From positions 289,618 to 353,617 of the forward strand of contig CAMPDV010000325.1 of the NCBI GenBank assembly GCA_946699065.1: DNA of 64,000 bases, given 5' to 3'. The notes beneath the pieces were generated by a model. It searched no databases. It worked only from the letters and a program-made list of their open reading frames with translations, and was not told the DNA's origin. This document shows positions 1 to 64,000 of the stretch, one piece after another. The position numbers were made by a program, and so were the translations under genes. The DNA comes from Loxodes magnus. Taxonomy: Eukaryota; Ciliophora; Karyorelictea; Loxodida; Loxodidae. Within the stretch, counting starts at the first letter, position 1, and every line of letters starts with the position of its first letter.

Positions 1-2848
1 AGAAATAATCTTAGAAGTATAAATTATTTTAAAGCTATTTATAAAAATAAATTTATTATACATCTAAACATCCTATCTTTACTATTTTATTTTTTATTAC
101 TAAAGTTAAATTAGCTTTAATAAATTATTCTACATCTAATTATTGATGGAGGCTAAAAAATATTAAACATAAATAATTACATAAAAATGTTAATTTGATT
201 ATCTTAAATAAGTGATAATTATGAGATAAAGCTTCACTAAAATACTTATATTTAAATAAATTACAATTAATATTTATAAGATTTTAAGTAGATTTCTGAT
301 TTCTACATTTATAAAAATATCTTTATGGATTAATAGGAACTATGTATTTTTGCTTATTAAATATAAAATATTTCTATAAATTATTAATTTTTTAAAGTAT
401 AAATGAGTAAATCTCAATTATTCGGGAATAAAAATTAAAAAATAAAGTTCACAGTATATATTTATTATTATATTAATCTAAAATTAATATAATAATTAGT
501 GAGCGCTTAAATAGGATTGTATGGATAATTATTTATTTATTAAGAAGAATATTAATATTTAAATACTCTTACTAATTTGAACAGGTTAAATCGTTTAAAT
601 ATAAGAAAAATTAAAACATAGTGATAATATAAAGTTTTATCATCACAATAATACTTAAATAGAAATTTAGATTTAACCTATCACTGTAGATAATTAAAAA
701 AAAAGAAAATAGATAATATTATAAGTATCTGATATTAAATAAACATATATAAATATAAAATATAATATAAGTAATTTAATAGTAAATATGTGTTTATTAA
801 GCTATTATTAAAATAATAGAGAAGCTTAATTATTAGTTAATTTCAATATATACATTTATCTAAGGATATCTCTCAAGTGCTATTTAATAGTAAATGAAGT
901 CATTTATATTATAATTGTATATAGCAATATATAAATAAAAGTTTATTATTAAGAAAATAGATTTTATTAGATATATGTTTATTAATATTATAAGCATAAG
1001 GCATTTATTTAATAACTTATAATTCTATTGATTATTAAATAATAATTAATAAATCCTTAAGTTTTGCATCAATCAAATAGCATTAGCTATTTATATTTCT
1101 TTATTTATATTTATTTAGCTTTTATAATTTAGTTAGTTTATGATTGCTTATTTTCTATTAATTTTCAGATAAAATAATTTATCAAAAAATGATTTAATCT
1201 TATAGAATGATATTCAAGAATAAAACTAAAGGAAAAAATTTTAATATGTTTAAGATATATTATTAGTATATTCCCTAGCTTAATTATTAATCAGAAAATT
1301 TATAATGGGAGATATTAAAGGATTTGAATGCTAGTATTTAGTCAAAATTAACAATTTTAATTTTTTAAATAAATAAATAATTATCTATATGATCCTTAAT
1401 TTAAAATTAATAATAAAAGTTATTATTTCCTTATTAATTTTAGCTCTCTTATAAACAAAAATTTTAAAGAAGTTAAATACTAAAACATGATTTTATAAGT
1501 TTAAGTTTCATTCTTTAAAGATTTTACCTAAATTAATTAATTTTGGAGATGCGATAAGATTAAAAAATTCCATTTTAAAGTGTATTACTAAGAGAATAAA
1601 ATCTATTTATTTTTTATTGCGTATTCACTCTAGGCTATATTTTTTAAGTCTAAAAATAAGTTAAAACAAATATTTGATAAAAATCCTTTTTATCATGATA
1701 TAAGTTTAGCCTAAAATATACAAATAAAGGAATGAAATTCTTCAAATATACTTAAAAATGATTCTTAAAAAATGATTCTACTTTAACTCTAGCATTAATT
1801 TAACTTAAGGTCTGTTTAATCTTTGTAAAATTATTGTTAGAGTAGCTTAAGACAGATACTTATTCTTTTAAAATTTGATATAGACATTAAAATAGATAAA
1901 CATTTAATTTTTCATATCTTTCTTAACTTATATAGATATAAAGTTTATTGTATAACTTAACTTTCTTTAACAAAAATAAAAAACTTAAATAAAATCTTAA
2001 GATAAGTATTATTATAAAATACAGTTCACAGTGAAATATCATAATATAATTTATTTCTTAAAATAAAATCTAAGATAAATTTTATTACAACTGTTTATTA
2101 TAGCTTTGAAACAAATTAAGATCCCTTAAATTTAGATTTTATTTAGTACAATTTATAAAATTGAATTTAGGATTTAGATAATAACTATTAATTTAATTTA
2201 AGGGTAAAATTAAAGATTAAGAAAATAAACTAAATATCTTAGACTTTAAGATTTAATCTATTAAAAATTAAAAGAAATATATATGCATTCTCAATGCAGC
2301 TTTTTAACTTTTAATTGAATTATAATTATATAACTTAAAATTGATTGATTTAGAAGCTATGAATTATAAGTCTTATCTTTAATTTACACTAATATTTTAT
2401 GCTTGTATTTATTTTTCTATTTAAGTCTAATTAATGTTTTAGATATATGAATCTATTAACACTTCTTTCACTTTATTTTATTTATATGTGAAGAACTTTA
2501 GAAAGTAAATAAAACTTAAATTTTTTGATTATTTTATTATTAATTTTTTAAATTAAATTACATTTTAGTTAAAATATTTAACTAGATAAAAAATTCTATT
2601 GTATAAGCAGACAGACTTACAATATCATAATTTATAAATATAAGCAAAATAAATAGTTTTAACTAGAAATTTAATGAAAATATCAATTACTATTTTAATA
2701 AGTGATTATGGATTAATAGTCAGATAAAGGAAATATTCAATTATTAAATTAACTTATGATTCAAAACTTTTGGAGTGATTGTATTAGTTACTAGTTAATC
2801 ATTTATCTTTCTCTTTTTAAGTTGATGTTGAGAATCTAAAAAAGTTAA
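1..2848. other. AT-rich stretch without a recognisable gene
   Basis: Nothing here reads as a convincing gene on either strand, even with TAA and TAG taken as glutamine. Runs of A and T and short TAAATA-like words dominate. I found no copy of the large repeat unit seen from 10.7 kb onward and no retroposon. It may be germline-limited spacer or a macronuclear-destined intergenic region; the sequence alone does not say which. Confidence 0.5.
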
Positions 2849-2919
2849 TGCCTTATGGTGTAACTAAAGCACTTTGGACTTTAAATCCAGCAATCCGAGT
2901 TCGATTTTTGGTGAGGCAA
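2849..2919 (+). tRNA. tRNA-Gln (anticodon UUA), or close relic
   Basis: The 71 bases fold as a cloverleaf. The acceptor stem is TGCCTTA/TGAGGCA with discriminator A. The D stem is GTGT/GCAC around a 7-base loop. The anticodon stem is TTGGA/TCCAG with loop CTTTAAA, and the T stem is CCGAG/TTTGG with loop TTCGATT. The anticodon is UUA, which reads UAA, a glutamine codon in Tetrahymena-type ciliates. From memory, the stretch from the D stem through the anticodon arm resembles eukaryotic tRNA-Gln. A TTTT run directly after the gene fits a Pol III terminator. The D loop lacks the usual GG pair and the acceptor starts with U1-A72, so it may be a diverged or inactive copy. The alternative is a pseudo-tRNA. 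Confidence 0.7.
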
Positions 2920-2923
2920 TTTT

Positions 2924-5900
2924 GATAAAACTAAAGAATTTCTTAACTATATCCACTTTATTTATTTAGTTTGCTATATTTAAGTATTAAATTTGAATTA
3001 TTAGTATAATGATGAATAAAATATATCTGAATTTAAACATTTATATAATTTTTAATTTTAAAGAAAACTTATATATAAAATTTTAATTATTGAGCATATA
3101 AGATTTAATTTTTCGTTAGTTTTCAATGTTATATATAAAATTTTTGAATTTGAAAGTTTGAAATACCCAAATTAAAAAATTTAAGGAAGAAAAGAAAACA
3201 TAAAAAGATATTTAAAATTAATAAAAAATTATGCAGACTAGATGTTTATCTAATTGATTTAAGCCAAAAATGGTTATTTTGTATAAATAATAAAATTATT
3301 TAAAATTTCAAGGTTTTTTTTTGGTTATTCAAAATTATATTAGAAAGTGGAAAAAAATATAAAATACGAATGATTTATAAATTAAGTTTGAAAGCATATA
3401 AATTGGTTTAATTTATCAAAATAAAATTAAATAAAATTAAAGATTTTCATATTTCTCTTTTATTTTTAATTGTAGCCATGCAAGAAATAAAAACTAGAAA
3501 TAGAACTAAGTAAGTAAATAAATCTAAGTTTTTTAATTGAGATTTCTTATTTAAGACTTAATTTACTCTTTGACTTTATCCTCATTTTAATTTTATTCTA
3601 CTTTTTCCAAGATACTAAACATTTAATTACTCCGTCCTCAGTCTTTGCTGTCTTTCTTACTCATAATTTCTAAAATTTACTCTGGAATATCATTTTCCTT
3701 TTAAATTCTGAAATAAAAAAAACTTCAATAAGCATCTGAAGAATCCAGTTTAAATACTTGAAGCATTAGAAACGATCTAAAAGATAAATAACTCAACTTT
3801 ATACTTTGGAAACAAAAAAATTGATATCATAATCAAGCATAAGACATTAGAAAATACAATCTAGCTTAAGATATCACAATAATAAAATAAATTGAATTTC
3901 GTTATTATTAATAAAATAAGATGTTGCTATACCATTATGACTACGTAAGACAATCTAAAATTATTTATTACTTAGATTAATAATTCTTTTTGTCTATTAT
4001 ATATTTAATAGCAAAAGATGTTCCTATCTAATAATTATTAAACAGCTAAAATTAATAAATATTAATAAATCTTCCAAGAATTTATTTATGATAATTTATC
4101 TTATTTATTTTATCATATATGCTTATATCTCCATTAAATTATTATAAATAGAATTGAGTTTGAAAGGTAATTATTTAGATTTATTTTTAAATTTTAAATA
4201 TAATTAAGTAGAAACTTATTCTTTATTATAAGTAGATTCTTAAAACTAAACTAGATTTAAATAGTCAAGCCAGATCCTTTCAGCAAAAAAAATACGAATA
4301 TCTTTGTAAATATGAAATAGAAAGATCTATTATTCTAATTAAAATATCTAAATTCTTTTAATCAATTCAATTTTATTTGTGTTGCTCCAGTTTTGAACTT
4401 TAAATGTCTCAATAGATTTTTTAACATTTTTTCCTATTTCTAGTTGATTTATTTTCCTCATCTAACTAAAGCATCATTTTAATAAATAAATTCTTCATTT
4501 ATATTTCTATTTTTACATAATTAATAGAATTAAGATAAAAAAACTTGCAATTATAAATAAGCTAACTTTGCTTTTTGTTACCAGTTTACAATTAATATCC
4601 TTTAATTTGTGACTGATAAATAGATTTCTTAAGTTGTTTAAAAGTTTATATTGTTCTAAATCTATTATCTACCATGTTCTAATTATTTTTCTTATAAATC
4701 TAATTTATTCTTTAGTTTAACTCAATTACTTAAATAAGTTATTAATTATAGATGTAGTTATGTTCATTTTTACTCTTAAATATTTATCTTGGTATCTTAG
4801 AATGTTTTATATTTTTTTCTATATAAAACTTATTCTAAACCTTTTTATCTTCTTTAATAAATTTGATATTTTTAAAAAATAAATATAAAAGATATTTCTA
4901 ATTTAGTATACCTTAAAGTTTATTTTAGTGATTTATTGCTATTTAAAAATGCAGCATAAACTCATTAAGTTTTTCTAAATTTGATATTCTAGCTTCTTCA
5001 TATTTCTTAAAGTTTATAATATCAAGGAATTAAAAATAAGAAATATTTATAGTTTCGTTAATAAATAAAGTTATGGATATGATAAAAAGAGCTTTTTTCT
5101 TAAAGGAATAAGCAGAAAGAATTTTATACTATAATTTAAGGGAAAGACCTTTTATATAAGCTTAAGAACTATTTTATTCTTTTTATGATTTTTTATTGAG
5201 TAATTTTAGAAAAATTCCATATTTTATTCAAAATAAAAAAATAGCTAAACAAAAGAAGAAAAGATTTAAAGAATAAAGATAGTAGAAAAGCAAAAAAGTA
5301 AAAATAATAATTTATCCATTCTAAAGACTTAAATTATAAATTTCTAAGTATTATGATCTTATAAAATATTAAGATTCTTTGTCGATTTTTTTAGACTTTT
5401 TGACTTTGCTAATTGTTCTATTCATTTTATCTTAAAAAAATTTTTGAGTTTTGTTTCTTACAATTTTACTATTAAATTAGAGTTTGTTTTATCTGTTGCT
5501 CATCTTGTCTATAATTTTATTTCATTTCGTGAATATTTTATAAATTATTTTAGTTGTAGGAAAGATCATAAAAATAATTTTTAAGATAAATAAAAAACTA
5601 AATATGTAATAAGCTTTAAATCTTAAAGCATATAAAAGCAGATAAAACTTAATAAAACAAATCTTATTTTTAATGAACTTAAAGTTTAATACTCTTTATT
5701 TAGGTTTCTACTATTTTAATTTTTTTAAAAGTTCGAAGATAAAAATGTAAATTGCTTTAGGAATATATTAATAAATTATTGTAGAATGAATGCAAATACT
5801 ATTATTTTAATAACTCATGCTTAAACTTAATTATAAATATAATTCTAATTTTAATATTCTATCTTAAAACAATGAGATAATAACAAATTTTATTTAAATT

Positions 5901-8760
5901 TTAGTATTTCTTGCTATATAATTTGATAAAAGTTTAAAATACTTTTTAAACTAATTAAAAATAATCATTAAGTGTAGTTGAGCTATTTAATTAGAATAAA
6001 AGCTTTTATAAGAAAAATTAATTAAAGGAGCTATTTAGTTATATAACTATTATTTGATTTAGTTTATTGTGAAAGATCAGAAGTTTATCCTCAAATTATT
6101 AAATTTATTACTTTCTTAAAATCTCGAAAGAATCGTAAGTAATCGACAATATGCATTATATCATCTAGTTTCTTTTAAAACAATAAATTAGATTTAAATT
6201 TTCTAAATATTACGTTCTTTTCTAAATCTGAAACTTAATTAGTTAATTATTTTTCTTTATATCATCAAAACAATGAGTTTAATTAGATATTTCTATATAT
6301 GACATTACATCTAGCCTAGTTAAAAATAAAAAAGGTATAGTGGAATCAATAAATATTAAGGTATTATACTTTAATTTCTAAATTTTAAGAATTAAAATAT
6401 TTTTAAAGTATTCAAAAAATTAGAAAATATTTAGTTTAAAAATAATATTTTTCTATCAATAAATAAATTAAATCATATTAAAAGTTCGTTCTTGATCATT
6501 TTCACTGACTAAGAAATAATCATTTGATTTTATATTAAAAGCTTTAGCTTTAAAATTTCTAAGTCATTTATATGGAATTTTTATCTATTTATTTTCTATC
6601 TTAGATAATAATTTTAATGCTTTAAATAATAGAAAAATTGAATAGTTTTTATAATAACTTTAAATGTAAAAGATAAATGTGATTTAACAATAAAGCTGCT
6701 AAAAAAGAAAAGAATTTGATTTATATAAGGCATTCTAAATTGAGTGGAATGAACAATATATATTATTATATTAAGAGAAACTATTCCAAATAAAAATGCA
6801 AAATATTAAGATTTCATACTATTGACAAGATGAATTTTTTATATCTTATTACATTTTGGCAAATACTTTATATTAAAAAAATATTTTATTTGAAAAGCCT
6901 GGGAGATGCTTAGTAGTCAGCTTAATTTAATTTGAAATTATTAAATTTTTATAACTTTACCTATTATTTTAAACTAAAATTTATTATATTCTTTTTTGGG
7001 ATGAGTTAATAAGTGTTTGGCATTTATAAAATACAGTTGCAAGAATATTCATTAAAATTATTTTCTTATACCTTAACTTACTTCAATAACTAAATAACTT
7101 TAATATCTTCAGATTTGATATCAACTATCTTTTTATTCTAATACATCTAAGAAGGTTTAAATTAATATTAATAAAAGCTTTCAATTAGAACAAATATAAA
7201 ATTAAAGTGCTAAATTAAAAAAATGAATTATAACAATTTTTTCATAATAATTTAATAAATATACAAAGTAAATATACTCATAATTCTATATTTTTAAGTT
7301 TGATATATGAAAGATTTATTTTTATCGATGTTAAGTTTTAAAAAGCTTTTTAATTTAAAAGATTAGATTATTTATTTTCAAAGGTATTCTAAAAATTAAT
7401 ATTGTTAAATTTATTTAAGTTAGTTACTAATTTTCAGTCTTATTTATTGCTTCTATCTTTGACTTTTAGCTTATTTTTAATCAGGATATTTTTTAAATGA
7501 TTGTTTATTGAATTTTTTTAATTATATAAATATAAAAAATTTCTAAATTAAGTTAGAATTATAAAATGTATGATCTAAAAATTATATTATTTTATATTAA
7601 AATTGTTTATACACTCTTTTCAAAAGCACAAGTTAATCCTAATTTAATGCTTCTTGTTACATTTATTGAGTAAAAGGTTTGTGCTTATATATTTTTTCTT
7701 TAGAAATGCTTTAAATCCACTTTCTTTTTTACACTTAAAAATAATTTTAAAATAAATGCTTTTTCTTGTTTCTTAATTGATTCAAATATTTATAATTGAG
7801 TTTGTAGTCTAATAAAATGGACAGAATGATAATAAATTTGAAATAATTTAAAATTAACTTAAATTATATTAATTAGGTGAACTCTGTTTAGCTGTGATTA
7901 AATAAATAAAATATTTCTTTAATAAAATTATTTTCTAAATGAAGACTATTTAATTTAATTTTTTTAATTTCTAGATTTTATAAATTATATATCTTTTACT
8001 ATTAAAATTATTTACGCTTTAATAGTAAAAATTAGTTTTTATTAATTGAGGCAAAATGATGAATCAAATCATAAATCTTAGTTTTTCTTGACTCTAACCA
8101 TTTTTTATATGAAATTAAATAACTAAAAGAATTTTTTATTTAGATGTTTTTAATAATTTTCATAATGCATTAATTTAATTTTTATTTTTGAGTTAATAGC
8201 ATTTTCCTTAGGCTTTTTAATATATTTTTTTAAACTAAATTAAATTATTCTCAAATCAAATCTATTTAAGTAAATTTTTTAAAATCATTCAAATAACTTG
8301 GAAAAGACAAACAAGCTAAAATTCCTAAAATTTTTATTAAAATAAACTATTTTATAGTAAATTATGATAATTTATTATTTTATTTAAAATTTAAAAATGA
8401 TAAAAATATTTTTTTATCTGATTAAAAATCTTTAAATTAAGAAATAAAAAGGCTAATTAAATTTAGCATCTCAGCTCAATTGTTAATAAAATTTTAATTT
8501 AGCCTTTTTTTATTCTGATATTAATAAAATAATTTTACTTAATATTTTAACTAAATTTATGGGTGTAAATTATTTTCTTTTTAAACTTTTTAATTTATAA
8601 ATTTACTTTTTTAATTAAATAAAATTTTAGTTATAAATTAACTTTTATTGTTTCTTTTTAATTTTTAATTAATTTTTATTATACTAGTAAACTTTATGAC
8701 TTTTCTTTAAGATTGTAATCAAAATAAAAAGATTTTTATTATTTAATTTCAAAAATTAAC
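2924..8760. other. AT-rich stretch, no supported gene
   Basis: No retroposon, large-unit repeat or structured RNA was recognised. One frame open under the ciliate code runs 5073-5447 (+), 124 codons. It has a Lys/Arg/Gln-rich body and a hydrophobic C-terminal stretch (LSIFLDFLTLLIVLFILS). With TGA as the only stop, frames of this size arise readily by chance in such DNA. I therefore record it only as a weak candidate exon. Confidence 0.4.
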
Positions 8761-8771
8761 TTAAATGAAAC

Positions 8772-9487
8772 ATAAAAAAATGGTTGAAGGTTTCAAGTCA
8801 AGCTTCTATACTACCTCTTCCCATTCCAAAAAGCAAGGGAGGAAGCTAGAAACCAAGTCTTAATAATCTTAACTCTCTTCTCTATCACAACCTTAACCAA
8901 TACTGAACTAACAACTTGGAATCTAACAAAACGAACGAAAGCCAAACTTGAAAAATATACACACGGAAACTCCAACCTCAAGCGAGAAACCGAGGAAACA
9001 GATGAAGTCTGTTCTCCAACAGGAGGTATCAGAGTTCCACCCTTCTGGCCAGATGAGCATGGAGTAGCTCATCAAAGTGGTACTGAACCTCCAGGAAGAG
9101 GTCAAGAGATTGAAGAAGGACAATGATATGCTGATGGCAAAGATAGAACTAGCAGAAGGAATAGAGTCAAGATTTATATCCTAGGAAAGAGATCTTAATG
9201 CCTTTTGAAATATCTCACAAAGTCAGACTAACGAATCCTAAAATTAGCTTTAGAAACAGAATGAACTGGATAACAAACTCGGAAAAGTAGAAGAGAAATA
9301 GTAAACTTTTAAGAAAGAGTAAAGCGAAACTGGAGCTATACAAATGGAAATCGAAGCCTATAAAGAGCAAAAAAATCAAGGAAAATAATTAAAAATAATT
9401 AAAAATAAAAAATAAATGTTTCTGCTGTGGAAGCGTATGACATTTTTATCGGAAGTGTTAGAAATTCTAATAGAAATAAAAAAAATA
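8772..9487 (+). mobile_element. R1: zinc-knuckle retroposon, subfamily B
   Basis: The ORF starts at ATG 8780, right after an A-run, as in the sister copy R8. It reads MVEGFKSSFYTTSS at the N-terminus, then a Gln/Ser-rich linker, the segment PSGQMSMEQLIKVVLNLQEE, and a Lys/Glu-rich coiled coil. A CCHC knuckle lies at 9417-9458 (spacing C-x2-C-x4-H-x4-C), in a different frame from the start, so a frame change lies between. TGA codons occur at 9206 (where R8 has TGG) and at 9438, just before the knuckle His. The usual 3' tail is missing because R2 and R3 abut it. The protein is the kind of nucleic-acid chaperone found as LINE ORF1 or gag; no polymerase is present. Confidence 0.7.
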
Positions 9488-9505
9488 TTGAATAAGATTT
9501 AATAA

Positions 9506-10335
9506 TAATAATAATAGTAAACTAAAAGTAATTAAAGTTTAGCATTCCCTGGATTTTCAACCAGGTTTTTGCTACCATTTTTTTAGCGTGGATGGATACC
9601 ACGCCATTTTTTTATGTGGATGGAACCACAGAGGATCTTCTGTCTTTTATGTGAATAGTTTTCTCTTGTAAATCCCTGTTTAGGTTATTCAGAGTCTGCT
9701 GAGTATGCTTAACGTTCTTTATTGTTCTTTTATCTAAATTTATCTTCACTAATCGCAATTTTGTAATAAGTGTCACTTTGATTTGCAATAATAGCATTGT
9801 TTGCCTTGTTTTTTCTTGAATCTCTTCAGAAATACTTTTTTTTCAAGTTAATCGATTCTTTTGATTAAATCTATATTAATCTTTTAGTCATTCTATTTTT
9901 CTTAAACGTTTGCTTATGTAGAAACATTTTCGATAATCATATTTTGTTCTTGCTTAAAATTCGATTGAGATTATTCATATAGTTACTATTCCGTGACTAG
10001 ATTATTCTAAATCAATTATCGTCTAATTATTAGAAGCTCGTTATTTTAATCTTCGATAGTATTCATTAGTTCTCTTATTTTTTCCCCTTGGTTGTAAATT
10101 GTTTCCTAATAATTTTGTATTATTGTTTTCATTTGGTCAAGCTATATTTATATTTCGGATTATTTTTATACCTTTACTGGATTCGATTCTATTGTTCCGA
10201 TTATGATTTTTCCTTCAGAGGAGGAACTTGATTTATCTTCTTGTTGTTGTTGTCTCTGCATTTGTTTCGCAGCTTTCCTTTTTGCGTTCTTAATTTGGTT
10301 TTTGGAAAGGCGAATAGATTATTCCATTTTTTTTT
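9506..10335 (-). mobile_element. R2: full-length zinc-knuckle retroposon, subfamily A
   Basis: The ORF begins at ATG 10327 (minus strand), a few bases inside the element, and keeps one frame for about 270 codons to the tail. It has a basic start (MEQSIRLSKNQIKNAKRKAA), a Gln/Ser-rich linker, a coiled coil containing NQGEKIRELMNTIEDQNNEL, the knuckle CYYCKSK-TGA-HLLQNC, a motif RL-TGA-ITQTGIYKRK, and a C-terminal repeat of W-[FY]-x-P type. In-frame TGA lies at 9773-9775, 9746-9748, 9689-9691 and 9557-9559. Two GTGG/CCAC hairpins and a (TTA)n tail close the 3' end. The element is flanked by the 18-bp direct repeat TTGAATAAGATTTAATAA (9488-9505 and 10336-10353), a target-site duplication. It looks like the youngest insertion in this cluster. 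Confidence 0.8.
9586..9629 (-). repeat. Tandem 3' hairpins of R2
   Basis: Two hairpins lie next to each other. One has stem GCGTGG/CCACGC with a 7-base loop (9586-9604). The other has stem GTGG/CCAC with a 6-base loop (9616-9629). Each is followed on the element strand by an A-run and ATGG. The same paired arrangement is seen in R3 and R4. It probably marks the 3' end recognised by a reverse transcriptase supplied in trans; this is inference from LINE biology. Confidence 0.6.
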
Positions 10336-10740
10336 TTGAATAAGATTTAATAAAACGAATAAATCAGCTTGAAAAAAAGTATTTTAGAAAAACCTTTGAA
10401 AAGATAAACCAAACAATGTTGGTATTGCAAGTCAAGATGACATTTATTGAAAAATTGTGGTGGCTGAAAATAATTATAATTAAAAGAACAATTAAGAACG
10501 TGAAAGACTCTTAATAGGCTATGAATTACTGAAGCCGGAGTCTATAAAAGAAAAATATTTGCTGGAAACTTGGAAGATTTTTAGTGGTTACCTCCCACTT
10601 AAAAAACTTGGTCGTGGTATCCATCCACGTTAAAAAAATGGCAGCAAGAAACTGGTTGAGATTCCAGGTATTACAAGACGTTTTAACTTTAAGTTCATTA
10701 TTATTATTATTATTAATTATGTTTTATGATCTTTCCTGTC
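10336..10740 (+). mobile_element. R3: 3' part of a subfamily A zinc-knuckle retroposon
   Basis: It begins inside the coiled coil (reads DLIKRINQLEKK in one frame), then carries the knuckle CWYCKSR-TGA-HLLKNC at 10417-10458. After that come the motif NRL-TGA-ITEAGVYKRK and the C-terminal WYPSTLKKWQQ, then two GTGG/CCAC hairpins (10583-10629) and a TTATTATTA tail near 10700. In the knuckle frame TGA occurs at 10438, 10465, 10501, 10522 and 10657. Four of these coincide with TGA in R2. R2 inserted at the left end of this fragment, as shown by the 18-bp duplication. The 5' part is absent, or replaced by R1. Confidence 0.7.
10584..10629 (+). repeat. Tandem 3' hairpins of R3
   Basis: GTGG/CCAC (arms 10584-10587 and 10595-10598) and CGTGG/CCACG (arms 10613-10617 and 10625-10629) each enclose exactly seven bases and are separated by an A-rich spacer. 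R4 has the same geometry with different loop sequences, which suggests that the fold is conserved as well as the coding sequence. Confidence 0.55.
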
Positions 10741-11080
10741 TTTTATTAGTATTTAATTTTAATTAATTTATAATTCTTAGAAGATAGAAAAATTATAAAT
10801 TTCCTAATATTTCAACAGATAAGAAAAAGCCTTCAATTATTCAATTGCTATATATCTTTATTTATAAACTGGAGATTTATCTAAATATTTACTAGTTAGG
10901 CTAAAATTTGCCTATTCCAAAGCCAAGTAAATAAAAGTTAGTTTAATAGGTCACTAAGCATGATTTAAGCATTATAATAAATTAAGCAGAAATAATTAAT
11001 AAATAAACATAATCCCTTTAAGTTTACATAAGTCAAACAATATAGTAAATTAAGATTTTACTCTTTGTTAAAAATATAAA

Positions 11081-11098
11081 ATAACTATATTAAGCTTA
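11081..11098. repeat. Left target-site duplication of R4
   Basis: ATAACTATATTAAGCTTA is repeated exactly at 11899-11916, at the other end of R4. The homologous place in unit F carries a single, slightly diverged copy, which is the expected pre-insertion state. Confidence 0.8.
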
Positions 11099-11899
11099 GA
11101 ATAAAAAAATGGAAATGGAATAGAATATTCGACTATCTAAAAATTAGGCAAGGAACGCAAGAAGAAGAGCTAACAAAGAACTAGAGAAGAAGTAGAAATA
11201 AATGGAATACTTATCAAGCTCCTATTCAGAAGGCAAAGCAATGGTTGGACAAGTTAATGAGAGCACTTCGCTTTCAATTGAAATGGAAAAGATGAAAAAA
11301 TTAATTTCTAAATATGAAGAAGAAACATATAATCAAGGAGAAAGAATTAGAGAGTTTATGAATAATATTAAGGATCAAAATAACGAACTATTAATTCTTA
11401 GGAAATAGCTTATATAAAACAATATTGTGACAGAGCATTAGCTCTATACTCAGTCTTAAAATAATTTCAAAGAAGGGGTAAATATGAGTATTGAAGTCCT
11501 CCCTTCTTAAGCAAAAGATTAAGAAATAAATATAGAATAAAATGTTGATAAAAGTTTAGTTAAAAGAATAGAACAAATAGAAAAATTAGTTTTGCCTTAG
11601 TTGAATAAAAAAAAATAGACAAAAAATTGTTGATGTTGTAGGTCGAAATATCACTTATTAAAAAATTTAAAAAAATAGAAGAAATAAAAACATGAAGGAT
11701 GTTAAACTAACTTTGAATAACCGACTCAGGAATTTATAAATAGAAATTATTTAGTGGTAACATGGAAAATTCATTGTGGTAGCCACCCACATTCAAAAAA
11801 GGCCGTGGTATACATCCACGTTAAAAAAAAGACGGAGCGAAATCGGTTGGAATCCCGAAGAACTCCAAAACTCTTAACATTTAGTTTTCATTATTATTA
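11099..11899 (+). mobile_element. R4: full-length zinc-knuckle retroposon, subfamily A
   Basis: The ORF starts at ATG 11109 after an A-run and reads MEMEQNIRLSKNQARNARRR, then a coiled coil (11202-11405 is open even in the standard code), a Gln/Asn-rich linker and a diverged knuckle at 11628-11669. There the first codons are C-TGA-C-C, where R3 has C-W-Y-C. Farther on comes QL-TGA-ITDSGIYKQK in another frame. Two hairpins with 7-base loops (11776-11790 and 11804-11820) and a TTATTATTAT tail end it. The 18-bp direct repeat ATAACTATATTAAGCTTA flanks it (11081-11098 and 11899-11916). Unit F shows the unoccupied site near 51964-51980. No polymerase is encoded. Confidence 0.8.
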
Positions 11900-11916
11900 T
11901 AACTATATTAAGCTTA

Positions 11917-13200
11917 ATGTAAATTCAGCTATATTTTTAATTATTAATTTTAAATAATTTTTATAATTAAATATCCAATGTTAATATAACATGCTCTAAA
12001 GAGTTAATAAAGGATTAATTATTAAGTTATTTGTAGTTAAGCTCAAAGGATTTAAAAAGTGGTAGAATTAAGATACAGAGTGAAACATGTTTACAATGCT
12101 TTACAACTATGTGCTTTGATAATTATAGTTATCTATTTCAAAATATAATTAAAGTTTAGAATTGTATAATAATAGAAAATACCTAGTTATATAAAATAAT
12201 TAAAGTTTTTGATTAAATGTATTTATTTTGGTTAGAGAAAATATTAAAAACCTTTGCCTTTAGATTAATAAAATTATTAAATCATAAAATGTGAATCTTC
12301 TTTTTTGGCTTCTGATTTAACTTCAATTTCCTGAAAATATTTTTCTTTATAAAACACAATAAAGTACTAGCATTACATAGATTAGATATATAAATTCGCT
12401 TTACTTTATCATAATAATTAAAGATTTTAATAGTAATATGTGAGAACTTATCTCCTTATATTTTTCTAAAAAAAGCATAAAATGTAAAATAAAGTTTATA
12501 TATTTTCTTTATTTTCAACAACTCCATTAAAATTTTATCTTCTTTATCTTTTAAATGAAACTATAATTATGATATTTAGGAATAATTCCTGCAAACAATG
12601 TAAGCAAAATAAAAATAAAATTGAAAATATCATGAACTATGGCTGAAAATAAAATAGTGATTTGATCATATTAATGTTTATATTTTTAAATGATTATCTT
12701 TGAAGGTAAAAAAGATTATCTTAAAATACATAATCAACTATAAGTTCTTTATATAACTATTAATAATCTAATGGAAAATTTCATTTTATAACTTTTTTTT
12801 AGTTTTGGATTTTTTAAAATAAGGAGATTTATAAATTATTAAAATTAAGATTTTCACCATTTTAAATTTATAAAATTAAATGATAATTGCCAAAGAAAAA
12901 AGTCTTTGGATTATGAAATTTAATTTTCAATTTTGAAAATAAAGGCATATTGCTCAACATATTTAATAGAAAATAAAGAAGCTAAATTAACTTTATTTAA
13001 TCCATATGAAATTAGACAGAGAATATTAAAATATAACTGCAACTCTAAAGTTAATAATTTTTATTGTTTCATTACAAAGCATAATTACGATAAAAAATCT
13101 TTAGAGCATATTGATAAATTTAATTAAAAGAATATAAATAATGATAAAGAGTTTGTTTAATTAATAATGTTAAATTGTTTAAAGTAACTTAGTGAGTTTC
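11917..13200. other. Unit A downstream segment
   Basis: This is the part of unit A that follows the membrane-protein gene in gene orientation. It matches 51.98-52.9 kb of unit F. On the plus strand it holds the 5' part of a long TGA-free frame (from about 12.88 kb to 13862) whose segment FNPYEIRxRILKY also occurs in unit F. No other gene or RNA was recognised. Confidence 0.45.
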
Positions 13201-13201
13201 T

Positions 13202-13612
13202 TCATTATAATATTACCAAGTAAAAGTAGAAAAGTGATAAAATTACTACGAAATAAATCAAATGCATAGCCTACTCTGATTATTTACTATCATTTTAGTC
13301 GAAGTTATCTCATTCAGTTTTGTCTTCATTTTCATTTAAATTCAATGACGAATTAGTAAAATTTCTATCGCCGGAAATTAAATTTTAACTACATTCAGAC
13401 TTTTATGTGTTTTCTTCACTTATTGTTCCCAAACTAGAAAATGAATTTTAATAAACAGATAGTTAGTTTTTTTATTTCTACTAATATAATATTTTATCAT
13501 AATTAGATGCTTGTTTTACGTTGATGTTTTGTAAAATATTCAAGTTTGTATAGCTTGAACTATTCTTTTTATTTGTAGTAGATTCTGTATTCTTTATAGT
13601 AGAACTTATAAT
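13202..13612 (-). pseudogene. Tail-anchored membrane protein family, copy A
   Basis: This copy is the same length as the intact copy B (137 codons). It carries the family landmarks STTNKKNSSSYTNLNILQ, FSSLGTISEE, and a C-terminal hydrophobic segment ending YFYLVIL before Q and TGA. The initiator position reads ATT, not ATG, and the frame is interrupted once before the membrane segment, so this copy is probably inactive. The opposite strand is open over the whole interval. Function is unknown. Confidence 0.55.
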
Positions 13613-16334
13613 TTCCTTTTATTCATTTTTATTTTATTTTAGAGTCTTTGCTTCATCTAGGATTAATTCCCCTAGCGATTTTTATCTCTCAATGGAATTT
13701 AATTTTCGTAAGTGTAATTATTTGTTCAAATCAGATCTTTCATTTTAATGGTAAACATTTTAAGTTTCAGTAAGTAAACTATTCTTATCTTACTAATTCC
13801 TCTCATGCTAATGCGTAAAATGTTCTTCTTCATTTATAGAGGACAACTATCCTTATTCTTGATTAAGCTTGAAAAGTTTATTATTAGCGATTTCTTTTCC
13901 ATCACTTTATTAATTCATTTATAGGGATTCTGATTTTTTTTGGCTTAAGTTATTTGTTCACATTTTTATTATAAACAGAACGATCTAATGAATTTATAGC
14001 TATCAATTAAATAATTAATTGATATAATTTATAAATGTTTAATCCTTATATATTGCTCTAAATTTAGTATTAATAGCTTTACCTCTATATTTCTCAAACA
14101 TTAAGAGCAACTTAGAAATAAAAAATAAAAGCTTATCTCCAACTTTTCTCTATTTACTTAAAGCTTTAAATTGCTTAAGTATTAATTTACTAAGTACTGA
14201 TATAATAATGCCTAGATTAAGATAGAGGTATAAAGAGTCTTTATGATTATACATTTTCTATGCTTATTATTTAATTAGAATTGTAAAGAAATAAAGTTAT
14301 GCATAATAAATTAAAAAGCATCATTTAATAAATTTAATTTTTAGCTTATATAGCTTAGACTGCTTAAGTACGTTTAATATTTATTGCTTAATTTCATAAA
14401 CTTTAAGGGAATTCTAGATAAAATATAGTAACAGTAGAGCTTTTAAATTTAAATTAAGATACAATTATAAAATAAAAGATCTAATTAATAGTAATGAAAC
14501 AAGTTAGAAACAAAGCCATCATTGTATTTAGTTGGAAGGGTACTAATAAGTAAATAATATTAAGCAAAAGTTAATGCAAGCTAAGTAATAAGTTTGCTGC
14601 TTAAATACATTTTTCAAAAATGTAAATAAATAGAAAAAAACATAGTCACTACTGTCGGATTTGAAAAGAGCTTTTACGTAAATTATATTTGATATTATCA
14701 TATAAAAATAATGAATAGATTGAGATTAAAGCTTAGTGATAATTACATCTCAGATACTCTAATTAAAGATAAACAAAATTTTAAAATAAACATTAATGAG
14801 AGAATTCTGCTTCAAATTTTTTTTAAATATTTCAAATGAAGAAAAATCAAACTGAAATGTATTAAGTATTAAAATATTGACTTATGATTGAATTGTACAT
14901 CATTATAACCTTATCTCATAAAAATACTCAAATACTCCTTTTAAAACTTAATTTAAAATATGCTTCAGAAATATAAAATATTTTAATTAAAAGCTTATAT
15001 TAAGGATTCTTGGTTAAATAATACTCTTAAATCTTAAAAATAAATGTTTACATTTTTGTAATTTGGATTAGAACTCATAGTTAGTTTAATGAATAGGAAT
15101 AAGGTATTCCTTATGTATCTTAGAGACATATAATTTACAACTTTCAATATCTTAATATGCTTTATAATTATTTAGAATTTAATTATCTTTAGTATAAATA
15201 ACTCATACGTCTAATACTTTATACTGTTTAAGCTTAAAAGTTTATCAATTAAAAATGATTTAATTTATCTCATAGACTGATAGAAACCATTGAGGGATAA
15301 AACTTTCGGAGAGTTCCACCAGTTTAAGCAAGAAAACATTAAGTTATAGTTAATTTTTAGAAATTAATGAGCCAATAATGATAAAATCAATTGACTGTTT
15401 GATTAATAGGCTATTAAGTCTTAAGTTTTCTTTCAAAATATAAATATTAATATATACAATTAAGCAACCATATAGCTTACTTTTATTTATTTAAATAAAT
15501 CCTTATTAATTGAGGCTAAAATATAACTAAGCTATATAATCTCAGGTATATATTTATAAAAGGTTAAATAAATCCTATATACTAAAAACAAACAAAAGCT
15601 CTATTAAATGTATAATGATTTTAAACTACTAAAGTTAAATAATATCTAAATGCTATTTAGACTTCCTAATTATTTACTAAAGATATAACTTTCACTTAGT
15701 AAAATAAAGAGCTAGGATTAAATTAGTTAAGAATAAATGAGTATTAGATTAATTTTATATTATAATTATTCTAATAGATAGATCTATCTTATTTTATACA
15801 ATAATTGCATATTTCTGCTTAAATACATTTCATTAATTCCTTTATTATTAAGAAGCATCATTTTGATTTGACTAATTTACTTATTTTTAAAATAAACAAA
15901 TATGAATCAAACACCATTCAAAGCTCTTATTTTAATTAAAATATACAAAGTGTATAACCTTGACTGCAGTTTATTAATAAAGATAATACTAATTATGCAT
16001 AATAATAGTTTCAAACGTCTATAGCTATTTAACTCATGTTTCATATATTTAGTATGCTTACCTTTTATATTACAGATATAAAAAGTTATAGTATGCTAAT
16101 TTTAAGCAAAGTTTTAATTAGCATTAGCTATATTTAGAATAAATATATTTATATCTAATTCTTCATAATTAAACATTAATAGAGTTCTAAATTAATTTTC
16201 ACAATGAAATAATAGCATCTTTGCAATTTAGTTAACTGGAAGTACTAGATCTTTAAATTCTTGGATATTAGATAGTATTTGAATATTAAACTTTAGAAAG
16301 TGTATTAATAGAAGATAATTAATTAATTTTAACT

Positions 16335-17268
16335 ATAAGGGTTAGGGTCATCTTTAATTAGAGGAAATGTTTCCTCAAATTAAAGACAATAAAAGTTTTT
16401 ATATTCAAAACTCAACTGTACATTTCTTCGTCTGAATCAATTTCAAACTGAGATAATTCTTCTTTCTCTTCAATAAGCTCATAAAATTGTTCTTCCATCT
16501 TCTTGTAATTTTTCTCCAGCTTCTCTAAACAAATTCTAAGGTCATTGTTGTCCTTCTAAAGCTATTTATTCTGTTACTATTAATTACCAAGATCCTGTTT
16601 GATTAGAGTCACACTTGAATCATCTAATATCAGCTTCTTTCTGTAAATAACTCCAAAGTAGTTACAATATAGCCTCCTCGATGTTCCAAATTATTTACGG
16701 TGCTGCTCAAGCACTCTTCTTCACTTCGGACATTACCTCCAAAAATGTCCAGCCTTTTGACAACAATACCAACGTTTTATTAAGGGCTTGAATTAAAATT
16801 TTTATTCTGTTTACATTTTTTCAATTTCCATCTTTTCTGATTGAAGTTAGTTTTTTTTGATTGGTAATTGAATTTCTTCTTTAATTTTCTATTGATTTGC
16901 TTCTAGATTTTTTTCTATAATTCAAATTAGGAAATTAAGGCTTAGTTAAAACTAAACTTTACTTACCAAGTCTTGATCTTCCTTTTTTCTATCTTATAAA
17001 AGAAGCCGAAGATTCAAGTTTTCCGCCTTCAGGATCTATATTTCGGTATTCATTTTCTCAATTAATGAATAAAGCTAAATAATGTCTTGTTCGTGGGGTT
17101 TCTCAAGCTTTTTCAGTTTGCTAGGAAATTCCGTATTTCCCAATCCTTAACAAGAGTAGATTTATCTTTTTTGAATTCTTGGTTCTTGTTAGTTAACTGA
17201 GACTTAAGATTGATCTTTAAGGTTAGAATTCAAGGTTTAGATTTCCGGGTTTTTTTTCCATTTTTTTA
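16335..17268 (-). mobile_element. R5: zinc-knuckle retroposon, subfamily C
   Basis: It starts at ATG 17261 after an A-run. The N-terminal half is Lys/Asn-rich and no longer in one frame. The knuckle region (about 16740-16785) reads WYCCQKAGHFWRQC, with Gly, not TGA, before the His, and with the first Cys lost or shifted. A TGA three codons after the last Cys (16721-16723) matches TGA in R2 and R3. The frame then continues for about 100 codons: RLYCNYFGVIYRKK (the second conserved motif), a coiled coil and an acidic end (DSDEEMYS), with TGA stop at 16412-16414. The extended C-terminal part is not seen in subfamily A. A near-perfect 17-bp palindrome follows in the 3' region. Unit F lacks the insertion (around 56.22 kb). 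Confidence 0.7.
16351..16386. repeat. 17-bp-arm palindrome at the 3' end of R5
   Basis: TCTTTAATTAGAGGAAA and TTTCCTCAAATTAAAGA face each other across a 2-base loop, with a single A/A mismatch. It lies between the R5 stop codon and the insertion edge and is absent from the uninterrupted homologue in unit F. It therefore belongs to the element and probably forms the 3' RNA hairpin, in place of the GTGG/CCAC pair of subfamily A. Confidence 0.65.
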
Positions 17269-18322
17269 TTAATAAAAATTAATAATATAAAGCTAATGCT
17301 TATAATTAATGAAAATTGCCTTTTATTATATTTGAAGAGTATAAAAGAGTGAATTGATAGAATTGGAGAGGTAATGGATCATTTTAAGTATAAAATATAT
17401 CTAATAAATAAATATTTTAAATAAAGCAACTATCATTTTAACTTTATGAATAGAATATTCTTTTATACTAAGCTTATTTTTATGAATATTTGCCTACTTT
17501 TATCAAAATTAATAGAATGATGCTTATATTTTTGTTAGGCTTATAAAGTCTTTAGGCTACTATTAATTTATTTGGACAAACATTTACTCTTCTTGATTTT
17601 TTTATCTAAAATTCTATGAGTATTTTGTATTTCCATTACACCAAATATATCACTTTATTGTATAATTTTTTGTATACTTTATTGTTATAAAGTGCTTTGG
17701 AAGATTATTATAGTTATGATATTAAAAAGTAGAATTTACCTCTACCTCTTATGATTACTATTAAAAGAGATTTAGTTACTAATGATTATACCTTAATTTA
17801 AATTATAAACATTTATTCTTAAATACTAAAAGCTAGCTTACCTGTTTAAATTAAATAAGCTTTAAGATTAAGGTTATCAAACTATTATGTCTAAATTTAA
17901 TTTAAATAGCTTTTTCTCTTTGAATGCTAAATATTATCCATTGCTTTAGTAACTCTATCTAAAGTATAAAAAATTCCTAATATCAAATCATTAAGATTCT
18001 TAATACTCTCTCTAATCTAGCTATAATTAATAGGTCTTTAGTAAATTAACTATCAAACCATTCAAAAACATTAATAGATAAAATAATCTAAGTAGAAATA
18101 AGCCATTTTACTCTTACTTTTTAATGGCTCCATACTTATAAATTATAAAGGTAAAAGTATTGACCCTGCTTTTTAAACTACATGCATTGATAAAAAGTTT
18201 ATAAAAAATGTCAATTTAATTATTAAATTGATAGGTATAAATTCAGGAAATCATTTTGTTTATAATAAAGATGTAGAATAATAATTATATCCAAAAAATA
18301 AGTTCAGGATCCGTATCAAGGA

Positions 18323-18514
18323 ATGAATAGAGTTCAGGAAAAGAGATCGCTAATTAGTAAGCTTCCAAGCTTAATTAAAGGCAAGGATTGTGTTCCTCTA
18401 TTAGTTAAGAAGAAAAAATCTTCAACAATTAGCTTGAGAAGAAATAGCAAGGGAAGAGTTATTAACTTACTAAAACTTAGAAGTTTGACTCTTTAAGAGA
18501 ACGATCTGATTTGA
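18323..18514 (+). CDS. ORF-a, conserved basic frame upstream of the membrane-protein gene (copy B)
   Basis: 63 codons under the ciliate code, from ATG to TGA. It is Lys/Arg-rich, with the landmark STISLRRNSKGRVINLLKL. The landmark is found in the same place in C (SSISMRGNNKRRVI), D (LKGNSKKRVISLLKF), F and G, which argues for real coding. It could be a separate small basic protein or a first exon of the downstream membrane protein, whose frame opens just after it. I cannot tell from one sequence. The role is unknown; a basic N-terminus next to a tail anchor might bind nucleic acid or membrane surfaces. Confidence 0.45.
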
Positions 18515-18630
18515 ACAAATATTTACACATATGAAAGAAAAGTTCTACTGAGAGATAAAAAGCATAGGGAAATTTGATTCTAGGTGGGACAAAAAATCAC
18601 AAATATAGTAAGAATTAATAAAAGGAAACT

Positions 18631-19041
18631 ATGCTTTCTATTATGAGGAACTTAGTATAAGCTAAATAATAAAGGAATTATTTTAGTCATTCAAATTAGA
18701 ATATTTTTAAAGACGCTAGCTTAAATAAAGCATATAATAGTGATTAAATATTCTATTAGTAGAACTAAGAAAGTTAATAATTGCCTTATTAAAGCTCGTT
18801 TTCTAGTCTGGGTACTATAAGCGAAGAAAGCACATAAAGATCTTAATCTAGCTAATATTTAATTTCTAGCGATAGAAATTTTACTAATTCATCACTGAAT
18901 TTACATGAAAATGATGACAAAACTGAATAAGATGATATCCCTGACGAAAAAGCTAGGAAATAATCAGAGTAGGCAGTACTTTTGATTTTTTGCCTAGTAA
19001 TTTTAATGCTTTCCTACTTGTACTTGCTAATCGTATAGTGA
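18631..19041 (+). CDS. Tail-anchored membrane protein family, intact copy B
   Basis: 136 residues with TAA/TAG as Gln, ending at TGA 19039-19041. The body is polar (Ser, Asn, Gln), with the family signature FSSLGTISEESTQRSQSSQ near residues 57-75 and an acidic stretch (HENDDKTEQDD) near 92-102. The final 22 residues are hydrophobic (VLLIFCLVILMLSYLYLLIV). This predicts a C-terminal anchor with the bulk in the cytosol. The stop position is conserved in all seven copies. No known family is recognised. The frame is also open farther upstream, so the start may lie before this ATG, as in copy D. Preservation of length and signature in a multicopy sequence suggests past or present selection. Confidence 0.55.
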
Positions 19042-20069
19042 AGAAGCTTAAAATAACTTTTAGTTTAGTAATTAATTAAACTATTTACTTTATCTCTTCT
19101 TTCTATAAAATTTATCTACATCTACTAGAGAATTATTTATTGTAGTATTTAAATTTTTCAATAAAGTATTAAAAATAATAAACTTTAACTTGTTAAATTA
19201 TAATCTCTCATTCTCTGTATAATTTCATGAAGATCTTTAAAATAAAAAATAAGAGGAGAGTAAAAAGATAACAGAGTTTAAGCACTAAAATTCTAAAACT
19301 TGTTATATAATTTGCATAGAGATGCTCCTATTAATATGATAAATCTTTAAATCGACTTACTATAGATAAATGTGAAACTTACGATAAATTGTTTAGATAT
19401 ATACAACTATTTATTAATTTTGGTATTAATAAACCATTTTAAATTCCTTAGTTATTTTATTTTTATTTATTAAAAGCTAACTTAATAAGGTTCAAATTGT
19501 TATGTCATTTTAAATTCTAGCTTCTATCTTTTACTTGTAAGAATGTTGAATGATTTTTCTTTATTAAAGAGTGATAATTAAATTTGCATTCTCCATGGCC
19601 CTACTTTATTTTAGTACTTAATTATCAAGTTTTTCTACAAATCCAAATTGATAAAAATTTAATTAATTTTTTCTTTTTATCTCTTGATTATTAATTTATT
19701 TAAAAATTTTAACTTTAAGCCAAAGTGTCTTAATGAAACTAATACTTTACTAAATTTTTATTAGTGATGTAAAGCATTTATTATGATTTTTAAATTTTGT
19801 GAATAGCTGATTAAAGTAGCTTTCTATACTTTTATTATGATTATTTAAGATTTAAAATGTTAAGATAATCATGACCTTCTTTAGATATATCTTTCCATCC
19901 AATTTCATACAATTTTATTTAAATTATTTGATATAATACTTTAAATTATAAGTACTAGAAGTTCATATAAAAATTAAAGATTGTAATTTTTAGTGATTTA
20001 GTTAGATATATGGAAAATATATAATTTTGATTTTAAATTTGGTGTAAATATCCTTAATTATTACCCTTA

Positions 20070-20175
20070 ACTATTTTTATAAGAAGATTGATGAGAAGTG
20101 GCTTCTGGATTTCTCTCCTTTTTTGCGGAGGTGATATAAAATTCCTTTTTGAAACCTTCAACCATTTTATTTTAA
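20070..20175 (-). mobile_element. R14: 5' fragment of a subfamily B zinc-knuckle retroposon
   Basis: On the minus strand, ATG at 20165 opens MVEGFKKEFYITSAKKE, clearly the same N-terminus as R8 (MVEGFKKGFYTTSSQAKK) and R1. Similarity fades after about 35 codons and no coiled coil or knuckle follows, so it is a short relic. Confidence 0.65.
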
Positions 20176-22384
20176 AATATTTATATTTAGCAAAAGTTGA
20201 ATATGCAATATCTCTTATCTTAACTTTATTATTTTATAAATCCATCATATGCTTCATTCCTTACTTTTAGTGATTTTTATTTAACCTTTTATAAACTTGA
20301 TTCAGTAATAGGTAAATGATTATGCACTGGAAAGAAATAGTCTAGTTAATAAATAAAGACTTATAGCAATGGAATAATCTAAGGTATTTTATATATTTTG
20401 AAGTATCTAGAGTAGAATTATACATTTTCTATCTTAAAATAGATATAAAATTAATTAATTAGTTACTAAATTAAAATACTTTAAGGATGCCAAGTCTAAT
20501 AATTTACAAATCTATTAAATATAAAGTATCTATTTTTATTTTTAATACAAAAAATAGACAAAATATTAATTGGGCTATCAAAATTTAATAAGTAATTTTA
20601 AAGAGTAAATTAAAATTCTAGATGCTTACGAATTTTAAGTCTTTAAACTAGCGTATTAAAGTGATTTATCTATTTAATAGTTAGTAAAAGCTATAATTAA
20701 AAATTTAGTTTTAAAATTATTAGACATAAATAGAGAGATTTAATATTTGGACTACATGAATTATTATTTTTTTTTAATTTAAAAACTTTAGGCAATTTAG
20801 ATTTCAATTTTACACTTTTTCCATTGTTATTGAAATTTATTCACTACTTTAAAAGTAGAGAAAGATCTACTATATAATTAACATTTGGCATAGTTAAACA
20901 TTTTATTATAATAGAAAAATAAACAGGAAGAAAAAGAAAGATAATTTAGACCTAGTGTATAATTTAATGAAACTAAAAGCAAAGCATTTCTTTAAAATTA
21001 ATTGTCTTTTATACTTTCCGAAGCATTTATGAAGCAAAAATTAATTTAAAATAAAATACTATATTTTTAAGATATGAGTATGATGTACACAACTTAAATT
21101 AACAATCATAATCATAGTAGCTCTTTCATAATATATATTATCTCTTTATTTAGTTTAATATCTCCCTTTCAATTTATTATATTCTTCAAAAACTATCTTT
21201 AAATTTACATGATTGATAGATAATATTTCTTTATAACTATCCTTAGTTATATAAACATTCTAATAATTAAAATTAAAGTAGCTTTAGTTAATCTTAGAAT
21301 AGCTTAAGCTAAAGTATATGCTCCTATCTATTCACAATGCTCTTATAACGATCCGATTTACATTTGCTTAGATTATCATTAATATATTTTAAATCATTAG
21401 ATACACATTTATTTTAGGCAACATTACTAACTTATGTAAATTTTAAGCTTCAAACTCTTCTTTATTATTTATTTCCTGAAAAAATAGTTAACAGCTTTTT
21501 TAATTTTTTTGTCAAAACTCTATTATTAGCATGAAGTTTATATTTCTTTTGAGTAGTTAAAATATTTTATACTAATTGAATAAACTTATTAAAATTATTC
21601 TTTTAGATTTTGGATTTTCTATCTAACCTTCTTTATTTAGATAAAATTAGGTAGAATATTTAAATTTCTTATTAATTTGCTTATACCCTTCAAATACTTT
21701 AATTTTCTGGATAATACGAATCTTAGCTGGTCTGATTTTAAAGTTAAAATATATAATCTTATTTAGCCTTAAATAATTAAAGTATATGCTAGTTTATATA
21801 GCAGGTTTCTATTTAATTTAAATATTTGTGCTATTAATAATTCTATTTAATCCTAAAGTATTTGCACTCTTCTAATCTAATTTAAGATAATCTATTCTTA
21901 TTAATTTAAATTAATTAGACCCATTTAATATAGTCATATTCATTTATCTCTCAATATCTAAAATCTATTTTATTCCTATATTAGGATTTTCATATTTTAA
22001 ATAATTTGAAGTATGCACAAATTAGACTCTAATGATTAACCAAGCCATAGAACATAAGCAAGTAAAAGGACATATAATAAATACAATTAAATAGTAGTTA
22101 TAATTACACTTTAAATTTAATTAACTATTTAATATCTTATATTAAAGATCCTAGTACTTCTAGTTAGCTACATTTTTAATTAAAATAAGAGAACTTTGAA
22201 TTGTATTTTATCCATATTTATTTATTTTAAAAATTAAGCTAGTTCATCAAAGGATGTAATAGTAAAGGAATTCTAAAACTTCTTTAAACATAAATACACA
22301 GTTATTTTATTAAAATTAGATAGATCTATCTATTAAGAATAATTTATCATATATAATTAACTTAAAACTCATTTATATTCTTTG

Positions 22385-22735
22385 GTAAAAATATTAGATT
22401 AAGGAGGGCATAACACCTTTAACTCTATCAAAAATTTATATTCACAATATAACTAGATCTTGATCCTAAAAGCAATACAGAATTACAGTTCAAACTTACC
22501 GAAGCATAGGTTGCATTTAGCGACTGCAGATATATAGTTTCCACAACCTTTTATGAAATAGATTTTCTGCCATCATTTAGAGTCCTGAACTTTGTTAGTC
22601 ATCCATAAGAAATTCTTTTGTGACATTGAATTGTTCTTAAGACTTATCCTCAAGCAGCGCTCACTTCTAATGTAATGCTGAGTCACAAAGCAGCTTCCAA
22701 AGAAAAGAGTCTATGAACTATTTAAATAAAATAAT
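22385..22735 (-). pseudogene. Possible BED-type zinc-finger exon with a small intron
   Basis: This segment is GC-richer than its surroundings. On the minus strand it reads SCFVTQHYIRSERCLR, then WQKIYFIKGCGNYISAVAKC and NLC. The pattern W-x4-F-x(n)-A-x-C-x2-C resembles the start of BED fingers found in hAT-type transposases. A GTAAGT...TTTTAG segment (22466-22499, 34 nt) right after the Cys pair looks like a typical short ciliate intron. The His residues that would complete the finger are not visible and a TGA precedes the first Trp. It may be one exon of a decayed transposase or of a domesticated gene. The family assignment is tentative. Confidence 0.35.
22466..22499 (-). other. Candidate 34-nt intron
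   Basis: On the minus strand it starts GTAAGT and ends TTTTAG, and it is AT-rich inside. It lies directly after a Cys-x2-Cys coding stretch. Length and boundary sequences fit ciliate introns. Transcript evidence is needed. Confidence 0.45.
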
Positions 22736-24751
22736 TAAATCCAAACTTCTTTAATTTTACTTAGAGAAAGTTCTTCTCTTTAGTAAATAGATATGAAGTT
22801 TTAATAGCATTTAGATATATATTTAACTTTAGTTTTTTAAAATAATCACACATTTAATAGGGTTATTAATTTTTAGAATAGAAGAATAATTTAACTTTTT
22901 ATTAATATAGCATGAAGGTATATAGCGAAGCCACATTTTAGCCTCAATTATAAAGGATCTACTTAAATAAATAAAAATAAGTTATATTATAGCACTTTAA
23001 TTAGAATACTTGCAGGAATTAATTTCTTTATATTTAGTGTAGTTCTTAAGTCCTAATTTAAATAAATTAACAAGTTAAGATAAGTGTTAGTATCAGTGAA
23101 AATTTTCAATTTAAAATCTATCATATTTTTCTAATTAGATTTTGCTTTAGAGCAAATAGGATATATTACTAGTATTTTTCAATTAAAATTGAAAGAGAAT
23201 TGGTGTATTTTTCTATTTATTTTATCTTTTTGTGCTCAGTATTTTATAAAAGCTTTACTATATCTTAATCTTTTCTTTCTTAAACAGTTAAACTCTTCTT
23301 AAGTTCTATTCTTAGCTGGTTTCTAACCCTCTGCTAGATAATTAAAATCATCTTTCATAAATTTTTGTTTTTTCAGCTTTAAAGCTTACATGTGTAAACT
23401 TAAATTTACAATTTCTAGCATTTTAAATAGAAAAAGCAAAGAGGTTAGGTATATCTTAATTTAACTTAAATAGTACAGGTATTAATTCAGTTAAAGTTAA
23501 CTTGTATAATATAGTAAGAGTAAAGGAATGGTATTAAGACATAAGATACAAGCTAAATATATATAAATATATAGAGGCTACACAATAATAGAACTAATAA
23601 GTTCTTAGATTTAAAGCATTATATATATTAATTATTTCTACTAAATATCATTCAATTAAAAAATGATAAAACATATTAAGGTATTAAAGTTATAAATTAT
23701 ATATCCTTAAAGAATATAAAGAACACCTTATTTATATTAATTTATAAATTACTAAGAGTGCTTAATCTAAATTAAATAATTAAATTTATTTATTAGACAT
23801 GAGAGCATATTTTACCCAGTATACTTAATCATATGCTTTAATAAAAATATTTCATATTTATGAAGCTTATTTAAAGTAAGTTTATAAAAGAATAAACTAT
23901 TATTTTTATGAATAAGGCTCTAATTATGTAAAATTAATTATAAAGTTGGGATTTTAGCATTTAAAGCATCCTAGTTTATTTTTTATAATTTTTCTTCATT
24001 TAAAATATCTATGAAGAAAAAAATATTAAAGCAAGGTTTTACTCTCATTAGGATTTAATTTAAAATTTTGTTTAATTTTAATTAGATTATTTGAGATGTA
24101 TTATCACTAAGCTTTAATCTCAATCTATTTATTATGTATACTTGATAATAATAAAGAATAATTTAACTAAGAACTCTTTATAAATTCTGGCTCTATTATT
24201 CTTGTTTTATAGTTATTTACCTTAAAAAATGTATTTAATAAGCAAACTTATTATTTAGCTTTCATAAATTTCTGCTTCATATTTTTCATTTTATAGTTAT
24301 CTTTTAAACTAAAAAACTTTGATGCTATTAGCTCTCCTCTTTGCATTTTTATTAAATGAGATTTTATTTATTTTACAATTATATCTTAATTTAAAATAAA
24401 AAATGGAACTCTTACTATATTTTTCTAGAATTATCTTAATGTTTATGAAATAAGCAATCAATAGTAAAAACTACTTAGCCAGTTTAAGCTATATAAGCTA
24501 AAGTTAAATTTACTTAATGATGCTTTTTAATTTATTATTCATAAAGTTATTTCTTTCCTTGTACGTTTATTTTTATTTATTGCTTGATTAAAAGTCTATC
24601 AATCATTTAAATTAAATTGCTAGTTTATTGGTATAAATTCATGCTATTCTTCCTGCTTATAATATAATGAGGAAAAATAGCTTAAATCAAAAAATTGGTT
24701 CGGAGTCTATATAAAAGGGTTACTATAGTTCAGGAAATTAAATCGCTAATA

Positions 24752-25027
24752 ATGAGCTTTCCAAGTTTAATTAAGAATAAAGATAATGATCCTATATAAA
24801 GGAAGAAGAGCACTTCAAGTATTAGCATGAGAGGAAATAACAAGAGAAGAGTTATTGGCATAATGATACTTAAAATTTTTATCATTAAGGTGAAGGATCT
24901 GATTTTAGCAAATAATAACAGATGTAAAAAATAAGCTCATCTGAGAGATAAAAAGCAAAAGAGGAATTAACTCCAGATAATGTAAAGAAGCTTAAATATA
25001 TTAAGCATTAATAAAAGGAAATTATGA
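24752..25027 (+). CDS. ORF-a, longest copy (unit C)
   Basis: 91 codons from ATG to TGA: MSFPSLIKNKDNDPIQRKKS, then SSISMRGNNKRRVI, a hydrophobic patch (GIMILKIFII) and a basic end (LRDKKQKRNQLQ...INKRKL). Its TGA overlaps the ATG of the next frame (ATGA at 25024-25027). The same ATGA overlap is present in F and G. In copies B, D and F a TGA replaces a Leu codon in the middle, so ORF-a is shorter there. The function is not known. Confidence 0.45.
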
Positions 25028-25428
25028 GTGCTATTATAAAGAATATTTAGTCAACTACAAATAAAAAGAATAGTTAAAGCTATACAAATTTGAGCAGCTT
25101 ACAAGATGTCGAAGTAATCAAAATATCTAATAATGATAAAATATTTTGATATTGAGAATAAGAAAATACATCAAAGATTTATTAAAAATCGTTTTCCAGT
25201 CTGGGTACAATAAGCGAAGAAAGTTCATAAAAATCTTAATCAAGCTAATATTTAATTTTCGGTGATAGAAATTCTAATCCATCACTTCACTTTAATGAAA
25301 AAGAAGAAAAAATTGAGTAAGAATACTCTGACGAAAAAGATAAGAAAAATTAAGAGTAGACGATGCTATTGCTTTCTTGCTTAGTAATTTTAGCGCTTTT
25401 CTACTTATACTTGGTCATCGTATAATGA
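25024..25428 (+). pseudogene. Tail-anchored membrane protein family, copy C
   Basis: Starts MSAIIKNIQSTTNKKNSQ and keeps YTNLSSLQDVEV, FSSLGTISEESSQKSQSSQ and the C-terminal anchor MLLLSCLVILALFYLYLVIV before Q and TGA. The 135-codon frame is interrupted in the middle, so this copy is probably broken. Confidence 0.55.
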
Positions 25429-27295
25429 AACATCTAATTTAGTTACTATAAATATTTGTTTAGATTATAAAACAAATAAACTCTTTATCATTATCTCCTT
25501 TCTTTAAATTTCGTTTATTCATATCTTCTAAAGATTTTATTTCTTTTGTCGTTTTATGTTTTATGAAGAAAATAAATAAATTTTTAAATTGTAGTTATAT
25601 TTTAATATTCTCTGTCTAGATTCATAAGAATTTCAAAATAGTCAATTCTAGCATCTATCTTTTCTAATAAGTATGCTGAACTATATATCTTTATTTTGCA
25701 TTCATTGCTTGGAGGTGTTATTCTTAAATATCAGGAATAGAGGATTAATTTTTTGGTGTTGCTGAACACAAAGAAAATATATACCTTTATTTTAAATTTT
25801 ACACTTTTTAAGAAAAATATAAGGAAATAACTTTTCACAATTTTATAGTTAAATTCCCTAATTATTAAACTAAATTAAAGCGAAGTCGTATATCTTTTCT
25901 ATGCAATGCTAGTTCTTTATTCTATTTTTATTAAAAAAGTATTTTGGAAGATGAAGTTAAAATAAAAATTAAAAAAGAAGATTCTCATTAAATGACTTAA
26001 TAATTTTATTATTCTAAATGCAAAGGTATTTAAATATTTTCTCTTACCAAAATAGATATCTTTAATCATAATTTTAACTATTTATATACAACTAGGCATT
26101 TTCTGATTCATTATGTAATTATAAATTTTAATTGTATCTTTTTTATAGTGATTGAAAACTTTAATTATGCAGCATTGCAAATATTTAACTTTTTATCTTA
26201 ATTTTACCGTTTTTAAATCCTATGAGCTTATATAATAAATATCTTAATAATTAATCCTTTATTAGCTTCTTTGAACATGTTCTAACAATATCAGATAATT
26301 AATTTTAAGTTTATTTTAATTAATAATTGAAAGCATAGCTATCTTTATTAAGCTAAGGTATAGCTAATTTTTATTTTTTACCAAAGAGTAAAACTTATTT
26401 ATTAGATTGTCTGACTTATCTAAACTTAAAGGGATTATTTTTATTTATTAATACTTATGTTAATTTATTTTAATGCTTAGGTCTGATTTTGCTGTCTATT
26501 AAACAAAATTTTATTAACTTAGTAAAGGAATAGGTATTTTGTCTAACTGGGGAAAGTATATAAGATAAAACTCCAGTTTGCAAATAAAAATTTATAAAAG
26601 TCCAATAATTTAAGTTATTTTCTTATATTTTGGAATATAGGAAAATAATAAATTTTCTATCTTCTAAGAAATATAAAAAATAAATTAAAACTAAATGATA
26701 ATGAAAGACAGGAAAGATAATAAAACAATAATTAGTCTAATAAAAATAAATCTATGCAATCTAAAATCCTTATTTTCATTTTAAAAGTATAAACAAGGTA
26801 TAATATCAGCTGGCATCTCTAGCCTATTTAGTAGCTTAATAAAGTAAATTGATTTCTAATATTTTATATCTTAGAAATCTTAAAAAAGCGTATAAAGTAA
26901 CTAACTATCTTGATATTTAGCTATATAAAATAGAATAAATAATTTAGCTTTTAATAATAAAGAAAAAAGTATTAATAGAGAGATATTTTTACGCTAAATT
27001 AATATTAATGTTTTTGAGCTAATTGAAGAAAACTTTAAGTAAATTTATTTTAATTTGACAAATATATTCCTATTTATTATTTTTATATTCTGCTAATAAA
27101 GTTAGGAAAGATTAAACTGGAGATGTTGGAAGATAAAATTTTTAAATTAGTAATTAATCTTTAAATTAAAAAAACAAAATATTCTGTAAGATTTTAGCTA
27201 AGTATATTAAGATTAGAGAGATAGAAATTTAATGAGATTAAAAAACTAGGAAAACAAATTAGGTTGGAATATATAGCATGCGAAATATTTTAGAT

Positions 27296-27480
27296 TATTA
27301 ATCATTAATCATTAATCATTAAAATAAATGTTCGCTTTCCGGCTTAATTGAAGTTTTAAATGTATAAAATCTCCTTTCCTGCATGTTCGTTCCTTGCATT
27401 GTTCTTTTTCCTTGATTTATCTCTTTTGAATAATCTGACTTGAGAATTTTTTTCTAAATTCCCCAAATATTTTAAATAAA
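27296..27480 (-). mobile_element. R7: 3' end of a subfamily D zinc-knuckle retroposon
   Basis: On the minus strand it reads TCRKGDFIHLKLQLSRKAN, identical to the C-terminus of R13 at 62.5-63.1 kb, with further similarity upstream. It then ends in TTAATGATTAATGATTAATGA, a 7-base tail repeat. A TGA inside the tail is in frame just after the conserved C-terminus in both copies. The 5' part, including the knuckle, is absent. Confidence 0.65.
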
Positions 27481-27659
27481 CTATTATTATTATGGTATGG
27501 AGTATAATAAAATGTATCATAATATCCAATTATCTTATTTTATAGAAATTAATTATGAGATTATTATAAAATTTATTAACTATTTTATATTCATTTATTT
27601 AGATTTATCTAGTCCTCTAAGGTCTATTTTAAACAATTTATTATTATTAAAATAATTAA

Positions 27660-28620
27660 GTTTGACAATTTTCGAGGATTTTCACCTCTTCATGCCGATC
27701 CCAGATTGCTCCAGGATTAAAAAAAGGTTTGTAGGTCTCTACTCCTCTCCCACTCCTTTGTTCTTGTTGTCTCTAACTATGTCTTCAGTTCAGCAAAGGT
27801 TTCTTCTTATAAATATTTCCAAGTTAGTTCATGAATAGTCTCTCTCTAATTTTCCTTTGTTATAGTTGTCTCATTTTCTTTTGCTACGCTTTCTATTTCC
27901 TCTATTTTCTCCAATACTGATTCTTAAAGTTTAGGAATTATTCACATCTTCTTCATAGGTGTTTCTCTGAATTACAATAGTAGTACCTTTTAACTACATT
28001 GTTTGGCTAAAGGTTCTTCTTCTTCTTGTCAATTACCTCTATCAGCATTGGATCGCCTCTTTACTCATTAAGTTTCACTTGTTGTTGCAGCTTCTCTTCT
28101 ATTTCTCCAAGCTTTTTGCCCAGCTCCGTCTGTTTCTATTGCTAATTTTAGGATTAGCAGTTCTGACTCTGTGATATGTTCCAAAATGCACTTAATTCCC
28201 TTTTTTAGGACATAAGCCTTGACTCGATTTCCTCTTGCTTGTTCAGATTCTCCATTAGCCTGTCGTTGTCCTTCTTTAGTCTCTTGACCTCTTCTTGGAG
28301 GTTTAGTACAACTTGGATGAGCTGTTCCATGCTCATCTGTCTAGAAGAATTAAATTCTGTCACCTCCTGGTGTAAAGCGGACTTTACCTGCTTTCTGGGT
28401 TTCTCTAGTGAAGTCGGTATTTCAGTATGCTTGCTTTTCTGAGCCTTCTTCTGTTCTTCTTGTAAAATTCCAGGTAGTTAAGGTTGTTAATATTAAGAAA
28501 AAGGTTAAGGTTGTGAAGAAGACGACATCCAAGAATTAGTTTCCTGCTTCCTCTCTTCCTTTTTGGCTTAGGAAGAGGTGGTATAGAAGCCTTTCTTGAA
28601 ACCTTCCACCATTTTTTTTA
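27660..28620 (-). mobile_element. R8: best-preserved subfamily B zinc-knuckle retroposon
   Basis: One frame runs from ATG 28612 down to the tail near 27660, about 315 codons without a frame change and with only two TGA (27953-27955 and 27785-27787). In order: MVEGFKKGFYTTSS; a Gln/Pro/Ser-rich linker; SRQMSMEQLIQVVLNLQEEV; a long Lys/Glu coiled coil; LSAFWNISQSQ with TGG at 28181-28183; the knuckle YYYCNSEKHL-TGA-RRC (first Cys now Tyr); Gln/Arg-rich; GNIYKKK; and a GC-richer end AIWDRHEEVKILEN. The hairpin GAGG/CCTC with a 7-base loop (27674-27688) precedes a TAATAATAA tail. No reverse transcriptase is present. The first TGA aligns with TGG (HLWRKC) in R13. Confidence 0.8.
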
Positions 28621-28624
28621 AAAA

Positions 28625-30420
28625 TTTATTAAGTCAAGATAATTATTACTATCAGTGGAATTTTCAAGTGTAGAATGTAACTATTCTTTAGCTTTATATT
28701 TTAACTTTTTTTCTATTGCTTTAGTGTCTTTAAAGACAGATAAGATAAAATTTAAAAGAACTTCATAACAGTATAATTTATTTAAGATAAATTATTAAAA
28801 CAGACCAACTTAGGCATATAAAGCCTTAATCATGTACTTATGTATTTATAGCTGTGCTAACTCTATTTTTTAGTTATATTTTGATGCTTCATGCTTGTAT
28901 TTATCTTTTATTATTGTTTATTTTTCTTACAATATTTTTTGGATCTACTTTAACTTAATTAAGAAATATAATTTTAAAGTGAAATATCTAATAAAAAATT
29001 TTACCTTACCTTTTTATGTATCTTTAATAATAAAAATTAAGTTATCAATGTTAACCTGAAAGTAAAAGAAACTAATTATTTGAGTGTTTGGTATAGCTTA
29101 TGTCTTAGTTAAGTTAATTTAAGAGATAAAGAAGAGAAATAAGTATATATTAATTAATAAAGAGATTATTATTTAGATGTAAGAGTACCTTTTATCATAG
29201 TTTTCTTAATATACGTTTAGAGATAATATTTAAATTTATGAGTCTCATAAAATATTAAGTTTTCTTAGGAATCATTGAGTAAGCTTATGAAGCTTCAATC
29301 GAGAATAAAGATTATAATAAATAAAAATAAAATCTCTAATTATAGATGATTTTTTTTCATTTGGGAAGTTTATAAAGAAAATATTTAAGACTTTTGAAGC
29401 AAATCTTTCATTTCATTTATGTTTATATTAATATTTAGTTTATCTTTATTTTTCATAAGAGTATCTGAGATGCAAGTATTAATAAAGTATTTAATATGAC
29501 TTATTTATTTATAAGAGACTACTTAAATTAGTTTTCTTTACTTTGGAGATATTTATTTAAAATTATAAACTGGGATAAATAGTTCACTCTTACACTTAAA
29601 AAATTTATTTAACTGTATATAAGTTTATATTCAATATAGAGGTATTATTCCTAGAAAACAGAAATAGAGTTTCATTAAAGATAAAGAAGATATTCTTATT
29701 AACTTTTTAAATAGTAAATTTATTAATAAATTTGAAGCATTTTTAAGAAAGCTTGAAAGAGATTAGATTTCAAAGATTATGAATTTTAAATCTACATTTA
29801 GCAAGTAAATTGTTATATCTATTCTGTGTAATGCTAGTACTCTAAAGCTTTTATAGAAATTTAATTTTTTTAGTGCTAAAGTTAAATAATTAGGAAGATT
29901 AAAGTTTTATGAATTAATAATTTATTATTTTAAAGGAAAAGCTATTTTAAAAAATAATCTAATCAAATAGGTATTAATAATCATAAGCCTAGATTATCTT
30001 ACTAACAAATAGATTTTATAATTATATTTAAACATATATGGTTATATACCATTGTATATTCTATTTATCTTGGTATATTAATCTATTAATTATAAAGCTA
30101 GTCTAATTTATAATTAAAAGCATAGATGCTGTTTATTAAGCTTTAGTTCCAAATGTTATTAATTTATATTTCTTCCAAAGAGTATATTATTATTAGTCTG
30201 TTTGACTCTTTTTAACTTATAAGAATGATGGTTATTTATTATCTATTTCTCTTTAATTTAACGTTAAAGTATCTTTAAGAACTTATTATAAAATTTAAAT
30301 CTCTTAAGATAATAATTACTCTTTCTGAATCTTTATTTTACATATAAATTTAATATTTTAATTCAATCAAATATTTACTAGATTGTATAATTTATAGTAT
30401 AATCTGTTATTTATACTGCT
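28625..30420 (+). repeat. Unit H: deletion derivative of the large repeat
   Basis: 28.63-29.5 kb matches the region upstream of the gene in E (46.6-46.9 kb) and G (59.4-59.75 kb), for example the GATGATT...TTTCATTTGG...TTTAAGAC segment. 29.5-30.4 kb matches the region downstream of the gene in G (61.75-62.45 kb). The membrane-protein gene and its surroundings, about 2 kb, are missing between them. No other gene was seen. Confidence 0.5.
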
Positions 30421-30652
30421 TTGAAAGATACCTAGCATTTCCTTGTGAATTTGTCTTCTATAGGGCCGCAATCGGAATGCTACCCTAAGAGACCTTAGTA
30501 TCTGGCATCTTTCATCATTAGGACTACTTGATGCCTCTTCGATCTTGTCTTATCTTTTCTTCTCTTGGCTGGTTCTTCACCTATGGGATACTTTCTGGTA
30601 CCAGAGTTTAAATCATTTAAGTTGGAGGATTGCTCCTACCTATTTATTTATA
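30421..30652 (-). mobile_element. X4: SINE-like structured element
   Basis: GC-richer than its surroundings. On the minus strand it starts AGGAGCAATCCTCCAAC and aligns along about 230 bases with X3 at 41.18-41.41 kb. Shared words include GGAGCAATC, CCAAGAGAAGA, GATACTAAG and TCTCTT. A long-range stem, TAGCATT with AATGCTA plus two G-C pairs, is kept in both despite base changes. The common 3' end (TACGTGCTCTATAATC) is not present here. A small arginine/lysine-rich peptide could be read through it, but the base-pairing pattern favours an RNA. Confidence 0.5.
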
Positions 30653-33600
30653 TAATAACGTAAGAGTAAATAAACATAATAAGCCAAATATTCAAACACA
30701 ACAGTTCAAAATATCAAAATATACTAAAATTTATTAACTAACGCAACAGTTAAATACATTAATACTTAAATTTAAAGTTTTAGATGCATCAAGTATTACA
30801 ATTAGAAGACATTTAGCTTTTAAATAAATGATAACAAATCCTAAGGTTTTAAATTTAATATATCTTTCTTTAAAGATATTTAAAAAGTACATTAATTCAG
30901 TTCATTTATAATTAACTAAGAGCAATTAATCTAAATTATAATAATTAAAGGATTTATTGCTAAAATGTGAGAATATTCTTTAATTAAATATCTTTTATAC
31001 ATTTTTAATAGGAATAATTAAGATCTTCTAAAAGTAAGTTTTAATATGAGATATTTAATATTTTTGTTGGACAAATATCAAGTGATGCATAGTTCAGTCT
31101 CTAGCTCAAAATTTATTACTAAAAATATTTCCAGTTTGATATATCGATCATTTGCTTTTTTTAATTTTAAAGAAAAACAGTTTGCCTTTTAGAAGCAAGT
31201 CTTTCCTCTCATTAATGTTTATATTAATATTTTGTTTATTTTCCATTTTCATCTGAGTATCTGAGAGGCATATGATCATTAAGATTACCTAAATACTTTA
31301 ATTACATTTACTCATCTATTTCAAATTGAAATATAGTATGTTTATCCTTAATAAAACTAACAATTGACAGTTGTATCTTAACAGCATTTTGTATATTTAG
31401 ATTTTACATGCATAAAGAGATTTAAAAAGAAAGATTATTTTATAAATTACAATAGTTTCTTCTTAATGCATTTAAAAGGAAATGTTTGCAAAATTAATTG
31501 TACTATTATCTCTAACTCTGTTGATTACTATTAGATGAGATTTTATTATTTTATGATTATATCTAATTTAAGCTAAAAACATTTATTCTTAAATATTAAA
31601 ACTACCTATCCAGTTTAAATCAACTAAGCTTTAAAATTAAGGTTATCAAACTGTGCTTTCTAATTATTTATTGAACTTAGCTTTTTCTCTTTCTTTACAT
31701 GCAAAATACCATTTAATGTTTTAGTAACTCTAATTAAAATAAAAAGCATAAAAATATAAAATCGTAAAGATTCTTAATACCTCTCTCTAAATCTAGCTAT
31801 AACTATATAAGTGTTTAGTAAATTAACTCTCAAACCATTCAAAATAATTAATAGAAAAAGCGAGTCTTAGTGGTAATAAACCATTTTAGCATATTTTCAT
31901 ATTATGGAATATAAAGGTAGAAATGCGACTCTAGCTTTTAAACTAAATACAATGATTATATTTTTATGAACAATATCAATTAAATTGTTTAATTGATAGC
32001 TATAAATTCTTTATTTCATTACTGTTTATAATAAAATGTGGAAAAATAATTTAACCAAACAAATTATTTCCTAATCTGATCGAAGGAATTACTAGAGTTT
32101 TGGACAAGGAATAGTCAATAGAAAGCCTAATTTATAAAAATGATGTTAATCCTATATAAGTTAGGAAGATTATTTTAGCCATTAATTTGAAAGGAAATAG
32201 TAAGAAAAGAGTTATCAGCTTACTTAAATTTAGAGCTTTAATCATTTAAAGAAAAGTTCTGATTTGAACAAAAAATAACATATGGGAAAAATAAATTCTA
32301 CTGAGAGATAAAGAGCATAAGGTGAATTAAATCTAGGTGGAACGAAGAATCTTAAATAAAGTAAGGAACTTAAAAAGGAAATTACGAGTCCTGAAATAAA
32401 AAATTTAGTATAAGCTAAGAATAAAAAGAGGGATTTTAGTAATTCAAATTTGAACAATTTTCAAGATACTTGGCAAAATAAAGCATATGATAATGATTAA
32501 ATTTTCTATTAGCAGAAATAGAAAAATAAATCATTGCTTTATTAAAGCTCCTTTTCTAGTCTGGGTACAATAAGCGAAGAAAGCATATAAAGAACTTATT
32601 CAAATTTGGATCTAATTTCTAGCGACAAAGAATCCACTAACTCACCCTTTCAAGTTAATGAAATTGAAGATAAAACTGAGTAAGATAACTCTGAGGAAAA
32701 AGATATAAGTTAATAAAAGTAGATGGTGCTTTTGGGTTCTTGCCTAGTAATTTTATTACTTTCCTACTTATACTTGTTAATCGTATGATGAAGCAACTCA
32801 CTTAGTTACTTTTAATATAAATTTAGCTTAGTAAAAAATCAAATTTTTACTTTTATCTCTTCTTCTATACAACTTATCTAAATGGTATAATGATTTAATT
32901 TCACTATCAATAATACTGCTTAGTAATAAAACACTTAAAGGTAATATAATTAAAATTGCTAGATTATAAATTAATTTATTCTGCTTAATTTCATTTAGAT
33001 TAATAAAAGATACTAAGAGAGGGTAAACAGATAAAGAAATCCTAGCATTAAAATTTTAAAACTTGCTATGGAACTTTAATATATACACTTGTATAAGAAA
33101 GTAAAGCATTGTAAATAAACTAACTTATAGATAAAAGTTCCAACATTAAGAAATTTTTCTAATGATCTAATGATCTAATTATTTATTAAGTTTAGTAACT
33201 ATAAAGCCATAATTTAATTATTTGATTTCTATTTTTAAAGGCTAATATGATAATAATAAAAAGGTAATGATATTTTTAATTATAGCCTTTATTTTAAATT
33301 AATTATGCTGACTAATTTATTTTTATTTTAAAAAATTAAATTAGCGATTCATTCTGAATAACCTTATTTGTCTTAATACTTTATCATTTAGTTGTATTAC
33401 AAATCTGATAATAATAGCCAAATAGTTTTAATTTTATCCCTTTTATTAATTAATTTATAGAAATCTTAAATTAAGAGTATCTTAGCTAATAGTTCCTTTA
33501 GATTATTAATAGTGATATATAGTATTTATTATGTTTTATTAATTTATTAAGAATTGTTCAAAGTACTCTTCTTAGCTTTTAAGATAATTAACTAACATTA

Positions 33601-36080
33601 TAAATATTAAAATTATCAGATTGTCCTAGTCTCTTTAAGCATATTTTCCTTCCCCAATCATTTAGTTTTATTTTAGTTTTACTTAAATTATTAGGAGAAA
33701 TTATTCTAAAACATCAGAACAAAAATCTAATATAAAAGCTAAGCTGGTAATTTTAATAAATTAGCTGAATAAATAAAAATATATAACTTTAATTTAAAAT
33801 TGACACTTTTTCAAATATATCATAAGGGTAGTGGCTTTCACAATACAATTAAGCTCTTTAATTAATAAGTAAAATAAAAGTGAAGCCAAATATCTTTTTA
33901 ATCAAGTTAGCTTGTAAATGTTTTTTCTGAAATAAAGGTTTTAGTAAGTTGAGTTAAAATAGAAATTAGAAAAGATAATACAAATTATATGAATAATTGA
34001 TTTATAGCTTTAAATACAAAGCTATTTTAATAATTTGTCTAAATAGAAATAATTACTCATAATCCTTAGTTATTTAAAGCTTGGTATTTTCTAATTTTAG
34101 ATGTATTTTTTACCTTTATAATTTAATATTCAACTAGAAATATAATTATCAAAGTTCATAACTATATAATATTGCTTAAGTCATTTTCCTAGTATCTTAT
34201 TAAATCACTTTTATAATTTAAATGAATACTTTAATAATAAATATCTTAATGATGGTTGCTTTGCTAACTCTTAGAGCGTATTTTATTAATAAGCAGATTA
34301 ATAGTAGAAAGCTATCTAAACTAATATTAGAATGATAGCTATAATTATATTCAATCTTAAGTATATTTAATTTATAATTTTACCAAGAAATATCTATTGC
34401 TTTATTATCTTAATTTATATAAGTATTGCTTTCAATTTCAATTTATGCTTAGGCTATCATTAGTGAATTTCTATTCACTTTTATAAATAGGAATATATAA
34501 GATTTTCCTTTACTGCAGAAGCTACAGAAGATAATACTATATAATAAATTAAAGCTTATAGCAGTTAATATTAGGATTTTTTATCCTTTGAAAATTAAGA
34601 GATTAATTTTGAATATCTATCTTAAAATAATTATAGAAAATTAATACAAACTAGTTGCTAAATGAAAAGGCTAGAATTATAATAAATCCATTATTGAATG
34701 AGAAAACAAATCAGTGAAATGTAAATATTTTGAATCTAATTACTAAATAATAAAGATAATTAAATCTTAAGATTCTCAAAATTAATATAGTAACTTCCTA
34801 AATTTAATTGAAATTGTAAATTTTTGTTGAAGCATTTGAAATAAAGCTATAACGATTTATCTATTTAGCACTTAGCTAATAAAATTTAATTAATAATTAA
34901 ACTTTTAATTATTAAATATGAGAACTTAAATTAAAAGATAGAATGTTTAAGCTATATACATATTTATGCTTTTAACTCATTCAAGAAAACTTGCAGCAAA
35001 TTTAATTTCAATTTAGTATTTTTATCCTATTAGCTGAAGCCTTATATTCTGCTTATCAAGTAGAAAAAGATTCAGTGTTAGCTTTTAATCCAAGGTTAAA
35101 TTGTTATTTTATAATAGTAAATTAAATTAGAATAAGAAAGTCTGCAGATATTAATGAGAATAATTATAAGGAAAACATTCTTTTAGAATTTATCGTCTTT
35201 TATACTATACGAACATTTATAAAGCAAAAAATCCATGAAAAAATAGAAATACTGCTAGCCTAATAGATATTAACTTCTACCAATTATGATTAAAGATAAA
35301 TAAATAACAAGCAATATAATATATTCATATTGATGCTATCTCTTTAAAGTTTAATATCTCTCATTTAATTAGCTAAACTCCTTTAAAATATCTTTAATAT
35401 AGTGGTTAGTAGAACTAGCTTCTTTATAATTATCTTAAAATAGTTATATGAGTATGTTTGAAGATAAATATAAGCTATTTATTTTACTAAGAATAGAATC
35501 AATTAAAATAAATCAAGAAAAGGCTTCTTTACAATTAAATACATACTAAGCCAAACTTTTATTTTAACACCCATATATTTTCTAGCTGGTCATATCAGCC
35601 TTTTGACTTTCGTAAGAATCTTAAAAAGTAAAATTTTCTTATCAAACTTAAAAAAATAAAAAATGAAATAAAAAGGAAATAGCTTTTAGTTAAATATAAC
35701 ATTTATAAAGATTTTATTATAATTAGAAAGTTTGGAAGTTGAATATTAACTAAGATCCTCTAAAGGTAGCAATGAAAATAAAATGATATGTAGTTAACTT
35801 ATATAATAATGGTCTATAGATGAATATAATAATAAAAATATATATAATAAATTTATAAATCAAAGATTTACTATGAATTGAGATTATATCTTAAAGTTTA
35901 AATAGAAAAATTAGTTTTATATATACTAAATAATAATAAAATTATAGAATAAATAAAACTTAAGCTTTAATAGTTATTCATAAATTAAAATTTGAATAGT
36001 TCTTAATTATTTATAAAAACACTATCTTAATATTTAAATTAGGTAGACAAAAAATTTAAAATTATGTGCAAAATAATTAA
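30653..36080 (+). repeat. Large repeat unit D
   Basis: A direct copy carrying the longest intact form of the membrane-protein gene (32282-32788). The upstream arm at 31.1-32.0 kb matches 24.0-24.65 and 46.8-47.6 kb. The downstream arm at 33.2-35.9 kb matches 19.4-21.5 and 48.6-50.4 kb. No other gene was recognised. Confidence 0.6.
32282..32788 (+). CDS. Tail-anchored membrane protein family, intact copy D
   Basis: 168 residues from ATG 32282 to TGA 32786-32788 with TAA/TAG as Gln. The N-terminal extension (MGKINSTERQRAQGELNLGG) is also open, in the same frame, in copies A, B, C, F and G, so it is probably part of the real protein. Then follow YDNDQIFYQQKQ, FSSLGTISEESIQRTYSN (residues 91-108), an acidic stretch (EIEDKTEQDNSEEKD) and the membrane segment VLLGSCLVILLLSYLYLLIV at the very end. 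The position matching ATG in other copies is ACG here, so the upstream start is needed. ORF-a landmarks (LKGNSKKRVISLLKF) lie before it in another frame. Predicted tail anchor; function unknown. Confidence 0.55.
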
Positions 36081-36087
36081 AATTGAG

Positions 36088-36139
36088 AGAAATTGAAGAG
36101 AAATTGAAGAGAAATTGAAGAGAAATTGAAGAGAAATTG
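36088..36139. repeat. 11-bp tandem repeat
   Basis: AGAAATTGAAG is repeated almost exactly 4.7 times. It is a local microsatellite-like array in non-coding DNA at the edge of unit D. Confidence 0.8.
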
Positions 36140-36845
36140 TATATAGACAAATAAATAGATTTAAATTTTTAAATTAAATTAATACAAACAATTGGTAAGA
36201 TTTAATTTAATAAAAATCGGAGAGACTAAATTATGAGTGAGAGTTAAAAAGCAAAAGAAAAATAAATTAACTTGAATTATATAAAATGCTTGAAATTTTT
36301 AGAATAATTAATTTTAGATGCGTATGAGATATAATAAAATAAACCATAATATGTAAACATTTATTTTATAGAAATTATTAGGAAATAATTAATTATAACT
36401 AAATAGCTTTCATAATTAATTACATTTTTTAAACTAAATTCATTTACCTAAAATAAATGGAAATACGTGCCTATTGCATTTTTAATGCTTATGATAGAGA
36501 TAGATTTCCTAAAATTCTAGCTTCATTCATAAAATGAGTTACAAATGTGTTGTAGCTACAAGCTTTACACTAGTTTTTGTAAGTTTCTTTTAGATTTGTA
36601 ACTGCTTTAAAGCTAGTAAGTAATTTAGAATCTTATTTGAAAGTTTTCAAAGATCTAAAATAGCAAACTCTTATCCTAGGAATAAAGAACTATATTACAG
36701 AAACTTTTACATATTAAGTTATAAAATAATATACTTTCCTTTAACAGGTTTAATAATATACGATAATTAGAAGAGATAAATCAAATGAGAACAGTAGAAC
36801 AATAAAGATAACTTTTGGCAAATTTATTATATATTATTTTTTAAA
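36140..36845. other. AT-rich spacer
   Basis: No gene, retroposon or clear unit homology was recognised. It ends at the structured element X1. Confidence 0.4.
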
Positions 36846-36882
36846 ATCACCATAGTTGTTCGAAGGTGAACAACAAGGTCAT

Positions 36883-36944
36883 CTTCATCAGAGGTTGGGG
36901 AAGTTAAGTACCCATAATCGACTTTATGTCTTCCTCTGCTTTGG
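36883..36944 (+). repeat. Structured module, copy 1 of 2
   Basis: CTTCATCAGAGG opens and CCTCTGCTTTGG closes the module. CAGAGG pairs with CCTCTG, and an inner GGGGAAGTTAAGTACCC can fold. Copy 2 at 37043-37102 keeps both ends and the inner hairpin while the loops differ. Confidence 0.6.
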
Positions 36945-37042
36945 TTTGGCCTCGAGTCATAAGATTCTTAGACCTTCGACACTGGCTTGGCTTGGCTTAA
37001 TTTATTTTTAATTCTGGAACGAAAAAGAAATAATATTGCGAG

Positions 37043-37102
37043 CTTCATCAGAGGTGGGGAATTTAAGTACCCATAATTGACACATGTCGTCCTCTGCTTT
37101 GG
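37043..37102 (+). repeat. Structured module, copy 2 of 2
   Basis: Second copy of the module, 160 bases after the first, with the same CAGAGG/CCTCTG closing stem and the TTTAAGTACCCATAATTGAC core (first copy GTTAAGTACCCATAATCGAC). Confidence 0.6.
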
Positions 37103-37181
37103 TGATGCAATGAGACACAATCCTGCCATGCCCTTGAACCTCCAACAAGTATTAAAGATTACGAGTATTCTAAAATTATTT

Positions 37182-37296
37182 CAGTATTGAACATTTTTAT
37201 CAGTACTGAATAATTATACCAGTATTGAACAAGGTTTATCAGTATCTGATAATTTTATCAGTAACAAACATTCTTGTCAGTATGAAACATTTTTTT
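37182..37296 (+). repeat. Six 19-bp tandem repeats
   Basis: Six units start at 37182, 37201, 37220, 37240, 37259 and 37278, with an approximate consensus of CAGTATTGAACAATTTTAT. Every unit begins CAGTA, and the spacing is 19 bp except one of 20. From memory, Tlr elements of Tetrahymena carry 19-mer tandem repeats in their inverted termini. I cannot compare sequences here, so kinship is only a possibility. Confidence 0.75.
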
Positions 37297-37300
37297 TAAA

Positions 37301-37332
37301 GAGCTGCGCACCAACGAGAGTGCTACGCGCTC
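37301..37332 (+). repeat. Conserved 3' stem-loop of X1
   Basis: GAGC pairs with GCTC and, inside, GCAC pairs with GTGC, with TATAATC directly following. X2 (38280-38310) and X3 (ending 41481) keep the 3' strand TACGTGCTC or TACGCGCTC and the TATAATC. Confidence 0.6.
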
Positions 37333-37370
37333 TATAATCAAATTTATTTATTTATTATTATGGCAAAAAT

Positions 37371-37919
37371 ACTTAAAGATAAGCATAAGCTTGCTAAATA
37401 ATCTAAACATAAGCTATCACATAAATAAACTATTTCAATGCTAAATAAGATAAAAAATTTTAACTTAAACAAATGCTTCTAAAAGAAAGTTTTATGCAGA
37501 TAAAATTCAACTGTAGGAAAATTATAAATAAATTAGTAAGAAAGTTAAAATCTCTCCATAGGTTTACTTCAAAATGATTGAAATTAAATCATCCAGTCTT
37601 AAGCGAAAACTTAATTAAAATAATTTCTCTAGTTTTTCAATTATAATAAATCTATTTAACTACTCAAAGTAAGTAAAATCTTAATGCTTATAGAAGAGAA
37701 AAGACAAATAAAAGATAAAAGCAATAAATCTTTTGTAATATTTAAAGAAAAAAATCAAAGAGATTTCGGAAGTTAAAGCTACTAGAAATAATTTAGTTTT
37801 TATTTGAGAAAACAATTTTTTTGAAAACATAACTTATTTAAGCCTTTAAAATTATTTTTAATAAGATTCATTAATAGGGAATGCTTATTTTATAATATCT
37901 TATTAATTGATAAATATAA
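37371..37919. other. AT-rich spacer between X1 and X2
   Basis: No gene or repeat was recognised. Confidence 0.4.
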
Positions 37920-38335
37920 AATGGATGTCGGCTCCGGTCAGAAAAACTAGTAGGTAATCTGGTACTGCATTGTGAGTGATCTCGCACTAGATGCCACCAC
38001 GAGAAAGGATGAACAAGCTCAGAAGAGACAAGCCTAACTTGTCTGAGGGTTCTTTCTAGCAGTATGAAAGTTTGACTGACAAGCCTTTTAATTAATGATT
38101 TAATAACTAATTCTTATTTGGACCTTATTCAAGAAGACTGAAGCATTTGACTCAAGATTTAAGAATAATTTTTAATAATAAGATTCCCCATTTGGAGAAG
38201 ATGAAGTGACATTTTGACGAACAGAATGAAATCAAGCTTTTGAGAACACTTTTTTTAATATTAAATATTAATACTGAAAGAGCTGCGCGACAACGATGTG
38301 CTACGTGCTCTATAATCATATTTATTTATTATGTT
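37920..38335 (+). mobile_element. X2: SINE-like element
   Basis: A GC-richer 5' part (37925-38085) has several short inverted words such as AACTTGTCTGAGG. It does not align with X1, X3 or X4. The 3' end does align: AGAGCTGCGCGACAACGA, then TACGTGCTCTATAATC and an ATTTATTTATT tail. A different body with a shared 3' end is typical of SINEs that borrow the same LINE tail. Confidence 0.5.
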
Positions 38336-38369
38336 TCTTCAATAAAATTTAAATTTAGACTTTATTTAT

Positions 38370-39265
38370 AACTATTAAAAAAATGGCTTGCATAAGATAA
38401 GGCTTCTTTACCACCTCTTCATAGGCCAAAAATGAAGAGAGGAAGAAAAATGCCACTTCTTCTAACTTCATATCTACTTATAACTAACCCTCTTCTTAAT
38501 AATAATAGAATAAGCTATAAAAAATGATTCATACGGCAATGACACATACCTCGTAGGAGAAACCAAGAAAATAAGTGAAGTCCGCATTACACCAGGAGGT
38601 CTCAGAGTTTAATCCTTCTGGCCAGATGAACGTGGAATAGCTCATTAAAGTGTATTAAACCTCCAAGAAGAGGCTAAGAAACTCCGCAAGGAGAACACGA
38701 AGTTAACAGGACTTATAAACAATGGACTTTAAGATACTCTGGATTTAAGAATGGCTATCTAGGAGAGGAAAATTGACGCCCTATGAAACTACTAACATGA
38801 GTAGTTCAACCAGATGAATTCTTAAGTTTAGAAAATTCAAGATAAAAATATTCAGATGGAGAACATCCTCCAAAGTTAAAAAAGCTAACCCAGTCAACAA
38901 AATTTAAGAGAACACATTATGGAAATTGAAGAACAAGAACCACAAAAGATTTAAATCTTAGGGAAAATAATTAAGAAAACATCTTATTACAGCAAAAGTG
39001 AAAGATACTTGTATAAGAACTGCTTGAAATTCCAGAACTTAAAAAAAAGCTGAATCTAAGTAAAAGAAGAGAGAAAACTTTATTGTAACAAGAATGGAGA
39101 GATTTACAGAAGGATATGGACCTAAGAATACAAGAAGTCAAGAATACTGGATCAAAGAGAAGAATACAACAAGACCTTTACAATCAAGAAATACCTTATT
39201 ATCAAACTTATTTTAAACGGCAGTGATTATACTGCGGTCAAACAATTTCAATTTAAAATTTAATA
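38370..39265 (+). mobile_element. R9: zinc-knuckle retroposon, subfamily B, diverged
   Basis: ATG at 38383 follows an A-run. The order matches R1 and R8: QGFFTTSSQAKNEERKK, EKPRKQVKSALHQEVSEF, GQMNVEQLIKV, then a coiled coil after one frame change. DAL-TGA-N at 38783 lies where R8 has SAFWN (TGG). At the knuckle the Cys and His positions read Ser, Ser and Tyr (SYYSKSERYLYKNC), so metal binding is lost. The second motif KLYCNKNGEIYRR and an end GSDYTAVKQF follow. The 3' hairpin is GCAGT/ACTGC (39220-39235). The direct repeat TAGACTTTATTTAT at 38356-38369 and 39266-39279 is a 14-bp target duplication. Confidence 0.75.
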
Positions 39266-39279
39266 TAGACTTTATTTAT

Positions 39280-39790
39280 TTGCTTTGGTATAATCAGATA
39301 TCTTAAAAATACAGTTAAAATAAATGGCAAATAACTATAAAAATAAAAATCTTTTAGTGAAAATTTAAAATAATCATTCAAGTAATAAATTCTAAATCAA
39401 GAAATTAGAAGTTGCTTAAAATATATTTAAATTTAAGTTAGTAAATCACAAAAAGAGTGTAAAATCTTACTTCTTTTACAATTAGAGTCGGAGTAAATTG
39501 TGAATATTTAGTATTAATCTAATTTTTCTACTTTTTTATATAAAATAAATAGAAAATAAATAAATAGAATATTTTATTTTACTCTAAAATAAAATCCATA
39601 ATTATTTACTATATCATTTAATTAAATTTTAATTATTTTTACTAAATTAAATCACCTTTCAGAAAAATAATCTCTATTCATTGCAAGTTTAACAATATGA
39701 AAAATTCAAAGTTTTTAATAAAAGAAATAAATTAACTATGCGATTTTTTATTTTAGCTGTTTTATACTATAAATAAATAAACAAATTAAT
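39280..39790. other. AT-rich spacer
   Basis: No gene or repeat was recognised between R9 and R10. Confidence 0.4.
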
Positions 39791-39791
39791 T

Positions 39792-40260
39792 AAATTAGCG
39801 TGGTATCACCATTGTTTGGTTCACCACGAAAAAAAATAAAGAAACCAAATTTAATTATTAATAATAGGCTAGAAATTTTTCTAGTTTCATCTGGTCTCTT
39901 TGATTATTTTCTTCTTCTCTCCTTTTTTATAATCAAAATTGATTGCCTTCACTCTTTAAATACTTGTAATTCTTCCAAAGGTTGGAATTAAAAGGAATTA
40001 GAGAACATTCCAATGTTTGTGTAAAATGACCCAATTAGGTTAAATTCTTCTAAATAATAGTTATTTGTGATCTCAATCATGTCTTTGTTATTTTTTAAAT
40101 TCCTGATCAGAATAGCGAAATGTAAAATCAGGATAACTCTGAGATCTGGATTTCGGTTCCCTCTAGTCGACTTTCGTACCGATAGAGAGAAGGATTTATT
40201 CAATTTTCATCTTTACTTATTTGTATGCTCTAAAGCCTATTTAAATTTTAAATTTTAGAC
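39792..40260 (-). mobile_element. R10: decayed subfamily A-like retroposon relic
   Basis: The 3' end on the minus strand carries CGTGGT/ACCACG (39799-39828), the signature hairpin of subfamily A, after an A-run. Upstream, MIEITNNYYLEEFN resembles the coiled-coil start of R2 and R4 (MKTIIQNYQETIYNQ). Protein similarity is patchy and spread over frames, and no knuckle is visible. The 71-codon standard-code frame at 39988-40203 lies inside it and is probably part of this relic. Confidence 0.45.
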
Positions 40261-41175
40261 AGATTTGAAGTAAATTTATAATTAAAGTTTAAGAAAATAA
40301 GCATTTTTAAGATTATTATTCAAAATACAATTACCTAGATAATTATTTTATTTACTCTTAATAAATACAAATGAGAAGTTAAATAAATGGAAACAAAATA
40401 ACTAATTTATTTAAGATGATCTATTATCATTCAAAGCTAATAAATATCTACTGATAATTAGAAAATTTCTTAATATCAAATAATTATCTTTGATTAAATT
40501 TATTTAAAAGACTTAATTTATTTATATAGCCTGAGTACGATAGTACTTCTATTTTTTAATCATAATTGAAAAGCAAAGCTGCTAATAACTTCTTCAGTTA
40601 GCGAAAAGAAAAAAGAAAAAAATTAAAATAATTTAAAATATATAAAATTTATAAAGATTTATAAGCATTTTTGAAGAAAGTAACTATTAAACACATCACA
40701 ATTGTCTTATAAAAGTAAATAAGAGAAATAAAACAGATGAGAAACTTTAGTCTTAAAGGTATGACTAAGTATTATACATATTAAAATAGAAAATTTGAAA
40801 TATAATTATTGATTATTCTAACTTAATTTAAATCTATTCTAATTTTACTACCTTAATTTTTAAATAAAATTACTAGGAATAATCAAAAGCTGCATATAAA
40901 ATCCTAGTTACCCAACTAAATCGTAAGATTTAAAATAATAAAAGACTCAGAAAAAGCCAAATTCTCTTCTAAAGAAATTTGGTAGCTAAAAAATAGAATT
41001 ATCATAATTAACTTTGAAGGTGTCTTTTTAAAAATATATTATAAAACTAAATAGTTATTTCAGACTTATTTCTTTAATAAAAATTAAAATATTTCAAGTG
41101 TAAAACTCAAAGTTTAAAAAGTTATTATGATTTTATACAGTTTTCTGCTTAAATTAATTTTATTATATTTTATTT
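40261..41175. other. AT-rich spacer
   Basis: No gene or structured element was recognised. Confidence 0.4.
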
Positions 41176-41512
41176 CAAATAAGGAGGAGCAATCGTCCAA
41201 CTTAGATTTATTTAAAATAAGGTATAAGAAAAAACACAATGGGCAAAAAACCGAACAAGAATATTGGTGGAGCCAAGAGAAGACAAGACTGAAGAAGCTT
41301 TAAGTAACACTAATGTTGAAAGATACTAGATACTAAGATCTCTTGGGCTAGCACTCCGAACATGACCCTATAAAAGATAAGATTCATAAGGGAATGCTAG
41401 CACTGTGGAAAACTTCACCAAATAATTTTTTTATTTAAAATTTTTTTAATGAGATAAGTGTCCCTGAGATCCTACGTGCTCTATAATCTTATTATTTTTA
41501 TTGCATAATAAA
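41176..41512 (+). mobile_element. X3: SINE-like structured element
   Basis: The 5' end AGGAGCAATCGTCCAAC and the body align with X4 at 30.4-30.65 kb. The 3' end TACGTGCTCTATAATC plus an AT tail aligns with X1 and X2, so X3 links the two groups. A long stem GCTAGCACTCC (41347-41357) with GGAATGCTAGC (41391-41401) has 10 of 11 pairs. X4 keeps the stem with different bases. No protein reading is convincing. Confidence 0.55.
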
Positions 41513-41699
41513 ATTTTCAAGATTTATTTAATAAAATGATATCTTTATATTTAGTTTTTTTAGTTTAATATTAATTCTTTATTCATACTTTTTAGTTTCT
41601 TTTTATTTTTAAGCATAAATAGCTACTTTATATTTATATAAAAGATATGAATTAGATTTAAATTATTGAGAATACTTTGAATTATCATTATTTTTATCA

Positions 41700-42416
41700 A
41701 CTAAAGTTTAACAAATTTTAGTTTTCTTTGGAATTTCGACCAATTCCAGCTATCCATTTTTATCTAGGTTTGATTCTTCAAATATTTTTTATATGAATCG
41801 TCACCACTCTCCCTTCATATCACTAAAATCTAATCTGAATCAAATTTTTTTGTAAACTATATTGTCATTTTTCAAAAGACTTTTTAATTCTCTTCAGATA
41901 ACTCTTTTGTTTTTTAAGTCTTTTGTAGTCAAAACAGTACTTTATTAATTTTTTGGAAGAATTACAATATCAGCACCTCTTTATCTTCTATTTCTGTTTC
42001 TATTTCGGAAAATAAAATTCTCGAGTTTTTCTAATCTTCTTGTTATCTCATTTCTTTCAAATTATTTTCCATTATTTAATTATTACTCCCGATATCAGCT
42101 TTAATTTCTTCAGTAATAATTGGAATTTCTTCAATTTAGTTATCTTAGAATTAATATCACAAATATTCTTATGTAAAGACTATATTTTGCACAAATTACT
42201 TCTATAAGTTTATCGTTTCTAAGTTAAGTTGCTCAATATGCGTCATGAGTTCTTTTATTCTCTTTGAAGTGTGCGAATTACATTACCCTACTTGCTGATA
42301 ACTTTCATCATTTTATCGAATTATTCTGAAACGAATTAATTTTCCTTTTCTATTATCGAAGAGCTTTCTTAGTTTAATCTTTTGATATTTTGTTATTCTC
42401 TATTTTCCCGGCATTT
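41700..42416 (-). mobile_element. R11: subfamily A zinc-knuckle retroposon, degraded
   Basis: From ATG 42414 (minus strand) it reads MPGKQRITKYQKIKLRKLF, then KRIKELMTHIEQLNLETI and QKQFVQN, matching KIRELMNTIEDQNNEL and RRQLIQN in R2. The knuckle site survives only as YCFDYKRLKKQKSYL. The 3' block AAAAATGGATAGCTGGAATT matches the WQQ.G block of R2 and R3. Several frame changes are evident. Its right neighbour is AT-rich DNA. Confidence 0.6.
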
Positions 42417-42429
42417 TTACTCTTTGGAA

Positions 42430-44700
42430 CTATAAATCTAAATTTTATACATAACTAATTCTTATTAATTAATCCTTAAATCGAAATAATTTACTAGGAA
42501 AAATAATATTATAAATAGATAAAATTAAGCAAAAATAAGAAAAACTAGCTAATTATAAAATAATTGCATCTACTTTTTTTAACTAAAACTTAATTATATA
42601 GATAACAAAAAGTATCCTTATATCTTAGTGCATAATTTATAAACACACTAAAAAGATTCATTCATAATTATAGGAAGAATTATTATATTAATCATTTATT
42701 TGGAAAAATATTCCTTCTTATTTTCTATATGTAATGTGAATTTTTCAACTAGGAAATTTTTACAAAGCATATGTTTTTAATTTCTTGAATATTTAAAGTG
42801 TTGACAATCCAACTATTTTCTATTATATACTAATAATATTAGATTAATAATTTGAATAGAAGATTGGATTATAAATTAACAGATTAAAATAAGATAGAAA
42901 AAATAGCTTATATTAAAATTTTAATTTTGATATTAAAATGCTTCATTATATATTAGATTAAAACTTTAAATAATATCAAATCATTTTATAGATAATTTGC
43001 TTTAGTTAAAAGAAGAGAATCTGATCCTATAAAAATAATTTTTAATTTTTTCTCACTTTTAATTATCTGGTTGGACTTAATAATTGAAGTTTAAAATTAT
43101 ATATCTTAGTTTTATTCTATATTTATGCTCTTTTATTAGTTGATATTTTCACAGATTTATTTAAATTTTTTTAACTATAAATATTATTTTAAGCATCTAA
43201 GAAAAAATATATTCCTTATTTCTTTGAAGCTTAGTTATGAAATATAATAGTAGCATTTCTCTTATAATAATTAATTGGATTTGTAAATAATAGTAGTTTA
43301 TTGAAAGAACACTCTTAATTTTTAATTTAGTTCTTTATTTTCTAAATATATTTTTGACTGATGCTGTTATAATTGTTTCTTTATAATCTTCTAAATAAAT
43401 TATTAAGCTTTAAATCTTTTTTGAGTCAATCTAGAAAATTTTATAATAAATAGAAGACTTAGGTTAGTTTTAATTATTCTTCTTTATTAAATTTAGCATA
43501 ATATTTAAAAGAAGATTATGATACTTGATCAAATTTTTCTTTGCGTATTAATTAATTTCTATGGATATAAAGATAAAAACAAATAGAAAGCATTAATCTT
43601 TTAAAATTTTATCTGATTGAAAGGAATCATTAAACTTAGATATTAATTGTATAGTGTTAATCCTTCCTCATTAAATAATAATAGAGTATTTTATGTTTAA
43701 AAGCATAGTTGCTATTAATTTTAAGCTAGGATATGATAACTTTATAATTTAATTTAATTTATCAATATTCATTATTTATTTCTCATATTTTTCGGATTCT
43801 TTCCATACAATTTATTTTTCATTTTGACAAACTTATAAAGCAGTTTATTCGAAATAATGAGCGATGAAAAGAGATTTTAATTTCATATGAGGAAAAATAA
43901 TTTAAAAATGCTTTTATTTATTTGATAGAAGAATTAAGCTTTTTATTTTTAACTTTAAATCATTTGTATTTGCTTATCCACTTTAATTTATCAATTTTAA
44001 GAAATGCTAAAATTCACATACTCAGCTTAATTAAAATTGAAAATAGATTATAGATAACGAAAGCTTTCTTTTTCTCTGTAAGAGAGAAGCTAAAATTACA
44101 TTTTCAATTCATCAATAGCTAAACTTAGAGAAAGTATGTAATTATATTTATAGCACTCTTTTAGTGTTTTTTCTAAAGACAATTTTATCTAAAATATTTC
44201 ATTAACTTTAGAATAGAAAGAGAAATAAATAGTTATAAAGAATTTATATGTTTCTACTATAAATTTTAATTAATTATGAAGATTAAATAGCTATAATTAA
44301 TAAATCAATTACTATACTGTGAAGCAATATATGAATGTTTATTTTTAAATCAAGCTTAAATAAGAATTTGCTTGTTTATTATGGATAAATTAAGATTTTT
44401 TTAAATAAATAAATAGATTTATCTATTGGCTAGTTTATCTTAGTAGCTCTTTATAATATATTTTTATATGGTGGTTTAGTTTAGAGACAATATATGAATA
44501 TATAGAGCTTTAAATATAATAAACTAATTAGACTTCTATAAATAAACCTTTATATCTTTATATCTTTATATATATTAATATTTCTAATAAATCTTCATTA
44601 TTATTATTTAAATTAAATGTAAGAAACATTTGGTTGCTTCTCTTTGAAGATAGTTTTAAATTTAACTAAAATAATTAAAATTATTTGTTTAGGTTTATTA
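42430..44700. other. AT-rich stretch, no supported gene
   Basis: No retroposon or gene was recognised, and similarity to the large unit is not clear until about 44.7 kb. It may be a more diverged part of the unit. Confidence 0.35.
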
Positions 44701-47700
44701 TTACAATACACTACTTTAATTACTAGAATGCTTAATCTAAATTATACCATACCTTCAATTAATAATTCAACTTTTTCATTCTTGCTAGATTTGTTCAACT
44801 ATCCTAGATATTAATTTTTCATATAAAATTTACCTTTATTTTTAATATGAGTATTTGATTGATATCTAAAAGCTAGTTGCTTTGAAATAACTTAAATTAT
44901 TTTAAATATTCTAATGGTATACTAAAGCTAGAGTTTCATATTAAAAAACAAAACTATAAACTTTTGTTGCCTTGGAATTAGATCTATAAAAATTGAACTT
45001 AGCAAATAAATGATTCTTTATTGCAGTTTACTACTCAGATAACCACTTAGAAAGAAATGCTTCTTTATGCACAGCTAGTTCAGAATTGAAGAATTTAACT
45101 TAAGCAACAAATATAAAGTTGCAGCTAATAATTTATATCCTCTTTTGAACAGCTTTGGTATATATATCTGAATAAGAGAAATTTGATCAATAAATATTCT
45201 ATTTATTGATTTAAAAATCTAGGAAGTTATTAAACTGAAAGTTTAGAAATTTAGTAATAAAGGGATAATCAAGTTATTACAAAATATATAAGTGTAATTA
45301 TTTTAAAAGCATCATATTTATTACTTATAAAAGGAATAACTAAATTAGCTCTATTCATTTAGACTCTTATAATTTATTAGTATTTATTTAACTTAGCACT
45401 CATTTCTATTATTTATTAAGATAGAAGTAGCTCTTCATTTAGTAAAAGGCTTTAAGTACCGATTTAATAAGTTATAATTACTTGCAAGCTATATTTAACT
45501 TCAGCAGATTAAATGAATACCACTTATGACAGGCATATTCACTTAATTTAAGTGCTAACTTAATTAAAATTTTTATTAAAATATACATTAAATTATAAAA
45601 CTTAGTTGTACCTAATCTAAAGAGTCTTATATATATAAAAGGAGCTACTTAAAATAAAGAAAGTATGCTAGCTTATAGCTTTTGATTTATAAAGGGAATA
45701 AATTATTTTATACTTGCTGCTTAGATTTATCTTGCATCTAATTGCTTATTTTATATACATTTATTAAGTTAAGATAAATATTCAATCACTACAATTTTTA
45801 ATTTAAAATTATATCATTTTTAAAGAAAAGTTTTTTACCCTTAATTATCAAGATAAATTGCTATTAGTATATGTGGAAGGGAAATAATAGTATGCTTTAT
45901 TATTATATTAAGACATAATGCATATAAAGAGAAAATTATAACTACTTGGATATAAATTCTTAACTAACTAATAATTAATCAATAGTCAAATTATTTATCT
46001 TTATTTGCTCTTTATTCTAAGAATCTTATTATAGCTTAATTACTTGCTTATACCAAAGCAACTCTTCTTAAGCTCTATATTTCATTTATTTCTTTCTCAA
46101 TAAGGCATTCTTAGTACCTCAATTATTTTTTGATTTTTTTAATTCAAATTATGCTAACTTAACTTTTATCAATCTAAAGCATTTTAAGATAGATGAAGCA
46201 TAAAGGTTATGTAAAAAAAATAATAGATATTACATTTTAAAAGTATGTTTCCTTATTAAATTTAATTAGATTTATATAGTAAAGCAAGAATAAATAACAA
46301 CAATAAATAGTAAATATATGCAAGCCTATACAAAATAATTTATCATAATATTACTAAAATAAATAGAGCTACAGCAATAAAATAAATAAGTACTTAAATT
46401 AAAATTTTAGACGTATTATTTGCTTCTACTTCATTTATTTATCTTCAAATAAGCTATTAAAATTATTAATTTCTTTAAGTTGTCTATTATCTATCTTTAA
46501 ATATATTAAGCAATATCTTATATAAGGCATTTATGATTTCAAGAAGACTGCTTAACCTATATTAATTAATTAAAGGATCTATTATTAAGAAATGATGCCA
46601 TTCTTTATAATAATTTCCTTTTTATTCATGTTTTAGTAAAAATATTAAAATTATGAGTCCTATAAAGTATTAAGTTTAACCAGTATCCTTATGAAGCTTA
46701 AATCATAAGTATAAATTCTATTATATAAAAAATTCCTACCTCGCATCGTAGACGATTGGTTACATTTGAAAAACTTATTAAGAAAAGTATTTTAGACTTT
46801 TTGAATTAAACCTATTATCTCTTTATTCATACCAATATTTAATTTAATTTTTCATCAAAGTAACTAAGATGTAGTGATCACTAACTATCACTCTCAGTCT
46901 ATTCATTAATTTACTAATTTTAGTTAATAATCAAAATAATTTAAAATTTACCATTTGTAAAATCTGACAGTGGCTACTTTGCATTAAACAAAATAGTGTA
47001 AACTTAAATTAAGCAAGCATTAATATTCATAGTAGCAGATCTGCTATATATTAGCAATAAGTTGACAATTTAATTAAATGCAGATATTTTATTAAATACT
47101 TAAGCATTGTTAGCTCTATCTAATCATAGACTTTTATTATTTCATAATTGTATCTTAATTTAAATTTAAAGCCTTTACTCTTACTATACTTTATCTAGAA
47201 TCCTTAATATTAGAGATTTAGCAATCAAAACTAAAGAAACCTAGTTATTAAGATACATCAGCTTAAAATTTTTATTAATTATATTATGGTTTCTAATTTA
47301 TTTATAAGTTTCTACTTATCATTTCCTTTGGATGTAAAGAATCATTTATTTCTTATGTAACTCTAATAAAGTGTAAAGCATTACAATACCAGGTGAATTA
47401 GACTTTTAATATCTCTCTAAATTTAGTTTTATTTTATAAATATCTAGTAAACTAACTCATTTCTTTTAAAGCTTAGCAAAAATTAAGTCTTAATGTAAAT
47501 AAATAAATGTAACTATTGCTTTTTATAATACTTATGAATATAAAGGCTATTAACCCTTAATTTAAACTTCATATTTAATTATCTATTAAGTTATTGATAT
47601 TGCTAGCTATCAATTCATCAACTCATTATTTTTTATAATAAAAATGTTTAATACCAATTTTGCCCATAAGCTTAGTTCAAAATCTATTTGTTTGAGTAAC

Positions 47701-50420
47701 TAAAGTTTAGGAAAAGAAGTCGCTAATAGGAAGCTTTCCAAGACTAATTAGGAGTAAGGATGGTATTCCTTTTTAAGTTAAGAAGAAAAGCACTTAAAGC
47801 ATTAACATGAAAGGAAATAGCTAGAGAATAGCAATTCAATTTTCTACTAGTAGAAATAAGAAAACTCATCATTGCTTTATTAAAAATCTTTTTCCAGTTT
47901 GGGTACAATAAGTGAAGAAAGCATATAAAGATCTTAATCAAGTTAATATTTAATTTCCAATGACAAAGTATTCACTAACTTATCACTTCATTTATATGAA
48001 AATGATGATAAAATAGAATAAGATAACTCCTAAGAAAAAACTGATAAAGAATCAAAGTAGGAGATGGTTTTAATTTCTTGCTTAGTAATTTTAACACTCC
48101 TATACTTTTTCTTTTTAATTTTTATATGAAACAACTCACTTAGCCACTTTTATTTTATTTTTTAGTTTAATAATAAAATAATTAATTTCCACTATTTCTT
48201 CTCTCTAGGTTTTGTTTATTCATATTTCTAAAATTTGTTATTTTAGTGCCTTAATTATTCTTGTAATAAAACATTAAAATTAATAAATTAAAATTATTTT
48301 AATTATTATAAATTTAAATTCTCTATCCTTTTCACATAGAAGAGTAAAAAATAGTAAGAAAAGTTTATATAAAATTAATATAAGTACTAAAGCTTTAAAA
48401 TTTGTTATAGAAATTTCATATTCAAGCTTCTGTTGATAATTAAAAATGAACTTACTTAAGATAAATATTTAACGTTTAAAAAACATTCTAATTATCTACA
48501 ACTATTTATTACTTTTGGATATTATTATACCACTTAAAAATTAATTATTTGCTTTATATACTTAACCATGCTTTCAATTGTTTATTAAAGGTTAATTTTT
48601 AAATTTAAAAAGGCAATATAATTTAAAATTATAGCTTCTATTTTTCTAATAAACATACTTAGTAATTTATCCTAATTTTTATAAATGAACATGAAATTTG
48701 ATTCTTTAATAGCTTATTTTTTTAGTTATTTGGTAATTTATTTTTATAGCAATTCTAAAGAGACAAGCACTAATATTTTAATTTATTTTCTTCTTTTACT
48801 ATTACTTTAATTTATAGATTATCACTTAAAATTAAAATTATCTAGCCAAAATTAAGCTTGTTTTAGAAATGAATAGTGATATATAATATTAATTATGCTT
48901 TATTAATTTTATAAATAGCTGCTGAAATTTTCTTTACTTAGTAGATAATTATCTCATATTATCAATATTTATTTAATTTAGTCACTCTTTTAGTTCTAAC
49001 CATAATTTTCCTTTAATTGGCATGCAATTGTACTTTCAATTCTCTTATTTTGTTGAAAATATGGTTCCTAAATATCAGAATATAGCTTCTTTCAAAGCTA
49101 AATAGATAATTTATATTGGTTATGTTGAATAAATAGAAAATAAATTATTTTAATTTTGGCACTTTTTAAGGAAAATATAAGGAAAGAAGCTTTCACTACT
49201 TTTAAATAATTTATTTAATTAGTAAGTAAACAAAAGTGAAGTCATATATCTATGTAATGCTAATAGTTAAATACCTTTTATTGAAATAAATACTTTTAGA
49301 AGCTGAAATTAAAGCAAATAATTAAAAAGGAAGATTCATTATTTTAGAAAATTTAAACATTCCTCTTAATATTTCTAAGAACAGCAAATCTTTTATATTC
49401 CACTGCTATAATCTTCATTTATTAACTGGATAATTATCTTTTGTTCTGTCAAATATTAATTAACCTACTCCTAAGTTCATAAAGGTTAAATTATTAAGTT
49501 ACTAAAAACATTAAGATAAAGAAAGTTATCTTGAAAGAATTATAGCAATTAATTAAAATTAGTTACTAAATTAAAACATTTCTATTATAATAAAATAATC
49601 ATTTGCTTTACAATCAAATAAATCAGCTATAACCATTTCAAATTACCTACGAAAGCAAAATAGTATCAAATATTAAATCAGATTTCTAAATTAGTTAGTA
49701 ATGCATTAAAGTAAATTGAAATTCTAAATTTATTTGTCTTTTTAAATCTTTAATAAAGCACATAAAGTGAGTTATCTGTCTACACATTTAGCTAGTAAAT
49801 TTATAATGTTTTGAATTATTAAGTATAAGAGAATAAATAAAGAGATAGATTATTTAGACTAGACGAATAATGATGTTTCAAAGATAATTTAGAAAATGTA
49901 AGCAATTTTAATTTAATTAAACTTTTTATTTCTATTAGCATTAATTTTATATTCTGCTTACAAAGTAGAGAAATTAATCATTATAAATAATTGATTACTC
50001 TTATTTAATTATTTTTATAATAGAAAAATTAATTAAAGAAAAGAAGATCGTACAATGAAATTTAGCAAAGAAACTAGAAGAAAGATATTTCAATAGAATT
50101 AATTGTATTTTATACTTTCTGAAACTTTTATAAAGCTAAAATTTCATCAGAATAGTAAAAATGCTGCACGCTTATAGATAAGAGTTTTTCTGCCAAATAT
50201 AAATAATTAACATAATTAATAGTAGCAAGCAATGTAATCTGCTTATGTTTATAATTTCTTTATAAGGTTAAATATCTCATTCTATTAATTAAATTTTTCT
50301 AAATTCATATTGCATTTTTATGAAAAGCAGGGTATATTGATTATAACAATCTTATAATAGCTATATAAGATGCTAATAATTTAAATAAAAAGGGTTTTAT
50401 AATTTCTTTTGGTCTAAGTG
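44700..50420 (+). repeat. Large repeat unit E
   Basis: A direct copy. The upstream arm at 45.6-46.9 kb matches 58.7-59.8 kb (G) and 23.0-24.1 kb (C). It carries a shortened gene copy at 47.8-48.13 kb, and its downstream arm at 48.6-50.3 kb matches B and D. Boundaries are approximate. Confidence 0.55.
47815..48128 (+). pseudogene. Tail-anchored membrane protein family, copy E
   Basis: Retains NFYxQKQ-like sequence, the SSLGTISEES region and a hydrophobic end (LISCLVILTLLYFFFLIFI) with TGA at the family position. The N-terminal third is missing by internal deletion. Weak ORF-a similarity lies before it at 47.7-47.8 kb. Confidence 0.5.
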
Positions 50421-50945
50421 TTGTATGCTCTTTTATTTTATCTATTTCCTTTGAAACACAACCACTTTATTAGGATTCTTGTTGGAATTATTCAAGTTTA
50501 ATCTCAATCTCTGTATTAATTTTTTCTTGCCTCATCTAGTTCTTTTCATCTTGTTCTTACAAAATTCAAAGCTTGCTTTCCGTTGTCTAATCTATTTTCT
50601 GACAATTTTCTATCCTTTAATGCTTTTAAATTTTCCGCAGAAGTGAGGTTTATCATCTTCAATGTGGTTTTCAACTTCTTTTTTCTTAAATTTAATCTTC
50701 TTCCAATTTTCGAACTCTTATTATCAGTGTTCATAAAAATCTAACATCTAAGCTATTTCCATACTTTTTATGTTTTTTCTTGTTAAAATCGATTCAATTT
50801 GCTCTGAAGTTAAAGTGACTTATTCCTAATTATTAAATCGGAGGTTTTCGTGTAGTTTCTTTGGCGGAGTTTAAGTGCCTCCCACCTATCGTTATTTTCT
50901 CTTTCCGTGTAGTAAAGATATATTTGTTTTCCTTAAAGAATGTAA
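50420..50945 (-). mobile_element. R12: Lys-rich ORF1-like relic
   Basis: GC-richer than its flanks. The minus strand encodes Lys/Asn-rich coiled-coil-like stretches, for example MNTDNKSSKIGRRFKFKKKE, then KPHFCGKFKSIKG and KASFEFCKNKMKR, before a diverged end. A 5' part reads TIGGRHLNSAKETTRKPP. The Cys spacing is not a clear CCHC knuckle. Composition and size fit the retroposon class, but I cannot align it firmly with any subfamily. Confidence 0.4.
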
Positions 50946-51639
50946 AATTAAATAGAAAAGTTAAAAGAGTTATAGAATTAAGTAATTATTTAGAAGTTAT
51001 TTTATAAGATAATTGGATATTATGCTTATTATACTCCATACCTAAACAATAATAATTAATCTAAAATATTTCCCATTATATATATTCAAACCTTATTTGT
51101 TTTCCTATTTCTTTTAAATCTCATTAAATTCAATTTATCTAATCTTGCTATAATCTACTAAAATCTTACCGAATTTTTTAATTTTTTAAATTTAAAAATC
51201 TTAAATTTTAGTATTTTTTAAAATGTTTATCTTCTAAATTCTCTCTGTTTAATCTTTCTTAACTTTATTAGCAGAATAGAAAATAACTTAATGGGAATAA
51301 ATTAGTAAAATTGAAATTAAATCAGCTTAAAGGTTTCTTTAGTGAGCTCAAAAGGATAAATATTGATTTAGCATAAATATAATATCTTTTATTATTTCTA
51401 GATTATTAATTTTATTTTATATAGCTAAATATCAAGATAGGTGAGTTACTTATATGCTTATTTAAGATTTAAAAGATATAAAATATTAGAATTCAATTAT
51501 TTTATTAAATTGCTAAAAATCTAGAACCCTATAAATATTTATCTTGCTAATACTTTTAAAAATAAAGACTTTTAGATTAGATAGATTTATTTGTTATTAG
51601 ACTAGTTACTGTTTTATTATTGTTCCAGTCTTTTCATTT

Positions 51640-54600
51640 AGTAACTAATTTTAATTCTAAGTTCTATGAAGCTATAAATTTATAATTTTCCTAACAGGTC
51701 AAAAAATAAGAAAAAACTTTAAATTATTTAATTGTTATAAATCTCTATTTATAAACTGGAGCTTTATCTTATATATTTTCTCCAGCTAGTTAGAAATTTA
51801 CCTTAACTAAGTTAATAAAAGTTAGCATAATAGGCAACTAAATATGACCTAAGCATTAAAATAAATTAAACAGTAGTAATTAATAAATAAACATCATCCC
51901 TTTAAATTCAGATGAGTCAAACAATCTAATAAATATTTATCTAATCCTTTGAAAAATATAAAGTAGCTATACTTAAGCTTTTATAATTCAGCTATCTTTT
52001 CAATTATTAAATTAAATAAATCAAAATTATATTATATGCATAAAGCAAGTTCTAAAGAGTTAATCAAGAAATAATTATTAAGATATTTATTAAATAAGCT
52101 CATTGGATTTAAAAAACGTTAAATTAAGATGCAGAGTCAAATGCCTTTACTATGTTCTACTATTATGTTTTTCGATAATTATAATTTTATATTTCAAAAA
52201 TATAATTAAAATTTATAATTACATAGTAAATCAGAAATACCTAGTTGTACAAAAATAGTTAAAATTTATTATTTAATATATCTATTTTGACTAGAGAAAT
52301 ATTATACCTTGCCTTTAGAATAATTAAATTATTAAGTCATAAAATGTTAATCTTCTTTAATTTTAACTTCAGTTTCCCGAAAACTTTTATCTTAATAAAA
52401 ATAAGTACTAGCATTACATAGAATAGATATAAGACTTCGCTTTAATTTAGCTTAATAGTTAAAGAATTTAATTATAAAATTATGAAAACTTATCTCCTTA
52501 TATTTTCTTAAAAAAGCGTCAAATTTAAATTAATTTATATACTTTCTTCGTGTTCAGCAACACCAAAAAATATTCATCTTCTTTACTTTTTATATGAAAC
52601 TCTATTTCTGATATTTAAGAATAACACTTTCAAACAAGGTAAGCAAAATGAAGATATATTATTCAGCATACTTATTAGGAAAGACAGAAGCTAGAATTTA
52701 CTTTTTTAATCCATATGAAATTAGACTGAGAATATTAAAATATCTACTAATATTTAAAAGCTAATAGCTTTTAATTTTTATTACAAAGCATAATTACGAC
52801 AAAATAAATAAAATCTTTAAAACATATGGATAAACTGCAATTTATAGAAAAGAGAAAATGATAAAGAGTTCATCTAATTAATAATATAAAAAATGTTCAA
52901 AGTAGCTTAGTTAGTTGTTTCATTGTACGATTACAAAGTATAAATAGGAAAGTGCTAAAATTACTAGAAAAGAAATCAAGAGCATAGGCTATTCGGATTA
53001 TTTACTATCTTTTTCGTCAGAGTTATCTTATTCAGTTTTTTCTTCATTTTCATTAAAATTCAGTGATGAATTTGTAAAATTTCTATCGCTGAATATTAAA
53101 CATTAGCTTGATTAAGATTTTTATGTGTTTTCATCACTTATTGTACCCAGACTAGAAAATGATTTTTCAGAAATCATTGATGTATTTTCTTATTTCCACT
53201 AGCAGAATATTTTATCATTTCTAGAAGTTTTGCTTACTTCGATGTCTTGTAAGTTACTTAAATTTGTATAGCTAAAACTATTCCTTTAATTTGTAGTAGA
53301 TGCTACGGTTCATATATTAGAATTCATAATTTCCTTTTATTAATTCTTACTTTATTTAAAAGTCTTTGCACTATCTAGGCCAGATTCCTCTTATGCTTTT
53401 TATCTCTTAGTAAAACTAAATTTTTGTTAGTGTAATAATTTATTCAAATCAGAACTTTCTTTTTAATGGTTAAAACTTAAAGTTTCAGTAAGTTAATAAC
53501 CCTTCTCTTGCTATTTCTTCTCATGCTAATACTCGAAGTTTTCTTCTTCATTTATAGAGGAACATTATCCTTATTTTTAAAAAATCTTGGAAAGCTTATT
53601 ATTAACGATCTCATTTCCTGAACTCTAGTAATTCTTTCATATCGAATTTGAATTAATTTTTTGGCTTAAGTTATCTTTCCACATTTTTATTATAAAAGCC
53701 AGAATTAATGAATTTATACCTTTTAATTTATAATTTAATTGATATTACTAATAAACTTTTACTAAAGCAATAAATAATAAAGGAAAGAAATAATTAGGCA
53801 TAATAAATAAAAAAGCATCATTTAATCAATTTAATTCTAGTTACTAAGCTTAAACTGGATAAATAGTATCTGCTATTGATTGCTTTTTTCATAAACATTA
53901 AGGAAATTATAGATAAAACAGTAAGAGCTTCGGTTTTTTATTTTAAATTAAGATAAAATTATAAATAAATAAAATCTCATTTAATAGTAAGGAAAGAGGT
54001 AGAGGTAATAGCACCATTGCATTTAATTGAAAAGACTACTAATAAAATAAAAATATTAGCAAAAGTTAAAGCAAGCTATATTATAAGCTTGTTGCTTAAA
54101 TAAAATTCTAAAATTTAAATAAATACTAAAACATAATCAGAACTGCCAGATTTTATAAAGAGTTCTTATGTAAACTATATTTGATTATTATATAATAAAT
54201 ATAATAAATAGATTGAGATTAAAGTTTAGTGATAATTATATCTAAGATACTCTAAATAAAATTTATAAACATTTTAAATAAACATTAATGGAAGGAAAAC
54301 TCTGCGCTAAAGTCAAAATAATATTTTTCTTCATAGATGTTTCAAACGAAGAAAAATCATCAAAAAATCAAACTAAGATGTTTTAAGTATTAGAATCCCT
54401 ACTCAATATCTAATTTTACATCATTAGAACTTTATTTCATAAAGTACTCAATTATTCTTTTAAAATCTACTCTAAATTAGCTTCATAAACATAAAATATT
54501 TTATTAATAGCTTGTATTTAGGAAACTGGGACAAATATGCTCTCATATCTAAAACTAAATTCTTAATATTTTAATTTAGATTAAGTACTCTTAATTAATT

Positions 54601-56500
54601 TATAAATGAATAGAAATAAGGTATTCTTTATACATCTTTAAAGATAGATAATAATATCTTAATATGCTTCATCATTTTTTGGATTGAATGATCTTTAGTA
54701 GAAATAACTCAGACATCTAATATTTTAAACTTTAGAACTTATTAATTCTATCATTGCATTTGCTCTATGGGATTTAGCTATTTAGATGAACTCTTTTGTG
54801 ATATTTAGCTTGTATATAATGTCTTATTACCATTCATTTACTCCTGCTATATTATATAAGTTAACTTTAACTGAATAAAAGCAGAACTATTTAACAAATT
54901 TAAGACTTTTATGCCTAACCTCTTTGCGTTATCTATCTTAAAATGTTAGAAGTTGCCTAAGTCAAGTTTACATTTTGTAGGCTTTAAAGCTGAAAAAATA
55001 ATAATTATTGAAAAATAACTTTGATTATCAGCAGAGAGCTAGAAATCAATTAAGAATAGAAGTTAAGAAGCGTTGCATCGGTTAAGCAAGATAAGATTAA
55101 GATATAGTAAAGTTTTTATAAAATAGCGGGCAAATAGAGATAAAATAAATTGAACATTACATTAATTTTCTTCCAATTTTAATTGACAAATACTAGTAAG
55201 ATATCCTAAATGTTCTAAAGCAAAAGCTATTCAGAAAAAATGAGAGATATTAGTTGGAAAAATTGCACTGATATAAATACTTATCTTAGCTTATTAATTT
55301 ACTTAAATTAGGTCTTAAGTATAAAATAAAATCTAAATAATAAATATAAAGGACTTAATTCCCTACAAATATATTAATTAAAAAGCTATAATATATTTAT
55401 TTAAGTAAATACTTTATAATTGAGGCTAAAACATAGCTAAGCTATATAGCTTCTAGTATATATTAATAACTAGTTAAATCCTAAAAAATATATTAAATTT
55501 ATAATAATTTAAACTACTAAAGTTAAGTAATATCTAAATGTAATAAACTTATATATATTTACAATGCTAACTTTCACTAAGTAAAATTGAGGAGATAGGA
55601 TTAAATTATTTAAGTAAAGATTTTATATTAATTTTATATTATAAATTATTCTTAATAGATAAATCTATCTCATTTTTATAAAATAACTGTATATCTATGT
55701 TTAACTAATTTTACAAATTCCTTTATTATTAAGAACCTTTCTTTTGATTGACTAACCTGCTTATTTTTTCAAACCAACAAATATGGATCAAGTAAGATTA
55801 AAAATTCTCTTAGTTTAATTAAAAATATAGGAGATAAAGTGTATAACTTTACCTGCAGTTTTAGATAAATATAGTAATAATTATGCATGACAAGTGTTTC
55901 AAACGTTAATAGTTATTTAATTTATGTTTCATACTTTTAGTGTGCTTGTCTCTTTATATTACATATATCAAAAAAGTATTGTTTGCTAATTTTAAGCCAA
56001 AGTTTTAATAATTACTAGCTATAAATATACTTATATTTGATTCTTTAGAATTTAAAATTATAATAGAGTTTTAGATAAATTTCACATTGAAAGAATAGTA
56101 TCTTAGCAAATTTAGTTAACTGGAAGCACTAGAATCTATAAATACTTATATATTAGATAGTTAATTGGATATTAATATTCTAGATAGTGTATTATAAATA
56201 GAAGATAGTAATATACAGTTATTTCATTAATCAAAATTACCTATTAATTAAAATTATATATTAAGAGTATAAAGAGTGTAATTATAGCATTCGAGAGGTT
56301 TAAGTCCATTTAAATATCAAATATCATTGATCAATAAATATTCCAATAAAGCAACTATCATTTTAACTTGAGAAATCTAAGATTTTTATAATATTTCCTT
56401 ACTTTTATCAAAATTAAGTATATAAGAATGATATTATTATTAAGGCTTATAAAAGTTTTAGGCTGCTATTAATTCATACTTATTCCTTCCCTAAAATCAA
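51640..56500 (-). repeat. Large repeat unit F (inverted, uninterrupted)
   Basis: The cleanest unit, about 4.9 kb, colinear with unit A but lacking both retroposons found there. It therefore serves as the empty-site reference (near 51964-51980 for R4 and near 56.22 kb for R5). It carries the membrane-protein gene at 52920-53327. Its conserved block TTGAGGCTAAAACATAGCTA (55.42 kb) lies about 1.7 kb upstream of the gene region, as in the other units. Confidence 0.65.
52920..53327 (-). pseudogene. Tail-anchored membrane protein family, copy F
   Basis: 136 codons from ATG 53327 to TGA 52920-52922, with STTNQRNSFSYTNLSNLQD, FSSLGTISDENTQKSQSSQ and anchor MLLISFLVILALSYLYFVIV. Length is conserved relative to B. 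A TGA close to the start makes initiation downstream or inactivity likely. ORF-a similarity (SSISMRRNSKRRVINLLKL) is upstream, and its TGA overlaps this ATG (ATGA). The opposite strand is open across the entire gene (52648-53742, 364 codons). Confidence 0.5.
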
Positions 56501-56719
56501 GCTCTTTTTAGTATTTATAGCAGTTAGTTGAATAAAAGCATATAAAATTTAGAATCTTCCATGTAGAATGAAGTGATAGTCACTAGGATAAAGAAAGTTT
56601 ATATAATATCTATTATATTTAGCAAACTTAAATTAACTAATAATCTTTTTAGGCTTAGAAAACTATTATAAACAAGAGAGTAGAGTGTTAAGATAGATAC
56701 AAAGGGATTATCAAACTAC
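56500..56719. other. AT-rich spacer
   Basis: No recognisable gene. It lies between unit F and a decayed coding region. Confidence 0.4.
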
Positions 56720-57495
56720 TTGTTAGAAAAGGACTGAAATTTGACTTAAGAAGGGCATTTATAAATTTAACGAAAAATATGAATAATTTGAGGATGTAAT
56801 TAAAGAAGGTCTAACTAAGTAAAACTCTAAAGTTAAGATCTACATACATGATTAATAGATCTGAATAGTTAGAGAGTATACCCTAATTTTGCAAAGTGTA
56901 AAAAATTTAATTTAAAAGATATTTGACTTTAGAAATTATTCTAAATGCAAATTTATAAAATAATCAATTAGCTAGAAGATTTAAACCAAAAACAAAAATC
57001 ATACAATTTACTGAAGGAAAGAGATTATCTAAGTATTAAAGGGATGTAAACTCAGAGATACTACAAAAAATTAAAAAAAACGATTGAATTTAGCATTATA
57101 TTTAAGAAAGTACCTAGATTTATCTTAAATCATTTTAGAAATTTCAACTTCGTTTAGTATCTCAACAAAGCCTATTCTTTTAAATCAATAAATACGAAAT
57201 AACTTGGTAGTAAAGACCATCTTCTGTATCTCAAAATATCTTTCAGCAAAAAATTTCAATAATTAAACATTTTTCCTCTGGATTAACTGTAATAAATTAA
57301 AAAAGAAGTATTTGATGCTTAGCAAGAACTAAATATGAAATTAAGGATTATGAAAATTTAAATTTAATAAAGAGATATTGATAACTACTATAAAAATAAA
57401 AATCTAACAAACTATTATTAACTGCGGCTATCTTCAAAACATTATGAGTATTAAAGTAAGTAAAAAGATTTACTATATAGTGATATAGTTGATTG
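56720..57495 (+). pseudogene. Unrecognised decayed protein-coding region
   Basis: Protein-like stretches follow one another on the plus strand but not in a single frame. They include KKGIYKFNEKYEQFEDVIKE, LARRFKPKTKIIQFTEGKRL with SKYQRDVNSEILQKIKKND, and then FRNFNFVQYLNKAYSF and QQIKKEVFDAQQELNMKLRI. Codon choice with TAA/TAG as Gln and the density of charged residues set it apart from the surrounding AT-rich DNA. I do not recognise the family. It could be a relic of a transposon protein or a lost host gene. Confidence 0.4.
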
Positions 57496-57699
57496 ATTGA
57501 AAAATAAATAAACATAGAACTGAAAAAAGAACTAAGGGAGAGTATTTTTCTAAGAAGATTTAATATTTAATATTAGAATTATATAAATCCTCAAAAATTA
57601 AGTTCTGCAATTTTTAATTTAATATTTGATTAAAGCAAGCAAATGATTATAGAAAAGTGTACAAAGTATAATAAAAATTCTTAGATTAATGAAATTTAA

Positions 57700-60600
57700 A
57701 AGATAGATGCTTTATTTTAAAAATGTATTGATTAATGAAATATAATAATGAAATGTAGCTTTTCTATTGGTATAAGTATATTGTTTTATAGTCTACAAAT
57801 AGAGTTTTATTTAATCTAAAAGGTAAATTTAAGGATTAGCTTCTATTTATTATTAATAGTTTAAATTTTGAATGGTTTTTATGCCGCTACTAACTTTGCT
57901 TTCATTAAAGTTTTAAAGTTGATTGTATTATTAATGAATTAAATTCGTTAATATGCTATTCTTTCAGTGTAAAAGTAATCTCTATTCCATTTTTGATTCT
58001 GAAGAATAATTAGATGTTTATGTTCTTTAAATATAGAGTTATGAAGATATAAGAATATAAATATTGCTATTATAAATTGCTTTGTTTTATCACTATCTTA
58101 TCTATTCTCAATCTTAAAGGTATATCTAATAATATTTTTCTAATCTTAGAATGTAAAGCTTAAGCTAGAAATCATAGATACATTTATCATGTATAATGAT
58201 TATTATCTTTTATCTATAAACTGTAATTAAACTTATATGCTTTATCTCTTATCCTTCTAGCTTGCTTTCTTAATTAAAATAACAGAACTTTGAAGGATAT
58301 TTAGCAAGTTAGTTAATCTAAAGCATGACTCTTAGTAACTAAGGATAATCTGTGACTTTTTAGTTAAAGAAGTGATTTAATTTTACAAAATATACTAATA
58401 AAAAGGATATTTAAGTTAGGTTAATTTATTAAAGCTTCTTATAATTTATAAATATTTATTCTTAAAACTCATTCCTATTTATACTAAACCCTATTTATAG
58501 ATATTTTTGTATAAGCTTTTAAGTGTCTATCTAAGAAGCTAAAATTGCAAGTTAATTATATTTATATTTAGCAGATTAAAATAATGAGCATACCACTGGT
58601 ATATTTGCTTGCTAAGTTTAGGATTTATTTATATTTTATTAAAATATACCTGAAGATATAAAGTTTAGACATATTATAACTTTAGAAGAGCCATGCAAAG
58701 TATATATAAAGGAATCACTCAAATAAAAGAAAATAAGCTATATTAAAGCTTTAATTTATATAATTGCATGGAATATCCTTTTTTATATTAATTAATGCGA
58801 TTTGGACAAGTCAATCAACTATCTATTTAAAAAATTAATAAGTTAAGATAAGTATAAGCTGCTATTTTTAAACCAAAGCTGATTTTATTCTGAATAGTTT
58901 TTACTTTTAATATTAGGAATAATTGCTACTTATGGAAGAGAAACAAAAGAATATTTGTTTATATTGACTAAGTGGCTTATGTAAAGGGACAAGCTGTAAT
59001 TATTTGAATAAAGCCTGAAGTTAACTAATTATTAATTAGGAAGGCAATAAAATTTATAATTATTTGTTCATTATTCTATGAGCAACTTATTTGATATAAA
59101 TGAATCTGCTTAATCAGGGGAACTCTAGTTCTAAATTTCTTTTATTTTTATAAAAGTATATTAAGCACTAGAATCATTAGTTACTTTGCTTTAAAGTTAA
59201 AATGATGGTAACTTGACTTTTAGAAATAAAAAAAACTATGATATATAGAGTAAACTAACAATAAATACATAAGTACTTAATTTAAATTTTAAGATGCATT
59301 AGTTATTTCTACTTTTATCTTTAAATGAATAATTAGAATTTCTCAGTTCTTTATAGTTGTATCTAATCTGTCTTTAAAGATAATTAAGCAATGCCTTATT
59401 TCAATTTATTTAAGAGAGCATTGTATCTATATTAAATAATTAAAGGCTTTATTATTAAGATGTAAGAGCTATTTTTATCATTGTTTTCTTAAATATGCTT
59501 TAGTGATAATATTAAATAAGTGAGTCTTATACTAAGTTTAATAGAAATATTGAGTATTTTTATGAAACTTCAATCTCAAGTAAAATTCTATTATATAAAA
59601 AATACCACTCGCACATTATAGATGATTGCTTTTCATTTGGAATACTTAGAAAAATATTTAAGACTTTGAAGCAAATCTTTCTTCTCATTGCTGTTTATAC
59701 CATTATTTTGTTTAATTTAATTTTTGATAAGAGTATTTGAGATGAAATGATAACTAACTATTGCTTTGAATCTAATAATTATATTTACTAATCTTAGTTA
59801 ATAATCAAATATAATTATAATTTACCTTTGTAAAATCTGACTGTTGGCTACTTGGCTTTTAATAAAATAATGTAAACTTAAATATGCAAGCATTAATAGT
59901 TATAGTAGTAGACTTATTATATACTAGCTATAAACTTGCAAAAGTAGATATTTAATAGAATTCATTAGTACTATTATCTCTATCTCTATTCCCTAATGCT
60001 AAAAGAGACTTTCCTTACATTTAATTGTATTTAATTTAAATGAGTATTCTTTAAATTATCTCACTTTAATTTATGTCTTACCAATCAAAAGTATAACTAC
60101 CTAACAAATTAAAAGATAAGTTTATCAAAAGATGCTTTTTATTTATAAGTCCTTACTTTAATTACTTCTTTGAGTGCAAAACACTGTTTATTTCTTAACT
60201 AAGTATAATTAAGTATACAAGTTATAAATGCCAAATAAAAAGACTATAAATCTAAATAGAGTTCTATTTTATAAATGCTTAACAAATTAACTCTCAAACC
60301 ACTCAAAGTTTAGGTAGAACATTTATTCCAAGTGAGATAAACCATTTTATTATAGCTTTTTATTTAATATTTATGCAATAGAGATTTAAGATGCTAACCT
60401 TCAATTTAAACTCATACAATTATAAAAGTTTATAAACCAATCAATTAAACTATTTAAATGACTCCTATAAATTCAAGAGTTCATTTCTGTTTATAATAAA
60501 AATGCAAAAAAGTAGACAAAGCCATAAAGTAAGTTCAACTTCTTTATGCTGAACTTACTAGGGCCTTGGAAGAGCAAGCGCTAATAGGATGCTTTCCAAA

Positions 60601-62500
60601 TTCAATTCAGAATGATGCAATTCATCTATATGTTAAGAAGAAAAACATTTGAATCATTAATCTGAAAGGAAATAACAAGAGAAGGGTTATTAACTTACTG
60701 AAACTTAGAAGCTTAATCATTTAAATGAAAGATCCTATTTTAATAAATAAAATCACACATGTAAAAAAAATTCCCCTTAGAAATAAAAAGAATTAGGTTA
60801 ATTTATTTTAGGAAGAGCAAAGAATCTTACATAAAGTAAGAATTAATAAAAGGAAGATATGAGCGCAATTGTGTAGAACTTAGCATCTACTACACTTAAA
60901 AAGAGTAGTTTTAGCTATACAAATTTGAATACCTTGCAAGACGTTCGTGCAAGCAAAGCATCTAATAATGATTGGATATTCTATTAGTAGAAACAATAAA
61001 ATCCATCATTACTTTATTAGTACTCCTTTTCAAGTCTAGGTACAATAAGTGAAGAAAGCACGTAAAGATCTTAATCAAGTTAATAATTATCTCCTAGCGA
61101 AAGAAATTTCACTACCTTATCACTTCATTTATATGAAAATGAAGATAAAATTGAGTAAGAGAGTTCTTAGAAAAAAATTTAGGAAGAATCAAAATAAGTG
61201 AAGCTATTAATCTCCTTCTTAATATTTTTGGCGCTTTTGTACTTATACTTGATAATCGTAGTATGAAACAACTCACTACGCAAACTTTAAATAATTTTTT
61301 AGTTTAATAATAAAATAAAATTTTAGCGTAATATCTTCTATTTATATTTCAAATTATCCATATGATCTTAAGACTTTGTTTTAAGCTGTATTTATGTTTC
61401 ATAATAAAACATTATAAAGTAATTAACTTTAATTTGTTAAATTATAAATTCATACTTTTTATCTAATTCTATATAGATTATTAAAAACAAGTAAGAACAG
61501 AAGGTAAAAAGATAAAATAGATAAAGTGTTAGAGTGTTAAAACTTGTTATAGAGCTCTCATACTCATCTTCTATGACTAAATTAAGTCTTTTATATCAAT
61601 TTAATAAATGTTAAATTTAAGAAAAATGACTAAAAAGCTAAAGTGATAAAAATACTCCAATTTATTAGATTCTCCTTTTTATAACTCTTGAAACTAAAAA
61701 TATTTAAATAAAGAAAGCCCTTTCATTAGATTATTAATAGGGGTATAAATTATCTAATATGATTTATCTATTAATAAGAGACTTTTTAAATTAGTTTCCT
61801 TTACTTTGAAGATACTTATTTAAGTCTATAAACACAAAGGAAAAGTTCACTCTTACACTTTAAAATTTTCTTTAACTGTCATGCAACTTTACGTTCCATA
61901 TGAAGGTATGATTCCTAAGAAACAGAAATGGAGTTCCATTGAAAGAAAAAGAAGATAATTAATTGACTTTTTTAAATAGTAAATTAATTTTAAATTTGAA
62001 GCATCTTTAAGAAAACTTGAAAGAGATAAGCTTTACATGATTTAAAGCTTTAATTATTTATTAGTAAGCTAAATTTTATATCTATTCTATGTATGCTATG
62101 ATTTTAAAGCCTTTTAATAGAAATAAAAGTTTAGTATGCTTAAGTTAAAATAATGAGGAAGATTAAAATTGATAATTAATAGTTATTATTTTAAAGGAAA
62201 GCTATTTTAAAAGTAATCTAGCCCAATAGAAACTAATAATAAAAAGCCTTAGCTTATTTAATTAAAAATAGATTTATATCATACATTTAATTCCAACTTT
62301 TATAATTTTATTGCTAACTAGAAAGATATAATATTAAAGGTATATGACTATACATAATTGTATGTTCTATTTATCTTCGTATATTCATTTAAATATTCAG
62401 GATATTAATTATAAAAGCCAATCTAATTTATAATTATAAGCTAAGATGCTGCTATGCTAAGCTTTAGTTCTAAATGTTCTTAATTTATATTTTTTACCTA
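57700..62500 (+). repeat. Large repeat unit G
   Basis: A direct copy. The upstream arm at 58.5-60.4 kb matches C and E. It carries ORF-a landmarks (LKGNNKRRVINLLKL) and the membrane-protein copy at 60859-61266. The downstream part at 61.75-62.45 kb matches 29.5-30.4 kb in unit H. Retroposon R13 follows immediately. The left boundary is approximate. Confidence 0.55.
60859..61266 (+). pseudogene. Tail-anchored membrane protein family, copy G
   Basis: Starts MSAIVQNLASTTLKKSSFSY and keeps NTLQDVRASKASNNDW, FSSLGTISEESTQRSQSSQ and LYENEDKIEQESS. The membrane segment (LISFLIFLALLYLYLIIV) is present but lies in another frame, so one frame change separates it from the body. In this copy ORF-a has slipped into frame with the gene. 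Confidence 0.5.
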
Positions 62501-62504
62501 GTAA

Positions 62505-63090
62505 ATTTCTCCCAGAAGGAAGAGATGTTTACAATAAGTCAGGATCTGATAAACCATTAAGATGATGACGAAGTCCATATGGTAGACCGAAGAGCTAAAG
62601 TCGGAGTCTATGAATCAATTTAAAATTTAGAGAATGATTATTGAGTAATGCAAGAGTAAGACGAGAAAAACTGAGTAAAATTAGATTCCAGACTTACATT
62701 AATAGAAGAAAACCTGTAGAAGCCTTCTTAAGGAATTCCAATGGAAATAGAGAAACAAGAAAAGATATTTCCTAGAGCAAGGAAAAGATGTTAGATTTGC
62801 AACAGCACTTGACATCTATGGCGAAAATGTCTCCAATAGAAAAGAATAAGAATGAATATTTGGAGTAATATTAACTATTAGCAACTGAAATGGCGAGCGA
62901 CGGAATTCTTCCCATTGGGAAATGGGAAAATCTGGAAAAAAAACAAATTCTTAACTCAAACTATTAAAAAGAGAGAAGTCCAGGAAAAAGAGCACAAGGA
63001 ACTCACATGCAGGAAAGGAGATTTTATACATTTAAAACTTCAATTAAGTCGGAAGGCGAACAGCTATTTTAATGATTAATGATTAAATTA
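62505..63090 (+). mobile_element. R13: subfamily D zinc-knuckle retroposon with one continuous frame
   Basis: From ATG 62525 a single frame runs 185 codons to a TGA (63080-63082) that lies within the 3' tail repeat. It starts MFTISQDLINHQDDDEVHMV (acidic), then KVGVYESIQNLENDY, a Leu/Glu stretch, the knuckle CQICNST-TGA-HLWRKC (62786-62827), a Trp-rich stretch with four TGG (NIWSN, LKWRA, KIWKK and HLWRK) and the basic end TCRKGDFIHLKLQLSRKAN. Three internal TGA (62642, 62672, 62810) and no frame change are seen. The tail is TTAATGATTAATGATTAA. R7 shares the C-terminus and tail. It looks recent; the codon question is treated as a finding. Confidence 0.75.
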
Positions 63091-64000
63091 ATTAGAAAAA
63101 TTAGAATGTTCATTCTGATTGAAAATTAGGTTTCTTCAAAATTATAAACTGCTTACCATTTAATTTAAATTTATTATTTAATTAATGCATTTAGCTATTT
63201 AAAAGTGCTTCATAAAGATAATTCATCTTCTCCTTTGAAATAAATAATTATAAGAAATAATTAAAAGCAAATCAACTGAAAAAATAATAAAATGCTAGAA
63301 TTAAAATAGGCTAAATATATGAAGATATTTATGTGTAATTCTATAAATCAAATTTCCAAAGAAAATCACTAACTTATGTTGCATCTTTTTTTGTAGTTTA
63401 CCCTTTAAATTATCCTAATTTAAAAAGTTAAGTCTATAACCTTTTTTAAGAAAAAAGTAAAATAGACCAGAAATTTTTACTTGAAAATAGATTCTTAATT
63501 TTAAGGCATATTTTAGTTAAAATATCTGAATGCTTCAATCTTTCATCTAAACGTTGTATGTCTTACTGAAAATTTTATATCGTTTATCTATATAAAAAAG
63601 TTACATTAATCTACTTAGAGGCTCTATTAACCTCTTTAGTGAATTTATAATTACCTTAAAATATTTATTCTGAAGATCTTTTCAGTTCCAAACCCAAAAT
63701 TATTATTTTTTATTTACTAAAATCAAAAATATTTTTAACCTTTACTCGACCAAGATAATTAATTTTATCTCATGTTTCATCCTTTTCTAGTTTAAATTTA
63801 TTTTTAAATACTAGAGATTTAATTTTATCTCTTTAAAATATTCCTTACCCTCTTTAATCCAAAAATATATTTTAAACAATTTTCAAGTATTTTATGATTC
63901 TCTTATAGCTTTAAGTTTATAATCTAATCCGCTTTATTAAATGAAAGCTATCTTATTTCTATTAATTTTAAGATTCTTAATCTCCTTTATTATTTATTTC
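63091..64000. other. AT-rich end of the window
   Basis: No gene, retroposon or clear unit homology was recognised. Confidence 0.4.

What the first reader, a model, noticed from the sequence alone, without database searches (positions are those of the whole stretch)
8772..63090. In-frame TGA at conserved tryptophan positions in zinc-knuckle retroposons: possible UGA=Trp reading
Under TAA/TAG=Gln these ORFs stay open except for TGA, and the TGA recur at matching places. (1) Just before the knuckle His in R1 (9438), R2 (9773-9775), R3 (10438) and R13 (62810). (2) Three codons after the last knuckle Cys in R2, R3 and R5. (3) In the motif RL-x-(I/C)-(T/N) in R2, R3 and R4, where R5 and R9 have Tyr. 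(4) Inside the knuckle, R4 has C-TGA-C-C where R3 has C-TGG-TAT-C. (5) R1 (9206) and R9 (38783) have TGA where R8 has TGG (SAFWN). (6) R8 has HL-TGA-RRC where R13 has HLWRKC with TGG. R13 and R8 are otherwise single unbroken frames of 185 and about 315 codons. Meanwhile TGA is the conserved stop of the membrane-protein family, of R5 and of R13 itself. UGA may thus be read as Trp inside these elements, by a suppressor tRNA, a stage-specific context or an origin in a host with another code. The plain alternative is TGG-to-TGA decay inherited from common source copies.
Basis: partly seen in the sequence, partly recalled or inferred. Interest (0 to 1): 0.88.

Follow-up and report, generated by a model that had tools for sequence, protein, structure and literature searches.

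The report
UGA codons read through inside genes
In this stretch of ciliate DNA two unrelated gene families carry the codon UGA inside frames that natural selection keeps open and also end in UGA, which fits a genetic code already described in some ciliates where UGA means tryptophan inside a gene and stop at its end.

Summary
Site 1 (before the knuckle His) is not a tryptophan position: five copies have Gly, Lys, Lys, Arg or Tyr there.

Plain decay does not explain the pattern. (a) In R2/R3/R4 the part downstream of the shared TGAs is under purifying selection in one frame (z 3.3-4.6; highest of 594 noncoding control tests 2.58).

So UGA is read as sense inside these frames, most likely as Trp, and as stop at their ends. 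This is not special to the retroposons. The karyorelict ciliate code (NCBI table 27) does this, so the ordinary reading is a host with that code. The host could not be identified; in a UGA=stop ciliate such as Tetrahymena the result would be new. Some private TGAs and the five frameshifted copies are decay.

The parts
8774..9500 (+). R1, family A zinc-knuckle retroposon copy; TGA at 9206, 9438, 9489; a frameshift near 9371
   Evidence: homology with R8 starts 6 bases before ATG 8780
9497..10327 (-). R2, family B copy, taken as one frame; TGA at 9775, 9748, 9691, 9559; 3' hairpins and (TTA)n tail
10344..10756 (+). R3, family B copy, 5' part missing; TGA at 10438, 10465, 10501, 10522, 10657; a frameshift near 10401
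11115..11925 (+). R4, family B copy; TGA at 11631, 11693, 11714; three frameshifts after the knuckle
16415..17182 (-). R5, family C copy, taken as one frame; TGA at 16924 and 16723; first knuckle Cys is TGG
27297..28618 (-). R8, family A copy; 321 codons read in one frame with TGA at 27955 and 27787; 3' end shared with R13; ATTAATC tail repeat
38395..39110 (+). R9, family A copy; TGA at 38784 and 39051; four frameshifts by alignment
41711..42446 (-).
62543..63092 (+). R13, 5'-truncated copy, taken as one frame; TGA at 62642, 62672, 62810
60502..61266 (+). membrane-protein copy M1; internal TGA 60550, 60613; terminal TGA 61264
13202..13963 (-). membrane-protein copy M2; internal TGA 13960, 13312; terminal TGA 13204
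52920..53684 (-). membrane-protein copy M3; internal TGA 53639, 53312; terminal TGA 52922
18271..19041 (+). membrane-protein copy M4; internal TGA 18532; terminal TGA 19039
24667..25428 (+). membrane-protein copy M5; internal TGA 24787, 25147, 25153; terminal TGA 25426
32036..32788 (+). membrane-protein copy M6; internal TGA 32141; terminal TGA 32786
47644..48129 (+). membrane-protein copy M7, shorter (161 codons); no internal TGA; terminal TGA 48127
2849..2919 (+). tRNA with UUA anticodon, expected for UAA=Gln
   Evidence: ARAGORN; Rfam tRNA 46 bits

Best explanation
The window comes from a ciliate nuclear genome in which UAA and UAG are Gln and UGA is ambiguous: translated (most likely as Trp) when inside a coding sequence and terminating when at its end. 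This is the karyorelict-type code (NCBI table 27). The zinc-knuckle copies are LINE-like retroposons (coiled coil plus CCHC knuckle, structured 3' end, short-repeat tail, some 5'-truncated) that follow this host code, as does an unrelated membrane-protein family in the same window. Supported by tests here: UGA is tolerated, and selection continues past it, inside frames that are kept open, and UGA stands at the end of the same frames. Inferred: the residue is Trp; the choice between sense and stop depends on closeness to the mRNA end, as published for karyorelicts; the host is a karyorelict or has the same code.
For: Membrane family: 7 copies, each read in one frame from ATG to a terminal TGA, with 11 private internal TGAs in 6 copies. 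In pairwise DNA alignment of the six full-length ORFs, 14 of 15 pairs show no frameshifting indel and one (M1/M6) shows 2, which cancel; 300-bp flanks show 3-10 per side and pair. Over 52 repeat-pair alignments the window shows 1382 frameshifting indels in 10584 substitutions, and the frameshift-free stretch with most substitutions (13174-13968, 194) is this ORF from ATG to terminal TGA. On 763 parsimony substitutions, 13.9 TGA gains are expected if TGA is accepted like an average change (26.3 on the ML count; 11 seen) and 44-99 frameshifts (0 seen); if TGA were as harmful as a frameshift, P that 11 of 11 such events are TGA is 1.4e-7 to 1e-10. Retroposons: downstream of TGAs shared by R2 and R3, substitutions keep the protein in the knuckle frame (BLOSUM sum 233 v 153 expected, p 2e-4; other frames p 0.55 and 0.24), also in the last segment after three shared TGAs (p 5e-4 and 2.5e-4; other frames 0.49-0.69); z 4.63, 4.1, 3.32 for R2/R3, R3/R4, R2/R4 against a maximum of 2.58 in 594 noncoding frame tests. 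Columns where copies share TGA score best as Trp (13.5 bits, Tyr 8.2, Gln -0.5). In R columns holding TGG, other copies hold TGA 9 times (5 columns) and TAG once. All 7 membrane ORFs end in TGA. tRNA with UUA anticodon. Precedent: Loxodes UGA=Trp/stop (PMC11441545, sections 9 and 11 read); Parduczia and Condylostoma (PMC4967479, passages).
Against: The host is not identified and no conserved domain gives an outside check (no Pfam hit at E 0.01 in six frames of about 34 of 64 kb). Over all 15 TGA columns Tyr scores above Trp (13.2 v 11.8), and the same score fails to recover Trp for TGG. Trp alone is not enriched at R TGA columns over a decay model (0.073 v 0.070, p 0.45; C-terminal part 0.084 v 0.125, p 0.73); aromatic enrichment is p 0.0018 over all columns but 0.014 in the C-terminal part; the membrane family gives p 0.068 (aromatic) and 0.021 (Trp). 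By eye 7 of 11 membrane-family TGA columns are Gln/Lys/Gly/Arg-like, as mutation alone would give, and 6 of the 11 TGAs lie in the first 41 columns. In membrane-family TGG columns TAG (6) and TAA (7) outnumber TGA (2). Five of nine retroposon copies have frameshifts. In the short segment between columns 250 and 284 a wrong frame scores about as well as the right one (right frame p 0.024 and 0.09 in the two directions of the test, one wrong frame 0.13 and 0.024), and the third-position excess is weak for pairs with R4 (p 0.28 and 0.07). One of 594 control tests reached p 0.005 and 8 reached p 0.05. A codon-usage test downstream of TGAs did not separate frames. Frameshift expectations rest on indel rates of mostly noncoding sequence: the lower one (0.058 per substitution) used only flank alignments above 60% identity, the higher counts overlapping repeat pairs; coding sequence may suffer fewer indels.
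Confidence: 0.7

Rival explanations
1. Plain decay. UGA is the only stop; the copies are dead insertions and TGG, GGA, AGA or TAA codons mutated to TGA, some already in common source copies that were mobilised in trans.
For: Decay is visible: frameshifts in five of nine retroposon copies and knuckle residues lost in R4, R5, R8, R9, R41. The decay model predicts 20% of new TGAs from TGG and 23% from TAA. In the eight private R columns Trp is not among the six best residues, and all 11 membrane-family TGAs are private.
Against: Frame-specific purifying selection persists downstream of TGAs shared by R2 and R3. The membrane family has 11 TGAs but no net frameshift in 7 copies, with 44-99 frameshifts expected.
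Confidence: 0.16
2. Recoding limited to mobile elements in a host whose ordinary genes use UGA only as stop (for example Tetrahymena germline elements), by a stage-specific suppressor tRNA or strong readthrough.
For: Both families that show sense UGA are multi-copy and may both belong to mobile DNA. The overall composition (about 22% GC) also suits Tetrahymena DNA (recalled).
Against: No ordinary gene in the window could be tested. Two unrelated families share the behaviour. A known host-wide code explains everything without a special mechanism. The Tetrahymena breakage-motif core and telomere-like strings that I searched for (four strings, recalled) are absent, though a 64-kb window need not hold one.
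Confidence: 0.11
3. UGA is read as sense but as another residue (Cys as in Euplotes, Sec, or mixed near-cognate readthrough).
For: The amino acid is not fixed by the data: Tyr scores as high as Trp over all 15 R columns, and Cys appears in five of 11 membrane-family columns with TGA.
Against: Columns with shared TGA favour Trp. A Sec reading needs a SECIS element, which I did not look for. The ciliates with an ambiguous UGA in the papers seen read it as Trp (PMC4967479 passages, PMC11441545 section 9).
Confidence: 0.03

Closest known systems
Karyorelict nuclear code, NCBI table 27 (Loxodes magnus, Parduczia sp.)
   Same: UGA the only terminator and also sense (Trp) inside coding sequence; LINE-type elements abundant in Loxodes (PMC11441545 sections 9, 11; PMC4967479 passages). 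UAA/UAG=Gln in this table is recalled
   Different: Host not identified; depletion of UGA just before the stop could not be tested with 7 ends; Trp not shown
Condylostoma code (NCBI table 28, number recalled)
   Same: UGA both Trp and stop by context (PMC4967479 passages)
   Different: There UAA and UAG also terminate; here all 7 membrane ORFs end in TGA
Non-LTR (LINE) retrotransposons and their ORF1-only derivatives (HAL1-like, recalled)
   Same: Coiled coil plus CCHC knuckle ORF, 5'-truncated copies, 3' hairpins with covarying pairs, short-repeat 3' tails
   Different: No reverse transcriptase or endonuclease domain found in the parts scanned
Tetrahymena REP elements (Fillingham et al. 2004; paper not held; seen only as a reference)
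   Same: Ciliate germline-restricted non-LTR family (title)
   Different: Known for endonuclease and reverse transcriptase (recalled); no sequence comparison was possible

Membership tests
Karyorelict-type code (table 27) | UAA and UAG are Gln (recalled as part of the table) | tested here: met
   Membrane-family columns interchange TAA with CAA (column 37) and TAG with CAG (column 163); tRNA with UUA anticodon. TAA and TAG score best as Gln, but so do AAA and GAA, so that score adds little
Karyorelict-type code (table 27) | UGA translated inside coding sequence | tested here: met
   11 internal TGAs with no net frameshift in the membrane family; selection downstream of shared TGAs in R2/R3/R4. 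Comparative evidence only, no transcripts or peptides
Karyorelict-type code (table 27) | Sense UGA is Trp | tested here: inconclusive
   Trp best on 7 shared columns, Tyr best on all 15; the score does not recover Trp for TGG
Karyorelict-type code (table 27) | UGA is the only stop | tested here: met
   7 of 7 membrane ORFs end in TGA at the point where frame conservation ends; one gene family only
Karyorelict-type code (table 27) | UGA depleted in the last ~20 codons | tested here: inconclusive
   The internal TGA nearest an end is 36 codons before it in 7 copies, but few are expected by chance
Karyorelict-type code (table 27) | Host is a karyorelict | not testable with these tools
   No whole genome held for the window; no eukaryote collection on hand
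Non-LTR retroposon | 5' truncation, conserved 3' end, tail | tested here: met
   R3 and R13 lack 5' parts; 3' hairpins and (TTA)n or ATTAATC tails; target-site duplications not shown
Non-LTR retroposon | Reverse transcriptase and endonuclease (autonomous element) | tested here: not met
   No Pfam hit at E 0.01 in six frames of seven 4.9-kb stretches that cover eight of the nine copies, R8's last four bases aside; R13 was tested only as one frame
CCHC zinc knuckle | C-x2-C-x4-H-x4-C | tested here: met
   Intact spacing in R1, R2, R3, R13 if TGA is read as one residue; Cys or His lost in R4, R5, R8, R9, R41. Pfam gave only a sub-threshold zf-CCHC_2 match in R5 (10 bits, cut-off 27)

The most novel reading that the evidence does not exclude
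Germline mobile elements of a ciliate whose ordinary genes use UGA only as stop decode UGA as tryptophan, so that a second genetic code is in force for mobile DNA in one cell.
Probability: 0.11. Interest if true: 0.88.

Novelty: new member of a known kind. Interest (0 to 1): 0.42.

Why it matters
If the host has the karyorelict code, this is a worked case of mobile elements and a fast-evolving gene family living under an ambiguous code, and it warns that TGA-based pseudogene calls fail in such genomes. It also shows a sequence-only test, comparing the fate of TGA with the fate of frameshifts in multi-copy families, that can point to a sense stop codon without transcripts. If the host turned out to use UGA only as stop, a code specific to mobile elements would be new as far as I recall (no search was made for precedents).

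Tried and rejected
Rejected: (1) TGA three codons after the knuckle as the true end of the ORF (idea): the part beyond it is selected in the same frame in R2/R3/R4. (2) The pre-His TGA as a Trp site: the column is mixed. (3) TGA-to-frameshift ratio in the retroposons alone as proof: the copies are heterogeneous. (4) Codon-usage test downstream of TGAs: it did not separate frames. (5) Trp-only enrichment over the decay model in R: nil. (6) A possible further copy near 50709 (-) with a TGA like R13's: not supported by tblastn, dropped.

Led nowhere: viral-contig scans with R8, M4 and R2 proteins (no relatives); Pfam on four retroposon proteins and ten long ORFs: only matches below the curated cut-offs; six-frame Pfam scans with TGA=W over 7 stretches of 4.9 kb: nothing at E 0.01; reverse-transcriptase motif by pattern: two chance-like hits; whole-genome search not possible. 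Paper searches on Tetrahymena zinc-knuckle, germline or UGA-bearing retroposons listed nothing that I recognised as this case; two more looked for karyorelict codes. Only four papers were opened (PMC5182062, PMC2612030, PMC4967479: passages; PMC11441545: passages and sections 9 and 11).

Dropped rows: column 169 (one copy only) was left out of the 15-column tests; M7 was left out of the ORF indel pairs; flank alignments at or below 60% identity were left out of the flank indel rate; R1's TGA 9489 lies beyond the stretch used in the alignment, so 27 of 28 retroposon TGAs were counted. Repeat alignments under 250 columns were left out.
Full report
What was checked. No whole genome is held for this window, so the test rests on copies inside the 64 kb. 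The window is about 22% GC, rich in diverged repeats, and holds a tRNA with anticodon UUA at 2849-2919, as expected where UAA is Gln. By similarity they fall into about four protein families (A: R1, R8, R9; B: R2, R3, R4, R41; R5; R13) that share a coiled coil, the knuckle and a short motif after it.

Anatomy. Family B copies end in two short hairpins, three of whose nine predicted pairs show a change on both sides among four copies, followed by (TTA)n. R8 ends in an ATTAATC array and shares its 3' end with R13. R3 and R13 lack 5' parts. This is the anatomy of LINE-type retroposons carrying an ORF1-like protein; no reverse transcriptase was found in the parts scanned.

The TGA sites. By aligned columns, TGA meets TGG in columns 149, 235, 244, 271 and 340, and mostly Phe/Tyr in 250 and 284. 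Before the knuckle His the column reads TGA x4, TAT, GGA, AGA, AAA x2, so it is not a Trp site. Over 15 columns held by three or more copies (some may be true ends), the mean aromatic fraction is 0.345 against 0.139 expected from one-step decay (p 0.0018); within the C-terminal part alone 0.395 v 0.208 (p 0.014); for Trp alone there is no excess (0.073 v 0.070, p 0.45). A BLOSUM-based reading of the seven columns in which two or more copies share TGA gives Trp first (13.5 bits, Tyr 8.2, Gln -0.5); in the eight private columns Trp is not among the best six; over all 15, Tyr leads Trp 13.2 to 11.8, and the same score does not recover Trp for TGG. In R columns holding TGG, other copies hold TGA 9 times in 5 columns and TAG once; in the membrane family TGG columns hold TGA 2, TAG 6 and TAA 7 times.

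Selection past the TGAs. R2 and R3 share TGA at columns 241, 250, 284 and 340, so their ancestor most simply had them. Between the first and last of these, substitutions since then preserve the protein in the knuckle frame (BLOSUM sum 233, permuted mean 153, p 2e-4), not in the other two frames (p 0.55, 0.24); R2/R4 (p 4e-4) and R3/R4 (p 2e-4) agree when read in the phase of R2 or R3; with R4, which has lost bases there, as the reference the signal moves to its third phase (p 0.011 and 2e-4). The segment after three shared TGAs alone gives p 5e-4 and 2.5e-4, other frames 0.49-0.69; the short segment 250-284 is not decisive (right frame p 0.02 and 0.09, one wrong frame 0.13 and 0.02). In 99 noncoding windows (594 frame tests, both strands) the same test reaches p 0.005 once and never exceeds z 2.58, against 4.63, 4.1 and 3.32 for R2/R3, R3/R4 and R2/R4. 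The R2/R3 stretch 9624-9825 is also frameshift-free over 64 substitutions. Translation past UGA is the straightforward explanation.

The membrane family. Seven copies of a 250-256-residue protein with a C-terminal membrane segment (M7 161 residues) read in one frame from ATG to a terminal TGA. Six carry 11 internal TGAs, each private. Of 15 full-length pairs at 68-80% identity, 14 show no frameshifting indel in the ORF; M1/M6 shows two that cancel; 300-bp flanks show 3-10 per side and pair. Over 52 repeat alignments the window has 0.13 frameshifting indels per substitution, and the frameshift-free stretch with most substitutions is this ORF almost exactly from start to terminal TGA. With 763 parsimony substitutions, 13.9 TGA gains are expected if TGA is accepted like an average change (26.3 on the ML count; 11 seen), and 44 (flank rate) to 99 (window rate) frameshifts (0 seen); were TGA as harmful as a frameshift, 11 of 11 being TGA has P 1.4e-7 to 1e-10, or 7.8e-4 to 2.8e-5 if only the five TGAs beyond column 41 are used. 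TGA and TGG are similarly frequent: 11 and 7 in this family, 27 and 24 in the retroposons. Two of the 11 face TGG in another copy (columns 1 and 163).

Interpretation. UGA is tolerated inside frames that reject frameshifts and ends the same frames. That is the karyorelict code as described for Loxodes: UGA the only stop and also Trp when far from the poly-A tail (PMC11441545, sections 9 and 11 read), and for Parduczia, with Condylostoma similar (PMC4967479, passages). Tetrahymena uses UGA as its only stop, with rare Sec (PMC2612030, passages), and retrotransposons are described as infrequent in its germline genome, non-LTR elements being 4.75% of the repeated DNA (PMC5182062, passages). The retroposons therefore most likely just follow a host-wide code. 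The host is not identified, and this is the main gap: the same data in a UGA=stop host would be new.

What remains ordinary decay: five of nine retroposon copies have frameshifts, knuckle residues are lost in several, and private TGAs at non-aromatic columns fit mutation.

Noticed in passing
13202-13963, 18271-19041, 24667-25428, 32036-32788, 47644-48129, 52920-53684, 60502-61266: Seven-copy family of ~250-residue Gln/Ser-rich proteins with a C-terminal membrane segment; frame conserved while flanks are riddled with indels. No Pfam hit in the frames holding M7 and M4.
   Followed up: yes
22729-27306 and 51048-55611 (inverted): A 4.6-kb segment present twice in inverted orientation at 77% identity, each holding one membrane-family copy.
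   Followed up: partly
36080-36139: Tandem array of the 11-base unit AAATTGAAGAG, 5.5 copies, 98% matches.
   Followed up: no
9540-9620 (-), 10598-10680 (+), 11790-11868 (+), 41715-41790 (-): Two short 3'-end hairpins in family B copies with covarying pairs; the TGA of column 340 (R2, R3) lies in the second loop.
   Followed up: partly
20165-20082 (-): A scrap of the family A N-terminus (MVEGFKKEF), directly after an A-rich stretch as in R1, R2, R4 and R8.
   Followed up: no
50709 (-) region: Coiled-coil-like frame with QEQDEKN as in R13 and a TGA at a similar place; not found by tblastn at E 0.05.
   Followed up: partly
36842 (+) / 37149 (-): Frame with a repeated GTQ(I/L)P-like segment and a high coding-usage score; no Pfam hit in that stretch.
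   Followed up: no
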